This document shows positions 1 to 64,000 of a DNA stretch of 64,000 bases, piece by piece; positions within the stretch are counted from its first letter, which is position 1; the number at the start of each line of letters is the position of its first letter. A model generated the notes under the pieces. The model did not search any database, was not told the DNA's origin, and saw nothing but the letters and a program-made list of their open reading frames with translations. Source of the stretch: Hymenobacter gelipurpurascens (GTDB taxonomy: Bacteria > Bacteroidota > Bacteroidia > Cytophagales > Hymenobacteraceae); NCBI RefSeq assembly GCF_900187375.1, contig NZ_FYEW01000001.1:992001-1056000 (forward strand), written 5' to 3'. A program made the translations under genes and the position numbers.

Positions 1-2324
1 CCGTGGCCCGTAGTATTGAGGCGGCCGGTAACCTCATCGAAGAACGTTTCGCGCCCACCCAGCGTGGAGTCGCCGAGGCTTTTTTGCGTGATTTTCTTGA
101 TGGGTTGCTTGGTCACGATGTTGCCCATCGACCCCTTGCCTTTAATGGACAGCTCGGCAAAGTCGAAGTCAAACTGCTTCACCCGGGCGGCCGCCTTATC
201 GGAGAGCTGGATGTTTACAATTTCCGATTCCGAATTGGGGTTAGCCGTCAGGTAGAGCGTTTTGGTGCCTTTAGTGCCTTTGGTCAGGTCATACACCTTG
301 TCGCGGGTAATGCCCGTGACCAGGAAGCGCTTGGCAAAGCTGATACCGGAGGCGCCATCCAAGTACACCATATTGTACACCAGCCGGTCGTCGTTCTTAT
401 TATAGACGCCTACGTGTAGAATGTCCTTGCCCACGAAGGTCTTTTCCGCGATTTTAGACACTGTAAACGTACCATCCCGACGAATAGCTATGATGTCGTC
501 CAGGTCGGAGCAGCTGGTGACTTCCACGGCCTTCTCGTCTTTCTTGAGGCCATAGCCCACGAAACCATCGGCGTAGTTTACGTAGAGCTTCTGGTTAGCC
601 ACGGCCACTTTTTGGGCCGTTACCACATCAAAGGTGCGCAGTTGGGTTTTACGCTCTCTGTTCTGGCCGTACCTCTTCAGCAGACCTTCAAAGTAGTTGA
701 TGGCGTAGCGCGTGAGGTTGGCCAAATGGTCGGCTACTTCCGTCAGCTCACCTTCCAGACGCTGGATAAACTCTTCGGCCTTGAACCCATCGAACTTCGA
801 AATGCGCTTGATGCGGATTTCCGTCAGGCGCGTCAAATCGTCCTCCGTGATGGTGCGGCGCAGCACAATGCGCGTGTCGTTGGCCTTTTGCTTCTCGCCT
901 TCAATGCGCACGAACTTGCGTAGGCCACTGTCAATCGTTTCGAGAATCTCTTCCCAGGTTTCGCACTCCTCAATTTTGCGGTAGATGCGGTTCTCGATGA
1001 AAATCTTCTCCAGCGAAGCCGAAAGCCACTTCTCCTGCAGTTCCTCCTGACGAATTTCCAGCTCGCGCTCCAGCAGGCGCACAGTTTTCTGGGTGCTCAG
1101 GCGCAGCATATCCTCTACTCCCACAAAGCGCGGCTTATCCTCGATAATCACGCAGGTGTTGGGCGAAATGCTGATTTCGCAGTCGGTGAAGGCGTACAGC
1201 GCGTCCATCGTGAGGTCGGGGCTCACGCCGGTAGGCAGATGCACCTGAATCTCGACGGCCGCCGCCGTGTTATCGACCACCTTCTTGATCTTGATTTTAT
1301 TCGCCTCCGAGGCCTTCACGATGCTTTCCATCAGCGCCGTGGTGGTGGTGCCGTACGGAATGTCCCGGATGACGAGCATGGTCTTATCCGCCTTCTCGAT
1401 GGTAGCGCGCAGGCGTATTTTTGCGCCGCGTAGGCCACCGTTATAGTTCGAGACGTCGCAGAGGCCACCCGTCGGGAAGTCGGGGAACAGTTGAATGTCG
1501 CGGCCCCGCAGCACATCAATACTAGCCTTGCACAACTCGCGGAAGTTGTGGGGCATAATCTTCGTAGACAGGCCTACGGCAATGCCTTCTACGCCTTGGG
1601 CCAGCAGCAGCGGGAATTTGACGGGCAGCGTGGTGGGCTCGCGCTTGCGGCCGTCGTAGCTCATCTGCCACTCCGTGATGTCGGGGTTGAAGACCACATC
1701 CAAAGCAAACTTGCTCAGGCGGGCTTCAATATAACGCGGGGCAGCCGCGCCGTCGCCGGTCCGGATGTCACCCCAGTTGCCCTGGGTTTCGATCAGCAGA
1801 TCCTTCTGGCCCAGGTTCACCATAGCGTCGCCGATGGAGGCGTCGCCGTGGGGGTGGTACTGCATGGTCTGCCCGATGACGTTGGCTACTTTGTTGAAGC
1901 GGCCATCGTCCATTTCCTTCATAGCATGCAGAATGCGGCGCTGCACCGGCTTGAGGCCGTCCTCAATGGCGGGCACGGCACGCTCCAGAATCACGTAGCT
2001 GGCGTAATCCAGAAACCAGTTCTGGTACATGCCGTTCACGGTGGCTACGTCATGAATGGTTTCGCCGGGCGCAAATTTAGGCTCCTCTTCCGTTTCTTCG
2101 GTTACGGGCGTGGGCTCCGTTACGGCTACCACGTCGGCACCCGACTCTGACAACAGCAACTCGCCGGTTTCGCTGACCACAAATTGCGCGGGCTCCTCCG
2201 TGGGGCTGGCCGCATCCGCCGGATCCTGCGCCGGCTCCGACCCAAACTCAAAGGAATCACCGGCCCCGAATAGGTTCGGCTGCTCTTCAGGGTTGAGGTC
2301 TTGGGGGTTCGTTTCTTCTGACAT
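1..2324 (-). CDS. parC: DNA topoisomerase IV subunit A (C-terminus beyond window)
   Basis: Cleaves and religates DNA as the A subunit of a type IIA topoisomerase; with ParE it forms the decatenase. Translating the minus strand from the ATG at 2322-2324 gives 774 codons that run off the left edge. An acidic, low-complexity N-terminus of about 60 residues precedes the conserved breakage-reunion domain. The active-site tyrosine lies in AAPRYIEARLS, preceded by the YHPHGDAS and QGNWGD motifs. A GyrA-type beta-pinwheel region follows but is cut off. parE lies 166 bp upstream on the same strand, which favours ParC over GyrA. The long acidic N-terminal extension is unusual. A GyrA identity cannot be excluded without the C-terminal domain. 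Confidence 0.9.
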   Translation of the reverse strand, partial: MSEETNPQDLNPEEQPNLFGAGDSFEFGSEPAQDPADAASPTEEPAQFVVSETGELLLSESGADVVAVTEPTPVTEETEEEPKFAPGETIHDVATVNGMYQNWFLDYASYVILERAVPAIEDGLKPVQRRILHAMKEMDDGRFNKVANVIGQTMQYHPHGDASIGDAMVNLGQKDLLIETQGNWGDIRTGDGAAAPRYIEARLSKFALDVVFNPDITEWQMSYDGRKREPTTLPVKFPLLLAQGVEGIAVGLSTKIMPHNFRELCKASIDVLRGRDIQLFPDFPTGGLCDVSNYNGGLRGAKIRLRATIEKADKTMLVIRDIPYGTTTTALMESIVKASEANKIKIKKVVDNTAAAVEIQVHLPTGVSPDLTMDALYAFTDCEISISPNTCVIIEDKPRFVGVEDMLRLSTQKTVRLLERELEIRQEELQEKWLSASLEKIFIENRIYRKIEECETWEEILETIDSGLRKFVRIEGEKQKANDTRIVLRRTITEDDLTRLTEIRIKRISKFDGFKAEEFIQRLEGELTEVADHLANLTRYAINYFEGLLKRYGQNRERKTQLRTFDVVTAQKVAVANQKLYVNYADGFVGYGLKKDEKAVEVTSCSDLDDIIAIRRDGTFTVSKIAEKTFVGKDILHVGVYNKNDDRLVYNMVYLDGASGISFAKRFLVTGITRDKVYDLTKGTKGTKTLYLTANPNSESEIVNIQLSDKAAARVKQFDFDFAELSIKGKGSMGNIVTKQPIKKITQKSLGDSTLGGRETFFDEVTGRLNTTGH

Positions 2325-2490
2325 GAGGGGTGTGGCTGGCGCCACGGTTATTGTTCTTGTACCTCTCTCCTGCTTCTGTTTCGAGGAAAAGCAGAAGGTT
2401 TATTTGCGCTAGGCCAGTTGCCAGGCAATTTCACTTACTACGCTACTACATTAGCACACAACATGCTGGGTAGCTGGCAGCCAAAAAGGC

Positions 2491-4422
<1,932 letters not shown>

Positions 4423-4615
4423 CAGGAAAACCAGAAATCATATTTGAGGTAAAATAACGCAGAAAATTGACCTTTTCCGCGCTTTACTTTCGCTATCCAA
4501 GTTAGCAATTACTGGGTATTCAACCTACGAAAAGCGCTGTTCGTTCCCGTAAAATGGCTTAAAACACTTCAAAAGAATCATCTCTCCCTTCTCATCTTCC
4601 CAATTTATTTAGCAA

Positions 4616-5800
4616 ATGCTACCCCCCGCTGGTCAACATCACTTACCCCCTTCCGGGCACAAGCCCACTTCTACCGTCAAGCAAACCCCTATTGTTCAGT
4701 TTGCCTTCTTCATGCTGGGCTCTGTGCTGTTGATATATTCCCTTAAGGAATTAGACGACATCCTGCTGCCACTGCTGTTTTCGGCGCTCTTTACGCTGCT
4801 GCTGCTGCCCATTTGCCGGTGGCTGGAACTGCGCAAGGTTCCGCGCGTGCTTGCCATTATTCTGTGCCTGCTGCTGGTGCTGCTGGTGTTTGCCGGTATC
4901 ATCTTCGGGTTTGGATCCCAGCTAGCGCAGTTTCAATCGGAAATACCCAAGCTGCAGGATAAGCTGATGGAGTTTTTCAATGAGGCACAGGCCTGGGCGC
5001 ATACCAAGTTTGGGTACCAGCCCATGAGTATTGCCGACGTAAAAGACACCACGATGAAGGCCCTGAAGAAGTCGGGGGGTACCTACCTGGGTACCACGCT
5101 CAACACCACTTCGGCAGTGCTGAGCAACCTGGCGCAGGTACTGATTTACATCTTCTGCTTGTTGTTCTACCGCGACCATCTGCGGCAGTTCATGTTCCGT
5201 TTTGTGGCTCCGGATAAGCGCACGGCCGTGCTGCACACCGTCGATAATATCCAGACGGTAGTACAAGCCTACATCTCGGGGTTGTTTAAGGTTATCATCA
5301 TTGTGGCTATTCTGAACGGTATAGGCCTAGTGGCGCTGGGCGTTAAGTTTGCGGTCTTCTTTGCCATCTTCGCTTCAGTGCTGGCGGTCATTCCCTATAT
5401 CGGCATCATGATTGGGGCTACCATCCCGGCCATTATTACGCTGGTTGAAACGGGCTCCATTTTGCAGGCCTCTCTGGTAGTGGGTGTGTTTGTGGTGGTG
5501 CAGTTTCTGGAAGGCAACTTTATAACGCCCATGATTACCGGCTCACAGGTAAGCATCAATCCGCTGGCCGCCATCCTGGCCCTGATACTGGGCAACGAGC
5601 TCTGGGGCACTCCTGGCATGATTCTCAGCATTCCGCTGATTGCCGTAATTAAGGTGGTACTGGATGCCAACAAAACTACCGAGCCCTGGGGTTTCCTGCT
5701 GGGAGATACGGCCGAGGGCGAGGACTCTACCAAGCCCGAGACCAAGCAACCGGGTGGCTTGCAAAAGCTCTGGAACCGGGCTATTGGCAAGGCCGCTTAG
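4616..5800 (+). CDS. AI-2E family transporter (UPF0118 permease)
   Basis: Polytopic inner-membrane protein of 394 aa belonging to the AI-2E/TqsA/YdiK family. Some members export the autoinducer AI-2 or other small molecules and others act as Na+/H+ antiporters, so the substrate here is unknown. Hydrophobic segments lie at about 26-65, 75-105, 165-190 and several between 225 and 345. The family signature near VIPYIGIMIGATIPAI and the FLEGNFITPMITG segment are present. The C-terminal 40 residues are polar and charged. Monocistronic: a strong terminator follows within 25 bp. Confidence 0.85.
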   Translation: MLPPAGQHHLPPSGHKPTSTVKQTPIVQFAFFMLGSVLLIYSLKELDDILLPLLFSALFTLLLLPICRWLELRKVPRVLAIILCLLLVLLVFAGIIFGFGSQLAQFQSEIPKLQDKLMEFFNEAQAWAHTKFGYQPMSIADVKDTTMKALKKSGGTYLGTTLNTTSAVLSNLAQVLIYIFCLLFYRDHLRQFMFRFVAPDKRTAVLHTVDNIQTVVQAYISGLFKVIIIVAILNGIGLVALGVKFAVFFAIFASVLAVIPYIGIMIGATIPAIITLVETGSILQASLVVGVFVVVQFLEGNFITPMITGSQVSINPLAAILALILGNELWGTPGMILSIPLIAVIKVVLDANKTTEPWGFLLGDTAEGEDSTKPETKQPGGLQKLWNRAIGKAA

Positions 5801-5823
5801 ATAGGCCTACAGGCCACGTAAAG

Positions 5824-5863
5824 GAACCCTGCTCCACACGATGTGAGCAGGGTTCTCTGTTTT
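5824..5863 (+). terminator. Rho-independent terminator after the AI-2E permease
   Basis: Perfect 11-bp arms (5824-5834 and 5845-5855) flank a 10-nt loop and are followed by a T-rich tract. It closes the permease transcript. Confidence 0.8.
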
Positions 5864-6007
5864 AGAGCATCGCAAAGTCAACATATTTCTCCCAAATTTT
5901 ATACCCCTTATTCAGCAACCTCCCAGCGTTTGGGTAGGTATAATGCTCAGGTTGCTGCTTCTGGCAGCGCCCTTTTTTGAATACTCTAACCCTGAAAATT
6001 CCTTCCC

Positions 6008-6478
6008 ATGGCTATTATCACTGGCGAAACCGCTCGCGCTTACAACGACCTCGTAGAAATCAATAAAACGGCTGCTAAAGGCTATCAGGAAGCTGCCGAA
6101 GGTGTATCGAGCCCCGAGCTGAAATCTAAACTGAGCCAGCTAAGCCAGCAGCGCGCGCAGTTTGCTTCTGAGCTCACGCAGCATGCCAATCAGTATGGCA
6201 TCACCCCCCAAGATGAAACCACGGTAGAAGGCGTAGTGGCCGATGCTGCCGCCGCCGTACACCGGGGCTGGATCAACATTAAGTCGGCTATTACCGGCCA
6301 AGACGACTCAGCCATTCTGGGCGAGTGCGAAACGGGCGATGCTACGGCCTTGAGCTCCTACGAAACTGCTCTAAAATCACGGGAGCTGCCCACTGAGGCC
6401 CGCACCGTAATCGAGAAACAGCACGGCGAAATTCTGTCGGCTAAAAACTGGGTAACGCAACAGAAAGGCAGCCGCTAG
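6008..6478 (+). CDS. PA2169-family four-helix-bundle protein (DUF2383-like)
   Basis: Soluble 156-aa protein without signal peptide, largely helical. The N-terminal half (LVEINKTAAKGYQEAAEGV, then KLSQLSQQRAQFASEL) and the C-terminal EKQHGEILSAKNWV match the DUF2383/PA2169 ferritin-like four-helix pattern, a family often linked to stress responses. No metal-ligand set can be assigned with confidence. The gene stands alone between two terminators. Its TAG stop is the first part of a TAGGCC site. Confidence 0.7.
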   Translation: MAIITGETARAYNDLVEINKTAAKGYQEAAEGVSSPELKSKLSQLSQQRAQFASELTQHANQYGITPQDETTVEGVVADAAAAVHRGWINIKSAITGQDDSAILGECETGDATALSSYETALKSRELPTEARTVIEKQHGEILSAKNWVTQQKGSR

Positions 6479-6496
6479 GCCACCTTCTTTCTTCCT

Positions 6497-6531
6497 AAAA
6501 AAAGCCTGCCATGTGCAGGCTTTTTTTGTTT
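6497..6531 (+). terminator. Rho-independent terminator after the PA2169-like gene
   Basis: Arms at 6500-6509 and 6514-6523 form an A-rich/T-rich hairpin around a GC core, followed by a run of T. Confidence 0.85.
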
Positions 6532-6593
6532 TACTCAGTACCGCACAAGGTACTTTTGCAGAACTGTGGGCGCTTTGCAACCTTTGGAAAGCC

Positions 6594-6601
6594 TATCTTT
6601 G
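6594..6601 (+). promoter_or_regulatory. Candidate -7 box upstream of the exonuclease fusion gene
   Basis: TATCTTTG fits the Bacteroidetes housekeeping -7 consensus TAnnTTTG and lies 46 bp before the TTG start. A TTTG lies 16 bp upstream at 6574-6577, slightly closer than the usual 19-21. A second match, TACTTTTG, is at 6551-6558. Confidence 0.4.
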
Positions 6602-6647
6602 TTACCAATCTGCTTAGCACGTTTTATTACCTGATTTCAAGCCGCTT

Positions 6648-8132
6648 TTGTACGCCATCATTGACTTAGAAACTACCGGCGGCCAGCCTGCGCAGGACCG
6701 TATCACGGAAATTGCCATCTATATCCACGACGGAGAAAAGGTGGTGGATGAGTACAGCACGTTGCTCAATCCCGGTAGGCCTATCCCCTTCTTTATCACC
6801 CAGCTCACGGGCATTTCTGATGAGATGGTGCGCGAGGCTCCCAAGTTTCATGAGGTGGCCCGCAAGGTGGTGGAAATGACGGAAGGCTGCGTGTTTGTGG
6901 CCCACAATGTGCGGTTCGACTACAGTTTCCTGAAGAAGGAGTTTGCGGACTTAGGCTACAATTACTCCCGCAAAACGCTATGCACGGTGCGCCTGAGCCG
7001 CTCCCTGATGCCTGGCCAGCCTAGTTATAGCTTGGGGAAGCTGTGCCAGAACATCGGTATTCCGCTGGAAGGCCGGCACCGCGCGGGGGGAGATGCTGCG
7101 GCTACGGCCATTCTTTTTGGGCGGCTGCTCAAGATTTCGCAGCAGGAGGAAGCGCTGGTAGCTCCCGGCCTAAGCCCCGCTGACACCTTGGCGGCAGTAG
7201 ATGCTACCGCACCCTCAGGCCGCCAGACGGCCAACGCCAAGGCACCCGCGCCCCGCAAGATAAAGGCTGTTCAGGAGGCAATCCGGACCGCGCTGCTGCC
7301 GCCCAATATTACGCCTGAAAAAGTGGCTTCTTTGCCCCAGGAGGCGGGCGTGTATTACTTCCACAACGAGCAGGGCGAAGTAATTTATGTCGGTAAAAGC
7401 ATCAATATCTATAAGCGGATTCAGCAGCACTTTGCCGTCGATTACAAGTCGCGTAAGAGTCTGGAGTTCAAGAATTCCATTTCCGATATTACCTGGGACC
7501 TGACGGGCTCCGAGCTGGTAGCGCTGCTGTACGAGTCGCACGAAATCAAGCGCCTGAAGCCCTTATATAACCGCGCCCAGCGGCGCTCGGTGTTTCCGGC
7601 GGGCATTTTTATGCGCGTCGATGAGAACGGCTACAAGCACCTCTACTATGGCAAGGCCGATGACCATGCGGAGTCGCACCCGCTTATTGCGCTCGGCAAC
7701 CAATACAAGGCAAAGGGCTTCCTTTTTCACAAAGTAGCCAAGTTCAACCTGTGCCAGAAGCTCTGCGACCTGTATAAGACCACCGGTTCGTGCTTCGATT
7801 ACCAGGTGCACCGCTGTAAAGGGGCCTGCATAGGCCTAGAGCCCGCCGATGAGTATAACCAGCGGGTAGAGGCCGCCATTGAATCTTTCACCTATGAGCA
7901 CGGCTCGTTTGTGGTGATAGGGCAAGGCCGAAATGAAAGTGAAAAGAGCCTGGTAGTAGTGGAAAACGGCCGTTACGTAGGCTTTGGCTACGTTGATGAG
8001 ACCTTTACGGCTCGCCGCTTCCCAGATTTCAAGGACGCTGTGAAGCGCTACAACGACAATAAAGATGTGCAGCAGATTATCCGGCAGTACCTACGTACAA
8101 AGCACAAGGATAAAGTGAAAGTGTTCAGCTAA
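6648..8132 (+). CDS. DEDDh 3'-5' exonuclease fused to a GIY-YIG (UvrC/Cho-like) nuclease
   Basis: 494-aa two-domain nuclease. Residues 1-165 are a DnaQ-like exonuclease with Exo I (IIDLETTG), Exo II (VAHNVRFDYSFL) and Exo III (HRAGGDA, the DEDDh His and Asp). Residues about 225-310 are a GIY-YIG domain (AGVYYFHNEQGEVIYVGKS) as in UvrC and Cho. A UvrC-like Cys-rich stretch follows (FNLCQKLCDLYKTTGSCFDY). The architecture is known in Actinobacteria and Bacteroidota and points to DNA damage processing. The start is TTG; no upstream ATG keeps the frame, and the protein begins right at the Exo I strand. Preceded by a Bacteroidetes-type promoter and followed by a strong terminator. Confidence 0.85.
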   Translation: MYAIIDLETTGGQPAQDRITEIAIYIHDGEKVVDEYSTLLNPGRPIPFFITQLTGISDEMVREAPKFHEVARKVVEMTEGCVFVAHNVRFDYSFLKKEFADLGYNYSRKTLCTVRLSRSLMPGQPSYSLGKLCQNIGIPLEGRHRAGGDAAATAILFGRLLKISQQEEALVAPGLSPADTLAAVDATAPSGRQTANAKAPAPRKIKAVQEAIRTALLPPNITPEKVASLPQEAGVYYFHNEQGEVIYVGKSINIYKRIQQHFAVDYKSRKSLEFKNSISDITWDLTGSELVALLYESHEIKRLKPLYNRAQRRSVFPAGIFMRVDENGYKHLYYGKADDHAESHPLIALGNQYKAKGFLFHKVAKFNLCQKLCDLYKTTGSCFDYQVHRCKGACIGLEPADEYNQRVEAAIESFTYEHGSFVVIGQGRNESEKSLVVVENGRYVGFGYVDETFTARRFPDFKDAVKRYNDNKDVQQIIRQYLRTKHKDKVKVFS

Positions 8133-8170
8133 CGCCAGCAGTAGCTGCAGTTGTACAAATGCCCTCAGGA

Positions 8171-8209
8171 GCCTGTCCGGCGCTATTATGCGCCGGACAG
8201 GCTTTTTTT
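8171..8209 (+). terminator. Rho-independent terminator
   Basis: Perfect 13-bp GC-rich arms at 8171-8183 and 8190-8202 with a 6-nt loop, followed by T7. It ends the exonuclease fusion transcript. Confidence 0.9.
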
Positions 8210-8316
8210 ATTTACCCAGCGATGCAGATAAATCTTAACATATAAGATAAACTATATAAAAAATAATTACGCTAACTTCGGTAGGTCGGTCGGTGGCCGC
8301 TAGCTAGTTCTGCGTG

Positions 8317-8733
8317 ATGATGCAAGTGTTCGACTCTCCTTATTTGCGTATTCTTCATGATGCTACCTACCGGGTGCTGGAAATGCAGTGGCAGAAGGCT
8401 ACCAGTGTCCAATTTCGGGAGGGCATGCTCTTAGGCATCTCCCAAGCCAGCCGGCTGGGCGTACACACCTGGATTGGCAATTTGCAGGCTATGCAAACCC
8501 TCACACCCCAGGATCAGGAATGGATATATGAGAAGTGGTTTCCACGCTTCGCGGCGCTGGGCATCCGGCGTATGGCGGTGATAGAGCCCGAAAACCCGCT
8601 CAATCGGATTGGCATCATGCAGGTGATGCAGCACGAAGCCAGCACAGTGCCCCTGGCTACGGCCTATTTTCTCTCGGTGGAGGAAGCCCGCAAATGGAGC
8701 TGCCGGCGCTATACAGATATTCTCATGGCCTAG
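8317..8733 (+). CDS. STAS-like small protein of unknown function
   Basis: 138-aa soluble protein with no signal peptide. The pattern (ILHDATYRVLEMQWQK, a variable loop, then VHTWIGNLQAM and TAYFLSVEEARKW) resembles the strand-helix order of STAS/SpoIIAA-like proteins common in Hymenobacteraceae, but no phosphorylatable Ser signature was seen. The gene downstream on the opposite strand encodes a protein of the same size and layout, so the two are probably divergent paralogs. Three possible starts overlap (GTG 8314, ATG 8317, ATG 8320). The upstream region has a TAACTTCG candidate -7 box near 8273. The stop overlaps a TAGGCC site. Confidence 0.55.
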   Translation: MMQVFDSPYLRILHDATYRVLEMQWQKATSVQFREGMLLGISQASRLGVHTWIGNLQAMQTLTPQDQEWIYEKWFPRFAALGIRRMAVIEPENPLNRIGIMQVMQHEASTVPLATAYFLSVEEARKWSCRRYTDILMA

Positions 8734-8749
8734 GCCACTTCCTTTCTAC

Positions 8750-9193
8750 TCAAAGTTGCTGTTGGGCCTGCTGCAGCCATTCTACGGCGCTGGTCTCATC
8801 ATTAAAACGCCGCATAAAATACGTACGATCCGAGTTGGCGTCGGCCTCCGCGAAAGCTGGCAAGTCCATCGTCAGCATTTGGTAGGTTGGTGAGAGGAGC
8901 TGGCTCATGAAAACCGTCTGGCCCAGATGGGTGCTCAGGGTCGGGAAGAACTCATTGAGTCCCCAGTTCGTCGTTTCGTCATCGGCAGGAGTACGGCGGC
9001 GGCCATCCAGTAGCCAGTAAGGGCACTGGCACAGCAGAGCCGCCTCCAGAATATGCTGGTAGCCCTCCCGGGTTTCGGCCCCTGAAACAGGCCTTTGCCA
9101 CCGCGCAACCAGAAAGTGAAGATCTGAACGATACGTCAGTGTCAGATAATCTGGGGTGGAAAAGTGCTGCATCGGAACTGTAGTTGACTCCAT
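8750..9193 (-). CDS. STAS-like small protein, paralog of its convergent neighbour
   Basis: 147-aa soluble protein. It shares the order of the neighbouring gene product: TLTYRSDLHFLVARWQRPVSGAE, then CPYWLLDGRRR, a mid-domain NEFFPTL, and a C-terminal YFMRRFNDETSAVEWL. An aspartate (LLDGRR) stands where the neighbour has WIGN; this is the position that receives the phosphate-bearing loop in STAS folds. The ATG at 9193 is preferred over the TTG four codons upstream. The two genes converge with 16 bp between stops. Function not assigned. Confidence 0.55.
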   Translation of the reverse strand: MESTTVPMQHFSTPDYLTLTYRSDLHFLVARWQRPVSGAETREGYQHILEAALLCQCPYWLLDGRRRTPADDETTNWGLNEFFPTLSTHLGQTVFMSQLLSPTYQMLTMDLPAFAEADANSDRTYFMRRFNDETSAVEWLQQAQQQL

Positions 9194-9276
9194 CTTACAC
9201 AACCTGCCCAGTGGCTAGGCCAGGTATATACACATAACTAGCGGCTGAGCCTGTAATAACCAGGCAAAAGCCCTGC

Positions 9277-10872
9277 TTAATATAGCCGATGACGCAGCAG
9301 CCACCCAGCCGCGTCGAACTCATCGGCGCGGGGTAGGTATTTCTTTACCTCAACGGCCTTGGAAAGCGTGAGCGTATTGCCGTCGCCGCTATCATACACC
9401 GTAATACTGGTTTTGGCCCCTGCCGGAACCTGCGTGGTTTCAATCAGGTCCTGCCCGGCGCCATCGTATAGGCCTAGGGCGATGCGCGCATCGGGGACGC
9501 CGCGCACCTCAAAGGCATCGTTACCACCCAGGCCAAAAAGACGGATTACGTTGGTTTCGGCGGCATCGAAGGTCCGTTGGGACAGCAGCTTGTCGCCAGT
9601 GGGGTTTATCTGAAATACCTGTACCCGCACTTTGCCTGTGCCAGCGGGCTCCACCACAAAACGCTCGGCGGCATCGGTGCCGGGCAGCTCTATTTCTTCG
9701 GCCAGCAGCTCGTAGAACTTGTCCGCTACTGCCGGCAGCTCGTCGCGCCGCGCGTGCAGCTTGCGGTTGAAATCAGCCATTGACAGGGCCTGCACCTCCG
9801 TAGGCCACACTTGCAGCGCATCCGAAATCACGGAGTTGGGCAGCGCCTGGCGTAAGGAATCGGCAATTTCCCGAAAGTCATTGCGGGTAAGGTAGGCCAG
9901 TAACGACTTATCCATGGGACGCGCCGCCCGGTTCAGGCCCTCCACATCGCGCAGCCGAATGGTTTCGTGAAAGCTCTGGTAGTTGGATTTCACCCACCCA
10001 ATGATGTGCGTGAGCAAGCCATCATCAAACTTAAAAAACGCATGGTCCCGGTCGCGCGGAATGGCTTTGTAGATGGTGGTACCAGTGGCTCCCGGAAAAC
10101 TGGCCCAGCGCCATTGGTCTTCGCGGCGGCTCCAGTCGCCGAGCCACATATCAAACAGCCGGTTACGCAGATACTGGCGGGCATCAATGTGGTACTGTGG
10201 ACTTGTGAGCAAATTGGTGAACACCTTGCGGGAGCTTTCCACACTGGCGGAGCGGCCAAAGCTTTGGACAGTGCTCTGGTCGCCTTCGGGCCGCTCTTCA
10301 AACAAGTACAGCTGATTGGCAAAAGCCGTCCGGTACTCTCCCAGGGCTGGGTCGTCTGACAGATATACTAGCCTTGGGTTGGTATGAAATAGGCCAGCTG
10401 CCTGGGCCAGCTGCGGCACAATGTAGGCGCCATACGGATGAATGACGCTGGTCTGGTCTTTCATGAGCCGGCCAATAGGCCCGGCCTGCAGGTTTTCGGG
10501 CAGGGCCTTGGTGGGGTCTTTATCTACGGAGCGCAACACGTATTGCATCCCGTTGCGGTCTACCAGGCGCAGGTTGCGGGTCTGGAAGCTGCCGCCTTCA
10601 CGCACTGGCGTAAGGCCGCCCGGCACGGCCGTCCGGAGGTTGAATACGGGAGCCGTGACGGGAGTAGCCCATATCTCCCGGTAGTGTTTTCCCCAAAAAA
10701 AGGCGTGCACCGCCCCCCGCTGATACTGAGGCCCTGCTGCCACTTTCACGGTGGAGTCGGGCGCAATGGCCTGGGCCGGATGGGATACGACCGGCGCCGC
10801 GGGCGACGTGCACGAGCACAACAGTAAGGCACTCAGCAGGCCTACAGATGACGAGTAAGGGGAAAGCGGCAC
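9277..10872 (-). CDS. Lipoprotein with a kinase-like module, variant catalytic loop
   Basis: 531-aa predicted lipoprotein (GTG start; signal peptide with lipobox LLLCSC, cleavage before Cys21 or so). The middle region carries YVLRSVDKDP (about 111-120), RLFDMWLGDWSRREDQW (Gly245 onward) and IPRDRDHAFFKFDDG. This order resembles the Lys, catalytic loop and metal-Asp order of CotH/FAM20-type atypical kinases. I also recall the same segment between the phosphoesterase and barrel domains of long Bacteroidetes metallophosphoesterases. The catalytic-loop DRH of its paralog (start 11017) is SRR here (Ser248), so it may be inactive. The C-terminal 130 residues look like beta-sandwich repeats. Substrate unknown. 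Confidence 0.6.
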   Translation of the reverse strand: MPLSPYSSSVGLLSALLLCSCTSPAAPVVSHPAQAIAPDSTVKVAAGPQYQRGAVHAFFWGKHYREIWATPVTAPVFNLRTAVPGGLTPVREGGSFQTRNLRLVDRNGMQYVLRSVDKDPTKALPENLQAGPIGRLMKDQTSVIHPYGAYIVPQLAQAAGLFHTNPRLVYLSDDPALGEYRTAFANQLYLFEERPEGDQSTVQSFGRSASVESSRKVFTNLLTSPQYHIDARQYLRNRLFDMWLGDWSRREDQWRWASFPGATGTTIYKAIPRDRDHAFFKFDDGLLTHIIGWVKSNYQSFHETIRLRDVEGLNRAARPMDKSLLAYLTRNDFREIADSLRQALPNSVISDALQVWPTEVQALSMADFNRKLHARRDELPAVADKFYELLAEEIELPGTDAAERFVVEPAGTGKVRVQVFQINPTGDKLLSQRTFDAAETNVIRLFGLGGNDAFEVRGVPDARIALGLYDGAGQDLIETTQVPAGAKTSITVYDSGDGNTLTLSKAVEVKKYLPRADEFDAAGWLLRHRLY

Positions 10873-11016
10873 GAAATCTTAGGCTTAGAAGGCTTCTGCG
10901 GCCCAATGCCGCTGCCCTTATAGCGCAAACGGGGCCCTGCCGGTTGTTGAGCAAGGCCATCTACTTTTACAGCTGAGTTCCGTTCAAGGGTGTAAGCCGT
11001 GTTTTCTCTCTTTTGA

Positions 11017-12603
11017 ATGACAAAACGTTTCCCCACCTTTCTGCTGGTGCTAGTGGCCACTACCAGCTGTTCGCGAGAAAGTTACTTCCAACCCGATGCC
11101 CGGGTGGCCTACCCGGCTCCCTTGCTCGCCGCCGCCGACAGTGCCCTGGTAACAGCCGGGCGCCATTACCAACGCGGCCCCCTGGGCCGGCTACTGCTGG
11201 GAGCCCACTACCGCAAAGTGTGGGCCACGCCGGTCACACTGCCAGTGTTCAAGCCGGCCACTGTGGTGAATGGAGGCCTGAAGTTTGGAAAGCTGGGCGG
11301 CGGCTTCCAGACCACCAGTGCCACGCTGCTGGCCTCAAGCGGCCGGAGCTATGCCCTGCGCAGCATCGATAAAGACCCGTACAAAACGCTGCCCAAAGTA
11401 CTGCGCCAGGGCTTCGTGCTGACGACTGTTCGGGATGCTACTTCGGCCGGAATGCCCTACGGCGCTTTTGTAGTGCCGGCTCTGGCGCAGGCCGCCAAGA
11501 TACCGCACGCAACGCCTCGCCCCTACTACATCCGGCCCGATGAAGATGGCCTAGGCGAGGCTTCGGCCCGGCTGCGGGGCAAGGTGGTGATGCTGGAGCA
11601 AAAGGTGGAAGGCGAGGAAAATATTGTGGGCGCTCTGAAGGGCGCAAGAGCGCTGGAGGAGTCTGAGAAAATGCTGGAAGAGCGTTATCATTCGCCGGAG
11701 CACAGCATTGATGAAGCCGCCTTTCTGCGAGCACGCCTGCTTGACTTGTGGATGGGCGACTGGGACCGGCATGAAGGGCAATGGAACTGGGCCGCCTACA
11801 GCCAACCCAACGGCAAAACTCTCTGGCGCCCCATTCCACAAGACCGCGACCAGGTATTTTTCCGGTTTGATGATGGCCTAGTTTCCTGGCTGGTGAGCCG
11901 GATAGTCCCGAAGTTTCGAACCTTCAAGCCCCATTATGAAAGCATAGAAGGCTACACACGCAACGCGAGCTTTATAGACGAACGCGCCCTGAGTAGCATG
12001 CCCCGAGAGGCCTACAGCAGTACCGCCCAGGAGCTGCAGCAGCTTCTCACCGATGAGGTGATTCATGCGGCCGTTCAGAAAGGACTGCCCCGCGAAGTGT
12101 ATGCGCTGGAAGGTGCCCGCATGGAAGCCAAGCTACGTGCCCGGCGGGCTACCCTACCGCAGGCAGCCGAGGAATTTTACCAGCTGCGCGCACGCCGCGT
12201 GGTGGTAGCCGGCACCGACCAGGCCGAGCGGTTTGTGGTCGAGCGGCTCCATGACACAGTCACGGTGGTTTCGGTCTATACTTTGGGCACTAAAAAGGAT
12301 TCCCTGCTGTACCGCCGCCGCTTCAACCCCGCCGATACCCGCCAAGTGGTGCTGCATGGCCTAAAGGGCAAAGATGAGTTTACGGTAACAGGTTCGGTGG
12401 CCCGCTCCCCTTTCATTGATATTTACGGCGGCCCGGAGGAGGACACCATCAACGATTCATCGGGGGTGAGTGGCCTACGCAAGAAAACCCGCATCTATGA
12501 TACCAAGCGCAACACCGTGTTTGAAATAGGACCCGAAACCAAAGACCACCGCTCCCGGGGCGTCTCCACCCACGCCTTCGACCGCGACGGCTCAGGGAGA
12601 TAA
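11017..12603 (+). CDS. Lipoprotein with a kinase-like module, intact DRH
   Basis: 528-aa predicted lipoprotein (signal peptide with lipobox TTSC), so it acts in the periplasm or at the outer membrane. It matches its divergent neighbour along the full length: HYRKVWATPV, YALRSIDKDP, DLWMGDWDRHEGQWNW (Asp250-Arg251-His252) and IPQDRDQVFFRFDDG. The DRH and the later Asp set resemble the catalytic and metal-binding motifs of CotH/FAM20-like secretory kinases; this is inference from motif order. The C-terminal part has RGD-free beta-rich repeats ending in a basic tail. The two genes are 144 bp apart head to head and probably share a control region. Confidence 0.6.
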   Translation: MTKRFPTFLLVLVATTSCSRESYFQPDARVAYPAPLLAAADSALVTAGRHYQRGPLGRLLLGAHYRKVWATPVTLPVFKPATVVNGGLKFGKLGGGFQTTSATLLASSGRSYALRSIDKDPYKTLPKVLRQGFVLTTVRDATSAGMPYGAFVVPALAQAAKIPHATPRPYYIRPDEDGLGEASARLRGKVVMLEQKVEGEENIVGALKGARALEESEKMLEERYHSPEHSIDEAAFLRARLLDLWMGDWDRHEGQWNWAAYSQPNGKTLWRPIPQDRDQVFFRFDDGLVSWLVSRIVPKFRTFKPHYESIEGYTRNASFIDERALSSMPREAYSSTAQELQQLLTDEVIHAAVQKGLPREVYALEGARMEAKLRARRATLPQAAEEFYQLRARRVVVAGTDQAERFVVERLHDTVTVVSVYTLGTKKDSLLYRRRFNPADTRQVVLHGLKGKDEFTVTGSVARSPFIDIYGGPEEDTINDSSGVSGLRKKTRIYDTKRNTVFEIGPETKDHRSRGVSTHAFDRDGSGR

Positions 12604-12665
12604 TAGGTGGTGAAATAGTGAGGTTGAGGTTCTGGTGGCCTGCACGGTTCAGAAGGCCTAGGCAT

Positions 12666-12828
12666 GTCATTGCGAGGAGGCACGACAAAGCAATTTTTCT
12701 TTCCCATTGCACAAGCCGTTAATACACTAAGAAGCCCTTACCACCACAATGGAGGTAAGGGCTTCTTAGTGTAGGCCAGCAGTTGGCGCGACTGGAAAGA
12801 AAGATTGCTTCGCTCCGCTCGCAATGAC
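12666..12828. repeat. REP/BIME-like nested inverted-repeat element
   Basis: The outer imperfect arms (12666-12704 and 12794-12828) both begin or end with GTCATTGCGAG/CTCGCAATGAC and continue through GCAATCTTTCTTTCC-like sequence. Inside lies a perfect 19-bp hairpin (12724-12742 and 12754-12772, 11-nt loop). Arms of the GTCATTGCGAGC...GAAGCAATC type are a known dispersed intergenic repeat in Bacteroidota genomes. It sits between convergent genes, and the inner hairpin may act as a bidirectional terminator. A decayed REP-type transposase is present at 59229-59687. Confidence 0.75.
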
Positions 12829-12859
12829 ACGCTAGGCCTAGCTCAATAGAACGACCAAC

Positions 12860-13981
12860 TCAGTTATTCCCTCGGTCCAGCTCTTCCAGCATCTCCAGCA
12901 CCATGTGCTCTGTGGGCGTGAGCAGGTCGTCTTCGGCAGGGTCGGCATTGTGGCGGCGGAGGTAGTCGATGAGTTGATCGGAGTTGAATAGCTCGACTAC
13001 TTGTGGATGGATATAGTATTTAGAGCACACGGTGGGCGTGTTGCCCAGGTTCTGGGCTACATCCCGCACGGCCCGTTTTAGGGTTTTGGGCTTCGGAAAC
13101 TCGGGCTCCTCCTCAATTATAGATTCCAGACACTCCACCATTTTCACGGTGCCGCCCCAGGTACGGAAGTCCTTGGCCGACAGCTTCAGGCCCGTAACTT
13201 CCTGCAGATACGCATTCACATCGCCCGATTCCAGCTCGGCGCGGTGCCCGTCGGGGGCATAATACTGAAATAGGTGCTGCCCTGGTATCTCCTTGCACTT
13301 CTGCACTAGGCGGGCCAGCTTCCGGTCATGAATGGTCAGGTCGTGGGCCACGCCTTTTTTACCCACAAAGGCAAAGCGTACATCGGCGCCATTTACTTCC
13401 ACATGCCGGTCGCGGAGTGTGGTGAGGCCGTACGTTTTGTTCTTCTTGGCGTACTCCTTATTCCCAATCCGGATAAACGACTGGTCCATCAGGGTCAGGA
13501 CAATAGCAATTACTTTGGGCTTATCCAGCTTGGGGCGGGCCAGGTCTTTCTGAATCTGCAGGCGCAAATCGGCCAGCTTCTCCCCAAACGCGCGCAGGCG
13601 GCTGAACTTGGTAAGGCTGCGGGCCTCGTCCCAGGCGCCGTGGTAGAGGTATTGCTTGCGACCTTTGGCGTCGCGGCCAGTTACTTGCAGGTGGGTGTTG
13701 GGCGAGGGCGAAATCCATACATCCGTCCAGGCCGGCGGAATCACGAAGCCGTTGATGCGGGCCAGCGTTTTCTCATCCGTAACGGGCTCTCCTTTGGCAC
13801 TCAGATACTGAAAGCTGCCCTCGGCGGCGGGCTGGCGCGTAATGCCGGGCTTAGCATCGGTGAGGTAGCGCAGGCCGGCCAGTTCGGCTTGGCGAGCCGG
13901 GTCTTTGTAAAGCAGGTGCGCCTCTTCCAGGGGATCAAGACGTTTCTTTTGGGTTTTGGGGCGGGCAGTGCTGAGGGACAT
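12860..13981 (-). CDS. DNA topoisomerase IB (poxvirus/bacterial type)
   Basis: Relaxes supercoils through a 3'-phosphotyrosyl intermediate. 373 aa, the usual bacterial TopIB length. Visible catalytic elements are MDQSFIRIGNKEYAKKNKTYG (Arg of the pentad and the Lys loop region), VAHDLTIHDRKLARLV, RTWGGTVKMVE, and the nucleophilic tyrosine in VCSKYYIHP near the C-terminus. The N-terminal DNA-clamp domain includes IPPAWTDVWISPSPNTHLQVTGRDAKGRKQY, written here in part only, a family hallmark. The N-terminus is basic. Monocistronic; a REP-like element lies just beyond its stop. Confidence 0.9.
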   Translation of the reverse strand: MSLSTARPKTQKKRLDPLEEAHLLYKDPARQAELAGLRYLTDAKPGITRQPAAEGSFQYLSAKGEPVTDEKTLARINGFVIPPAWTDVWISPSPNTHLQVTGRDAKGRKQYLYHGAWDEARSLTKFSRLRAFGEKLADLRLQIQKDLARPKLDKPKVIAIVLTLMDQSFIRIGNKEYAKKNKTYGLTTLRDRHVEVNGADVRFAFVGKKGVAHDLTIHDRKLARLVQKCKEIPGQHLFQYYAPDGHRAELESGDVNAYLQEVTGLKLSAKDFRTWGGTVKMVECLESIIEEEPEFPKPKTLKRAVRDVAQNLGNTPTVCSKYYIHPQVVELFNSDQLIDYLRRHNADPAEDDLLTPTEHMVLEMLEELDRGNN

Positions 13982-14319
13982 AAACAGAACAGAAAAGCCC
14001 GCGGGCCGGAAGTGGCCTACGGGCGTTTAGCTCTACGCAAAAACCGCCGGAAGTGATGCCGGGGTAGCTCAACGCTTCGGCTGCCGCAAAAGCGCTCCGG
14101 CAGCTAAGGCGAAGGCGCGGAGCATCATCACCAGAAAGCAAGGCCCGAGCTGCTCAACACTATTTTTTTGGGCCTGATAATCCGATAAATAGCGCCAATG
14201 CGTTTAAAACGGCAACCACTGGCTTTGCGTGGCCGTACCGGAGCGGCGTGCTTTTGGCATCGTATTTTCTAGTGTGCTTTTACCATCCGCTCTTTTTTCA
14301 CTTACTCTCCTTCCTGTTC
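13982..14319. other. 338-bp divergent intergenic region
   Basis: Upstream of topoisomerase IB (minus) and the M48 protease (plus). It holds a GC-rich palindrome (GCCCGCGGGC, near 13997) in the topoisomerase 5' leader and a small hairpin near 14087-14107 (GCTGCCG...CGGCAGC). No gene or confident promoter was recognised. Confidence 0.5.
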
Positions 14320-15129
14320 ATGCGTCGCACCTTGCTAAAGCCCTGGCTGTATTTAGGCCTTTTTCTAACTCTCGGCTCGATGGCCTCCTGCTCCAAAGAC
14401 GGCGACGGTGTCATCCTGTTTTCGGTGGAAGACGATAAGGCCCTTGGCGTTAAAGTCGCCCACCAAACCGATTCTACTTACCGCGCTCAGGGCCAGCTGC
14501 TGGAAAAAAGCAGCAATGCCCGCGTCTACGCGCTGCTCAACCAAATCGTGACGCGGGTTCTCAACTCGGGCCAGCTGCAGTACCGCAACGAGTTTCCCTG
14601 GGATGTGCAGATCATCAAGGATGATAAGACGCTAAATGCCTTTGCTACGCCCGGCGGCCACATCTACGTATTCTCGGGCCTGATTAAGTTTCTGGATAGC
14701 GAAGACCAACTGGCCGGTGTGCTAGGCCACGAAATTGCCCACGCCGACCGCCGCCACACCTCGCGCCAGCTACAGCAGCAGTACGGCATTAGTGTGCTGC
14801 TGAGTGTGCTGCTGGGCGAAAACCCGAACCAGCTGGCCCAGATTGCTACTGGCCTAGGGCAGCTCAAATTCAGCCGCGACTATGAGCGCGAGGCCGATGA
14901 GTACTCTGTAGTATATCTGAACGGCACCAGCTATTACGCTTGTGATGGTGCGGCCGGCTTCTTCATCAAGGCCCAAACGCAGGGCCAGGCCAGCACCCCC
15001 GAATTCCTGAGCACCCACCCCGACCCCGGCTCCCGGGTAGAGGCCATTCAAACGAAGGCCGACCAGCTGGGCTGCCGCAACCGTACCTCTAGCAGTGCTT
15101 CGCTCAATGAGCTCAAGAGCTTGCTCTAG
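14320..15129 (+). CDS. M48-family metalloprotease lipoprotein
   Basis: 269-aa zinc metalloprotease of the M48 (LoiP/BepA-like) group, which degrades or helps quality control of envelope proteins. The catalytic HEIAH motif (in LGHEIAHADRRH) is about 55% along the chain, and the third zinc ligand is the Glu in READEYS. The C-terminal STHPDPGSRVEAI is a family signature. Starting at the ATG at 14320 gives a clean signal peptide with lipobox SMASC; the longer frame from 14248 would place it too deep. A second M48 protease (27410-28219) shows the same motifs. Followed by a terminator. Confidence 0.85.
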   Translation: MRRTLLKPWLYLGLFLTLGSMASCSKDGDGVILFSVEDDKALGVKVAHQTDSTYRAQGQLLEKSSNARVYALLNQIVTRVLNSGQLQYRNEFPWDVQIIKDDKTLNAFATPGGHIYVFSGLIKFLDSEDQLAGVLGHEIAHADRRHTSRQLQQQYGISVLLSVLLGENPNQLAQIATGLGQLKFSRDYEREADEYSVVYLNGTSYYACDGAAGFFIKAQTQGQASTPEFLSTHPDPGSRVEAIQTKADQLGCRNRTSSSASLNELKSLL

Positions 15130-15145
15130 GCCACTGATGCTGAAC

Positions 15146-15183
15146 GAAAAAGGCTTTTTGCTTCGGCAGAAGGCCTTTTTTTA
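15146..15183 (+). terminator. Rho-independent terminator after the M48 gene
   Basis: Imperfect hairpin with A-rich left arm, TTCG-type loop and T7 tail. Confidence 0.7.
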
Positions 15184-15269
15184 TGCCCTTCTTTTGAGGC
15201 TGGGCGCAACGAAAGACCTAAGGTTCACCGTAGGCCTATTCCATCTACTCTTGCTTTCTTTACGGTTCT

Positions 15270-16448
15270 ATGGCTTCACTACTCGACAAATTCAACGACT
15301 GGGCCGAGCGGACCGATGATGCCCTGACCCGGGCCCGGGCGCGCCTGGGCCTGCTGCACCCGCTGCAGATGGTCCCCTACCGCAGCTACGGTACCCCTAC
15401 CCGTCTGTACATAAAAGGTCGCCTGCTCACGGATAAGGGCATAAAGGAGCCCGGCGCAACCGACTCGCGGTGGCAGAACCTGCTGAACATGTATCGCCGC
15501 TTCGATAGCAACGAAATCAGCGGCGCTCTGCTCTCTGTGCGCCCGGCTGATGGCAGCGCGCACGCCGTCGTGACCGATGACGAAGGGTACTTCACCCTAA
15601 ACCTGGAGCCAACCGTACTGCCCGAACCCATTGATTATTTGTGGTACCCAGTAGATGTGCTGCTGGAAAAGTCGCCGCCCCCGTTTCCGGCCGCGCTCAA
15701 CCTCCGCACCCAGGCCATGGTGCTCATTCCGCCGCCCGACGCCGAGTATGGCATCATATCAGATCTGGATGATACCGTCATTCAGACCTCTGCCACCGAT
15801 TTGCTGCGCATGGCCCGCACCGTATTGTTGCGTAATGCCCGCTCCCGGATGCCATTTAAAGGCGTAGCCGAGTTTTACCGGTCGTTGCAGCTGGGGCGTA
15901 ATGGGAAGCGCAACAACCCGTTTTTCTACGTGAGCAGCTCGCCTTGGAATCTGTATGATCTGCTGGAAGACTTCCTAGACCTCAACAATATTCCGCCCGG
16001 CCCCCTGCTGCTCCGCGATATGGCCATGAAGCGCAAAGAAGCCGGCGCAACTTCGGAGCACCACGGCCACAAGCTTAAGGAAATCGACAACCTGCTGCTC
16101 ACGTACCCGGAGCTGCCCTTCGTGCTCATCGGCGACTCGGGCCAGGAAGATGCCAACATCTACCGCGAGGTGGTGCGCCGCTACCCTGGCCGCATTCTGG
16201 CCGTGTACATACGCGACGTAAATTTGCCAGAGCGTGCCGCCCTGGTAGAACGCGTTTCGGAGGAATTGCGGAATGATAAAGTGGAAATGCTGCTGGTGAA
16301 AGACACCGTTCAAGCGGCCGAGCACGCGGCCCAAAAGGGCCTGATCTTCCAAGAGGCAATTCAGGCGGTAGAAACCGAGAAGCGCAAAGATGAAGCCGCT
16401 GAACCCAACGGCACGGAAGAAACTACCGGTGAGCCGGTGATGAAGTAG
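15270..16448 (+). CDS. App1-family phosphatase (DUF2183, HAD-type)
   Basis: 392-aa cytosolic protein of the App1/DUF2183 family; yeast App1 is a phosphatidate phosphatase, but the bacterial substrate is not known. The N-terminal half (YRSYGTPTRLYIKGRLL, then a transthyretin-like beta region around 80-125) precedes the HAD-like catalytic domain. Motif I is ISDLDDTVIQTSATD (the DxDDT acid pair), motif II lies in FFYVSSSPWNLYD, and motif III/IV in LIGDSGQEDANIY. The tail from about 370 is acidic and low complexity (EETTGEPVMK). Followed 71 bp later by a GNAT gene on the same strand. Confidence 0.85.
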   Translation: MASLLDKFNDWAERTDDALTRARARLGLLHPLQMVPYRSYGTPTRLYIKGRLLTDKGIKEPGATDSRWQNLLNMYRRFDSNEISGALLSVRPADGSAHAVVTDDEGYFTLNLEPTVLPEPIDYLWYPVDVLLEKSPPPFPAALNLRTQAMVLIPPPDAEYGIISDLDDTVIQTSATDLLRMARTVLLRNARSRMPFKGVAEFYRSLQLGRNGKRNNPFFYVSSSPWNLYDLLEDFLDLNNIPPGPLLLRDMAMKRKEAGATSEHHGHKLKEIDNLLLTYPELPFVLIGDSGQEDANIYREVVRRYPGRILAVYIRDVNLPERAALVERVSEELRNDKVEMLLVKDTVQAAEHAAQKGLIFQEAIQAVETEKRKDEAAEPNGTEETTGEPVMK

Positions 16449-16519
16449 TCTGGCGGCTATGCATCGTGTCGGCTCTTTGCGTCTCACTTACTGAGTAAAA
16501 CCGCTCCTTTCCCCGTTTC

Positions 16520-17155
16520 ATGCATGTTGAGTTGAGTCTTCTGGAGCACTGGCTGACGGGCTGGAGCCTTGCCCGCGGCTTACCGCTTCCCCAGCCCTAC
16601 GGCGAGGGATTAGTGGTGGAAGTAGGCTGGCCCGAGCAGGTGCGGCGCTACGTATTTGTGGAGGCCAGAGAAGCTTTACAAAACTGTGCCGCCCACATTC
16701 AGGACCCGTTTATTTACCTCAAGGCCGCTGTACAGCCAGCTCAGTTGCGGCGGGCGCTGCCTCCTGCCTGGCAGATTGAACTACCCCGGTATTTCATGCG
16801 CTGCCCCACCATGATGGCTCCGCTTAGCTCACTGCCCGCTAGCTATCAGGCGCAAACAGCCGTAGAACACGGGGCTTACGTGATCCGCTTGCTCGATACC
16901 ACAGGCCAGACCGCAGCAATAGGCCGCGTTGTGCTGCACCGTGGAACGGCAGTATTCGACCGGATCGAAACGCGGGAACCCCACCGCAACAAAGGGCTCG
17001 GCACCAGCCTGATGCTTGCTCTGGATGCCTTGGCACAAGAAGCCGGCGTTTCTGAGCGCTTACTGGTGGCCACGGAAGCAGGTCGGGGGCTGTACCAGCG
17101 GCTGGGGTGGGAAGTAATATCCCCCTATTCCACTGCCTTCCTTCCGGCTTCTTAA
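16520..17155 (+). CDS. GNAT-family N-acetyltransferase
   Basis: 211-aa acetyltransferase. The acetyl-CoA binding motif A is visible in ETREPHRNKGLGTSLMLALD (Arg/Lys-x-x-Gly-x-Gly type), followed by motif B around LLVATEAGRGLYQRLGWEVI. The first 100 residues do not match the domain and may shape substrate binding. No neighbour suggests a substrate. Confidence 0.75.
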   Translation: MHVELSLLEHWLTGWSLARGLPLPQPYGEGLVVEVGWPEQVRRYVFVEAREALQNCAAHIQDPFIYLKAAVQPAQLRRALPPAWQIELPRYFMRCPTMMAPLSSLPASYQAQTAVEHGAYVIRLLDTTGQTAAIGRVVLHRGTAVFDRIETREPHRNKGLGTSLMLALDALAQEAGVSERLLVATEAGRGLYQRLGWEVISPYSTAFLPAS

Positions 17156-17198
17156 GGCTTTAGGAGTATTACCCGTTTGTCACCTGCTAGCACCTTCC

Positions 17199-17648
17199 CT
17201 AGCTCGAATGATCGGCTACGATTACCCACTGGCCATTTATGCGCCGAAAAACCAGCAGAAAGTGGCCTTCTAGGTCGCCAGCGGCTGGGCGGGCCAGGTG
17301 CCAGCGACCAATAACGTGGGCCGCATCGGGGTTGAGAGGCTGAATGCGCAGGTTAGAGAAATCAAGCTGGCCCATGGCCTCGGGGGTTGGGTAGCTGCGG
17401 CGGTAGTTATCCAGCGTAGGCTGCCAGCCATATGTGAGGCCTTTCTTGCCGATGAAAACCAGGGAGTCATCGTGCCAGTAGCCCTCCATGTAGGCTGCTA
17501 CATCGCCCCGGTTCCAGGCGGCAGTTTGCGTTGTCAGCACGCGCACAATTTCCGGGCGCGGGTTACCCGACTGGCCTAGCGGCTGGGTGGTGGTGCAAGC
17601 GGAGAGCAGGCACAGGCCTAGGCCACCTGAAAGCAAGTATCGGTTCAT
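17199..17648 (-). CDS. NTF2-like (DUF4440/SnoaL-type) lipoprotein
   Basis: 149-aa predicted lipoprotein: signal peptide followed by lipobox LLSAC. The mature part has the cystatin/NTF2-like layout of DUF4440 proteins (TQTAAWNRGDVAAYMEGYWHDDSLVFIG at the start, and HFLLVFRRINGQWVIVADHSS at the end). No enzymatic residues can be assigned. It starts 15 bp after the mtgA stop, so it is probably translated from the same transcript. Confidence 0.7.
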   Translation of the reverse strand: MNRYLLSGGLGLCLLSACTTTQPLGQSGNPRPEIVRVLTTQTAAWNRGDVAAYMEGYWHDDSLVFIGKKGLTYGWQPTLDNYRRSYPTPEAMGQLDFSNLRIQPLNPDAAHVIGRWHLARPAAGDLEGHFLLVFRRINGQWVIVADHSS

Positions 17649-17663
17649 AATAAGCTGTTGGAT

Positions 17664-18410
17664 TTAGTCTTCCAGGAGCGTGCGCACGTAGGCCGGGCCA
17701 CCCAGCCGGCGCATATTGCGCAGCACCCGCTGCTGCTTGGCGCGGGCCTGCGGGCCGGGGTTGCTGGCCCGGAAACGCAAGGGATTGGGCAACACCCCTG
17801 CCAGCAGTGCTGCTTCCTGAGGGCTGAGCTTGCTGGCCGACTTATGAAAATACTGCTGCGAGGCGGCCTCCACTCCAAAAATACAGTCGCCCATTTCGGC
17901 CACGTTCAGGTACATCTCCATAATGCGGCGCTTGTCCCAGAGCAGCTCAATAAGGATGGTAAAGTATGCCTCGGCCGCTTTGCGCACGTAGCTGCGCCCT
18001 TGCCACAAAAACACGTTTTTGGCCACCTGCTGCGAGATGGTGCTACCGCCGCGCAGCTGTTTTCCACCGCTCATGTTCGACTTGGCCGCCTTCAACAGGG
18101 CATCTCCATCAAAACCATGATGCAGCAGAAAGCGCTGGTCTTCGGCGGCCACCAATGCCAGCGGCACGTGCGCCGAAACCTCCTCAATGGTGAGGAAACT
18201 GTAGTTGATGCGCCGGTCTTCTTCCCGGATTCCATAATACCCTTTGCCCACCGGCGCGTGGGCCCGGCGGTCTAGCATCAGCCAGGTAGCGGGCGGCGAA
18301 ACCCAGCGGTACACCAGCACCCAGGCTACCGAAGCCAGAAACATAGCCGCTACCACTTGTAGGCCTATCCGTCCGGCACGACTCAACTGCCTTTTATACG
18401 TATTGTTCAA
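17664..18410 (-). CDS. mtgA: Monofunctional peptidoglycan glycosyltransferase
   Basis: Polymerises lipid II into glycan strands at the outer face of the inner membrane. 248 aa with a single N-terminal membrane helix (about 14-34) and a GT51 domain. Motifs: AAEDQRFLLHHGFD (catalytic Glu), RGGSTISQQVAKN, and EMYLNVAEMGDCIFGVEAA. There is no transpeptidase domain, which separates it from class A PBPs. It leads a two-gene unit with the NTF2-like lipoprotein gene. Confidence 0.9.
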   Translation of the reverse strand: MNNTYKRQLSRAGRIGLQVVAAMFLASVAWVLVYRWVSPPATWLMLDRRAHAPVGKGYYGIREEDRRINYSFLTIEEVSAHVPLALVAAEDQRFLLHHGFDGDALLKAAKSNMSGGKQLRGGSTISQQVAKNVFLWQGRSYVRKAAEAYFTILIELLWDKRRIMEMYLNVAEMGDCIFGVEAASQQYFHKSASKLSPQEAALLAGVLPNPLRFRASNPGPQARAKQQRVLRNMRRLGGPAYVRTLLED

Positions 18411-18676
18411 AACAGAAATCCCGCTAAATACTTTAGTTCTTACTTCCTGCGGCCGGGGCAGCGAGGCAAAAGTAGCAGAAATCGGGGTCCGGCTTCTCTA
18501 CCTATGCCCAATTCTGCGGCAGCTACGTACCGGGTTCGTGAGCTTACTGCTTGAACTTTAATAGTTTAAAAAAGCCCAAGCCGAAGTTTTGTAGGCCACT
18601 CCTTTCGCTCCGGACTGGCCTACGGAAAGGATTCGCCAACCCTCGCTCACTGGTAAAAACTTCCCTACTGAACTCT

Positions 18677-19390
18677 ATGCTCCCCTCCTCACACGCGCAT
18701 CAACACCCGCACCCGGAAGACCACCTGACCAGCTCCGCCATGTTGCAGGATATCGTGATAGGCCTTTCTGATGGCCTGACGGTGCCTTTCGCTTTGGCGG
18801 CGGGCCTGAGCGGGGCTGTAGATTCCTCGGCACTGGTTATTACGGCGGGTCTGGCGGAAGTGGTAGCGGGTTCCATTGCCATGGGGCTGGGCGGCTACCT
18901 GGCCGGCCGCACTGAGATTGAGCATTACGATGCCGAGCTGGCGCGGGAGCACCGCGAAGTGCAGGAAGTACCGGAAACGGAACGTGCCGAAGTGGATGAG
19001 CTGCTGGCCGAAATGGGTCTTTCGGCAGCTACCCGCGAAGCCGCCGTGCGCGAGCTGACCTCCAACCCCGAGCAGTGGGTTCACTTCATGATGAAGTATG
19101 AGCTGGGCCTGGAAAAACCAGATCCTAAGCAAGCCCCTAAAAGCGCCGCCACCATCAGCCTGGCCTACGCCGTGGGTGGCCTGATTCCGCTGAGCGCCTA
19201 TTTCCTTACTGAAACGCCGAGTGAAGGATTGCTCTGGTCGGCCATCATTACGCTTGTGTGTCTGCTGGTGTTTGGCTACTTCAAGAGCCGCATGACGGGG
19301 CAGCCGCCCGTTTGGGGTGCCCTCAAAATGGCCGGCACCGGCGCTTTGGCCGCCGCCGCCGCCTTTTTTGTGGCCCGGCAGTTCAGCTAA
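18677..19390 (+). CDS. VIT1/CCC1-family transporter
   Basis: 237-aa membrane protein of the vacuolar iron transporter family (Fe2+/Mn2+ export or sequestration). Signature segments are MLQDIVIGLSDGLTVPFALA, GLAEVVAGSIAMGLGGYLAGRTE, and two C-terminal helices. The glutamate-rich cytoplasmic loop that binds metal in VIT1 is present between helices 2 and 3 (EHYDAELAREHREV, then EVPETERAEVDELL). The N-terminal HAHQHPHPED is His-rich. The ATG at 18677 is preferred over the TTG at 18551, whose extra 42 residues look non-coding. Confidence 0.8.
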   Translation: MLPSSHAHQHPHPEDHLTSSAMLQDIVIGLSDGLTVPFALAAGLSGAVDSSALVITAGLAEVVAGSIAMGLGGYLAGRTEIEHYDAELAREHREVQEVPETERAEVDELLAEMGLSAATREAAVRELTSNPEQWVHFMMKYELGLEKPDPKQAPKSAATISLAYAVGGLIPLSAYFLTETPSEGLLWSAIITLVCLLVFGYFKSRMTGQPPVWGALKMAGTGALAAAAAFFVARQFS

Positions 19391-19459
19391 CTGGCCTAGG
19401 AAGTCAGGTGCAACCACTCTGCGATGTAATCGAGCCCCAGGTACGCAATACCTGACTGA

Positions 19460-20776
19460 TTACGCATGGGTGGCAGGGGTGGTACGCAACAGCAGGTAGC
19501 CCAACGTGCCGGCAAGCAGAGAAGCCAACAGAATGGCAATTTTCGCAACCGCCTGCCCTTCTGAATGCTCGCCCAGGGCCAGCAGGGTGATGAATATGGA
19601 CATGGTAAACCCGATACCAGCCAGCACGCCGGCCCCCATAAGGTGCCGCCAGCTCACGCCTTTGGGCAGGGCACTTCGGGTGATGAACTGCATGAGCCCA
19701 CAAACCAGGCCTATTCCCAACGGTTTGCCAACCACCAGGCCTACCAATATTCCCAGACTCAGCGGAGAGGCTAACTCCTGGATTGCGCTAGGCTCGATGA
19801 TGAGACTGGTATTGGCGAAGGCGAAAAGCGGAATAATGCCGAACGATACCACCCCGTGCAACCGCTGCTCCAAGCGCTGCGCCGGCGAGCTGATGGTTTC
19901 GGCCAACGCTTCCAGTTCCTCACTAATCGTGCGCGGGTCGGCGGTGGTACCGTGTGCTTCCAGGTTGAGAAATTGCAGCTTCTCCTCCAACAAGCGTAAC
20001 AGCGCGGGTCGGTCGTGGCCGATGCGCGAGGGAATGGTTACGGCCAGCAGCACCCCGGCCAGCGTGGCGTGCACCCCCGATTGCAGCATGTAAAACCACA
20101 GCACAAAGCCCAGAGGCAGATAAAACCACAGGCTGCGTAGGCCCAGGCGGTTGAATGCCACCAGTGCCAGCCAGATAACGGCGGCCGTGCCCAAGGCCGA
20201 AAGCTCCAGGTGCTGAGTATAGAAACCCGCAATTACCAGCACGGCTCCCAGGTCATCTACTATCGCCAAAGCCGTCAGGAACACCTTCAGCGCCAACGGA
20301 ATCCGTGGCCCTAACAGATTCAGTACGGCCAGGGAAAAAGCAATATCGGTTGCCATCGGAATGCCCCACCCTCCGGCGGTTGGCGTGCCTCGGTTGATCA
20401 GCCAAAACAACAAGGCCGGCATGAGCATGCCCCCAATGGCCCCGGCAATAGGCAAAGAAGCCTGCTTGATGGAAGACAGCTCCCCTTCCAAAACCTCCCG
20501 CTTGATTTCCAGGCCTACGATCAGGAAAAACACCGTCATCAGCCCATCATTAATCCAATGCAGCAGGCTCATATTCAATAGGAAGCCTTCAGTTCCTATG
20601 TGCACGTGCTTTTCCCAAATAGCCGGGAAATAACGCGCAATTCCCCAGTCAGAATTTGCTAGAACCAAGGCCAGTAAACTTGTAGCCAGCAGCATAATAC
20701 CACCCGCTGCTTCCCGACGAAAAAACTCATTAAATGGCCGTACCAACGGCCTTATTAGCGGAGAAACTGCTTCCAT
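19460..20776 (-). CDS. nhaA: Na+/H+ antiporter NhaA
   Basis: 438-aa NhaA antiporter, exchanging Na+ (or Li+) for H+ across the inner membrane. The essential vicinal aspartates are in [15 protein letters not shown]. Other family segments are [15 protein letters not shown] and [17 protein letters not shown] sequence. About 11-12 hydrophobic helices. The ATG at 20776 (MEAVSPLI) is chosen because the preceding 47 codons of open frame include the neighbouring gene's operator. It diverges from arsR across a 122-bp region holding an ArsR-type palindrome, so the two may be co-regulated. Confidence 0.88.
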
Positions 20777-20839
20777 GTATAAGGGATAGTGTCGGCCCAC
20801 AGCTGGCCAACCGATGCTGCAAGTACGGTTTTTTTCAGT

Positions 20840-20880
20840 ATGACGTATATTTACGTCATTATATGTCGTATATTTACAAC
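20840..20880. promoter_or_regulatory. Predicted ArsR operator, two related sites
   Basis: Site 1 (20840-20859) has 8-bp inverted arms ATGACGTA and TACGTCAT around a 4-nt centre. Site 2 (about 20863-20884) repeats the core CGTATATTTAC with arms TATGT/ACATA. They occupy the nhaA-arsR intergenic region just upstream of the arsR ATG at 20899. ArsR-family repressors bind AT-rich inverted repeats at such positions, so autoregulation is likely. Confidence 0.6.
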
Positions 20881-20898
20881 ATACTTCATAACACCTCC

Positions 20899-21246
20899 AT
20901 GACCTTCGCCAAAACAACCGCCTTCACGGAGGAGCAGCAGCAACTGGCTCGCGTGGCCAAAGCGCTGGCGCATCCCGCTCGCGTGGCAATTATTCAGCTG
21001 CTGGCCTCCAAAAACACCTGCATCTCCGGCGATATAGCGGCCGAGCTGCCGCTGTCCCGCACTACCGTATCGCAGCATTTGCAGGAGCTGAAAGCGCTGG
21101 ACCTGATACGGGGTGAGATTGATGGCCTCACGGTTTGCTATTGCCTAAATACGGAGCTTCTGCGCCAGGTGCACGCGCAGTTCACCAGCTTCTTTCTGGA
21201 GGCCACCCCCCCCGGCGCCTGTGCTCCCGATGGCTCCTGCTGCTAA
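20899..21246 (+). CDS. arsR: ArsR-family transcriptional repressor, C-terminal Cys site
   Basis: 115-aa winged-helix repressor. The recognition region is [29 protein letters not shown], given here as domain extent 42-70. The classic ELCVCDL As(III) site of E. coli ArsR is absent; only Cys41 is there. Instead the chain ends CAPDGSCC (Cys108, Cys114, Cys115), reminiscent of Acidithiobacillus ferrooxidans ArsR, which uses Cys95, Cys96 and Cys102 near its C-terminus. A second pair (VCYC) lies in the wing. First gene of the arsenic operon. The ATG at 20899 is the only start after the operator. Confidence 0.88.
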
Positions 21247-21334
21247 CAGAATATTGGCTGACCGCGCAGTACACCATGGCCGCCGCATTCCTTAACCCTC
21301 ATTTTTTAAGTTTTACCCTTTTAGCCATACCCTC

Positions 21335-21913
21335 ATGAAAACTCCCGTTTTCCCTCGGATGCACGTTTCACTGTACGTGTCCGACCTGACCGCAACGGTT
21401 AATTTCTACACGGCTTTCTTTGGACAGCCGGCCACTAAAATCCGTCGGGGCTACGCGAAGTATGTACTCGCCCAGCCTGCTCTGATTATATCCTTCGTGG
21501 AGAATCTCGAGCGCGTCGCCAGCAACTTCGGGCACCTGGGTTTTCAGGTGGAAACGGTGGAGGAAATGGAGCAGCGAATGACCAAAGCCCGGACGCAGGG
21601 CCTGGTGGCCCGCGAGGAAATGGGCACCAGCTGCTGCTACGCCAAGCAGGACAAGTTCTGGGTGAATGACCCCGACGGCGTGGAATGGGAGGTTTACTAC
21701 TTTCATGAGGATGCCGAGTTCAATGACCCACGCTACCAGCAGGAATACGACCAGGCCAATGGCAGCAGCCAGTGCTGCATTGCGCCTGCTACGTCTGCCG
21801 CCGCCGTGCCGGAAGAAGTATTGACCACCGCACCCATGGCTTTCACGCTGGTAGATGCCACCCCAGCTAACTCACCCGCTGCCGCCTGCACACCCGGCGG
21901 CGGATGCTGCTAG
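21335..21913 (+). CDS. arsI: ArsI/CadI-family dioxygenase (C-As lyase)
   Basis: 192-aa vicinal-oxygen-chelate protein. ArsI uses Fe(II) and O2 to split the C-As bond of methyl- or aryl-arsenite. The N-terminal fold begins RMHVSLYVSDL. Candidate metal ligands are His10, His67 (FGHLGF) and Glu119 (GVEWEVYYF). The substrate-binding Cys pair of ArsI is Cys100-Cys101 (GTSCCYA). A 50-residue tail beyond the domain ends CTPGGGCC, with another pair SSQCC, paralleling the ArsR tail. The name CadI is the alternative, but the CC pair and operon favour ArsI. The gene ends in a TAGGCC site. Confidence 0.88.
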   Translation: MKTPVFPRMHVSLYVSDLTATVNFYTAFFGQPATKIRRGYAKYVLAQPALIISFVENLERVASNFGHLGFQVETVEEMEQRMTKARTQGLVAREEMGTSCCYAKQDKFWVNDPDGVEWEVYYFHEDAEFNDPRYQQEYDQANGSSQCCIAPATSAAAVPEEVLTTAPMAFTLVDATPANSPAAACTPGGGCC

Positions 21914-22088
21914 GCCACTCTCAGCCAATTGTGCCGGCTCAATATACATCCGCCCTGGTGGCCTAGGCCACTCCGAGCACTTGGCCTAGGCCCGACGTGG
22001 GCTAGCAGGAAAAGCAGGGCAAAGACTTTAGTGCCCTACCCTCTTTACTGGCGTTGTTGGCACACTATATTTTATTTACCCCATATTC

Positions 22089-22604
22089 ATGGCTATGCTA
22101 ATCAAACCACTGCTTGAAACGCACTGGCCAGCGGTACGAGCTATTTACGAGGCTGGCATAGCGACCGGAAATGCTACCTTCGAAACCCAGGCCCCTACCT
22201 GGGAAGCCTGGGACCGTGGCCACTTGGCCTACAGCCGCCTGGTAGCCACCTCCGATGACGGCACGGTGCTGGGCTGGGCGGCCCTGAGCCCAGTTTCGGG
22301 GCGCTGCGTATATGGCGGCGTGGCCGAAATCAGCATTTATATTGCGCCGGAAGCTCGGGGGCAAGGCGTAGGCCGGCAATTGCTGCAGGCGCTTATTGCC
22401 GACTCCGAGGCCAATGGCATCTGGACGCTGCAGGCCGGTACGTTCGAGGAAAACAAAGCCAGCATCGGGCTGCATACGCAGGCTGGCTTTCGGGTGATAG
22501 GCTACCGCGAACGAATCGGGCAGCACCATGGTGTGTGGCGCAACACTGTGCAGATGGAGCGGCGCAGCCCGGTAGTGGGTGTGCCCGCTCCAGAAGCCCA
22601 TTAG
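22089..22604 (+). CDS. arsN1: ArsN1-like N-acetyltransferase (PAT family)
   Basis: 171-aa GNAT of the phosphinothricin-acetyltransferase group. Residues 14-40 (WPAVRAIYEAGIATGNATFETQAPTW, here shown as extent) are the PAT substrate region. The acetyl-CoA loop is APEARGQGVGRQLLQAL. PAT-type enzymes in ars operons are called ArsN1 and acetylate arsinothricin, an organoarsenical antibiotic. The operon position supports this; without it, phosphinothricin resistance would be equally plausible. A 175-bp gap with two GGCCTAGGCC sites separates it from arsI. Confidence 0.75.
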   Translation: MAMLIKPLLETHWPAVRAIYEAGIATGNATFETQAPTWEAWDRGHLAYSRLVATSDDGTVLGWAALSPVSGRCVYGGVAEISIYIAPEARGQGVGRQLLQALIADSEANGIWTLQAGTFEENKASIGLHTQAGFRVIGYRERIGQHHGVWRNTVQMERRSPVVGVPAPEAH

Positions 22605-22661
22605 CCGCCTCAGTCGGTTCTCATAAGCCAGTCGATTGTCGTAGTTCCCGTGGTTCACTGT

Positions 22662-23093
22662 ATGTCAGAGAAGAAAAATATTCTGGTGCTGTGCACTGGC
22701 AACTCCTGCCGCAGCCAGCTACTGCACGGCTACTTGGAGCAGATGCTGGCGGGCCGGGCTACCGTGTATTCAGCGGGCATTGAAACCCACGGCCTCAACC
22801 CGCGGGCCGTGCGCGTAATGCAGGAAGCCGGCCTAGACATCTCTCACCACACTAGCAACCACGTAGATGAGTATGCCGCCGTGCCGTTTGACTATGTTCT
22901 GACAGTGTGCGACCATGCCAACGAGGTGTGCCCGGTGTTCCCTTCCAGCGCAAAACGCCGGCACCATAACTTCCCGGATCCGGCCAAAGCAACCGGTACC
23001 GAAGAGGAAATCATGCAACAGTTCAGGAACGTGCGCGACCAGATACAGGCCTACGCGCAGGATTTTGTGCGCAACGAATTCGCGGAGGCCTAA
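22662..23093 (+). CDS. arsC: Arsenate reductase, thioredoxin-coupled
   Basis: 143-aa low-molecular-weight phosphatase-type arsenate reductase, converting As(V) to As(III). The P-loop is VLCTGNSCRSQ (nucleophile Cys11). The relay cysteines are Cys83 (TVCDHA) and Cys90 (NEVCP), matching the Cys10/Cys82/Cys89 set of S. aureus ArsC. The catalytic Asp is in NFPDPAKATG. The ATG at 22662 is preferred over the GTG four codons earlier. It starts 57 bp after arsN1 and ends 21 bp before the monooxygenase gene. Confidence 0.92.
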   Translation: MSEKKNILVLCTGNSCRSQLLHGYLEQMLAGRATVYSAGIETHGLNPRAVRVMQEAGLDISHHTSNHVDEYAAVPFDYVLTVCDHANEVCPVFPSSAKRRHHNFPDPAKATGTEEEIMQQFRNVRDQIQAYAQDFVRNEFAEA

Positions 23094-23114
23094 GCGCCTC
23101 CTTACTTTCCCCCG

Positions 23115-24167
23115 ATGGAACCACGCGTGGCCGATGTAGTTGTGATTGGGGCCGGGCAGAGTGGCCTAGCCGTAGCTTATTACCTGCGCCGTGCCGGAGT
23201 TTCGTATGTGCTGCTCGACGCGGAGCCGCGGCCGGGCGGAGCCTGGCCCCACGGCTGGAACTCCCTGCGCCTGTTTTCACCCGCCGATGCCAGCTCGCTG
23301 CCCGGTTGGCTGATGCCTCGCCCACCCGACAACAGCTTCCCCGCGCGCGACTGGGTTATCGACTACCTCACCCAGTATGAGCAGCGTTACGACCTTCCCG
23401 TAATACGGCCTGTGCGGGTCAGCGCCATTGTCCGTAAGGATGACAGCTTCCTGGTAGAAACCGACCACGGCTCGTGGCGTGCCCGCGCCGTAGTGAGTGC
23501 CACCGGTACTTGGAGTCAGCCTTTTGTTCCGCCCTACCCTGGCCTGGCGGAGTTTAGTGGCCTACAGCTGCATTCGGCCCAGTATCAAAGTCCGGTGCCC
23601 TTTGCCGGAAAGCGGGTGCTGGTAGTAGGCGGCGGCAATTCTGGGGCGCAGATTCTGGCTGAGCTATCGGGGGTAGCTACCGTGGTGTGGGTTACGGAAA
23701 AGCCCCCGCATTTCCTGCCCGATAACGTGGACGGGCGCGTGCTGTTTACGCAGGCCACCCAGCGCTACCAGGCCGGAGAGGAACTTGCCCCACCCGCTTC
23801 GCTGGGAGATATTGTGATGGTAGAGCCCGTGAAAGACGCGCGCCGCCGGGGTGTTCTGCATAGCCGCGGGCCCTTCAGCCGTTTCACGGCAAGCGGGGTA
23901 GTATGGCCTGATGGGCAGGCCGAGCCGTTTGATGCCGTGCTATGGTGTACTGGTTTCAGGCCTGCCCTGGCGCATTTGCAGCCGCTAGGCCTGGTGCAGC
24001 CCAATGGCCGGGTGCTTACACAAGGCACCCGCGCCACCCATCTGGCCGGGCTGTGGCTGGTGGGCTACGGTAGCTGGACTGGCTTCGCCTCAGCTACCCT
24101 CATTGGGGTAGGCCGCTCCGCCCGCTCCACCGTCCTCGAAATTCAGGCTTTTCTGCATCCAGCGTAG
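23115..24167 (+). CDS. arsO: ArsO-like flavin-containing monooxygenase
   Basis: 350-aa FAD- and NAD(P)H-binding oxidoreductase. The FAD dinucleotide motif is [17 protein letters not shown] at residues 8-24, and the NADPH motif is [15 protein letters not shown] third conserved segment, [12 protein letters not shown], is typical of FMO-like proteins. ArsO is annotated by operon association in many ars loci. Its exact substrate is not settled (oxidation of an arsenical has been proposed). Last gene of the operon. Confidence 0.78.
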
Positions 24168-24374
24168 TTTGGCGCAGGGTTTGGGAGAAAAGCCACGATA
24201 TTGGGCCAGGGTCTCCACCAAAAGCACCATTTGTTTGTTTACGAGTGAAAGGGGACTACTGGCCTCTTTCTCACCAAACAGCCAGCGGCGGTTTTGCGCG
24301 TTGGCTTCTATCACGACCAGCCTGTTCCGGCTGCTCTACGGCCGCTGGCCTGCTTACTCTCTCACCTGGTCCGT

Positions 24375-25007
24375 ATGCGCTTGCTTGCTTTGTTTCCTTT
24401 GAATCTGGTGGTTTTTCCGGGCGAAAAACTTAACCTGCACATCTTCGAGCCGCGTTACCGGCAGCTCGTGCACGATTGCCTGGAGCAGAATATCACGTTC
24501 GGTATTCCGCCCTTTATCAATGATGGCGTGAGCACGCTGGGTACCGAAATGAAGCTGGTGGGCATAGAAAAATCCTATGAGTCGGGGGAAATGGATATCC
24601 GGACCAAAGCGCTGGGCGTGTTCCGCATTCGGGAGTTCTACCGCGAGTCGCCGGGCAAGCTCTACGCCGGGGGCCAGATAGAAGACGTGGCTGATGACCA
24701 TACAGGCGACATCCTGCTCCAGACGCGCATCAAGGAAGAAATTCAGCAGCTATATGATATCCTGGGGCTGCGGCGCCTGTTCTTGGACCTCCCCACCGAC
24801 TTTCGAGTGTATGATATTGCCCACCATCTGGGCCTCAGCACCGAGCAGGAATACCAGTTGCTGGCTGCTGCCACCGAAACAGAACGGCAGGAGTTGGTGC
24901 TGGAACATCTGCAGCAGGTGCTGCCCATTTTGCTGGAAACCGAGCGGCTCAAGGAACGCGCCCGCCTCAATGGGCATTTCAAAAACCTCACGCCCCCGAA
25001 CTTTTAA
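24375..25007 (+). CDS. LON-substrate-binding-domain protein
   Basis: 210-aa cytosolic protein matching the N-terminal substrate-binding domain of Lon (LALFPLNLVVFPGEKLNLHIFEPRYR, domain start at residue 3), with FGIPPFINDG and TLGTEMKLVGIE strands. It lacks the AAA+ and protease domains of Lon. Stand-alone versions are widespread; role unknown, possibly adaptor-like. The internal ATG at 24375 is preferred because the fold begins immediately after it. Confidence 0.8.
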   Translation: MRLLALFPLNLVVFPGEKLNLHIFEPRYRQLVHDCLEQNITFGIPPFINDGVSTLGTEMKLVGIEKSYESGEMDIRTKALGVFRIREFYRESPGKLYAGGQIEDVADDHTGDILLQTRIKEEIQQLYDILGLRRLFLDLPTDFRVYDIAHHLGLSTEQEYQLLAAATETERQELVLEHLQQVLPILLETERLKERARLNGHFKNLTPPNF

Positions 25008-25090
25008 GGTGCTTCTTTCCCTGTGCCTAGGCCACCTGGGTGGAACGCCGGCCCCCGGTTCTTGCGTATAGGTAGTTCAACTGGAAAGCC

Positions 25091-26329
25091 GTGCCTACTT
25101 CTACTCTTGTTTTGTATGTATTTGCCCTGCTGGCCTTAGGGGCGGCTGTGTGGCTAAGCTGGCGGTTCTGGCAGGAGCGCCAGTACCGGCGGCGGCCCTA
25201 CGTGGCGCCGGCCTTCCTCGACTGGGAGCACCAAGCCCCCAATGCCGACGCAGTACCGCTGCACCGCGTGGCCGTACTCGGCGACCCTGGCGCCGTAGCC
25301 ACCGATGGCACCGATGCCATCCTGAATCTGCTGGAGCGCTGGGAACAGGAAACCGGCCCGGCTGGCACCATCATCATCCTGGGTGATAATATCTATCCGA
25401 CTGGCCTACCCGCAGTAGAACACCCGGGCCGCGCGGCCGCCGAGGCGCGTTTTAAAACCCTGTTGGCCGCTCTGGCACAGTTTAAGGGCCAGGTAGTGCT
25501 GCTCAGCGGCAACCACGACTGGAACAAGGGCCGCCCCGATGGCTGGGAATATCTAAAGCGGCAGGAAGCCTTCGTGCACGAGCAGTTGCCCACGGCGCAC
25601 TACCTCCCCGAAGGTGGCCTACCAGGGCCTGTAAGCCTGCAGCTGGCGGAAGGCGTGCTGCTCATCGTGCTCAATACCCAGTGGTGGGTGCAGACTGGCC
25701 CCCGGCCCGCTGCCGATGCCAAAGAGCCGTTTCGGCAGTTGCAACAGCTGCTGGAGGAAAACCAGCATCAGCGCGTGCTGGTGGCCGGGCATCATCCGCT
25801 GTATTCTAATGCTCTGCACGGGGGAAAATTCACGGCCAAGCAGCACGTATTTCCCCTCACTACGGTCAACAAACGGGCCTATGTGCCGCTGCCCCTCATT
25901 GGGTCCCTGTTGCCACTATACCGCAAAGTGGTGGGTGCTGCCGAAGACATGGCTCACCCCCGCTACCGTAAAATGCGCCGGCGCCTGCTGCGGGTACTCC
26001 AGCAGTTTCCCGGCGTGATATACGCCGCCGGCCACGACCATAACCTGCAGTACTTCCAGAAAAACGGAGGCCATTATCTGGTCAGTGGCGCAGGCAGCAA
26101 AACGGCCTTTGTACAAAAAGGCGGCTCCGCCACTTTCGTGCACGAGAACAAAGGCTTCTTCAGCCTGGATTTTTATCCCAACGGCGAAACCTGGCTCCGC
26201 ACTCTGGAGCCTGCCCCCACAAGTGGCCTAGCCGATGCCTCAGAAGTATTCCGCTTGCGGCTGCAGCCTACCCATGCGGCTGCCCCGGCTGTGGTCCCGC
26301 TGGTGGTAGCCGGACGCCGGGTGGCCTAG
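25091..26329 (+). CDS. Membrane-anchored calcineurin-like phosphoesterase
   Basis: 412-aa metallophosphoesterase with an N-terminal membrane helix (about 5-23; GTG start) placing the enzyme outside the membrane. Metal-binding motifs are LGDPG, LGDNIYPTGLP, SGNHDWNKG, AGHHPLYSN and AGHDHNLQ. The first motif lacks the usual D-x-H form, as in the long Bacteroidetes metallophosphoesterases. Those proteins carry this domain first, then a kinase-like middle segment and a C-terminal barrel; here only the first domain is present. Its stop overlaps the stop of the convergent lipid kinase gene. Confidence 0.85.
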   Translation: MPTSTLVLYVFALLALGAAVWLSWRFWQERQYRRRPYVAPAFLDWEHQAPNADAVPLHRVAVLGDPGAVATDGTDAILNLLERWEQETGPAGTIIILGDNIYPTGLPAVEHPGRAAAEARFKTLLAALAQFKGQVVLLSGNHDWNKGRPDGWEYLKRQEAFVHEQLPTAHYLPEGGLPGPVSLQLAEGVLLIVLNTQWWVQTGPRPAADAKEPFRQLQQLLEENQHQRVLVAGHHPLYSNALHGGKFTAKQHVFPLTTVNKRAYVPLPLIGSLLPLYRKVVGAAEDMAHPRYRKMRRRLLRVLQQFPGVIYAAGHDHNLQYFQKNGGHYLVSGAGSKTAFVQKGGSATFVHENKGFFSLDFYPNGETWLRTLEPAPTSGLADASEVFRLRLQPTHAAAPAVVPLVVAGRRVA

Positions 26330-27240
26330 CGGCCCTGCGTATTCAGGGGCACCAGCACCCGTAGGCTTTTCGGGTTGATTTCCACCTCAATGGGAGTGGG
26401 CAGGTTGCACGGCTCGCCGTCAATCTGCACCAGCACCTCCGTTTTGCCGGGTACCGAAATGGTGGCCCGGCGGCAGCAGAGCCGGCGGGTGTAGTCGGAA
26501 GCATCAAACCCGCTGGTGTAGAGATTATAGAGAATACCCGGTGCAGCAGCATTGGGAAAAGGATCGATCAGGCAGATTTCAAACTGGCCGTCGTCCAGGG
26601 GGCTTTCCGGATTAATGACGACGTTGCTGCCGAAAGTGTTGGCGTTGGCCACGGTCAGCATAAAGGCCGGTCCCTCCCACACTTCCACATCCGTTTGAAT
26701 ATGGTAGGTTTCCGGCTCAAAGCTCAGATATTCCTGTGTGGCAATGCGCACGTAGGCGCCGGGCCCTCGCACATCGCCTTTATCAAACTGCTCTACCACC
26801 AGCGCATTAAACCCCAGATCGGCTAGGTGAGCCGAGAATTTGCCCCCTACCCGCACCGTATCCATTACCAGCGTGCGGTGCTCCCAGGTGAGGCGCAGGG
26901 CCTGATCTATATCCTGCGGAATCCCCAGATCCTTGGATAAGCCATTGCCGGAGCCCAGCGGCACAATACCCAGCGGCACGGTTCCATTGGTGAGGGCCTC
27001 GGCCACCAAGCTCACCGTGCCATCTCCCCCAGCCGCGAAAACGGCATCGTAGGCCACTTCCCGCAGATGGTGCTGGAGATGCTGCAGGTCATCGTCGCCA
27101 GTGGTGTGGTAGAATTCTACTTTGCGGCCCCGTTCCAGGCAGTAATCCGTGATTTTGCCTTCAAACTCCGCCTTGTCAATATCGCCCGAGATGGGGTTGA
27201 GCACGAAAAGCAGACGTTCTAATTGGGCATGAGCAGCCAT
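26326..27240 (-). CDS. YegS/BmrU-family diacylglycerol/lipid kinase
   Basis: 304-aa lipid kinase. Motifs: FVLNPISGD (nucleotide loop), AVFAAGGDGTVSLVAEAL (GGDGT signature), LGIVPLGSGNGLSKDLGIP, and DLGFNALVV. The C-terminal beta domain ends in a conserved DGEPC motif. Members phosphorylate diacylglycerol or related lipids; the substrate here is not evident. The ATG at 27240 is preferred over the TTG four codons upstream. Convergent overlap of stop codons (CTAG, 26326-26329) with the phosphoesterase gene. Confidence 0.85.
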   Translation of the reverse strand: MAAHAQLERLLFVLNPISGDIDKAEFEGKITDYCLERGRKVEFYHTTGDDDLQHLQHHLREVAYDAVFAAGGDGTVSLVAEALTNGTVPLGIVPLGSGNGLSKDLGIPQDIDQALRLTWEHRTLVMDTVRVGGKFSAHLADLGFNALVVEQFDKGDVRGPGAYVRIATQEYLSFEPETYHIQTDVEVWEGPAFMLTVANANTFGSNVVINPESPLDDGQFEICLIDPFPNAAAPGILYNLYTSGFDASDYTRRLCCRRATISVPGKTEVLVQIDGEPCNLPTPIEVEINPKSLRVLVPLNTQGR

Positions 27241-27351
27241 AGTACTAAACAAAAAAACAAGAGAAAAGCGGAACAGTACGGCCGCAAATCGTCGATACGA
27301 TAGCCAGCAAGAGAGGGCTACCTCAGATGAGAAGAATTTGCCGATTCCCCT

Positions 27352-27384
27352 AACGAAACGTGGCCGACCAAATGGCCGGCCACG
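27352..27384 (-). terminator. Terminator after the M48 protease gene
   Basis: Arms at 27359-27366 and 27377-27384 (CGTGGCCG) followed on the minus strand by TTTCGTT. It ends the transcript of the gene at 27410-28219. Confidence 0.55.
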
Positions 27385-27409
27385 ACAGTAAAATCGACAG
27401 CAGTAACGG

Positions 27410-28219
27410 TTATGGCTTCAGGTTAGCCGGCAGTCCCTGCGGAAAATCGGTCTGAATATCGCGCTGCAGCTCCTCGATACGGTTGCCGGGGTTGGGGTGA
27501 GTGCTCAGAAACTCGGGTGGGCCACCACCCTGGTTGGCTTGTTCCAGCACCTGCATCACCTGAATCATGGCGCGGGGGTCGTAGCCGGCCGATGGGGTGA
27601 AATCAACGGCCAACTTATCGGCTTCTAGCTCATCTTCGCGGCCATAGCGCAGCGTCAACAGCTTCCCAACCATGGCGGCGGCAGCAGCGCTGGCCGCCGT
27701 TCCTGGCCGGTCTGGGTCGTAGAGGCCGATGGCAGCGGCGCCGGTAAGGCCCTGCGTCAGGTTGGATTTAGCAATTTGCTCAGCCGAGTGCCGCGCAACC
27801 ACGTGCCCGATTTCGTGGGCCAAAACGCCGGCTACCTGCCCTTCCGTTTTCAGGTTTTTCAGCAGTCCGGCCGTGATGAACACCTGCCCGCCGGGTAGCG
27901 CAAAGGCATTGATGGTGTTTTCATCGGCCAGCAGATGAAACTGAAACTTGTAGGCCGTCTGGCCTGCTTTGGTGCTGCGTACAATCTGCTGCCCGATTCT
28001 TTCCACGGCCGCGGAGGCTTGTTTATCGGGGTGTAGGCCACCGTACTGTTGGGCCATTTCGGGCGCCGCTTGCAGGCCTAGGGCAATTTCCTGGTCGGCC
28101 GTCATATCAATATGCTGCGTTTCGCCGGTCACATCGTTCACGGAGCGTTTGCAGTAGTAGGATATGAGGGTGATGCCCCCCAGAAGCAGGGCAATTATGT
28201 AACGAAGGCTTCCTCTCAT
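27410..28219 (-). CDS. M48-family metalloprotease (LoiP-like)
   Basis: 269-aa zinc protease. The motif HEIGH is in AGVLAHEIGHVVARH, the third ligand in GREDELEADKLAVD, and the family tail in FLSTHPNPGNRIEELQ. A hydrophobic N-terminus (8-22) ends in SYYCK, a possible but weak lipobox, so it is membrane-attached or secreted. Its Asn-Ala-Phe-Ala-Leu-Pro-Gly (NAFALPGG) segment is characteristic of the group. A relative of the gene at 14320-15129. Confidence 0.85.
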   Translation of the reverse strand: MRGSLRYIIALLLGGITLISYYCKRSVNDVTGETQHIDMTADQEIALGLQAAPEMAQQYGGLHPDKQASAAVERIGQQIVRSTKAGQTAYKFQFHLLADENTINAFALPGGQVFITAGLLKNLKTEGQVAGVLAHEIGHVVARHSAEQIAKSNLTQGLTGAAAIGLYDPDRPGTAASAAAAAMVGKLLTLRYGREDELEADKLAVDFTPSAGYDPRAMIQVMQVLEQANQGGGPPEFLSTHPNPGNRIEELQRDIQTDFPQGLPANLKP

Positions 28220-28401
28220 GGTTGGTGTGAAAAAAGGGAGTGAATAGGGCGGGAAAGGAGAATGAATGTTCCTCTACGGGCTTGTAACGCGCAGCTTGCA
28301 GCAGGGTTGCCGGCCCGGATACACCCAAATTTCTCTTAACACCGTATCAGGCCATATCTCCCTTTCTTTGATTGTCTTCCCTTCTTACTCCCTTCGAAAT
28401 T

Positions 28402-28596
28402 ATGAATCAGAAACGCACATTTGGCAGCATCCTGACCATCCTGGGTATTCTCGGCATCATTGCCGGTGCCCTGGGCTACCTCCAGATTGGCGGTTTGGGC
28501 CTGAGCAAGATGAACTCCATTGTTCCCTTCATTGTCGGACTCATTTTCTTCTTCGCTGGCATCAACTTGGTAAAAACCACCGGCGACCGAGCCTAG
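28402..28596 (+). CDS. Small two-helix membrane protein
   Basis: 64-aa hydrophobic protein: helices at about 6-27 (SILTILGILGIIAGALGYL) and 40-58 (IVPFIVGLIFFFAGINLV), joined by a polar loop, with a short charged C-terminus. Small proteins of this layout starting MNQKRTFG recur in Bacteroidota but have no known role. The ATG at 28402 fits the conserved start. A long hairpin terminator follows. Confidence 0.7.
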   Translation: MNQKRTFGSILTILGILGIIAGALGYLQIGGLGLSKMNSIVPFIVGLIFFFAGINLVKTTGDRA

Positions 28597-28620
28597 CTTA
28601 GCACTGCAAGCACAGTCTAA

Positions 28621-28662
28621 AAACAGAAACACCCGACTCACTTGAGTCGGGCGTTTCTGTTT
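28621..28662. terminator. Long bidirectional hairpin terminator
   Basis: 20-bp arms (28621-28640 and 28643-28662, one mismatch), A-rich on the left and T-rich on the right. It serves the small membrane protein gene. Confidence 0.8.
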
Positions 28663-28716
28663 GCAGCTACTTATCTATTTACTAATACATTCAATCAGCT
28701 ATTCTCAAGCGGCACT

Positions 28717-29520
28717 TTAACCGTTATCTAAGCCAGTGCTGCGCGCAAAGGCCAGCAAAGCCGGGTCCAGACTGAGCCAATCCGACTCGTAGGCCACTTC
28801 GGTTGGTCCGTTGGCGAATATCACCGTGCCCGACTTAATCGTGTTGATGATGGCGCTGGACTGGCCTACGGGCAAGGCCGGGCAACCCTGGCTGCGCCCC
28901 AGGCGACCATGCTGCCGGATGAAGCTTTCGCTGACATAATCGGCGCCGTGCACGACTACCGCGCGGCTGGCAGCGTTGGTATTATAACCGGGGTCGAGGC
29001 CGCGCAGTTTCAGCGAGAGGCCATGCTTGCCCTGATAGGTATTGGCGGTTACATAAAATCCCAGACTGCTCATTTCTGAGCCCTCCCGATTGGAAAAAGT
29101 CTGCGCATACTGTTCGCCCGTGTTCTTGCCATGGGCAACCAGTGTATGAAACACCACCCGCGACTTAGCCAGATCAATCACCCACAGGCGTTTTTGATTG
29201 CTGGCACGGCTGAAGTCGATGATGGTGAGCAAGGACTGCCGGGACTTTACGGCCCCTTCCTGCTGCAGGTGGTAGTAGCCCACCATAGCTTTCCGGAATA
29301 CCAGCACCGGTAGGCCAGTATTCACAAGGCCAGCCTGCACGTAGGTACGCATCATGTGCTGCTCAAAAGCCGCCATGTACGTAGTGCGCAGCGAAGGAGT
29401 TAAAGCAGGACGAGCCCCCGATCCAACGAGTGGCCTAGAAGCCGGCACAGCTCCGGCCGGGCTTAAAAGTGCAAGACAAGCAAGCAACAGGCCGGTAGCG
29501 GCAGTTGGTTTATCAAACAT
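28717..29520 (-). CDS. Secreted L,D-transpeptidase-like protein (YkuD_2)
   Basis: 267-aa secreted protein with signal peptide (residues 1-26). The YkuD_2 domain shows the motif HGADYVSESF and, 12 residues on, GRSQGCPALP with the catalytic cysteine. Such enzymes cross-link peptidoglycan stem peptides (3-3 links) or attach proteins to them. Starts at the ATG at 29520. Divergent from the lipoprotein gene at 29664; the region between holds a 7-bp inverted repeat. Confidence 0.82.
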   Translation of the reverse strand: MFDKPTAATGLLLACLALLSPAGAVPASRPLVGSGARPALTPSLRTTYMAAFEQHMMRTYVQAGLVNTGLPVLVFRKAMVGYYHLQQEGAVKSRQSLLTIIDFSRASNQKRLWVIDLAKSRVVFHTLVAHGKNTGEQYAQTFSNREGSEMSSLGFYVTANTYQGKHGLSLKLRGLDPGYNTNAASRAVVVHGADYVSESFIRQHGRLGRSQGCPALPVGQSSAIINTIKSGTVIFANGPTEVAYESDWLSLDPALLAFARSTGLDNG

Positions 29521-29560
29521 CAACTAAACTTGTTGTAGCAAACAGAAAACACACCCTTGG

Positions 29561-29579
29561 GCACCAGACAAACTGGTGC
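29561..29579. promoter_or_regulatory. Inverted repeat in a divergent promoter region
   Basis: GCACCAG (29561-29567) and CTGGTGC (29573-29579) around 5 nt, between the divergent L,D-transpeptidase and lipoprotein genes. A TACTTTTA box lies just downstream. A repressor site is possible; no regulator is evident nearby. Confidence 0.35.
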
Positions 29580-29663
29580 GTTGGCAAAAATAGTACTTTT
29601 ACGCCAACTAAGCACGCCACTCTCAACTACTTACTCTTCACTTCGGCCCTCCCGCCAGCTCAT

Positions 29664-30056
29664 ATGGTTTCTCGTTCTCTGGTTTTATTTGCGCTTGGCA
29701 GCCTGCTTCTGGCTGGGTGCGGTCATGCCCTCCCCGACTTTCCCGACTTCGATTCCACTACTTGGCGCCGCGATACCTACGGCTGCCAGAACAAGCGAAT
29801 ACCGTTGTTGCGTGTACTGGAAAAGCACCGTGATGAGCTCTACGGCGCCAGAATCAGTGAAGTAGACAAGCTGCTAGGCCACCCGGATGAAGAGGAATTG
29901 AGTGAACAGAGCGAAAAGGTGTACATCTATTACATCACTGCCGGCCCTCAGTGCGTGGCCAGTCATCCGCGTGCGGCCGGCCCCCGGCTGGTCCTGCGGT
30001 TTGGTGCTACTGGCATGCTTACGGAAACATTATATCCAGTGGTACCAGCTCAGTAA
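29664..30056 (+). CDS. Small lipoprotein of unknown function
   Basis: 130-aa predicted lipoprotein with lipobox LLAGC. The mature sequence contains RISEVDKLLGHPDEEEL, which resembles the SmpA/BamE-type helix-loop (..V..LLG.P), followed by strands KVYIYYIT and PRLVLRFGATGMLTETL. The similarity to BamE is loose. The ATG at 29664 is chosen to keep the signal peptide at the N-terminus. Confidence 0.6.
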   Translation: MVSRSLVLFALGSLLLAGCGHALPDFPDFDSTTWRRDTYGCQNKRIPLLRVLEKHRDELYGARISEVDKLLGHPDEEELSEQSEKVYIYYITAGPQCVASHPRAAGPRLVLRFGATGMLTETLYPVVPAQ

Positions 30057-30128
30057 ATTTATAATTATCCAAGTAATAAGCTTATATTAATTGCTTAATA
30101 CTTTCCTTCGACTCATAAAACAATTAAA

Positions 30129-30168
30129 TAAAAAAGGCCGCCCCGGATAATACGGAGCGGCCTTTTTG
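30129..30168. terminator. Bidirectional terminator
   Basis: Arms AAAAAGGCCGC (30131-30141) and its complement (30157-30167), with A and T tracts on both sides, between convergent genes. Confidence 0.8.
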
Positions 30169-30185
30169 CGGTGCTTTGGAAGAGC

Positions 30186-30590
30186 TTACCCTATTCCGCC
30201 TTCATTTGAAGCCGGAGCCGTAGGCACTGAGTCACGCTTCTGCTCATTCTGATACATGCTCAACTGAGAAGGCGTCAGGATGCGGCTGCACTCAGCTTCA
30301 AACTGCGACTCCAGCTCCAGCAGTTTGGCATTACGCATGGCAGCGTCGCTTTCATACTGCCACTGAATCTCGTCGAGGCGGGCCAGCTTAATCTTGTTAG
30401 CCGCACGCAGCCGAATGAATTGCGCCTCATTCAGATGCAGCTGGTTGCTCATCTGTCGGGTGGCTTCATCAACCTGGGTGGCAGAAGGAGTGCCTACACC
30501 TGGTAGCTCAGCATGTCGCTCTTTCATCTGAGCAGAAGCAGCAGTGGATAAGGCAACCAATAAAATCAGAGTAGAAAGTAACGACTTCAT
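30186..30590 (-). CDS. LTxxQ-type small secreted helical protein
   Basis: 134-aa protein with a cleavable signal peptide (ending ASAQ). The mature part is helical, with LNEAQFIRLRAANKIKL and a C-terminal LTPSQLSMYQNEQ, the LTxxQ pattern of Spy/CpxP-like periplasmic chaperones. Two shorter paralogs are at 44521-44880 and 45014-45388. A 200-bp AT-rich region lies upstream. Function is inferred only from the family resemblance. Confidence 0.65.
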   Translation of the reverse strand: MKSLLSTLILLVALSTAASAQMKERHAELPGVGTPSATQVDEATRQMSNQLHLNEAQFIRLRAANKIKLARLDEIQWQYESDAAMRNAKLLELESQFEAECSRILTPSQLSMYQNEQKRDSVPTAPASNEGGIG

Positions 30591-30795
30591 AATAAGTGAA
30601 GAAAAGGTGTGCGGGTAGGAGTCAAGAGAACGGAATTCGAGTTCGTAACACTATAAAGAGCTGGAAAATTCCTATTTCACTTCACTTTGATTTAATACAA
30701 AAATATATAATCAAAAGCACATCCACAATACTCAACCATAAATTTATTATATATTTTTATTGGAATATTTATTTAATACTGAATTGCTAAAACGA
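30591..30795. other. AT-rich noncoding stretch upstream of an LTxxQ-type gene
   Basis: Markedly AT-rich compared with its GC-rich surroundings, with A/T runs and TATATA elements. No gene was recognised. It probably contains the promoter of the minus-strand gene at 30186-30590. Confidence 0.5.
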
Positions 30796-30829
30796 AAGAG
30801 CCGCACCTTACTAATAGGATGCGGCTCTT
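30796..30829 (-). terminator. Terminator after the DUF4199 gene
   Basis: 10-bp arms (30796-30805 and 30820-30829); on the minus strand the hairpin is followed by TTTCGTTTT. Confidence 0.7.
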
Positions 30830-30848
30830 AAACGTCTAGAATGCTCTT

Positions 30849-31322
30849 TTATTCAATTTCTGTAATGGGCTTATGATCGGGGCTCTTGTAATACTGCATA
30901 GCCACCAATGTGATGATTACCCCCGACATAACGCCTTGTAGCAGAATGGCCAGGAAAGCAATTGTCACGGATAAATCAAATCCGAACAGGTCTGCAGCCC
31001 GGATGCCTTCCATAATCCGGGGATTTATTACTCCGGCATATAGAATGAAGAAGAATCCAAAGGCGAGCGAGCCAACCATGGCCGTAATGACACCGGTGCC
31101 GAAGCCGTGCAAATACGGCATTCTGTCGTGTCGGTAGCGCTTATAGTTCGCTATGGCCATGCATATACCCACTGCCAAGATAACGCCGTTCAGGAAGCTA
31201 AATTCAATACGGTCTGTTAGCTTGAACAGAGAAGCAACCACGAAATAGAGGATCATACCAACGGCCGTAAAAAGGCCGTAACGGACGCCATTAGTTTCAG
31301 GCGTAAGGCGGGTGTCAGCCAT
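30849..31322 (-). CDS. DUF4199 membrane protein
   Basis: 157-aa integral membrane protein, four helices: about 16-36, 42-60, 76-97 and 118-144. The central NYKRYRHDRMPYLHGFGTGV motif and helix pattern match DUF4199, a Bacteroidota family of unknown function. Monocistronic. Confidence 0.75.
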   Translation of the reverse strand: MADTRLTPETNGVRYGLFTAVGMILYFVVASLFKLTDRIEFSFLNGVILAVGICMAIANYKRYRHDRMPYLHGFGTGVITAMVGSLAFGFFFILYAGVINPRIMEGIRAADLFGFDLSVTIAFLAILLQGVMSGVIITLVAMQYYKSPDHKPITEIE

Positions 31323-31552
31323 AGGAGTAAGTCAGCTAAAAGTGGGAAAGACAGAGAACGAAGACCGCGACGGAACTCACGCTCAGATAGAGAATGTTGC
31401 TTTCCCATGAGCATCGGGCGCCCAGCCAACCAGTTATACTCTATACCAGGTTGGTAGGCAATGTGTTGTGCATCGGAGGCTTTTTTTCAGTTTTCGTGGC
31501 CAGCCATGTATAGGCCGTTGCACAGCATCCCATTAAGCCAAGGCATTTTGCG

Positions 31553-31560
31553 TACTTTTG
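31553..31560 (+). promoter_or_regulatory. Candidate -7 box of the ABC-F gene
   Basis: TACTTTTG fits TAnnTTTG and lies about 65 bp upstream of the ATG. No well-placed -33 TTTG was found. Confidence 0.35.
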
Positions 31561-31568
31561 CGCGCCGC

Positions 31569-31590
31569 AGCAGTGGCCTAGGCCACTGCT
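31569..31590. repeat. Perfect 22-bp palindrome centred on CCTAGG
   Basis: Both halves read AGCAGTGGCCT outward from the centre (31579/31580). It lies between the -7 box and the ABC-F start, so it would be in the 5' leader. It is the longest intergenic member of the TAGGCC family found here. Confidence 0.85.
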
Positions 31591-31625
31591 AGCCTTATAC
31601 TAGTGTTTCTCCGCACCTTTTTGAT

Positions 31626-33248
31626 ATGATCAGCACCTCCAACGTAAGCCTGCGCTACGGCAAGCGCGTATTGTTCGAAGACGTTACCATCAAGTTCATG
31701 CCCGGCAACGTGTATGGCCTGATTGGGGCCAACGGCGCCGGCAAGTCTACTTTTCTTAAAATCCTTTCGGGCGAGATTGAGCCGAATACGGGCTCGGTTG
31801 ATATGCCCAAGGGGGCCCGCCTTTCGGTACTAAAGCAGGACCAGTTTGCGGCCGATGCTTTCCCAGTGCTCCAAACCGTAATCATGGGCCACACGCGCCT
31901 ATGGAAAGTAATGGAGGAAAAGGATGCTCTATATGCCAAGCCCGATTTTTCGGATGCTGACGGAGAGCGCGCCGCCGAGCTGGAAGGCGAATTTGCTGAC
32001 CTGGAAGGCTGGAACGCCGAGTACGAAGCCGCCGAGTTGCTCTCGGGCCTGGGCATTGGCGAAGACAAGCACCAAACCATCATGGGCGACTTGGGCTCGT
32101 CCGATAAAGTTCGGGTCTTGCTAGCCCAGGCTCTCTTCGGTAACCCCGATGTCCTGCTTCTCGACGAACCAACCAACGGCCTCGATGCGGAAACTGTATT
32201 GTGGCTGGAGAATTTCCTTGATTCTTTCCAGAACACGGTAATTGTAGTAAGCCACGACCGTCACTTCCTAGATGCCGTGTGTAACTACATGGCCGATCTG
32301 GACTTCTCGAAAATCACGATGTATCCCGGTAATTACTCGTTCTGGTACGAGTCGTCGCAGTTGGCCTTGCGTCAGCGCCAGGATATCAACAAAAAGACCG
32401 AGGACAAGCGTAAGGAACTGGAAGAGTTTGTACGCCGGTTCTCGGCCAACGCCTCGAAATCCAAGCAGGCCACCTCGCGCCAGAAGCTACTCCAGAAGCT
32501 CACGCTGGAAGAAATCAAGCCTAGCTCTCGTAAGTACCCCTACATCGCCTTTAAGCCCGAGCGCGAGGCCGGCAATCAGCTCCTGACAGTGGAGAACCTG
32601 AGCAAGTCGGTTGATGGACAGGTGGTATTCCGCAACGTATCGTTTGCGCTGGATAAGAAGGATAAAGTAGCCATCATTGGCCGCGACGACCGGGCCGCCT
32701 CCCTCCTATTCGATATTCTCTTCAATGAAGCGAAGCCCGATACCGGCGACTTCAAGTGGGGTACGACTATCACACCCAGCTACTTCCCGAAGGAAAACAC
32801 CGAGTTTTTCAATACTGATCTGAACCTGGTGGACTGGCTCCGGCAGTACAGCACTGAGAAGGACGAGTCGTTTATCCGGGGCTTCCTGGGCCGCATGTTA
32901 TTCTCGGGCGAAGAGTCACAGAAGAAATCCAACGTCCTCAGCGGAGGCGAGAAAGTGCGCTGCATGCTGTCCAAGATGATGATGGAAAGCGGCAACGTAC
33001 TCGTGCTCGACGACCCGACGAACCACCTGGACCTGGAGAGCATCACGGCGCTGGACAACTCTCTACGGGAATTCAACGGCACCCTGCTGTTTGCTTCTCA
33101 TGACCTGCAAGTAATTCAGAGCGTAGCGAACCGTATTATTGAGCTGACGCCAGATGGTATCATCGACCGTCGTATGTCGTACGAAGAGTACTTGGCTGAT
33201 GACGTAATCAAAGCCCAGCGTCAGCGGATGTATCAACTTGTGTCGTAG
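31626..33248 (+). CDS. YbiT-like ABC-F ATPase with one decayed ATP site
   Basis: 540-aa tandem ABC ATPase without membrane domains; ABC-F proteins act on the ribosome. NBD1 has an intact Walker A (GANGAGKST), Walker B (LLLDEPTNGLD) and a variant signature (LGSSDK). The linker includes FSANASKSKQATSRQK, a YbiT hallmark. NBD2 has a degenerate Walker A (GRDDRAASL, no GKS/T) but an intact signature (LSGGEK) and Walker B (LVLDDPTNHLD). So the site formed by NBD1 Walker A with NBD2 signature is intact while the opposite one has lost both key parts. Followed 17 bp later by a beta-barrel gene. Confidence 0.88.
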   Translation: MISTSNVSLRYGKRVLFEDVTIKFMPGNVYGLIGANGAGKSTFLKILSGEIEPNTGSVDMPKGARLSVLKQDQFAADAFPVLQTVIMGHTRLWKVMEEKDALYAKPDFSDADGERAAELEGEFADLEGWNAEYEAAELLSGLGIGEDKHQTIMGDLGSSDKVRVLLAQALFGNPDVLLLDEPTNGLDAETVLWLENFLDSFQNTVIVVSHDRHFLDAVCNYMADLDFSKITMYPGNYSFWYESSQLALRQRQDINKKTEDKRKELEEFVRRFSANASKSKQATSRQKLLQKLTLEEIKPSSRKYPYIAFKPEREAGNQLLTVENLSKSVDGQVVFRNVSFALDKKDKVAIIGRDDRAASLLFDILFNEAKPDTGDFKWGTTITPSYFPKENTEFFNTDLNLVDWLRQYSTEKDESFIRGFLGRMLFSGEESQKKSNVLSGGEKVRCMLSKMMMESGNVLVLDDPTNHLDLESITALDNSLREFNGTLLFASHDLQVIQSVANRIIELTPDGIIDRRMSYEEYLADDVIKAQRQRMYQLVS

Positions 33249-33265
33249 GCACGTTTAGCGCGGAT

Positions 33266-34087
33266 ATGAAACGACTTCTGTTAGTTCTTAGCTTGGGTGG
33301 GGCCGGCCTGTGGCTGGCTCCGACCGCGCACGCCCAGCGCACCGACAGCACTGGTGTAAAGCCTCAGCTAAATACCGCGCCTCCTGGCGCAGTTCCGCGC
33401 CCGGCTCCGCAACAGCCCGTCAATTCTCCGCAGCCTACGGTACCGGTTCCCCAACCTATAGAGGCACCGCTTCCATCGGGCAGCCAGTACGATCCTAACC
33501 GGCCATCGGGCCTAGACTTGCCCAACCGGCCGGGGGTGGCAGCGCCACCCCCGCCTCTTCGCAAGTATTTCCTGTATTCCAATTTCGGACTGGGCTACAG
33601 CAGCGTAAATGAGTCGGGGTTGTTTAATGCCAGTATTGGGCCAGCGTTAGGTTACCAGGTAAACGAGCGGTTTGCCTTTGGTCCGGGCTTTAGCTACGTA
33701 TTCAATAACTATTCTTTCCCGGATTATTTCCGTCAAGCTGGTTATCCTTCCAACCTGTCGTTGCATAGCTTCGGACTGAAGGCGTTTGCTCAGTATAGAG
33801 TGGTTAGCCAGTTCTTCGTTCACGCTGAGTATGAGGTAACGCGTGCCCAAGCCTATGGCATACGAGACAACATTAATACGCAGCAGGTTGAGATATTCAA
33901 GGTAAACCGAACCTACCAAACTCCACTAGCCGGCGTAGGATATCGCCAGGATCTGGGCGAGCGGGTGGCTGCTGATATTCTGGTCCTCTACAATTTCAAT
34001 GATGGAATTGATGCCTACGGTAACCGGACTTCTCCTTATAGTCAGCCTGTGATTCGGTTTAACTTTCTTTACCGGCTAGGCCACTAG
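33266..34087 (+). CDS. Outer-membrane beta-barrel protein
   Basis: 273-aa secreted protein: signal peptide ending AHAQ, a proline-rich linker (about 30-95), then repeated amphipathic strands (FLYSNFGLGYSSV, IGPALGYQVNERFAFGPGFSYVF, FGLKAFAQYRV, FFVHAEYEVTRA) ending in a polar-hydrophobic strand IRFNFLYRLGH. The proline linker may span the peptidoglycan. It lies 17 bp after the ABC-F gene and may be cotranscribed. Confidence 0.65.
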   Translation: MKRLLLVLSLGGAGLWLAPTAHAQRTDSTGVKPQLNTAPPGAVPRPAPQQPVNSPQPTVPVPQPIEAPLPSGSQYDPNRPSGLDLPNRPGVAAPPPPLRKYFLYSNFGLGYSSVNESGLFNASIGPALGYQVNERFAFGPGFSYVFNNYSFPDYFRQAGYPSNLSLHSFGLKAFAQYRVVSQFFVHAEYEVTRAQAYGIRDNINTQQVEIFKVNRTYQTPLAGVGYRQDLGERVAADILVLYNFNDGIDAYGNRTSPYSQPVIRFNFLYRLGH

Positions 34088-34097
34088 GCTACTGCCA

Positions 34098-34143
34098 AAC
34101 ACAAAAAAGTCCTTCTCAGTTAAAAGAAGGACTTTTTTGTGTT
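34098..34143 (+). terminator. Rho-independent terminator
   Basis: Perfect 19-bp arms (34098-34116 and 34125-34143) with an 8-nt loop and a T-rich right side. It closes the ABC-F/barrel unit. Confidence 0.9.
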
Positions 34144-34186
34144 TTTTCGGATGTAACCCACGGGCTACCACCAAGCAGTTTGGTTA

Positions 34187-34357
34187 CTAAACTACCCGTC
34201 CGCCGCGGATAACGCGTAGCAGGATGGCGATGATGGCAATTACCAGCAGGATGTGGATCAGACCATTACCCTGAATACCGGCACCCAGCACGCCGAAGAA
34301 GCCCAGAGCCCAAATGATGATGAGGATGACAGCGATGATATACAGCAGATTTCCCAT
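34187..34357 (-). CDS. lmo0937-family small membrane protein
   Basis: 56-aa hydrophobic protein: helices at about 2-25 and 30-46, ending in the basic tail RVIRGGRVV. The pattern MGNLLYIIAVILIIIWALGF matches the lmo0937/DUF5670 family, often stress-induced. Starts at the ATG at 34357. Confidence 0.75.
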   Translation of the reverse strand: MGNLLYIIAVILIIIWALGFFGVLGAGIQGNGLIHILLVIAIIAILLRVIRGGRVV

Positions 34358-34702
34358 GGTGATTGTAGTTTGGTGAGGTTGGAGAGAGATGAAGGGATGA
34401 TTCAAGGACCAGTTTGGAAACCAGATAGTAACATCTGGCTGTGTAGAAAGGTCATTTGCGGATTTGTACGCGGGTATAGAGAAAAGGATATTATTCTATG
34501 AAAAAAAACTAAACAATTCTGCTAGAAAAACATCTTACTCCCATACTATGAGACGTTTCGGGGTATTTCAGCGTGCATTAAATTCCTCTGCTATTTGGTC
34601 ACAGTCGCCTCCACTTATGTTCGTAGCAGATGAGATAACCATTAGATTTGTGGCCCCACCCAAGCCTCATAGGCATAGTTCACCCACCCTTTCTCTCTTA
34701 AT
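34358..34702. other. 345-bp AT-rich intergenic region
   Basis: Upstream of the lmo0937-like gene (minus) and the 3-hydroxyacyl-CoA dehydrogenase (plus). It contains a 6-bp inverted repeat CCAGAT/ATCTGG (34421-34438). No gene recognised; lower GC than neighbours. Confidence 0.4.
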
Positions 34703-35593
34703 ATGCAGAATATCGCCGTCATCGGCTCTGGCACCATGGGCAATGGCATTGCCCACGTTTTTGCTCAGAATGGCTTCACCGTGGCTCTGATTGATATCAA
34801 TCAGTCGGCGCTGGACAAAGCAGTTGAAACTATTGGCAAAAATCTGGACCGGCAAATCAGCAAGGGCAGCCTCTCTGAAGCAGAGAAGACAGATACCCTT
34901 GGCAGGCTGACCACCTTCACGAGCGTAGCCGACGGAGTTCGTAGCGCAGAACTGGTGGTAGAAGCTGCCACGGAAAACTTTGAGTTGAAACTGAATATTT
35001 TCCGTGAACTGGATAAGCATGCGCCGGCACATGCCATTCTCGCTTCCAATACATCCTCTATTTCTATCACCAAGATTGCAGGAGCCACGAAGCGCCCTGC
35101 GCAGGTGATTGGCATGCACTTTATGAACCCGGTGCCGGTCATGAAGCTGGTGGAAGTTATCCGGGGCTATGCCACTTCCGATGAAGTGACACAGCAAGTG
35201 ATGGAGCTTTCTCGGAAGCTGGGCAAAACGCCTACCGAAGTAAACGATTACCCGGGCTTCGTGGCTAACCGCATTTTGGTGCCGATGATCAACGAGGCTA
35301 TTTACTCTCTATATGAGGGCGTAGCGGGCGTGGAAGAAATAGACACGGTGATGAAACTAGGCATGGCCCACCCCATGGGGCCCCTGCAACTCGCCGACTT
35401 CATAGGCCTAGACGTATGCCTGGCTATTCTGCGGGTGCTGCATGAGGGCCTGGGCAACCAGAAATATGCCCCCTGCCCTTTGCTGGTGAACATGGTGACG
35501 GCGGGACGTTTGGGCGTGAAATCTGGGGAGGGCTTTTACTCCTGGGGGCATGGCACCAAAGACTTGGTGCTGGCTGAACGGTTTCGTAAATAG
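34703..35593 (+). CDS. 3-hydroxyacyl-CoA (3-hydroxybutyryl-CoA) dehydrogenase
   Basis: 296 aa, NAD-dependent oxidation of 3-hydroxyacyl-CoA to 3-ketoacyl-CoA. N-terminal Rossmann motif IAVIGSGTMGNGIAHVF, then the catalytic SNTSSISIT and IGMHFMNPVPVMKLVEVI, and the C-terminal domain with VNDYPGFVANRI. Length and layout match Hbd/PaaH. It is not adjacent to other beta-oxidation genes here. Confidence 0.9.
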   Translation: MQNIAVIGSGTMGNGIAHVFAQNGFTVALIDINQSALDKAVETIGKNLDRQISKGSLSEAEKTDTLGRLTTFTSVADGVRSAELVVEAATENFELKLNIFRELDKHAPAHAILASNTSSISITKIAGATKRPAQVIGMHFMNPVPVMKLVEVIRGYATSDEVTQQVMELSRKLGKTPTEVNDYPGFVANRILVPMINEAIYSLYEGVAGVEEIDTVMKLGMAHPMGPLQLADFIGLDVCLAILRVLHEGLGNQKYAPCPLLVNMVTAGRLGVKSGEGFYSWGHGTKDLVLAERFRK

Positions 35594-35810
35594 TCTTACT
35601 TATATACGATCATGCACTGGCCTACAGGAAAGACTTCCTGCAGGCCAGTTGTTTAATAGCCTCTATCATTTATCAGTAAACTTTTCTGCCTCCCAAATCC
35701 TTGTAATCATAGACTGGTTACGGCACAGCCTCTGGCTGACCGGGACAAGCAGCGACCAACGACTCTTGTTGAGCGCTGCACACCTTCATCAACTACGATT
35801 TTTACACAAT

Positions 35811-36353
35811 ATGGAACAGGCAACTTTTGGCGCTGGCTGCTTTTGGTGCGTTGAGGCGGTTTTTCAGAACCTCGCTGGCGTAGAGAAAGTAGTTTCCGGC
35901 TACACCGGCGGGCGTATCGCCAACCCTACTTATAAAGAAGTTTGCAGCGGCCTGACAGGCCATGCTGAGGTAATTCAGATCACCTACGATCCGGCCAAAA
36001 TCAGCTTCGAGGAGTTGCTGGAGATATTCTGGAAAACCCACGACCCCACCACGCTCAACCGCCAAGGAGCCGATACAGGTACTCAATACCGTTCGGCCAT
36101 TTTTTACCACAATGAGCAGCAACGCCAGCTGGCAGAGGCTTACAAGCAAAAGCTCAACGAAGCTCATGCATTTCCCAATCCTATCGTGACGGAGATAGTA
36201 GCGCTGCCAACTTTTTATGTGGCTGAAAACTATCATCAGGACTACTTCAACCAAAATGGCCAGCAGCCTTACTGCCAGTTCGTGGTGAAGCCTAAAGTGG
36301 ATAAAGTACGCCAGGTGTTCGGGCTCAAGTTGAAATCTGCGGCTAGCGCATAG
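35811..36353 (+). CDS. msrA: Peptide-methionine (S)-S-oxide reductase
   Basis: 180-aa MsrA; repairs methionine-S-sulfoxide in proteins. The catalytic motif GAGCFWCVEAVFQ is at the N-terminus (Cys10 or so). The family motif GYTGGRIANPTYKEVCSGLTGHAEV follows in sequence, and YHQDYF is near the C-terminus. The ATG at 35811 is preferred over the long upstream frame because the fold begins at once. Single gene, with a terminator downstream. Confidence 0.92.
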   Translation: MEQATFGAGCFWCVEAVFQNLAGVEKVVSGYTGGRIANPTYKEVCSGLTGHAEVIQITYDPAKISFEELLEIFWKTHDPTTLNRQGADTGTQYRSAIFYHNEQQRQLAEAYKQKLNEAHAFPNPIVTEIVALPTFYVAENYHQDYFNQNGQQPYCQFVVKPKVDKVRQVFGLKLKSAASA

Positions 36354-36385
36354 CTGGCTCTCAGTGCTAGGCCACTTTTGAAAGC

Positions 36386-36420
36386 AAAACGCCGCTCCAA
36401 GACTATTGGGGCGGCGTTTT
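36386..36420 (+). terminator. Terminator after msrA
   Basis: Arms 36386-36400 and 36406-36420 (one mismatch) with A and T flanks. Confidence 0.75.
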
Positions 36421-36446
36421 ACGTGCAGTGTAAGCCGGGTACAGGC

Positions 36447-37253
36447 CTAGGAAGCGGCAGGTATCTCTATCTGGAAAGGCCCATGCTCACGCCCCAGCAC
36501 ATAATATAGCGCCAGTTTGTTATAGAGCAACCGGATATAGGGCTGCGGCTCATTCACTTCCAGAATCTGGTTGTTTTTCACGGCAATAAAGCCGGTCAGC
36601 TGGCCGGGGTATGCACCATCTTCGCCTACGGCCGGAATAGCCTCAAAGGGCGACATGTTGGTAACCGGAATGAAGGTCTGCTTGGGCAACTCAAACAGTG
36701 TCTTTTCGCCAAGTGGGATAAACCCTTTCACGGAAGAATAACGGTAGTATGGGTTCCAGACCCAGTGACCATCGAAAATATAATACTCCTCCGTGCCCAG
36801 GCGCAAAAATTCCCGCAGCGTAATATTCACCCCAATGCGCCAGTTGGTGCGCTCCTGCAGGGCATTCTGGATGACAGACAGCCGCAAGGGGTCTGGGGCA
36901 TCGGTGAGGGGCTGAGTAAGGCGGGCCTGCACGGCTAGCTCGCAGCCCGCGTACAGGTTGATCAGGTGCTGGCGCCAGGCATTTACCGGGCCCAACTCGT
37001 AGGCCTCTTGACGGGACAGCTCGAAGAAATTATAGGTATAGGGGCCGGCAATAGCTACGCCGTCGCGGCCGTTGGGCTCCGCCCACTCCACCAAAAAGCA
37101 GGGCCGGGATTTGCCATCAACCCAAGGAAGCTCTCGGTTGAAAGCCACCCGCGTCTGCACGGAGTCTGGTTCTACGCCAAGTTCCTGGGCTACAAAATCG
37201 CGCACTTCATCGCGGGCCTGTGCCGCGGAAACAACTGTGGTATGTTTGCTCAT
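36447..37253 (-). CDS. Uncharacterised protein downstream of dapD
   Basis: 268-aa soluble protein with no signal peptide and no motif I recognise. It is rich in aromatic residues (EEYYIFDGHWVWNPYYRYSS) and probably beta-rich in the middle. It begins 20 bp after the dapD stop, so it probably shares that transcript. I do not assign a function. Confidence 0.6.
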   Translation of the reverse strand: MSKHTTVVSAAQARDEVRDFVAQELGVEPDSVQTRVAFNRELPWVDGKSRPCFLVEWAEPNGRDGVAIAGPYTYNFFELSRQEAYELGPVNAWRQHLINLYAGCELAVQARLTQPLTDAPDPLRLSVIQNALQERTNWRIGVNITLREFLRLGTEEYYIFDGHWVWNPYYRYSSVKGFIPLGEKTLFELPKQTFIPVTNMSPFEAIPAVGEDGAYPGQLTGFIAVKNNQILEVNEPQPYIRLLYNKLALYYVLGREHGPFQIEIPAAS

Positions 37254-37273
37254 CGAAAGAAGAAAAGCAGCCG

Positions 37274-38098
37274 CTAAACGGCTACGTTATGCTCGCGCAG
37301 AGCATCGTTGAGGGAAGTTTTCAGGTCGGTGCTGGGTTTGCGCTGGCCGATGATGAGGGCGCAGGGCACGTGGTACTCGCCGGCCGGGAACTGCTTCGGC
37401 AGAGAGCCCGGAATGACTACTGAGCGGGCTGGCACATAGCCCCGGTACTCCTTCGGCTCGGCGCCCGTCACGTCGATAATGCGGGTGCTGCCCGTGATGG
37501 TTACGCCAGCCCCAATCACGGCTTCCTTACCCACGAAGCAACCTTCCACCAGAATGCTGCGCGAACCCACAAAGGCGCCGTCCTCTACAATTACGGGGGC
37601 AGCCTGTACGGGCTCCAATACACCACCAATGCCAACGCCACCGCTCAGATGTACGCCAGCCCCAATCTGGGCGCAGGAGCCTACAGTAGCCCAGGTATCC
37701 ACCATAGTTCCTTCGCCTACCCAAGCCCCAATATTTACGTAGCTGGGCATCATGATGACGCCGGGCGCCAGGTAGGCACCGTAGCGGGCCACAGCAGGCG
37801 GCACTACCCGCACACCCTGCTGCTCGTAGTTGGTCTTGAGGCGCATTTTGTCGCGAAACTCAAACGGTCCTACCTCTATCGTTTCCATCTGACGGATGGG
37901 GAAGTACATAATAACGGCCTTCTTCACCCAATCATTTACCTGCCAGTCGGCACCTTCGGTTGTGCCGGGCTGGGCCACACGCAGGCGGCCCTTGTCGAGT
38001 TCTTCGATGATATGATGGATGGCCTCGAGAGTAGTGGTTTGCTGGAGCAGGCTTCGATCGGCCCAGGCGGCTTCGATGGTGTGTTGGAGGTCGGACAT
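37274..38098 (-). CDS. dapD: Tetrahydrodipicolinate N-succinyltransferase
   Basis: 274 aa; transfers succinyl from CoA to tetrahydrodipicolinate in lysine and diaminopimelate synthesis. The left-handed beta-helix repeats are clear: VGEGTMVDTWATVGSCAQIGAGVHLSGGVGIGG region (about 130-165), then VIVEDGAFVGSRSILVEG, with the typical IRQMETIEVGPFEFRDKM before it. The C-terminal KTSLNDALREHNVAV is conserved. Succinylase branch DAP synthesis is thus available. Confidence 0.93.
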   Translation of the reverse strand: MSDLQHTIEAAWADRSLLQQTTTLEAIHHIIEELDKGRLRVAQPGTTEGADWQVNDWVKKAVIMYFPIRQMETIEVGPFEFRDKMRLKTNYEQQGVRVVPPAVARYGAYLAPGVIMMPSYVNIGAWVGEGTMVDTWATVGSCAQIGAGVHLSGGVGIGGVLEPVQAAPVIVEDGAFVGSRSILVEGCFVGKEAVIGAGVTITGSTRIIDVTGAEPKEYRGYVPARSVVIPGSLPKQFPAGEYHVPCALIIGQRKPSTDLKTSLNDALREHNVAV

Positions 38099-38220
38099 GA
38101 AAAGTAAAGTGGTCAGTGCGTACTAGTCAGTTATTTCGGGGCCCGAAGCCAGTAAGTGTAGGTAAACTGGCAACCGGAAACCGGCAACTACCAAGCAAAC
38201 TTACCATCTTCACGGCCAAT

Positions 38221-39372
38221 ATGCCGCGTCCCGTCACCATTTTACTCGCCTCAGTTTTAAAGCCGCTGGATGATACCCGCATGCTGGGCAAATTTGCGCG
38301 CACGCTGGCTTCCCGCCCGAATACCGAGATCCATGTGGCCGGCCGCTTCGCCCCCACTCCTACTGGCCTACCCGCCAACTTGCACACCCATGCCCTGCTG
38401 GATGGCAACCGCCTAAGCCTAAACCGCCTGCGCGCCCAACGCCGCTACTGGCAGCTACTCCAGGAAGTGCAGCCGGATGTGGTGTGTGTGCATGCCCCCG
38501 AGCTGCTGCCGCTTACAGTGCTGTGGCGTATCCTGGACCCAGGCCGGCGGTTTGTGTATGATGTTCGCGAAAACTACGCCCTCAACATCCGGACCCAGCA
38601 GGTGTACCCGGCATGGGCCCGCAACACCTTGGCAGCCCTCGTGCGGGGCCTGGAGACGCTGGCCGCCTCAAGAGCTGCGGGCGTTTTGCTGGCGGAGCGC
38701 AGCTATTCGGCTGAGCTCCCCTTTGCCACTCCCAACCGGACCCTCATCCTCGAAAATAAGTACCAGCCGTACACGGGCGAGGATGCCCCCAAGGCCCTAG
38801 GCCACTTGCCAGCTACCACTGAGCCTTTGCGGCTACTGTACTCCGGCACTATTTCGGAGCTGAATGGGGTGTTTGAGGCCATTACCTTTTGGCAGCAGGC
38901 CAGAGCCGTGTGGCCGGCCGCGCAGCTTACCATTGTAGGATTCTGCCAGCAGCCGGCGCAGCTGATACAGCTTTGGTCGGCGATTGACCGCGCCGGAGAA
39001 GGCATTACGCTGCTTGGGGGCAATACGCTGGTGCCGCACGCCCGCATTGTGGAGGAAATAAACCGGAGCCACCTGGGGTTGCTGCCATACCGGCCGCATA
39101 CCAGTACGGCGCGGTGCATCCCCACTAAGCTCTTTGAATATATGGCGCATGGGCTGCCGGTGGTCATACCGCCAAATCCACTCTGGCAAAAAATGATAGA
39201 GCGCTATAAGGCAGGAATATGTATCGACTTTCAGGTCCTAGGCCAGTACCCCTTATCCGGAACGGAACTGGCTGCACTGCTTCAGCAACCTTTTTATCCG
39301 GCTGGGGTCCCTGCAGAAGCCTTTTGGAAAACTGAAGCGGAAAAATTACACCGCTTCATGGATTCTATTTAG
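38221..39372 (+). CDS. Glycosyltransferase (GT-B, GT4-like)
   Basis: 383-aa cytosolic glycosyltransferase. The N-terminal domain (VTILLASVLKPLDDTRM, then VQPDVVCVHAPELLPL) and the C-terminal sugar-nucleotide domain (LRLLYSGTISELNGVFEAI, GLLPYRPHTSTARCIPTKLFEYMAHGLPVV, listed by segment) fit GT4-type enzymes. Donor and acceptor cannot be read. The ATG at 38221 is preferred since the previous 35 codons overlap the dapD promoter region. Confidence 0.75.
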   Translation: MPRPVTILLASVLKPLDDTRMLGKFARTLASRPNTEIHVAGRFAPTPTGLPANLHTHALLDGNRLSLNRLRAQRRYWQLLQEVQPDVVCVHAPELLPLTVLWRILDPGRRFVYDVRENYALNIRTQQVYPAWARNTLAALVRGLETLAASRAAGVLLAERSYSAELPFATPNRTLILENKYQPYTGEDAPKALGHLPATTEPLRLLYSGTISELNGVFEAITFWQQARAVWPAAQLTIVGFCQQPAQLIQLWSAIDRAGEGITLLGGNTLVPHARIVEEINRSHLGLLPYRPHTSTARCIPTKLFEYMAHGLPVVIPPNPLWQKMIERYKAGICIDFQVLGQYPLSGTELAALLQQPFYPAGVPAEAFWKTEAEKLHRFMDSI

Positions 39373-39466
39373 CAACTGTCGATCTTCGCAGCCCGTTTTA
39401 GGAAGCAGGAAGCTGAATTTAGCTACTTTCCACTCCTTTTTCGCCCTCTCCCTCGCAAAATTCCCG

Positions 39467-40480
39467 ATGAGCAACACCCTACGATTTTCTGAAATTGCCG
39501 GTGTAGGCCACTATGTGCCCGACCGTGTAGTGACCAACGCCGATATCACCGGCCTGATGGATACCACCGACGAGTGGATTCAGGAGCGCACCGGGATAAA
39601 AGAGCGCCGGTGGTTTGAGGAAGGCAAGGATACCACCGCCAATATGGCCGCCAACGCCGCCCGCAAGGCGCTGGAAATGGCCGGCCTCACCCCCGACGAC
39701 GTGCAGATGATTGTATTTGCCACCTTGTCGCCGGATTATTTCTTCCCTGGCTCAGGCGTTTTGCTGCAACGGGAACTCGGTATTAAGGCTCCAATTCCGG
39801 CTTTTGATGTGCGGAATCAGTGCTCCGGTTTCGTGTATTCGCTCTCGATGGCTGACCAGTTCATCAAGACCGGCATGTATGATACCGTGCTGGTGGTGGG
39901 CTCCGAAATCCATTCCTCGGGCCTCGATATCAGCACCCGCGGCCGTGCCGTTTCGGTTATTTTTGGTGATGGAGCCGGCGCGGTGGTGCTGCGCCCCTGC
40001 ACCCGCGAAGGGCATGGCATTCTGAGTACCCACCTGCACTCCCAGGGCGAGCATGCCGAGGAGCTTATTGTGAAGGAGCCCGGCTCTAACCGCAATGACC
40101 GGGTAGGCTACATCATGTCGCATGAGGAGGAGCTGTACCCGGTCATGAATGGCCAGAACGTGTTCAAGCACGCCGTAGTCCGGTTTCCACAGGTAATCAA
40201 GGAGGCGCTCGATCAGAACGGCATGCAGCCGCAGGATATTGATATGCTCATTCCGCACCAGGCCAACCTACGCATCACGCAGTATGTGCAGCAGAAAATG
40301 GGCCTCAGCGACGATAAAATTTTCAGCAACATCCAACGCTACGGCAATACCACGGCGGCTTCGGTGCCCATTGCGCTGAGCGAAGCCGTGCAGGAAGGCC
40401 GCATCAAGCGCGGCGACCTGGTGTGCCTGGCTGCCTTTGGCTCCGGCTTCACCTGGGCTTCGGCGCTGATCAAGTGGTAG
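39467..40480 (+). CDS. fabH: 3-oxoacyl-ACP synthase III
   Basis: 337-aa KAS III; condenses acyl-CoA with malonyl-ACP to start fatty acid synthesis. The Cys-His-Asn triad is visible: NQCSGFVYSL, LIPHQANLRI and RYGNTTAASVPIAL. The N-terminal DEWIQERTGIKERRW is typical. Many Bacteroidota carry several FabH-like genes, so a specialised role (for example branched primers) is possible. It ends with TAGGCC. Confidence 0.88.
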   Translation: MSNTLRFSEIAGVGHYVPDRVVTNADITGLMDTTDEWIQERTGIKERRWFEEGKDTTANMAANAARKALEMAGLTPDDVQMIVFATLSPDYFFPGSGVLLQRELGIKAPIPAFDVRNQCSGFVYSLSMADQFIKTGMYDTVLVVGSEIHSSGLDISTRGRAVSVIFGDGAGAVVLRPCTREGHGILSTHLHSQGEHAEELIVKEPGSNRNDRVGYIMSHEEELYPVMNGQNVFKHAVVRFPQVIKEALDQNGMQPQDIDMLIPHQANLRITQYVQQKMGLSDDKIFSNIQRYGNTTAASVPIALSEAVQEGRIKRGDLVCLAAFGSGFTWASALIKW

Positions 40481-40655
40481 GCCTATCCCGGCCCGCACTC
40501 AGAAAAAGTTACTTTGCTAGGCCAGTGCGCTGGCATGCGTAGTAGTTGATTTAGTGGCAGTCGGCTTCCGGCTGCCACTTTTTTCTTGTAGGCCTGCTCT
40601 AATCTTTGCGCGCCAAATCCATCAAATTCTTCATTTTTGGTTTTTACTTGAAGAA

Positions 40656-41315
40656 ATGCCCAGTTACACCGAGGAGAATTATCTAAAAGCCGTTTATAAA
40701 CTTGCCGAAGCGCAGCCTGGCGTGGAGGTCAGCACCAACCGTGTGGCGGAGGAGCTCCAGACCCGGGCCGCCTCCGTTACCGATATGCTCCGGCGGCTCG
40801 GTGAGAAGGGCCTGCTCCACTATACCCGCTACCGGGGCGTATCCCTCACCGAGGAAGGCCGCCGTGTGGCGCTACTCACGATCCGGAAGCACCGGCTCTG
40901 GGAAGTATTCCTAGTGCAACAGTTGGGCTTCTCCTGGGATGAGGTGCACGATGTGGCGGAACAGATGGAACACATCGACTCCGATCTGCTCATCCGGCGC
41001 CTTGATGAGTTCCTGGGCTTCCCGCAGCTCGACCCCCACGGCGACCCTATCCCAACTGCTGAAGGAGCTATTCTTCGCCCCCAGCACCGCCTGGTTTCCG
41101 AGCTGGTACCCGGCGACCGAGGCACCGTCGTAGCTGTCAAAAACACCTCGGTTCCCTTCCTGCAGTACCTGGATAAAGTCGGTTTGAACTTAGGTGCCAG
41201 CCTTGAAGTACTTGATAAGATAACGTTTGACAACTCATTAGAAATCAGAATAAACGGATCAACCAAATACCTCATATCCTCAGAGGTTAGCAGAAACCTG
41301 TACGTGACTGACTAG
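40656..41315 (+). CDS. DtxR/MntR-family metal-dependent regulator
   Basis: 219-aa repressor with winged helix (SYTEENYLKAVYKLAE to RRLGEKGLLHYTRYRGVSL), a metal-binding dimerisation domain (HRLWEVFLVQQLG, EVHDVAEQMEHIDSDLLIRRL), and a C-terminal SH3-like FeoA domain (LVPGDRGTVVAVKN). The His/Glu/Asp arrangement is that of Fe- or Mn-sensing DtxR/MntR members. No transporter is adjacent, so targets are elsewhere. Starts at the ATG at 40656. Confidence 0.88.
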   Translation: MPSYTEENYLKAVYKLAEAQPGVEVSTNRVAEELQTRAASVTDMLRRLGEKGLLHYTRYRGVSLTEEGRRVALLTIRKHRLWEVFLVQQLGFSWDEVHDVAEQMEHIDSDLLIRRLDEFLGFPQLDPHGDPIPTAEGAILRPQHRLVSELVPGDRGTVVAVKNTSVPFLQYLDKVGLNLGASLEVLDKITFDNSLEIRINGSTKYLISSEVSRNLYVTD

Positions 41316-41490
41316 TGCCTATAGTCACATGCACGAATACCAAGGTTGGGCTTTTATGACGACTAGCAGGCCATCTACCTTTCGTTTTGCACCTCTCCAA
41401 ATGTCCCGGCCGGTAAAGCCCCATGGGGCGACGTTGTAGGGGCCTAGGCCAGTAGCTCGTACCTTTACGGAAACATCCTATTCTGTTCCC

Positions 41491-42882
41491 GTGGCCCTAC
41501 CGCTTCCAGTTTCGCTATCCGATACCATTGTGGCATTATCGACCCCGCCCGGCGCGGGCGCTATCGCACTGGTCCGCCTCTCGGGGCCACAAGCTATTGG
41601 CCTCACCGATGGTGTGTTTGCCGGCAAGCGCCTGCGCGACCAGCCGGGCCACACGCTGCACTTCGGGACCATCCGCGACGGTGACCGGATTCTGGATGAA
41701 GTGGTCGTGTCCTTGTTTCGGGGACCGCACTCCTATACCCGCGAGGATGTAGTGGAAATCAGCGCCCACGGCTCCGACTTTATTGTGCAGCAGCTCCTAG
41801 GCCTGTTCGTTCGGCGGGGGGCCCGCCTGGCCGAAGCGGGCGAGTTTACCAAGCGCGCCTTTCTGCACGGCGCCTTTGATCTGGCCCAGGCTGAGGCCGT
41901 AGCCGACCTCATTGCAGCAGACTCTGCCCTCTCACACCAAGTAGCCATGCAGCAGATGCGGGGTGGCTTCTCGCAGGAGCTGAAAGACCTTCGTGGGCGG
42001 CTGGTGCAGTTTGCGGCCTTGCTGGAATTAGAGCTGGATTTTGGGGAAGAAGATGTAGAGTTTGCTGACCGCACTGGCCTAGTAAAGTTGTTGCGGGAAG
42101 TACAGGCCCTGGTGCGCCGCCTGCTCCGCTCCTTCGAGTTGGGCAACGTCATCAAGCACGGCGTCACAACGGTTATTGCCGGCCGCCCCAACGCCGGCAA
42201 AAGCACCCTGCTCAACGCTCTCCTAAACGAGGAACGAGCCATCGTTTCGGAAGTGGCCGGTACCACCCGCGACCTGATTGAGGACGAAGTGAGCCTCGAC
42301 GGGATTCGCTTCCGTTTCGTAGATACGGCCGGCCTCCGCGACACTACTGATCTGGTAGAATCCATTGGCGTAGAGCGTACCCTAAAGCGAGTTCAGCAAG
42401 CAGCTTTGGTTATATATCTATTTGATATAACGAGCACTACTCCTGCTCAACTTCAAGCTGAAATTGAAGCACTGAGTCTCCCGGCTACTATTCCCGTACT
42501 GGCCGTGGGCAACAAGATGGACGTGGCTTCCGATGCAGAAATTGCCGCTTTCCAGTCTGGCCCTAATACTGCCCTGATTGCTGCCTCCCGCGGCGACGGC
42601 CTCGACGAACTTCGCGAAACCCTGCTGGCCCGCGTGCGTGGCGAAGGCCTGGACCGTGCTGGCAGCAGCACCATCGTCACGAATGTGCGCCATGCCCGCA
42701 GCCTGGAGCAGGCCTCGCAGCACTTGGATGCCGTGCTCAGTGGCCTAGCCGCCGGTACCGGCACCGAGCTTCTGGCCGCCGATCTGCGCCATGCTTTGTC
42801 CGACCTGGGTCAGATAACCGGAGAAATCAGCAACGATGATTTGCTGACCAGCATCTTCACGCAGTTCTGTATTGGTAAGTAG
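41491..42882 (+). CDS. mnmE: tRNA modification GTPase MnmE
   Basis: 463 aa; with MnmG it builds the 5-carboxymethylaminomethyl group on U34 of tRNAs. GTG start at the conserved DTIVALSTPPGAGAIALVRLSG N-terminus. N-terminal tetrahydrofolate domain, then the G domain inserted in a helical region: GRPNAGKSTLLNALL (G1), VAGTTRD (G2), VDTAGLRDT (G3), NKMD (G4). It ends in the catalytic FCIGK. Confidence 0.93.
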   Translation: MALPLPVSLSDTIVALSTPPGAGAIALVRLSGPQAIGLTDGVFAGKRLRDQPGHTLHFGTIRDGDRILDEVVVSLFRGPHSYTREDVVEISAHGSDFIVQQLLGLFVRRGARLAEAGEFTKRAFLHGAFDLAQAEAVADLIAADSALSHQVAMQQMRGGFSQELKDLRGRLVQFAALLELELDFGEEDVEFADRTGLVKLLREVQALVRRLLRSFELGNVIKHGVTTVIAGRPNAGKSTLLNALLNEERAIVSEVAGTTRDLIEDEVSLDGIRFRFVDTAGLRDTTDLVESIGVERTLKRVQQAALVIYLFDITSTTPAQLQAEIEALSLPATIPVLAVGNKMDVASDAEIAAFQSGPNTALIAASRGDGLDELRETLLARVRGEGLDRAGSSTIVTNVRHARSLEQASQHLDAVLSGLAAGTGTELLAADLRHALSDLGQITGEISNDDLLTSIFTQFCIGK

Positions 42883-43153
42883 TGGCCTAGGCTGTTTAGC
42901 TGGGGGTGCACGTCAGCACGCTAAAACAATCGTTAGCGCAAGGTCAACTCTCGCATTTATAACCACTTACCTATACATCCTTCTATTACCTCATCAAAAA
43001 CCCATTTATTATACCACATATTTCCAACCTGGTCCTTTTCTTTGTGGCTTCACCTCCACGGCAAACAACAACCGGGCGGGTTTTGTAGTATAGACGCCAA
43101 CTGCTTATCGGGATTTCTCTCTGTTCCCGTAACCCACCCTCTAACCCACGCTC

Positions 43154-44443
<1,290 letters not shown>

Positions 44444-44470
44444 GCCACTCCCCCTTTCACGTTAGCACAC

Positions 44471-44503
44471 AAAAAAGCCCGCTGGTAGCGGGCTTTTTTC
44501 GTT
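44471..44503 (+). terminator. Terminator after gltA
   Basis: Perfect 13-bp arms (44471-44483 and 44487-44499), A-rich then T6, followed by CGTTT. Confidence 0.88.
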
Positions 44504-44520
44504 TATACAGAAGGCAGTGC

Positions 44521-44880
44521 CTATTTGAGGTTCACGGCCGTCATGGTCACTTTGTTCTGATCATACACAGCCATCTGGCGGGGGCGCAACACGGCGGCCA
44601 GGTCCCACTCATAGCGCATTTGGATGTCGGCCATGGCTTCGTCTAGGCCAGTAGCATCACTGGCTAAGCGCTGACGAACATCAGCTGTTTCGGTCAGCAG
44701 ACGCAGGTTAAGCTGACGCACTTTTACATATTGGCCTTCGCTCAAAGGCAGCTTTTCAGCCATCTGGCGGGTTAGCGTTTTAGCCCGCTCGTGCAGCTTG
44801 GAGCCATCGGTGGGTGCTGCCTGGGCATTACCAGTAGAATACAAAGCACACATCAAAAGAATAGTAGCGAGGGTTTTCAT
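44521..44880 (-). CDS. LTxxQ-type small secreted helical protein
   Basis: 119-aa secreted protein (signal peptide ending GNAQ). Helical; LSEGQYVKVRQLNLRLL and LRPRQMAVYDQNK mirror the neighbouring gene and the one at 30186-30590. Resembles Spy/CpxP-like periplasmic proteins but lacks the full consensus. The ATG at 44880 keeps the signal peptide terminal. Adjacent paralog upstream, 133 bp away. Confidence 0.65.
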   Translation of the reverse strand: MKTLATILLMCALYSTGNAQAAPTDGSKLHERAKTLTRQMAEKLPLSEGQYVKVRQLNLRLLTETADVRQRLASDATGLDEAMADIQMRYEWDLAAVLRPRQMAVYDQNKVTMTAVNLK

Positions 44881-45013
44881 GGTGGTAGGATTTAGGTAGA
44901 AAGGAATGGGATAAGTGCATTTGGCAACAATTGAAAGCCACCAAAGAAGAAGCAATCAGATTAGCAGTTAGCGCAGAAGGCCCGCAACAAATAAGCCCTC
45001 TGCGCCACTGAAA

Positions 45014-45388
45014 TTAGCGGGGCGTAGAGCCGAGAGCCGTCATGCTGGTGCGGGCCTGCTCATACATAGCCAGCTGGGCGGGGCGCAGCAACGACATCAG
45101 GTCTGACTCGTAGCGGGCCTGGGCATCAGCCAGACGCTGATCTAAAGCCGCCGAATCAGCACCCAGCAGGCTCTTCAGTTCATCAATCTCCGTGAGCATC
45201 CGAACATTCAGCTGCTTTACGCGCAGGTACTGCCCTTCATCCAACCGAGCTTTCTCTGCAATTGTACGCGTCAGGGCTGTAGCACGAGCCTGAACAGCCG
45301 AGGGGCCTTCTGATTCAGAAACTGACGACGCCATAGCAACGCTTTGTAAACCGACTAACAGACAAGCGAAAAAGTAGGCTTTTTTCAT
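45014..45388 (-). CDS. LTxxQ-type small secreted helical protein
   Basis: 124-aa secreted protein (signal peptide with cleavage near SVAMA). LDEGQYLRVKQLNVRMLTE and LLRPAQLAMYEQAR align with the downstream paralog, suggesting tandem duplication. The region upstream (45389-45692) is strongly AT-rich, as it is for the distant paralog. Confidence 0.65.
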   Translation of the reverse strand: MKKAYFFACLLVGLQSVAMASSVSESEGPSAVQARATALTRTIAEKARLDEGQYLRVKQLNVRMLTEIDELKSLLGADSAALDQRLADAQARYESDLMSLLRPAQLAMYEQARTSMTALGSTPR

Positions 45389-45692
45389 AGTGGTGAAGGA
45401 TTAAGTAAGGAAGTGGAAAGTGTGACAGATTTAAGAAGCAGGAGTGACTAAGAGCTGATACTTGGTTTATAAGCGCCATTATCCTATCTGATCCTGATAC
45501 CCAAACATACAATTTATAATTTAATAAAAAATAGAAATTTTATCACTATTCTATTCTATAACTTTCACTGGAAAATATTATTTTTCTCATTATCAATCAT
45601 TTAATAGTTAAACCAAAAAGAGAAACTACAAACAAAAAAACCTGGCTGCTTACGCAACCAGGTTCTATAATTTAGCCAAGAGGCTGTTTTAC
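45389..45692. other. 304-bp AT-rich intergenic region
   Basis: Upstream of the LTxxQ-type gene and downstream of the OmpA-family gene. Most of it (45480-45630) is A/T runs. It holds one terminator (annotated). No gene recognised. Confidence 0.5.
45635..45668 (-). terminator. Terminator after the OmpA-family gene
   Basis: Arms AACCTGG (45639-45645) and CCAGGTT (45658-45664); on the minus strand followed by T7. Confidence 0.75.
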
Positions 45693-47642
45693 TTACAAAA
45701 TCCGTAGCTCAATCCGGCGGTTTTGCTGACGGTGTTCCTCCGAGTCGTTGGGTACGAGCGGCTTCGCCTCACCATAGCCTTTAAAACGCAGCCGGTTCGC
45801 ACTAACGCCTTGCGTCACGAGGTAACTATACACTGATTTAGCCCTGTTCTGCGACAGCGCAACGTTGTCTTCGTCCGTGCCCACATCATCCGTATGCCCC
45901 GATACTTCTACCTGAATATCAGGATATTGCTTCATAAAGGCAATAAGGCGGTTTAGCTCTGTCCGCGACTTAGGTTTCAGCGCAAACTCCTTTGTATCAA
46001 AGAAAAGGTTGTTGAGTACGATGCTACGCCCCGACCTTACTGGCTCCAAATAAATGTCTAGTGTCAGGGGATTAAACGCCCGCTTATCGGTATAATCGAA
46101 ACTCAGGCTCTTCATCAGGTATTTGTTGGCCGCCGCATACATGGCGTATTGGCGGCCTTCGTTCAATACCACAGTGTATTCGCCGTTTTCGCTGTCTGAA
46201 CCAACGTACTGCACCAACTCATCGGTGTTCAGATCATAGAGCTGTACGTCGGCCTGAATGGGCTTTTTGGTAACGGCATCGAATACCCGGCCTTGCGTAT
46301 AAGTGCTGGTTTCGCGGGCCCTGATAATCTGGGGCACTTCGAAACCAAATAGTTCTACTGGCCGGTCGCGCTCCTGCTTTACGCCAGGCTCAGTTGCCCG
46401 TGAGCGAGAACAGAAGCCTCGGCGGTTATCAGAACCGATAAACAAGGAGGCCTCGTTTTCGAAAGTATTCAGTGGATAGCCGAGGTTTTCGGGAGTGCTC
46501 CATTTATTCGGGGCCTGCAGCACACACCGATATACATCTAGGCCACCCATCCCCACCAGCCCATCGGTCACGTAGTAAAGTGTCGTGCCGCTGGCATGAA
46601 TAAAGGGAGCCATATCCTTCCCAGCGGTATTGACAGGTTCGCCCAAGTTGCGAGCAGGCGTCCAGTTACCGTCCGCGTCCAGGGTCGTCATGTAGATATC
46701 CTCCTGACCCTTACCCCCGCGGCGCGTGCTGGTGAAATACAACGTGCGCCCGTCGGCGGAGAGCGTCGGCTGCGAGTCCCACTCCGGCGAGTTCACTGTC
46801 CGGCCCAGGTTCTGGGGTTTGCTCCAGTTGTTGCCGGTTCGGCGTGAGATGTACAAATCGCAGTTTCCTACGGAGTTCGGCCGGTCACAAGAAGCAAAGA
46901 CCAGGGTCTTGCCATCACCCGAGATGGTGCCGGCACCTTCGTTGTAACTGGTATTGATGGCCGCAGAAATGGGCGCCGGTTCCCCAATGGCACCCTCTTT
47001 CGTGAAGGTACTGATGAACAGGTCTTCCCCGCTTTCCGACGTTGGGCGGCCTGTGAAGAGCAGGAAACGGTTATCAGCCGTGAGGGCCGGAAAATATTGA
47101 AACCGAAACCTGTTGAGCGGTTCGCCTAAGCGCTCCGGCTGCGGCCCTGTAGGGGCTGCCATGGCCTTCTTGGCAAACTCACAGTTCAGCAATTGCCGCT
47201 GAGCACGCGGGCCATTCCGGTTGCTCTTGGGAGCCGATTTGAGGTACTTCTTATAGCTGTCTGCCGCCGTAGTATACTCACCAAAGGTCATGGCAAGCTC
47301 TCCTAGCGTGAAGTAGTCGTTAGCTCGCAAAGGGTCGAGCGGGAGCTTACTTACACCGTCGCGGTAGGCCTCAAACGCCGGGCGGTTTTCGCCCATGGCT
47401 TTCAGCAAAGAGCCTTTCATCACATACGGCTCTCCCAGTGAAGGAAACTTCTGGTTTAGCTGATTGAGTGTTTCAATAGCCTTCGTGAAGTCACGATCTT
47501 TGGCTTGTGCCTGCGCTTTTTCCCAAAGGTTACGGGCTTTGGAGTTGGTAGTAGCCAGTTTGGCCTGCGCGGCAGCACTCATGGGAAGTAGCCCACCAGC
47601 TAGCAGGAGCACAAACAAGGGAGCAGAAAGCAGACGGCGCAT
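45693..47642 (-). CDS. TPR-PD40-OmpA outer-membrane protein
   Basis: 649-aa secreted protein. Signal peptide (ending SAAAQ), TPR-like helices (about 30-160), PD40/WD40-like beta-propeller repeats (SADGRTLYFTSTRRGGKGQEDIYM and similar, 180-430), a carboxypeptidase-regulatory-like domain (about 460-540), and a C-terminal OmpA domain (VEVSGHTDDVGTDEDNVALSQNRAKSV, LRFKGYGE) that binds peptidoglycan. This architecture is common in Bacteroidota, often linked to type IX secretion or gliding loci; that role is not shown here. The ATG at 47642 gives a clean signal peptide. It follows queE by 17 bp. Confidence 0.85.
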   Translation of the reverse strand: MRRLLSAPLFVLLLAGGLLPMSAAAQAKLATTNSKARNLWEKAQAQAKDRDFTKAIETLNQLNQKFPSLGEPYVMKGSLLKAMGENRPAFEAYRDGVSKLPLDPLRANDYFTLGELAMTFGEYTTAADSYKKYLKSAPKSNRNGPRAQRQLLNCEFAKKAMAAPTGPQPERLGEPLNRFRFQYFPALTADNRFLLFTGRPTSESGEDLFISTFTKEGAIGEPAPISAAINTSYNEGAGTISGDGKTLVFASCDRPNSVGNCDLYISRRTGNNWSKPQNLGRTVNSPEWDSQPTLSADGRTLYFTSTRRGGKGQEDIYMTTLDADGNWTPARNLGEPVNTAGKDMAPFIHASGTTLYYVTDGLVGMGGLDVYRCVLQAPNKWSTPENLGYPLNTFENEASLFIGSDNRRGFCSRSRATEPGVKQERDRPVELFGFEVPQIIRARETSTYTQGRVFDAVTKKPIQADVQLYDLNTDELVQYVGSDSENGEYTVVLNEGRQYAMYAAANKYLMKSLSFDYTDKRAFNPLTLDIYLEPVRSGRSIVLNNLFFDTKEFALKPKSRTELNRLIAFMKQYPDIQVEVSGHTDDVGTDEDNVALSQNRAKSVYSYLVTQGVSANRLRFKGYGEAKPLVPNDSEEHRQQNRRIELRIL

Positions 47643-47659
47643 AGAAAGGCGGTAGGAGG

Positions 47660-48334
47660 CTACGGGATATCGAGGAATTTGTGTGTCTGTAACGACACCT
47701 GCCACTTGGGGTTCTCCTTCACGTAGTCAACAATGAGCGGCATCATTTGCGAAACTTTGCTCCACTCGGGCTGCAGATATAGCCGGCAGCTGGGGCTCAC
47801 TAAAGCGGCATGCTGCTCTGCCCAGGCAAAATCAGACTTATTAAACACGATTATTTTCAGCTCATGAGCTGCAGCCAGCACTTCTGGCAATGGTGCCTTG
47901 AATTTTTTGGGCGAGACGCAAATCCAGTCCCATTCGCCGCTTAGCGGGTAAGCGCCGCTGGTTTCAATCCAGTTCTGGCACCCGGCCGCGTGCAAAGCTG
48001 CCGTGAGGTGGCCTAGGTTATGCATGAGGGGCTCGCCCCCCGTAATAACCACGTTGCGCCCGGCGTGGGCAGTAGTAGTGGCGACAATATCTGGAATAGA
48101 TACCCGCGGATGCGCGTCAGCATCCCAGGATTCTTTCACATCACACCATACGCAGCCTACGTCGCAACCACCCAGGCGGACGAAGTAGGCAGCGCGGCCG
48201 GTGTTGTAGCCTTCGCCCTGAATGGTGTAAAACTGCTCCATCACGGGCAGTGCAGGTGCCGGAGCCCCACCTGTCGGGGCCACCGACGCAATAGGAAGTT
48301 CGTGCAGCAAAATAGGGTATTCTAAAAACGACAA
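47660..48334 (-). CDS. queE: 7-carboxy-7-deazaguanine synthase
   Basis: 224-aa radical SAM enzyme of queuosine synthesis. The iron-sulfur motif is CDVGCVWC in FVRLGGCDVGCVWCDVKESW. EQFYTIQGEGYNTGRAAYF precedes it and VITGGEPLMHNL follows. The start is TTG; an internal ATG at 48241 also exists but would remove residues common in the family. It precedes the OmpA-family gene on the same strand. Confidence 0.9.
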   Translation of the reverse strand: MSFLEYPILLHELPIASVAPTGGAPAPALPVMEQFYTIQGEGYNTGRAAYFVRLGGCDVGCVWCDVKESWDADAHPRVSIPDIVATTTAHAGRNVVITGGEPLMHNLGHLTAALHAAGCQNWIETSGAYPLSGEWDWICVSPKKFKAPLPEVLAAAHELKIIVFNKSDFAWAEQHAALVSPSCRLYLQPEWSKVSQMMPLIVDYVKENPKWQVSLQTHKFLDIP

Positions 48335-48487
48335 ACCGGGCCGTCAGATGGGCAGAAACCAGGAGCTTCCATTGCCTTTTCTAACGGCCCGACTTTAAAA
48401 GTAGTACAACGCCTTGAAATCTAAAAGCCTGAAGCAGCTTTGATTGGATTTTACAAGGTAAACCAACGATGCAGGCTTATTACCAGG

Positions 48488-48519
48488 CAGGCCTAGGCCA
48501 GCGTACTGGCCTAGGCCTG
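48488..48519. repeat. Perfect 14-bp inverted repeat at the folD stop, TAGGCC type
   Basis: Arms at 48488-48501 and 48506-48519 with a 4-nt loop (CGTA). Each arm is centred on a CCTAGG palindrome. The right arm contains the last codons and TAG stop of folD. It could act as a terminator stem, but no T-run follows. Confidence 0.75.
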
Positions 48520-49428
48520 TTTCGGATACACTTCCCCTTTAGCAGCCCGCAGGGTATTGAGCAAGAGCATGGCAATGGTCATGGGACCCACGCCACCCGG
48601 AACCGGAGTAATGTAGGAGGTAAGCGGCGCAACTTCAGCAAAGTTAACGTCGCCTTTCAGGGCCCAGCCCGACTTCTTGGTGGCATCCTCTACCCGGGTG
48701 GTGCCCACATCAATAACCACCGCACCCGGCTTCACCATATCGGCCGTTACGAACTCCGGTCGGCCTAGGGCAGCCACCAGAATGTCAGCGGTACGGGTGA
48801 TTTCGGCCAGGTTCTGTGTGCGCGAATGACATAAAGTAACCGTGCAGTTTCCAGGCTCTAAGTTCTTAGCCAACAGTATGCTAACCGGTGTTCCAACAAT
48901 ATTCGAACGACCAATAACCACGCAGTGCTTGCCATCCGTCACAAGTTCGTAGCGGCGCAACAGCTCCACAATACCCGAAGGCGTGGCAGGCAGCAAGGCC
49001 GGTAGGCCTGCCACCATCCGCCCAATATTCATTGGGTGAAAGCCATCCACATCCTTTTCGGGCATTACCGCTTCAATCACCTTGTTGGTATCGATATGGC
49101 GCGGTAAGGGCAACTGCACAATGAAGCCATCAATCTCAGGGTCGTGGTTGAGCTCCTCTACTTTGGCCAATAGCTCAGCCTCCGTAATGGTGTCCTCGTA
49201 GCGGAGCAGCGTGCTCTCGAACCCTACCCGTTCGCAGGCAAGTACTTTGTTGCGGACGTAGGTTTCGGAACCGCCATCGTGGCCTACCAGAATGGCGGCC
49301 AAGTGTGGCACCTTATGGCCAGCTGCTTTCAGCTGGGTTACCTCCGCAGCAATTTCTTCTTTGATAGCCTCTGCGGTTTGCTTTCCGTCGATGAGGCGGT
49401 AGGTGGTAGCTTCGGGCGCTGTGGTCAT
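48511..49428 (-). CDS. folD: Methylenetetrahydrofolate dehydrogenase/cyclohydrolase
   Basis: 305 aa; interconverts methylene-, methenyl- and formyl-tetrahydrofolate. [14 protein letters not shown] (catalytic Lys), QLPLPRHID, and the NADP loop [17 protein letters not shown] are present, as is [10 protein letters not shown]. The ATG at 49428 is preferred over the upstream frame start. A small gene lies 16 bp upstream in the same transcript. Confidence 0.93.
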
Positions 49429-49444
49429 GCGAACGTGTATGTGG

Positions 49445-49624
49445 TTAGTCCTGAGTTGGTGCTTTCTTTTCCTTATGCGCTGCAATAGCGGCATGGCCAG
49501 CGGCCATTAGGGCTTTCTCCATCGTAGGCCAGTCATCCCTCCACCGGAATTTGTGCTCTTGCCCTTTGCGGATCTTTTCTAGCTGCTCCTCGGAGGTACA
49601 GTTCTTGGTGAGTTTGTCTGGCAT
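49445..49624 (-). CDS. Small soluble protein of unknown function
   Basis: 59-aa charged protein ([19 protein letters not shown]..., ending KEKKAPTQD). Likely helical; contains one Cys and [12 protein letters not shown]. No family recognised with certainty. Co-oriented with folD and only 16 bp ahead of it, so cotranscription is likely. The ATG at 49624 is chosen over the longer frame. Confidence 0.55.
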
Positions 49625-49695
49625 TTGATTGACGATAAAATCATAGCACGCCGTGTCAAGAAGTGTATGAGTGAAAAAAAGGAGATACAGGCACA

Positions 49696-49728
49696 AAAAA
49701 AACGCGCCTTTGTGAGGCGCGTTTCACT
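49696..49728 (-). terminator. Terminator after lepA
   Basis: Arms 49700-49709 and 49715-49724 (AAACGCGCCT); on the minus strand a T8 run follows. Confidence 0.85.
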
Positions 49729-49730
49729 CT

Positions 49731-51518
49731 TTAATCGATTTTCAAGACGGCCAGGAAGGCCTCTTGAGGAATTTCTACGGAACCCACTTGGCGCATCCGC
49801 TTCTTGCCTTCTTTCTGCTTTTCAAGCAGTTTGCGCTTCCGGCTAATGTCGCCGCCGTAGCACTTGGCAATTACGTTTTTGCGCAGGGCCTTCACGGTTT
49901 CCCGCGAAATGATTTTTTGCCCGATGCTGGCCTGAATGGCTATTTCGAACTGCTGGCGTGGAAGGAGCTCCCGGAGCTTTTCGCAGAGGCGGCGGCCCCA
50001 TTCATAGCTCTTGGAGCGGTGCACGATGGCCGACAACGCATCGACCTTCTCTCCGTTCAGCATGATATCGAGCTTCACCATATCCGACTCACGGAAACCG
50101 ATCAGCTCGTAATCCAGGGAGGCGTATCCGCGCGAAATAGTCTTGAGCTTATCGAAGAAGTCGAACACGATTTCCGACAGCGGCAGCTCAAACGACAGCT
50201 CCACTCGCTCACTGGTCAGGTAGCTCTGGCCTTTGATGATGCCGCGCTTTTCCATACACAGCGTGATGATGGGACCTACATAGTCGGCAGCCGTGATAAT
50301 CTGGGCCTTGATGTAGGGCTCTTCAATCAGCTTGATCATGTTCGGCTCCGGCATTTCGCTTGGGGCGTTGATGGTCAGGAGCTGATCTTTGGTGCCGGTG
50401 GCGTGGAACTGCACCGACGGCACAGTGGTAATTACCGTCATGTTGAACTCGCGCTCCAGGCGCTCCTGCACGATTTCCATATGCAGCATGCCCAGGAAGC
50501 CGCAACGGAAACCGAAGCCTAGGGCAACGGATGTTTCGGGTTCCCATACCAGCGAGGCATCGTTGAGCTGCAGCTTTTCCATGCACGAGCGGAGTTCCTC
50601 GTACTCGGTGGTATCCACAGGGTAGATACCGGCAAATACCATCGGTTTCACATCGGCAAAGCCCTGAATGGCTTCAGCGGTAGGCCTGGCCACGTGCGTG
50701 ATGGTATCACCCACCTTTACTTCGCGGGCCTCTTTGATACCTGAAATCAGGTAGCCTACGTTGCCGGCGCTCATTTCCAGGCGCGGTTCCTGGTTGAGGC
50801 CCAGGATACCGATTTCATCGGCGCCGTATTCCTTGCCGGTGGCCATGAAGCGGAGCTTATCGCCCTTTTTCATGGTGCCGTTCTTGATGCGAAACAGAAC
50901 CTCGATGCCGCGATACGAGTTGAAAACGGAGTCGAAAATAAGGGCCTGCAAAGGCGCTTCCGGGTCGCCGGCCGGAGCCGGAATCCGCTCACAGATAGCG
51001 TTCAGGATGGCTTCAATGCCGATGCCCGATTTACCCGAGGCCGGAATGATTTCGTCCCGGTCGCAGCCGATGAGGTCCACAATCTCGTCTGACACCTCCT
51101 CCGGCATGGAGTGGGGCAAGTCGATTTTGTTGAGAACCGGGATGATGGTCAGGTCGGAGCCGATGGCCAGGTACAAGTTCGAAATCGTCTGGGCCTCGAT
51201 GCCCTGCGACGAGTCCACAATCAGCAAAGCGCCTTCGCAGGCGGCAATGGAGCGGGATACTTCGTAGCTGAAATCGACGTGACCGGGCGTATCGATTAGG
51301 TTGAGCGTGTAGATTTCCCCTTTGTAGGGGTACTGCATCTGGATGGCGTGGCTCTTGATGGTAATGCCTCGCTCCCGCTCCAAATCCATGTTGTCGAGAA
51401 GCTGAGCTTGCATATCGCGCTTCGAGACGGTGCTGGTAAATTCCAGCAGGCGGTCGGCCAAGGTACTCTTACCGTGGTCGATGTGGGCGATGATGCAGAA
51501 ATTGCGGATGTTCTTCAC
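49731..51518 (-). CDS. lepA: Elongation factor 4
   Basis: 595-aa translational GTPase that acts on stalled or mis-translocated ribosomes. GTG start. G motifs [27 protein letters not shown] and LNKIDLPH; the effector region has EREGIT. EF4-specific C-terminal domain ([42 protein letters not shown]). Length is standard. A TACCTTCG box on the minus strand (51541-51548) may be its -7 element. Confidence 0.95.
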
Positions 51519-51540
51519 TAGAGGCGGTTTTTTCCGAAGG

Positions 51541-51548
51541 CGAAGGTA
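51541..51548 (-). promoter_or_regulatory. Candidate -7 box of lepA
   Basis: Minus-strand TACCTTCG, a TAnnTTCG variant of the Bacteroidetes box, 22 bp upstream of the GTG. No clear -33 element. Confidence 0.3.
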
Positions 51549-51849
51549 CGCAAAATGGCCGCAAAAAGCTAATGGAGGCCCTTGGCACTTCCGCGCATGC
51601 CGCTAGGCCACTTGCGGTATCGGGCATATTTCGTTGCCTTACAGAAGCCATATTTTCCGACAAAAGACTGTGTGGGGAGTGGCCTAGCGCTTGGTCCCGA
51701 CTAACGCTACTGGCAAATACGGGCGCTCAACTGTGCTATAGTCGCAAAGAGGCGCTGTATCGTCTCAACTGTGCCCGGCGCAATAGCCGAAGCCCCAGGA
51801 AACCCGTTGTTTGGTGGAAATCCTTCCTAACCAAACTACCAAAATCATT
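51549..51849. other. Intergenic region between lepA and the GlcG/HbpS-like gene
   Basis: Divergent region of about 300 bp. It contains TAGGCC sites near 51604 and 51682, but no gene or further promoter was recognised. Confidence 0.4.
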
Positions 51850-52257
51850 ATGGGAATTACCCTCGAACAAGCACAGGCCGCCCTTCATGCAGCCCATCAA
51901 AAGTCTATGGACATGGGCCTCAAGATGAATATTGCAGTGGTGGACGCCGGCGCTAACCTCACCGCCTTTATCCGGATGGACGACGCCTGGCTGGGCTCAC
52001 TCGACATTTCCATTAAGAAAGCTAAAACCGCCCGTTTCTTTGATATGCCAACCGGCGCTATTGGAGGACTCTCCCAGCCCGGCGGCTCACTCTACAATAT
52101 TGAGCACTCCAACGGCGGCCTCATCACCTTCCCCGGCGGAATTCCCATTAAGGACGCCAGCGGCCGCGTTATTGGGGCCATCGGCGTATCCGGCGACTCC
52201 GTGGAAAACGACCACACCGTAGCCGAAGCCGGTATGCAGGCCGTGGCAAACCGCTAG
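51850..52257 (+). CDS. GlcG/HbpS-family protein (DUF336)
   Basis: 135-aa soluble protein. The family pattern is intact: [42 protein letters not shown] at the N-terminus and [24 protein letters not shown] toward the end. Streptomyces HbpS binds heme and iron; other members bind small ligands, so the ligand here is unknown. The ATG at 51850 is preferred over the GTG at 51811. Together with fdhA downstream it probably forms an operon. Confidence 0.75.
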
Positions 52258-52273
52258 AGTGGCCTAGGCCACT
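52258..52273. repeat. 16-bp perfect palindrome AGTGGCCTAGGCCACT
   Basis: Directly after the stop of the GlcG/HbpS-like gene and 29 bp before fdhA. It is a typical TAGGCC-family site. Confidence 0.9.
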
Positions 52274-52302
52274 TCACTTCCTTCATTTTTCAGGCAATAA
52301 CC

Positions 52303-53529
52303 ATGGCAGATAACAGAGGCGTAGTATATATGGGGCCCGGTAAAGTCGAGGTTCAGAATATTGCTTTCCCCGAGCTGAAGAACCCCAAAGGCAAGAAGAT
52401 CACGCACGGGGTTATTTTGAAAGTGGTTTCCACCAACATCTGTGGCTCCGACCAACACATGGTGCGTGGCCGCACCACCGCCCCCAAAGGCCTAGTGTTA
52501 GGCCACGAAATTACGGGCGAGGTGGTGGAAGCGGGCACCGATGTAGAGTTTCTGAAGAAAGGCGACCTGGTGTCGGTGCCGTTTAACGTGGCCTGCGGGC
52601 GCTGCCGCAACTGCAAAGAGCAGCAAACCGGCATTTGCCTGACCGTGAACGAAGGCCGCGCCGGCGGCGCCTACGGCTACGTGGACATGGGCGGCTGGGT
52701 AGGCGGTCAGGCTGAGTATGTGATGGTGCCCTACGCCGATTTCAACCTGTTGCGCTTCCCCGACAAGGACCAGGCGATGGAGAAAATCCGGGACCTGACG
52801 ATGCTCAGCGACATCTTCCCGACCGGTTTCCACGGCGCCGTTAAGGCCGGCGTGGGCCCTGGAGCCACCGTGTACATTGCCGGCGCGGGTCCGGTAGGCC
52901 TAGCGGCCGCGGCCTCCGCCCAGTTGCTGGGCGCCGCCGTGGTTATCGTCGGCGACCTGAACAAGGCCCGGCTGGCTCACGCCCGCTCCTTCGGCTGCGA
53001 AACTGTGGACCTTACCGAAAACGCCACCCTGGCCGAGCAGATTGCCCAGATTCTGGGTGTGCCCGAGGTAGACTGCGCCGTAGACTGCGTGGGCTTTGAG
53101 GCGCACGGCGAAGGCAAAACCTCCAAGGATGAGGTACCCGCGGCGGTGCTCAATTCCCTCATGGAAATTGCGCGGGCTGGTGGCTCTATTGGTATCCCGG
53201 GCCTCTACGTGACCGAAGACCCCGGCTCCAAAGACACAGCCGCGCAAAAAGGCAGCCTCTCGATTCGCTTTGGGTTAGGCTGGGCCAAGAGCCACTCCTT
53301 CTATACCGGCCAGACGCCCGTGCTGAGCTACAACCGCCAGCTGATGCAGGCGATTCTCTACGACAAAGTGCAGATTGCCAAAGCCGTGAACGTGGAGGTC
53401 ATCAGCCTGGATGATGCGCCGCGGGGCTACGAGGAGTTTGATAGCGGCGTGGCGAAGAAGTTCGTCATCAACCCGCACAATATGATTCCAACCACAAAGT
53501 CAAAAGCGAAAGTAAAAGAGACGGCCTAG
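52303..53529 (+). CDS. fdhA: Glutathione-independent formaldehyde dehydrogenase
   Basis: 408-aa zinc- and NAD-dependent alcohol dehydrogenase superfamily enzyme of the P. putida FdhA type. Zinc motifs: NICGSDQHMVRGR (Cys), GHEITGEVVE, and the structural zinc set CGRCRNCKEQQTGIC. The NAD loop is YIAGAGPVGLAAA. The insert region VNEGRAGGAYGYVDMGG is typical of FdhA rather than other ADHs. Some members act on other aldehydes or alcohols by dismutation. Acts in formaldehyde detoxification. Confidence 0.9.
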   Translation: MADNRGVVYMGPGKVEVQNIAFPELKNPKGKKITHGVILKVVSTNICGSDQHMVRGRTTAPKGLVLGHEITGEVVEAGTDVEFLKKGDLVSVPFNVACGRCRNCKEQQTGICLTVNEGRAGGAYGYVDMGGWVGGQAEYVMVPYADFNLLRFPDKDQAMEKIRDLTMLSDIFPTGFHGAVKAGVGPGATVYIAGAGPVGLAAAASAQLLGAAVVIVGDLNKARLAHARSFGCETVDLTENATLAEQIAQILGVPEVDCAVDCVGFEAHGEGKTSKDEVPAAVLNSLMEIARAGGSIGIPGLYVTEDPGSKDTAAQKGSLSIRFGLGWAKSHSFYTGQTPVLSYNRQLMQAILYDKVQIAKAVNVEVISLDDAPRGYEEFDSGVAKKFVINPHNMIPTTKSKAKVKETA

Positions 53530-53670
53530 CCTATTATTCGTGTTCAAACGTTGCGCTCAGCCGGGCTTCCTATCAGGGGAGTCCGGCTGTTTGCGTTGGG
53601 AGGTGCAACCCGCCAGGTCACTTAGGGCTCCTGAGAGCAGTTCATCACTAGCTCCTCTCCTATTTTAATT

Positions 53671-54546
53671 ATGCGCTTTCATCCCCGCTACTGGTTATTA
53701 CCCGCAATCTTCTTGCTTCCCTTATGTGCAGCTACACCCCAGCAAACCCGGCCCTTTGTTACGGATGCCGCTACGGGGGCGCCCGTACCGTATGCCTCAG
53801 TGGGGGTGAAGAACAAGCCGATAGGCACCGTGGCAGATGGCCTAGGCCACTTCTCGGCTGATATGCTTGCCACCGCCGCTCCCACCGATACGCTGGTAGT
53901 AAGTTGCGTGGGTTATCAGGCCCATAAGTTGCTGGCCCGCGACCTGAGTGGCCTACGGGAAGTGAAGCTGCAGCCCCAGACGCACGCGTTGCAGGAAGTG
54001 CGGGTGCGGGCCGCTGGCTGGAAACAGCACACAATTGGCCGCGATGGTTCCTGGGGTATTACTTTCTATAATTTTCACCTGGCCTCTGACAAGGACCCCG
54101 CCCGAAAACTGGGCCGGGAGGTAGGCACTATTCTGCACGTTAAGCCCGAGAGCTTTCTGGATGATGCGCACGTGTACATCGGAGGCAACACGTTTCAAAA
54201 CCTGCGCTTCCGCCTGAATGTGCGCGCCCTCGATGCAGAGGACCACCCAACCACCAGCCTGCTTTCTCAGGATGTGCAGTTCGCGGTAGCGGCTGGCGCC
54301 ACCGGCTGGCAGCACATTGATTTAAAGCCTTATCAGGTGAACGTAGGCCAGCAAGAGCGCGTGGCTGTTACCGTTGAGTGGCTGGATGGCAGCCCCACCG
54401 AGAAAAAAGCGTGGTATATGCTCACCATCCCGGCCGCACTATCGGCTACGCACCGCATGGTATTCCGGGATAAGTCGGAGGATTCGTGGAAAGTACAGCC
54501 CGTGAATCTGAGCCTTTATGCGACGGCTCGAAGCCCAAGGGGCTAA
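53671..54546 (+). CDS. Carboxypeptidase-regulatory-like domain protein
   Basis: 291-aa secreted protein. Signal peptide, then a CarboxypepD_reg-like beta-sandwich (FVTDAATGAPVPYASVGVKN, LVVSCVGYQAHKLL, about 25-105), the domain that in TonB receptors and OM proteins forms an N-terminal module. The rest is an uncharacterised beta-rich region with aromatic residues. No TonB box or barrel is attached. Role unknown. Confidence 0.65.
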   Translation: MRFHPRYWLLPAIFLLPLCAATPQQTRPFVTDAATGAPVPYASVGVKNKPIGTVADGLGHFSADMLATAAPTDTLVVSCVGYQAHKLLARDLSGLREVKLQPQTHALQEVRVRAAGWKQHTIGRDGSWGITFYNFHLASDKDPARKLGREVGTILHVKPESFLDDAHVYIGGNTFQNLRFRLNVRALDAEDHPTTSLLSQDVQFAVAAGATGWQHIDLKPYQVNVGQQERVAVTVEWLDGSPTEKKAWYMLTIPAALSATHRMVFRDKSEDSWKVQPVNLSLYATARSPRG

Positions 54547-54665
54547 GAGTTGCTTACTGGCTAGGCCAGTAAACGCCACACTAACACTTGCATTCCAAGG
54601 CGCGTAAAGTAGTGAAGTGCCCGTTTGGGCCAAACCTATTTCTTTCACTTCACCTCTCCCCTCCT

Positions 54666-55019
54666 ATGATCGTTCAACTGAATCCCGAAGCTGTAAAGTT
54701 TGCCAAGCAACTCATTCAGGATGGCAAACTGAAGAACGACCAAGGCCACTGGGGCCAGTACAACCCCGACTCCAGCGCCGAAAACAAGTTCCTGGAAAAG
54801 CACGAAATAGCCGAATATGGCCAGTGGCACCTCGGCCTCGACAAGAGCAAAGGCGAAGACACCAAAGGCCGCTACCACTTCCCCTATGGTGACTTCAAAA
54901 CCGTCCACCGCGACGGCCTGATTGCCGCCAAGGAGCGCGCCGCCCAACAAGGCTATTCCGATATTGAAAAAGCCGCCGATGACCTGCTTCAGGCTCTGGA
55001 AAAGAAAGCCACGAAGTAG
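54666..55019 (+). CDS. Conserved small hypothetical protein
   Basis: 117-aa soluble, charged protein. It carries KFAKQLIQDGKLKNDQGHW, then EYGQWHLGLD and DTKGRYHFPYGDFKTVHRDGL, which I recognise as a widespread conserved pattern without known function. Helical C-terminus (ADDLLQALEKK). The ATG at 54666 is preferred over the longer frame at 54588. A terminator follows. Confidence 0.65.
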   Translation: MIVQLNPEAVKFAKQLIQDGKLKNDQGHWGQYNPDSSAENKFLEKHEIAEYGQWHLGLDKSKGEDTKGRYHFPYGDFKTVHRDGLIAAKERAAQQGYSDIEKAADDLLQALEKKATK

Positions 55020-55040
55020 AGCAAGTGGCCTAGAAGCAGC

Positions 55041-55080
55041 ACAGCCGGACCGCTCTGGAGCAGTCCGGCTGTTTCATTTT
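55041..55080 (+). terminator. Terminator after the small hypothetical gene
   Basis: Arms 55041-55050 and 55063-55072 with a T-rich tail. Confidence 0.75.
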
Positions 55081-55179
55081 TGCCTTATTTGACACTGGTA
55101 GAAACTGTTAAAGTATTGGGCAAGAGCGTCCAGTGAAACGCTGCTACCGGAGTTTACGCTACAGCTCTCGGAGTTCCGG

Positions 55180-55187
55180 TAACTTTG
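55180..55187 (+). promoter_or_regulatory. Candidate -7 box of the SUKH-like gene
   Basis: TAACTTTG fits TAnnTTTG exactly, 30 bp before the ATG at 55218. A TTTA at 55153 could stand in for the -33 element. Confidence 0.4.
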
Positions 55188-55217
55188 CCTGATTCTAGGC
55201 CAACTGATAATTTATAC

Positions 55218-55595
55218 ATGAGTGAATTGAACATTCCTCCTAGCCCTGAAGCTATTGCTAGCTTTCTGAAGTCGATTGACTTCACACCACCTGAATGGTA
55301 CATAAACCTGATGAGTCAAACTCATGAAAAGATCTTTGATTTTGAGGGAGGAAAGTATCTACACCTTTAGCCTTTGATTGAAGTCGCGGAAATACACGAG
55401 GGATACAATAATGATGAAGAGTACTTCCCTGGTTTCTTTTTAATTGGCACTTATGAAGTTGGAGAAGCTTGTGCTATTGAAAAGAAAACAAGCCACATCT
55501 ACACTGTTCCTTTTATCGGTGATATTCCAGAGGATACGACGTACATAGGAAAGAAACTCGAAGACTTAATACACTACTTGCAAGAATCTTGGTGA
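55218..55595 (+). pseudogene. SMI1/KNR4 (SUKH)-like gene broken by one in-frame TAG
   Basis: Two open stretches (55218-55367 and 55371-55595) lie in the same frame, separated only by TAG at 55368-55370. Joined, they give 125 aa resembling a SUKH-type protein (KIFDFEGGKYLHL, then PLIEVAEIHEGYN, FFLIGTYEVGEACAIEK, and [16 protein letters not shown]). In this family the residue at the stop is typically Trp (LWPL), and TGG to TAG is a single-base change. SUKH proteins are often immunity partners of polymorphic toxins. The gene is AT-richer than its neighbours, suggesting transfer. Sequencing error is the other explanation. Confidence 0.7.
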
Positions 55596-55597
55596 TA

Positions 55598-55630
55598 AAA
55601 AGCCCTAGGCCACCACGCCGGGGCTTTTTT
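55598..55630 (+). terminator. Terminator after the SUKH-like gene
   Basis: Arms AAAAAGCCC (55598-55606) and GGGCTTTTTT (55621-55630), with a TAGGCC in the loop. Confidence 0.8.
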
Positions 55631-55632
55631 CG

Positions 55633-55640
55633 TACCTTCG
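55633..55640 (+). promoter_or_regulatory. Candidate -7 box of icmF
   Basis: TACCTTCG immediately after the upstream terminator and 32 bp before the icmF ATG. Confidence 0.35.
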
Positions 55641-55672
55641 CTACCCCAAAATCCACCCTAATCCCCCGCGCT

Positions 55673-58600
55673 ATGCAAGCAGCTCCTGTAGCTCCGTATA
55701 AGCCCCAGAACCATATCCGCATCGTGACGGCGGCTGCCCTATTTGATGGGCACGACGCCGCTATCAACATCATGCGCCGCATTATTCAGAGCAGCGGCGC
55801 CGAAGTCATTCACCTAGGCCACAACCGCTCGGTGCAGGAAATTGTGGACTGTGCCATTCAGGAAGATGCTCAGGCCATTGCCATCACCTCTTATCAGGGT
55901 GGCCACAACGAGTACTTCAAGTACATGTATGACCTGCTGAAGGAGCGCGGCGCGGGGCATGTGAAGATCTTCGGCGGTGGCGGCGGCGTAATTCTGCCCA
56001 CCGAGATAGAGGACCTAGAGGCCTACGGTATTACCCGGATCTACTCCCCCGACCACGGCCGTGCCATGGGCCTGCAGGGTATGATCAATGATCTGCTGCA
56101 GAAGTCGGACTTCCCTACTGGCCAGAACCTCAACGGCGAGGCCGGCCACGTGAAGGAGAAAGACGCCCGTAGCATTGGCCGCCTGATTTCCGCCGCTGAG
56201 AACTTCCCCCAGGAGTTTGAGCGCGTGAAAGGTCAGCTGATTGCGGATTTCCAGAAGTCGGAGTTTGGCTCTGATCAGCGCATTAATGATGCTTCTTCGG
56301 AGCCAAAGAAGGCGCCGATTCTGGGCATCACGGGCACAGGTGGTGCGGGTAAATCGTCGCTCGTGGATGAGCTGGTACGCCGGTTCCTGCTCGACTTCCC
56401 GGAGAAGACCATTGCCATTATCTCCGTTGACCCCAGCAAGCGCAAAACCGGCGGGGCCCTGCTCGGCGACCGGATTCGGATGAACTCCATCAACTCGCCG
56501 CGCGTGTACATGCGCAGCCTTGCCACGCGCCAGAGCAACCTCGCCCTGAGCCGCTACGTGCAGGATGCCGTGGACGTAGTACGCGCCGCCGACTTCGACC
56601 TGATTATCCTCGAAACCTCGGGCATAGGCCAGTCGGACACCGAAATTATTGAGCATTCTGATGCCAGCCTCTACGTGATGACGCCCGAGTACGGGGCTGC
56701 CACCCAGCTGGAGAAAATCGACATGCTCGATTTCGCCGACGTCATTGCTCTTAATAAGTTCGACAAGCGCGGCGCCCTTGATGCCCTACGCGACGTGCGC
56801 AAGCAGTACCAACGCAACCACCAGCTCTGGGAAAAGCCGCTGGAGGAGATGCCCGTGTTCGGCACCATCGCCTCGCAGTTCAATGACCCCGGCATGAACC
56901 GCCTCTACCGCGCCGTGCTGGCTACCGTAGAAGCCAAGACGGGCGTGCCGTTTGCGTCTCACCTCGAAACCTCCACCGAGGATTCGGAGAAGATTTATAT
57001 CATTCCGCCTCACCGCACGCGTTACCTTTCTGAAATAGCCGAAACCAACCGCCAGTATGACCAGTGGGTTCAAAAACAGTCTGACGTCGCTCAGCAACTT
57101 TACGGAATCAGGCAGGCAATTGGAGCCGTCCAAAGCCTCGACGCAAACGTCACCCCTGGAGGATCTGGCGCCGGGAACAGCAGCCACGGACCCGACGCAC
57201 GAGGCCTCGTGGCCGGCCTGGAGGGCACCTTCGAGGAGATCAAGCTTCGGCTGGACGGGCAGAACTGGAAGCTTCTGGAGGCCTGGCCGCAAAAGGTAGT
57301 CGCCTACAAAGCACCCGAGTTCATCTTCAAGGTGCGCGACAAGGAAATCCGCATCCAGACGCACACCACCAGCCTCAGCAACCAGCAGATTCCGAAGGTA
57401 AGCCTCCCCCGCTACACCGCGTGGGGCGACTTGCTGAAGTGGCAGCTGCAGGAGAACGTACCCGGCGAGTTCCCTTATACCGCCGGCGTGTTTCCCTTCA
57501 AGCGCGAAGGCGAAGACCCGACTCGTATGTTTGCCGGCGAAGGTGGCCCCGAGCGCACCAACCGTCGCTTCCACTACGTATCGGCAGGCCTACCGGCCAA
57601 GCGCCTGAGCACGGCCTTCGACTCAGTAACGCTCTACGGCGAAGACCCGAACCACCGGCCCGATATTTATGGCAAAATTGGCAACTCCGGCGTAAACGTG
57701 AGTAGCCTCGACGACGCCAAGAAGCTCTACTCCGGCTTCAACCTAGCCAACCCTAGTACGTCGGTATCGATGACCATCAACGGTCCGGCTGCCACAATTG
57801 CTGCCTTCTTCATGAACGCCGCCATTGACCAGCAGTGCGAGCTATACATAAAGGAGCATGGCTTAGAGGACGAGGTAAACCAGAAGATCGAGACTATTTA
57901 TAAGGATAAAGGTGTAACGCGCCCGAGCTACCAGGGCGAGCTGCCCGCCGGCAATGATGGCCTAGGCCTCATGCTGCTCGGCGTGACCGGCGACCAAGTG
58001 TTGCCCGCCGATGTATACCTAGACATCAAAACCCTCACTCTCAGCCAGGTACGCGGCACCGTGCAAGCCGACATCCTGAAGGAAGACCAGGCCCAGAACA
58101 CCTGCATCTTCTCCACGGAATTCGCCCTCCGCCTCATGGGCGACGTGCAGGAGTACTTCATCAAGGAGAAGGTCCGCAACTTCTACTCGGTGTCGATTTC
58201 CGGCTACCACATTGCTGAGGCTGGCGCCAACCCCATTACCCAGTTGGCCCTTACGCTCAGCAACGGCTTCACTTTCGTGGAATACTACGTGAGCCGGGGC
58301 ATGGACGTGAACGACTTTGCACCCAATCTGTCGTTCTTCTTCTCCAACGGCATTGACCCGGAGTATGCCGTAATTGGCCGCGTGGCGCGCCGCATCTGGG
58401 CCAAGGCCATGAAGCTGAAGTACGGCGCCAACGCCCGCTCGCAGATGTTAAAGTACCACATCCAGACCAGCGGCCGGAGCCTGCACGCCCAGGAAATCGA
58501 CTTCAACGATATCCGCACCACGCTGCAGGCTCTCTACGCCATCTACGACAACTGCAACTCTCTGCACACCAACGCCTACGATGAGGCCATTACTACGCCT

Positions 58601-59152
58601 ACCGAAGAATCGGTGCGTCGGGCCATGGCCATTCAGCTCATCATCAACCGCGAGCTAGGCCTAGCGAAGAACGAAAACCCACTGCAAGGGTCATTCATCA
58701 TCGAGGAGCTCACGGACCTCGTTGAAGAAGCCGTCCTGACGGAGTTTGACCGCATCAACGAGCGCGGAGGCGTGCTCGGGGCCATGGAAACCATGTACCA
58801 GCGTGGCAAGATTCAGGAGGAAAGCATGCACTACGAGATGCTCAAGCACACGGGCGAGTATCCCATCATTGGTGTGAATACCTTTCTCTCCTCGAAAGGC
58901 TCGCCCACGGTGGTACCCGCCGAGGTTATCCGCGCAACGGAGGAGGAAAAGCAGTTCCAAATTACGATGCTGCAGAACCTGCACGCCCGCAACGCTAGCA
59001 CCACCGAGCAGCGCCTGAAGCAGCTACAACAGGTAGCTGTAGCCAACGGCAACCTCTTCGAGGAACTGATGGAAACCGTGAAGTTTTGCTCCCTAGGCCA
59101 GGTCACCAATGCCTTGTTTGAGGTAGGCGGACAGTACCGCCGGAATATGTAA
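55673..59152 (+). CDS. icmF: Fused isobutyryl-CoA mutase
   Basis: 1159-aa adenosylcobalamin enzyme that interconverts isobutyryl-CoA and n-butyryl-CoA. Three parts: an N-terminal B12-binding domain ([46 protein letters not shown]), a MeaB-like chaperone GTPase ([18 protein letters not shown], about 215-500), and the C-terminal mutase barrel ([24 protein letters not shown] region; [31 protein letters not shown]). The three-part fusion defines IcmF and excludes ordinary methylmalonyl-CoA mutase. The ATG at 55673 opens directly on the B12 domain. Likely serves valine and branched-chain fatty acid metabolism. Confidence 0.93.
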
Positions 59153-59172
59153 ATCGATTTTCGGACTAAGTT

Positions 59173-59207
59173 AAAAGGGCGCTACTTCAACGAAGTAGCG
59201 CCCTTTT
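59173..59207 (+). terminator. Terminator after icmF
   Basis: Perfect 16-bp arms (59173-59188 and 59192-59207), 3-nt loop, T4 at the end. Confidence 0.9.
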
Positions 59208-59228
59208 CATTGTCATACAATCTACTAT

Positions 59229-59687
59229 ATGAAACATACCGAGAAACTAAATGCTATCCTTCGTGAACTTTATGCCCGAGGTTCTGATAAAATGGATCAG
59301 ATGTTAAAGACCAAACATGCCCATCTTATTATCTGCAGCGAAAAGGATAACCTATCCGCCATCCTGCGCGACCTGAAGCGGCACATGTCCAAAACCATTC
59401 TGAAAGCCATTGAGGAGAATGGGCAGTAAAGCCGCCATGAGTAGCTGCTTTGGATGTTTGGACGGGCCGGGCAGCGCAACAGTCACAACGAGAAATATCA
59501 GTTCTGGCAGCAGTATAGCCATCCTATTGAACTGCACTCCCACGAGATGCACCGGCAGCGACTGGAGTATCTTCATGGCAACCCTGTCGTGGCGGGCTTT
59601 GTAGACACGCCCGAGGAACTTCAATATAGCAGCGCCCGTAACTACACCGGACGACCGGGGTTGCTGGAGGTACTGTTCATGGGCTAA
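59229..59687 (+). pseudogene. Decayed REP-associated tyrosine transposase (Y1/IS200-like)
   Basis: One frame with two stops. Part 1 (59229-59429) contains HAHLIICSEKDNLSAILRDLKRHMSKTILKAIEEN, the HxH helix and following region of Y1 transposases. TAA (59427-59429) and TAG (59442-59444) interrupt, and the same frame continues as LLWMFGRAG, YQFWQQYSHPIEL, LEYLHGNPVVAGFVDTPEELQYSSARNY. Intact relatives read ESRREWLLWMF at the gap, so GAA to TAA and TGG to TAG explain the stops. The N-terminus before HAH is not recognisable. The catalytic Tyr region is degraded. Confidence 0.8.
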
Positions 59688-59744
59688 ACTGTCCCCGCTA
59701 CAGGAGCGCCGTGCCTACTTCCGGCAATTGCCTAGCTTTACCCC

Positions 59745-61574
59745 ATGCGCACTGCTTTCATTAGGTGGAAAAGTACCATATTACTATTACTGATAGGCCT
59801 AGCCGCCTGCTCTTCCCCTGATCAACAGACCAGCGCCCCTGTTCAGGACCCAAAGACAGGCGAAGTGTACGCCCAGCGGCGCGTAGTGGTGTCCGATACG
59901 CTTATCCGGGGCCGCATCCTCGACCGCAACGACTCCGTGCTAGTAGATACGCGCATGCAATACCTGCTGAAGCTGCCGCGCCGCCCCCCTCTCGACACGC
60001 TGGCGCTAGGCCTGTTGCTGGGTTGGGACTCCACAACCGTTCGGCGGCGTATTGCCAATGCCCTGCCCTACGAAGAAGCCCCGGCCGGCTACCCGGTTCA
60101 GCTTCGGCTAACTGCCACCGAAGCCAAACGCGTCCGTCGCGACAGCGCCGAGTGGCCTAGCCTGGTTCTGACTGAGCGCCGACAACGCACCTATACTACC
60201 AACGCGGGTGCTCCGGTGCTGGGCTATAAAGGCTCCGAGGCTCAGGCGTTTTTTGGCCAAGCCAAACGCTACCGGCGAGGCCGTTTTTATCGGCTGCGGA
60301 GTGGTGGCGTTGAGACCTACTATAATGGGTTGCTCAACGGACGCCACGGCTACCTTCACCCCCTTGTAGATGCCAAGGGCAAGGAGCACGGCACCTGGGC
60401 GAAGGACACCACCTTTCAGCAAGGCCAAGACCTGCACCTGACCATTGATGTGAAGCTGCAGGCCTACGCTGAGAAGCTGCTCGGTGGCCGCAAGGGCTAC
60501 CTAGTGGCTATCGATCCGCGCACGGGCGAAATACTGGCCTACGTGTCGGCGCCCGTTTATGAGGCCGCTACTCTTACCGCCCCCGACCGAGCCGGGGTGC
60601 GCGCCAAGCTGTTGCAAAGCGAGAATATGCCGCTGCTGAATCGGCCTGCCATGGTGGCCAACCCGCCGGGCTCGGTGTTCAAGCTGGTGAATGCGGCCGT
60701 GGCCCTGCAACTGGGTGCCATCAGCCCCACCACGGGGTTTCGCTGCGACCAGTCGCTGATCAGCTGCGTGCACGACCACCGTCCGGCTAAAACCCTTACG
60801 GCGGGCCTGAAGTACAGCTGCAACCCCTACTTCTACCAAGTGATGCGCAACCTCATTGACCGCATGCCGGATAGTCTGGCCGCGGTGGATACGGTGGCAG
60901 CCCGCCACGCTAACCTGGCCCTTTGGCGCCGTTACGTCCGGTCGTTTGGGCTGGACTCGGTGCTGGGTGTGGATGTACCGCGCGAAGTACCGGGCTTTCT
61001 GCCTACCCCAGCGTATTACGACAAAGCTCGCCGCACCACTCGCTGGACGTACCGTTCTATCTATTCACTCAGCATCGGGCAGGGTGAAATCAACCTCACG
61101 GGCCTCCAGATGGCCAATATGGCGGCCATCATTGCCAACCGCGGCTGGTACTACCCGCCTCATCTGGTGCGCAAAGTTGGGGAAGGCGGGCCGCTGCCAC
61201 GCTTCCTTGAAAAGCACCGCACCCTCATCGACAGCGTGCACTTTGCCGAACTCATTCCGGGCATGGTAGCCGTGATGCAGCGCGGCGGCACCGCCGATGC
61301 CTCCAGCCTCGCCGATGTGGGCATCACGGTGGCAGGCAAAACCGGCACCGTAGAAAACGACGAGGGCGACGACCACGCCGCCTTCGTAGGTTTCGCGCCG
61401 GCCAGCAACCCCAAAATAGCCGTGGCGGTGTACCTCGAAAACGGCGGCTTTGGAGCCAAGGCCGCCGCGCCCTGCGCCGTGATGGTAATGGAGAAGTACT
61501 TGCGCGGCAGCATCGCGGCCAAGCGTAAGCGCTGGGAAAAGCGCATTCAGAACCGGGCTCGGCAAGATGAGTGA
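59745..61574 (+). CDS. Penicillin-binding protein 2-like transpeptidase with lipobox
   Basis: 609-aa class B PBP, cross-linking peptidoglycan. The transpeptidase motifs are all present: PPGSVFKL (SxxK), YSCNPY (SxN), and AGKTGTV (KTG). The dimerisation region has RGRILDRNDSVLVDTR. Instead of a plain membrane anchor the N-terminus reads LLLLIGLAACSS, a lipobox with Cys near residue 22, so it may be lipid-anchored. PBP2-type members work in elongation. The short length and lipobox set it apart from the usual PbpA, so a second, specialised PBP2 is plausible. Confidence 0.8.
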   Translation: MRTAFIRWKSTILLLLIGLAACSSPDQQTSAPVQDPKTGEVYAQRRVVVSDTLIRGRILDRNDSVLVDTRMQYLLKLPRRPPLDTLALGLLLGWDSTTVRRRIANALPYEEAPAGYPVQLRLTATEAKRVRRDSAEWPSLVLTERRQRTYTTNAGAPVLGYKGSEAQAFFGQAKRYRRGRFYRLRSGGVETYYNGLLNGRHGYLHPLVDAKGKEHGTWAKDTTFQQGQDLHLTIDVKLQAYAEKLLGGRKGYLVAIDPRTGEILAYVSAPVYEAATLTAPDRAGVRAKLLQSENMPLLNRPAMVANPPGSVFKLVNAAVALQLGAISPTTGFRCDQSLISCVHDHRPAKTLTAGLKYSCNPYFYQVMRNLIDRMPDSLAAVDTVAARHANLALWRRYVRSFGLDSVLGVDVPREVPGFLPTPAYYDKARRTTRWTYRSIYSLSIGQGEINLTGLQMANMAAIIANRGWYYPPHLVRKVGEGGPLPRFLEKHRTLIDSVHFAELIPGMVAVMQRGGTADASSLADVGITVAGKTGTVENDEGDDHAAFVGFAPASNPKIAVAVYLENGGFGAKAAAPCAVMVMEKYLRGSIAAKRKRWEKRIQNRARQDE

Positions 61575-61859
61575 ATATAATTGGACTTCACATATAACCC
61601 AGCAAATCAAGCGTTGACATACTGCTTCTCACTTGGGTGACTATCACCTTGTCCCATAAGGAGGGGCAAGAAAATGAGTATGTCATTAATAGAAGGTGGT
61701 GGTCTAAGTGGGTGTGAAAGGCGTATAGCTGTTTATGATAACAACGAGCCAACGTTGCGGGCGCTGTCACAGCCTACACGTGCGCAGAAATGGCAGTAGT
61801 CATGGCCGCCCTAAGTAACAGTGTACTAGCTGCACCTATCAAGGGTACTCTCAAACTGC
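61575..61859. other. Noncoding stretch before the IS1 remnant
   Basis: No gene recognised. It may hold decayed parts of the following insertion sequence; no clear terminal inverted repeat was found. Confidence 0.4.
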
Positions 61860-62435
61860 TGCCCCAGCGCGCGCTACCCTGTACGCCCATGTAGAGAAGT
61901 TGCTGGTCAAGCACGTATCCCAGCGCGCCATTGCACGCCTGATGGGTGTCGCTCGATCACAGCAGCCAAGCTGGCAAAAAAATGCGCAGGCACCGCTCCT
62001 AATCAGTCGCCTCCCCGTTCGGACGCAGGTACTGGGGATGGATGAAATGTGGCCCTTTGTGGGCCGTAGGCGCTGAAAAGTCTGAATAGAGTTAGCTGTC
62101 GCGCGGCACAGCCGGCGGATCGTGGCCTGGGTGCTCGGTACGCGCGGGACAGCCACGGCACAGCGGCTCTAGCTAGCCGTGCCGTGGCTGTGTTACACCG
62201 GCACCTAGTACTTTACGATGTGTGAGAGCCGTATCGAGGGTCGCTACCGCTCGCCGCCCATCGCCCTAGTCCCAAAGGTAGTGGTCATAATAGCATCATC
62301 GAAGCAGTGAAGTGTTCCCTGCGCCAGCGTTGTGCCGTACTGGCGGGTAAGTCATGCTCCTTTAGTCGCTCTATAGGCATGAATCGAATCTGGCTGCAAC
62401 TCTGCATTGATGACCAAGATCAACGATTCACACCA
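61860..62435 (+). pseudogene. Decayed IS1-family transposase
   Basis: Recognisable pieces: EKLLVKHVSQRAIARLMGVAR (helix-turn-helix, frame from 61894), MDEMWPFVGRRR (62038; the catalytic DE-containing segment of IS1), SRRIVAWVLGTRGTAT (62107-62154), and, shifted one frame, SIIEAVKCSLRQRCAVLAGKSCSFSR (62292 on), which is the conserved RxNxxLRQR end. Stops interrupt (TGA, TGA in RRR*KV*). At least one frameshift and several stops make it non-functional. Flanks the AT-rich methyltransferase gene. Confidence 0.7.
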
Positions 62436-62571
62436 AATTAGGCCACCTCCTAATAGAAATAGTTGATATTTACTGGCATTATCATGAATTTATTCATACA
62501 TTAACACAGTTTATAACCGTCAATAAACATTGATCAACAGCCAAATTTTTGCTTTTTTAATTTTTTAATAT

Positions 62572-63384
62572 ATGAACATCCTAAAATTAATAAAAAATAA
62601 ATATTTGCTTTTTTTAATTTGCAAAATAGGATATATGAGAAAAAATTTAAATTTAAGAAGCCTAAGAATGTATCACAAAGGCAGGTTTTTTATTTATGAT
62701 GTAAATGGCTTTAATATGGCATCAGAATCATTTAGCTGGTATTTACATAAGTACTTATTGGAACAGGACGTAACCAATATTAGCGGTAAATTCTATCGTC
62801 CTTGCGCGGGTGACGTAGTCCTAGATATCGGAGCTGGACTAGGGGAAGAGACGTGTATTTATGCCGATCTTGTCTCCCCAAAGGGAGCAGTATATGCGGT
62901 GGAGGCTAACCCGATGGTATATGAAGTACTCCAGGAAGTTATTAAGCTGAATAATTTTACTAACGTGCACCTTTTTAATATTGCAATCAGTGAGCAGCAG
63001 GAGTTAGTTCGTATTGACGATGCACCCGACACCTATTTAGCTTCCTCACTGAACAATGTAAAAAAAGGCACAATATACGAAGTGCAAGGTCTACCACTGC
63101 ATGAATTTTGTTCTTTCTACAATATTCACCAAATAGATTTGCTGAAAGTAAATATTGAGGGAGCCGAACGTTATCTAGCAACTGCTTTCGAACGGCCTGA
63201 ACTTGATATTAGACACGTTGCTATTTCATGTCATAATTTTCGCTTTACCAAAGAAGGAAACGAATTTTTCCGTACGAAAGCATTGGTGAGCGACTACTTA
63301 AAGCGTAATGGGTATGCTATAATTAGCCAATGTACTGGCACGGATTACATTGATGATTGGGTTTATGGCACCAAAATGCGATAA
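62572..63384 (+). CDS. FkbM-family methyltransferase, likely transferred
   Basis: 270-aa SAM-dependent methyltransferase. Motif I is VVLDIGAGLGEETCIYA, then GAVYAVEANPMVYEVL (motif II, acidic), and IDLLKVNIEGAERYL and HVAISCHNFR typical of FkbM. FkbM-type enzymes methylate sugars or polyketides. The gene is much AT-richer than everything around it, with many AAA/TTT codons, and is bracketed by IS1 and IS630 remnants, which suggests recent acquisition. The upstream 110 bp are also AT-rich. Confidence 0.82.
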   Translation: MNILKLIKNKYLLFLICKIGYMRKNLNLRSLRMYHKGRFFIYDVNGFNMASESFSWYLHKYLLEQDVTNISGKFYRPCAGDVVLDIGAGLGEETCIYADLVSPKGAVYAVEANPMVYEVLQEVIKLNNFTNVHLFNIAISEQQELVRIDDAPDTYLASSLNNVKKGTIYEVQGLPLHEFCSFYNIHQIDLLKVNIEGAERYLATAFERPELDIRHVAISCHNFRFTKEGNEFFRTKALVSDYLKRNGYAIISQCTGTDYIDDWVYGTKMR

Positions 63385-63482
63385 CATATTTGCTGCTTTC
63401 ATCAACGTAAAATCTAATAAGGATTTATACAGCGGATTCACAAACGATGTAGCTGTTATTATGTGGCCTACGTAGATGGGGT

Positions 63483-64000
63483 ATGCAAGCGTATTCCTTG
63501 GATTTGCGCCAGCGCGTGGCTCAGGCGCTGGCCTAGCCGGATGCTCGGCAGGCGCAGGTAGCGGCCCGCTTTTGTGTGAGCTTGGCCTTCGTGGGCAAGT
63601 TGCAGCGTAGGCAGCGGCAAACTGGCTCGATGGCGGGGCGGGCCGCCGGGGTGGTGGCGCAGGTCGGGCACCAGTCGGACGCGACTCTGGCCGAGTTGCG
63701 CGACGCGCTGGCGGCCGACACGGGCAGCGGGTGAGCATGGGCGCCGTCTGGCGCGTGCTAGACGAGCACAGGCTGCGGCGCAAAAAAAGTCTGCACGCGG
63801 CCGAGCGTGACATGCCCCGTGTGCACGAGCTACGGCGCCAGCACGTAGAAGCGGTGAGCGAGCGCGGCGATGTGCACCGGTTTTACTTCTTGGATGAGAC
63901 CGGTCTGCACTTGGATTACGCGCGGCGCAACGGCACGGCCCCGCCCGCGCGCCGGCGCGCGGGCGGGGCCGTGCCGTTGCGCCTGGGAAAGAGTCTGACG
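63483..64000 (+). pseudogene. IS630-family transposase, interrupted and running off the window
   Basis: Starts MQAYSLDLRQRVAQALA at 63483, a typical IS630 N-terminus, with a helix-turn-helix (QVAARFCVSLAFVGKLQRRQRQTGS). A TAG at 63534-63536 interrupts. The frame ends in TGA at 63732-63734, where the reading shifts to the frame of ATG 63737 (VSMGAVWRVLDEHRLRRKKSLHAAERD), continuing to the DDE Asp segment FYFLDETGLHLDYARR. The rest lies past the window. At least two lesions; programmed shifting is known in some IS630/ISL-like elements, so the frameshift alone is not proof of decay. Confidence 0.75.
63924..63983. repeat. Perfect 60-bp palindrome without spacer
   Basis: Left half 63924-63953 is the exact reverse complement of 63954-63983, very GC-rich. 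It falls inside the IS630 transposase frame and keeps that frame open. Such spacerless palindromes are usually unstable in bacteria. Confidence 0.95.

Follow-up and report, generated by a model that had tools for sequence, protein, structure and literature searches.

A clade-specific, highly iterated GGCCTA-type motif in Hymenobacter gelipurpurascens, possibly the recognition site of a DNA-uptake or other DNA-processing system

The window, that is, the whole 64,000-nt stretch of the Hymenobacter gelipurpurascens genome analysed here, contains 83 copies of TAGGCC and 83 of GGCCTA, which are found on both strands, in genes as well as between them. The individual sites are collected in Table 1, in which ORFs 21335-21913(+) and 22098-22658(-) are longest-ORF calls. 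The inverted pair between these two ORFs could, by its sequence, form a hairpin, and the end of the pair at 48488..48519 overlaps the 3′ end of ORF 48511-49494(-). A preliminary description of this DNA had reported over-use of the hexamer and quoted four palindromic sequences. All four are present where it placed them, and these palindromes are pairs of motifs, either overlapping or inverted. The over-use is also real, and larger than was claimed: TAGGCC is the top hexamer of the window by maximal-order Markov z (166 on both strands against 117, z = 7.3), and TGGCCTA occurs 7,638 times genome-wide.

Table 1. Motif sites in the window and the ORFs beside them
Feature	Position	Description	Context or basis
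Motif array	1..64000	both strands: SWGGCCTAS 48 forward, 53 reverse	counts, logo
GTGGCCTAGGCCAC	21958..21971	two motifs sharing CTAG	between genes called convergent
Inverted pair GGCCTAGGCC ... GGCCTAGGCC	21960..21992		gap of ORFs 21335-21913(+), 22098-22658(-)
AGCAGTGGCCTAGGCCACTGCT	31569..31590	extended palindrome	upstream of ABC-F ORF 31626-33248
CAGGCCTAGGCCAGCGTACTGGCCTAGGCCTG	48488..48519	inverted pair of overlapping motifs	between ORFs 47660-48334(-), 48511-49494(-)
AGTGGCCTAGGCCACT	52258..52273	overlapping pair	immediately 3′ of stop, ORF 51811-52257(+)

The repeated unit is asymmetric, with a consensus of about R-S-W-GGCC-TA-S, of which TAGGCC/GGCCTA is the core. GGCCTA itself is strict, W precedes it and S follows it, and in the window logo the conservation stops a few bases outside the core. 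The palindromic unit proposed earlier must be given up, because W stands before GGCC and TA-S after it; CTAG as such is not over-used in H. gelipurpurascens (observed/expected 0.81). Relative to base composition, TAGGCC reaches 4.4 times its expectation in the window (AAAAAA reaches 4.9 times), and the 10-mer AGTGGCCTAG reaches 118 times over 435 kb of genomic sequence that includes the window. The word obtained by reversing the letters of TGGCCTA occurs only 261 + 299 times. The density of sites ranges from about 1.5 per kb (TGGCCTA) to 2.5 per kb (GGCCTA). As with motifs of the DUS/USS type, a short word present in hundreds to thousands of copies is the leading over-represented one. Sites are sparse in a plasmid-like island, and the density of GGCCTA is 0.85 per kb in two 20-kb stretches (L117 and L128) against 2.3-3.15 per kb in 16 others. 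Two contigs of some 5 kb differ: L129 lacks GGCCTA, and L130 carries 2.14 per kb. One scan for phages with the motif yielded two contigs; their 7-kb loci show no more than background density. Extragenic repeats of the REP/MITE type with extended homology were rejected, since conservation ends near the core and most sites are genic.

Among 120 Hymenobacter genomes, the GGCCTA-type motif occurs in four (G000, G024, G111 and G119), all of one clade, and its count is lowest in G111. The comparison with sister genomes called for earlier thus shows a clade-specific motif, with other motifs elsewhere in the genus. Carriers and non-carriers are 75-77% identical in nucleotide sequence in the genes of the window, and the density of ASTGGCCTAS is about 23-fold that of four non-carrier relatives. 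Different motifs are hyper-abundant in other Hymenobacter, and a genome has essentially just one: CCTACCCC in 12 of the 120 genomes, GGGGCCCC in 6 of the 120 (as many as 4,775 copies, where the remaining genomes have 139 or fewer), and CCTAGG, GGCTAGCC, WSCTAGSW and CCCCCCA in sampled genomes. Five of the seven motifs, two of them overlapping in sequence, contain CTA; several are palindromic, and two are without a CTA core. The GGCCTA type is confined to one clade. CCTACCC is found on three or more distinct branches, and the CTAG-type motifs have a scattered distribution across the tree; such a pattern calls for transfer, loss or convergence. Within genes, CCTAGG keeps strongly to one frame (164 of 182 copies), and only its intergenic excess argues against codon use. 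G029 and G109 are intermediates and may be relics. In the other genera of the family, TGGCCTAG was the sole motif counted. A literature search found no report of motifs of this kind in the genus.

The reading we prefer, with a probability of about 0.4, is that a trans-acting DNA-processing system recognises the motif, most likely one of biased natural transformation. Sequence-biased DNA uptake with dialects, or some other self-recognising DNA-processing protein, would account best for the observations. A sequence-specific system of this kind would favour DNA bearing the motif, and molecular drive would in consequence have multiplied the sites to about 1.5-2.5 per kb. In the case of uptake, a surface or periplasmic receptor would prefer DNA with the motif, imported fragments would recombine, and alleles with the motif would spread; in other Hymenobacter the receptors would differ in specificity, mostly recognising motifs with a CTA core. 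This reading presumes a single recogniser with a role in DNA uptake, and an array produced by drive and not by a function of the individual sites.

Searches with PF00437, ComEC and DUF5689 identified no uptake machinery or receptor in the carriers. The type IV pilus ATPase (PF00437), tried as an uptake marker, had no match in G000, G024, G111 or G119, and was matched in 12 of the 120 genomes, 3 of them above the cut-off. ComEC is found in 119 of the 120 genomes, motif-free ones included, and therefore cannot tell carriers from non-carriers. Of the four carriers, G024 alone gave matches to DUF5689, which forms part of the candidate receptor of Riemerella. It was rejected as a receptor marker because the six loci inspected, judged by eye from the protein sequences, seem to encode SusD-neighbour lipoproteins or longer phospholipase-D-like proteins. 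A literature search turned up no study that deals with competence in this genus; two papers mention both, once each. Within the phylum, Riemerella anatipestifer is described as naturally transformable, with eight essential genes reported that include no type IV pilus gene (PMC8459023), and R. columbina is described as preferring its own DNA (PMC7965970).

Another explanation, which we consider unlikely, is that the motif is HIP-like and is kept by a cognate DNA methyltransferase together with a methylation-linked repair bias, different lineages having acquired different methyltransferases. Methyltransferase-linked maintenance was proposed by Elhai for cyanobacterial HIP1 and the alternate HIPs (PMC4390886), and the similar density, the replacement of one motif by another and the sporadic distribution are as described for HIPs in the same source. 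Horizontal spread of methyltransferases would also account for CCTACCC in several branches. Three Pfam families (PF00145, PF01555 and PF02384) were searched in ten genomes, and the loci were compared by blastp using the longest three ORFs per locus; no methyltransferase common to the four carriers was found among them. PF00145 had no match in G000 or G111, and PF01555 matched in G000 alone of the four. PF02384 matched in G000, G024 and G119, but at 1e-8 the G000 protein shows no similarity to those of G024 and G119, which are themselves only 26-41% alike over parts. G111, which has no match in any of the three families, is the carrier with the lowest count, as if its motif were decaying after a loss, which speaks for this explanation. 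The earlier suggestion of a methylation target is so far unsupported by these matches, and the many substitution types in site gains and the asymmetric 9-10-mer unit with S/W positions also speak against maintenance by a methyltransferase.

It is less probable still that the motif is a Chi-like self mark attenuating a nuclease of the RecBCD/AddAB type or other degradation, with an enzyme specificity that depends on the lineage. Such a mark would likewise make self DNA rich and foreign DNA poor in the motif. Chi is also a short over-used word whose sequence varies between lineages. However, its over-use is far lower than the excess of the GGCCTA-type motif, several of the Hymenobacter dialects are palindromic, and strand polarity is absent: SWGGCCTAS is even between strands in 17 segments (348 against 339, counted without reference to the replication origin), no consistent tilt per segment was seen in the sampled segments, and TGGCCTA divides genome-wide into 3871 + 3767. 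With the strands even, the polar segregation motif suggested previously also finds no support.

About equally improbable is that an abundant chromosomal protein, acting in nucleoid structure, termination or at mRNA 3′ ends, binds the motif and that selection acts site by site. What speaks for it is the placement at gene ends. Among 498 genes of the four carriers, 76 have a site beside the stop codon and 9 have one at mid-gene, and 66 of 163 intergenic sites with a neighbouring gene 3′ end lie no more than 25 bp from that end. TAG stops created by the motif were rejected as a cause, TAG being common genus-wide (0.34 of stops; 19 genomes used as motif-free). The sites are also partly conserved among carriers, only moderately above control words and on small counts. 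Against such a protein, 400 of 585 placed TGGCCTA sites (more than two thirds) are intragenic, in several frames and both orientations, and some relatives have an entirely different word. Once overlapping pairs are merged, the spacing is near-exponential (781 gaps, CV 0.97) and gives no hint that one site is required in each kb.

A bias of mutation or short-patch repair, or the use of codons and dipeptides, has abundance alone in its favour and is very improbable, being already contradicted for the GGCCTA-type motif: SWGGCCTAS occurs 454 times in coding DNA against a mean of 60.0 (sd 6.4, maximum 79) in 200 synonymous-codon shuffles, the intergenic excess exceeds the coding one (189 against 8), gains of sites involve all seven positions through both transitions and transversions, and G-to-A variants one base off in the core TGGCCTA (positions 2-7) stand at 0.55-1.29 times the non-carrier level. 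The shuffle preserves every protein sequence and was done for this motif only; codon and dipeptide use, named in the preliminary description as what could account for the excess, is excluded by it. The many substitution types in the gains likewise dispose of a repair bias of a single type, and insertion of repeats was rejected as the origin, since 22 alignments show mostly substitutions, with a few sites adjoining alignment gaps. Amino acids differ more often at sites, in 24 of 109 codons compared with 1198 of 8899 elsewhere (Fisher p = 0.016). Gains at all positions and amino-acid differences at sites are what is expected of drive, and not of a one-base repair bias. The motif may yet be one of repair or recognition.

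Returning to biased uptake, it would be supported by the presence of one motif per genome that differs between lineages, and, on our analysis, also by the intergenic preference (3.31 sites per kb, compared with 1.22 per kb in coding DNA, ratio 2.7), inverted motif pairs (which occur intergenically), the stop-codon excess, the spacing and the absence of a common methyltransferase. The missing pilus ATPase, the non-discriminating ComEC, the DUF5689 result, the palindromic dialects and those without CTA, the patchy motifs and the even intragenic spread stand against it. A wider form, in which self-recognition of DNA switches throughout the genus, transformation proceeds without type IV pili and about seven specificities have each rewritten thousands of sites, is a tentative idea that we are inclined to doubt; if true, uptake dialects in Bacteroidota diverge far more than those of Neisseriaceae.

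Highly iterated motifs are best known from two proteobacterial families, as uptake sequences, and from cyanobacteria, as the unexplained HIP1. Taken together with the different words of other members of the genus, the motif described here resembles a self-recognition mark that changes, a type not previously known from these bacteria. About seven alternative motifs in one genus, with carriers beside non-carriers and possible relics, constitute a natural experiment: gene-content contrasts over several gains and losses could reveal the recogniser and decide between uptake, methylation and nucleases. The motif could also act as a barrier to gene flow that is readable directly from sequence.

Compared with known systems, the motif shares with Chi its shortness, its over-use and its dependence on lineage, and differs in having no polarity and a much stronger excess. 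The likeness to HIP1 put forward in the preliminary description holds for a mark dispersed genome-wide, in and between genes, at the order of one per kb and with alternates in relatives; it fails for the palindrome, and the phylum is unrelated and no matching methyltransferase was found in three families. Unlike DUS and USS, the motif belongs to another phylum, its carriers are without a match to the type IV pilus ATPase, and its role in uptake is a prediction; unlike the USS of Pasteurellaceae, its sites are evenly distributed inside genes, with no bias toward gene ends. In H. influenzae, 65% of USS are reported to lie inside the approximately 86% of DNA that is coding (PMC2346458). For Neisseriaceae, eight DUS dialects with a conserved CTG core and 943 to 5918 copies are described, together with some genomes devoid of any DUS (PMC3630211). 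The Hymenobacter dialects differ from each other far more than these, several being palindromic and two lacking CTA. Nevertheless, the Hymenobacter motifs appear, like DUS, to form lineage-specific dialects with a mostly common three-base core (CTG in DUS, CTA in Hymenobacter) beside motif-free genomes, and the GGCCTA-type motif resembles DUS and USS in being one asymmetric word of about 10 bases, present in thousands of copies on both strands, with an intergenic excess and inverted pairs.

The over-use of TAGGCC/GGCCTA reported in the preliminary description of the window was borne out by counting (83 + 83 sites), and the four palindromes it quoted (21958–21971, 31569–31590, 48488–48519 and 52258–52273) are all present. 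The host genome, G000 (G numbers denote the compared Hymenobacter genomes), comprises 5.06 Mb in 9 contigs, the window being C1:992001-1056000, and the window proteins are Bacteroidota-like, such as a PorE-like OmpA protein and LepA. LepA shares 97% and 94% identity with two Hymenobacter records, on which the assignment to this genus is based. In the G000 sample (435 kb and 424 kb examined), the top over-used words are pieces of a single motif, in which GGCC is preceded by T (630) or A (299), the flanking positions are occupied by G or C, and A is favoured at the outermost position, with G second. There are 332 ASTGGCCTAS sites in 424 kb of G000 versus 7 in 220 kb from four non-carrier relatives, that is, relatives in which the motif is not hyper-abundant. 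GGCCTA is a strict core: when the remaining letters of ASTGGCCTAS are kept constant, the 332 consensus sites stand against 0–16 per alternative base, some rare core variants being few-fold above even smaller non-carrier counts (e.g., G at position 9, 16 vs. 1), and single changes at positions 2–7 of TGGCCTA (630 sites) occur at 0.55–1.29 times the non-carrier rate. Two overlapping units form GGCCTAGGCC, with GGCC directly 3′ of GGCCTA in 114 of 1019 cases (runner-up four-base word, 27), and also yield TAGGCCTA.

The explanation that codon and dipeptide use account for the excess fails, since SWGGCCTAS was observed 454 times in called genes against 60.0 expected (sd 6.4, maximum 79) in 200 within-gene synonymous-codon shuffles of 310 genes and 109,196 codons (longest-ORF calls, no trained gene finder; the G000 stretches L117, L128, L129 and L130 excluded). 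Between genes, 189 sites were observed versus 8.2 under a second-order Markov model, and the TGGCCTA density is 3.31/kb in intergenic and 1.22/kb in genic DNA. Genic TGGCCTA sites occupy several frames and both orientations; sites are evenly distributed along genes apart from stop codons, where they are over-represented (76/498 genes vs. 9/498 at mid-gene, in the four carriers G000, G024, G111 and G119). The strand bias that the preliminary description wished to see checked was not seen, either for TGGCCTA genome-wide (3871/3767) or for SWGGCCTAS over 17 segments (348/339). Spacing is near exponential (781 gaps, mean 464, CV 0.97, overlapping pairs merged).

Hyper-abundance of this motif is restricted to a clade. 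TGGCCTA is high in 4 of 120 Hymenobacter genomes, namely G000 as counted, G024 (3539/3673 per strand), G119 (3668/3564) and G111 (2454/2417), with 204–681 per strand in the remaining 116. Among 150 family genomes, 84 of them outside the genus and with G024, G111 and G119 not drawn, TGGCCTAG is high solely in G000 (2169/2137; other 149, 5–272). Phylogeny unites the four carriers, both in an unrooted tree built from 32 window genes of eight genomes (split support 1.00) and in an MnmE tree rooted at its midpoint (0.91 support); by a narrow margin they are also the nearest in MnmE identity (90% vs. 89% for the next two). Because the carriers are only 78–85% identical to one another in the 32 genes, the motif must have been maintained over a long period.

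In codon alignments of eight genomes (22 sites printed), sites substitute for other sequence mostly via ordinary substitutions, and WGGCCTA differences from the majority of four non-carriers involve all seven positions, by transitions and transversions. Taking as reference the residues that three or more non-carriers have in common, the amino acid is changed at 24/109 site-touching codons versus 1198/8899 elsewhere (Fisher p 0.016). In small numbers, site sharing between carriers ranges from one third to four fifths (G000 in G111, 10/30; G111 in G119, 8/10), and seven control words of G000 are retained in G111 at 10–53%, an eighth not occurring.

Other words are hyper-abundant elsewhere in the genus (see the table). 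The survey covered 14 to 424 kb from each of 62 Hymenobacter genomes, partly picked from earlier counts, so that its frequencies are not genus-wide; the cut-off was 8 counts and 2.5 times the second-order Markov expectation. It flagged 27 genomes with one motif apiece, except G013 and G105, whose WSCTAGSW includes CCTAGG. The 35 unflagged genomes include G011 and G088, carriers by whole-genome counts, so 20-kb samples miss some carriers. Among 120 whole genomes, CCTACCCC is high in 12 (672–2737 per strand), intermediate in three (G029 and G109, 474–545; G043, 249–272) and at 41–324 in the other 105; the counts in G029 and G109 are as expected of a motif under loss or gain. GGGGCCCC reaches 1301–4775 in six genomes (8–139 in the other 114), where its backward word numbers 407–792, and the high-genome sets for TGGCCTA, CCTACCCC and GGGGCCCC are mutually exclusive. 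Four motifs were confirmed in separate loci of 12 genomes at 3.4 to 9.3 times second-order Markov expectation (p 4e-5 to 3e-27), in a hold-out that is not fully blind, the loci having been included when the written patterns were set; CCCCCCA is based on 36 kb from two genomes, without hold-out. Motifs other than a genome's own mostly occur in those loci at about the expected frequency or less, the exceptions being CCTAGG in G013 (46 vs. 15, within its own motif), SWGGCCTAS (9 vs. 4.2) and GGCTAGCC (5 vs. 1.8) in G057, CCTACCC in G054 (14 vs. 8.4) and CCCCCCA in G080 (5 vs. 2.4). In all six other motif groups, intergenic density exceeds genic. When the 175 loci spanning 14 kb or more are ranked by strongest octamer, the top 25 all bear these motifs, at 10^-15.6 to 10^-28.8. 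Values of 10^-14 to 10^-15 are attained by a few further Hymenobacter words (GTCGAGCA in G054, CAACAACG in G010), and the maximum over 58 named-record loci, almost all from other bacteria, is 10^-10.6 (AAAATATT).

Hyper-abundant words, motif-poor stretches and split MnmE matches in Hymenobacter genomes
Feature	Location	Observation
CCTAGG	G054, G070, G086	hyper-abundant (word counts)
GGCTAGCC	G083, G104, G027	hyper-abundant (word counts)
WSCTAGSW	G013, G105	hyper-abundant (word counts)
CCTACCC	G026, G057, G078, G080, G002 and others	hyper-abundant (word counts)
GGGGCCCC	G047, G048, G018, G077	hyper-abundant (word counts)
CCCCCCA	G063, G085	hyper-abundant (word counts)
L117	G000 C1:1400001-1420000	site-poor; Rep3 plasmid-type initiator; inside main contig
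L128	G000 C4:1-20000	site-poor; on 285-kb contig, 51.5% GC
MnmE match	G057 C1:1942322-1943767	split
MnmE match	G078 C3:271380-272843	split
MnmE match	G061 C2:2562122-2563502	split
MnmE match	G079 C31:17777-19161	split

The MnmE tree comprises 61 genomes, of which 51 have sampled DNA (G017 is absent, its MnmE not recovered). In it, carriers of SWGGCCTAS, WSCTAGSW, GGGGCCCC and CCCCCCA are each grouped, and CCTACCC lies on at least three separate branches. CTAG-type motifs are scattered (G104 away from G083/G027, G054 away from G070/G086) in a weakly supported part of the tree, with non-carriers in between. Four MnmE matches are split into two or three pieces, which suggests frameshifts, insertions or sequence errors.

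Two sampled 20-kb stretches of G000 are site-poor: L117 is probably an integrated plasmid or island, and the contig of L128 may be a separate replicon. L129 (contig C5, 5440 bases), with 31.5% GC and zero motif sites, is unlike the remaining sample. GATC is strongly depleted in the window and L111–L130 (1312 vs. 2634 Markov-expected, both strands), and its density is under 0.3/kb in roughly half of the remaining tabulated Hymenobacter genomes. TAG is the stop of 34–51% of called genes in all eight groups of sampled genomes, motif or not.

Because the word is hyper-abundant, strict, about one per genome, lineage-specific and gained by many kinds of substitution, a recogniser favouring motif-bearing DNA is proposed, which would have built up the sites. 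A drive of the uptake type is our tentative reading, at a probability of roughly 0.4. It is opposed by the lack of PF00437 matches in the four carriers, by the near ubiquity of ComEC in Hymenobacter genomes, and by the candidate loci inspected, among which no uptake receptor was found. The main rival is a methyltransferase-linked mark of the HIP kind, as described in PMC4390886; among three methyltransferase families, no enzyme is common to the four carriers, and G111 has zero matches to all three.

Dispersed self-recognition words are already known as a kind. A search of open-licence PubMed Central papers yielded no description of motifs like these in Hymenobacter. New, as far as searched, are their occurrence in this phylum, how many alternative words a single genus contains, and the absence of known machinery. 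Within Bacteroidota, Riemerella is transformable, with zero type IV pilus genes among its eight essential genes (PMC8459023), and R. columbina favours its own DNA, yet only AT-rich words were detected there (PMC7965970). In form, uptake sequences match the motifs best, namely in shared-core dialects, intergenic excess and inverted pairs, the last two being described for uptake sequences in PMC2346458. Uptake sequence dialects share a common core (PMC3630211), and in Hymenobacter CTA is common to five of the seven motifs.
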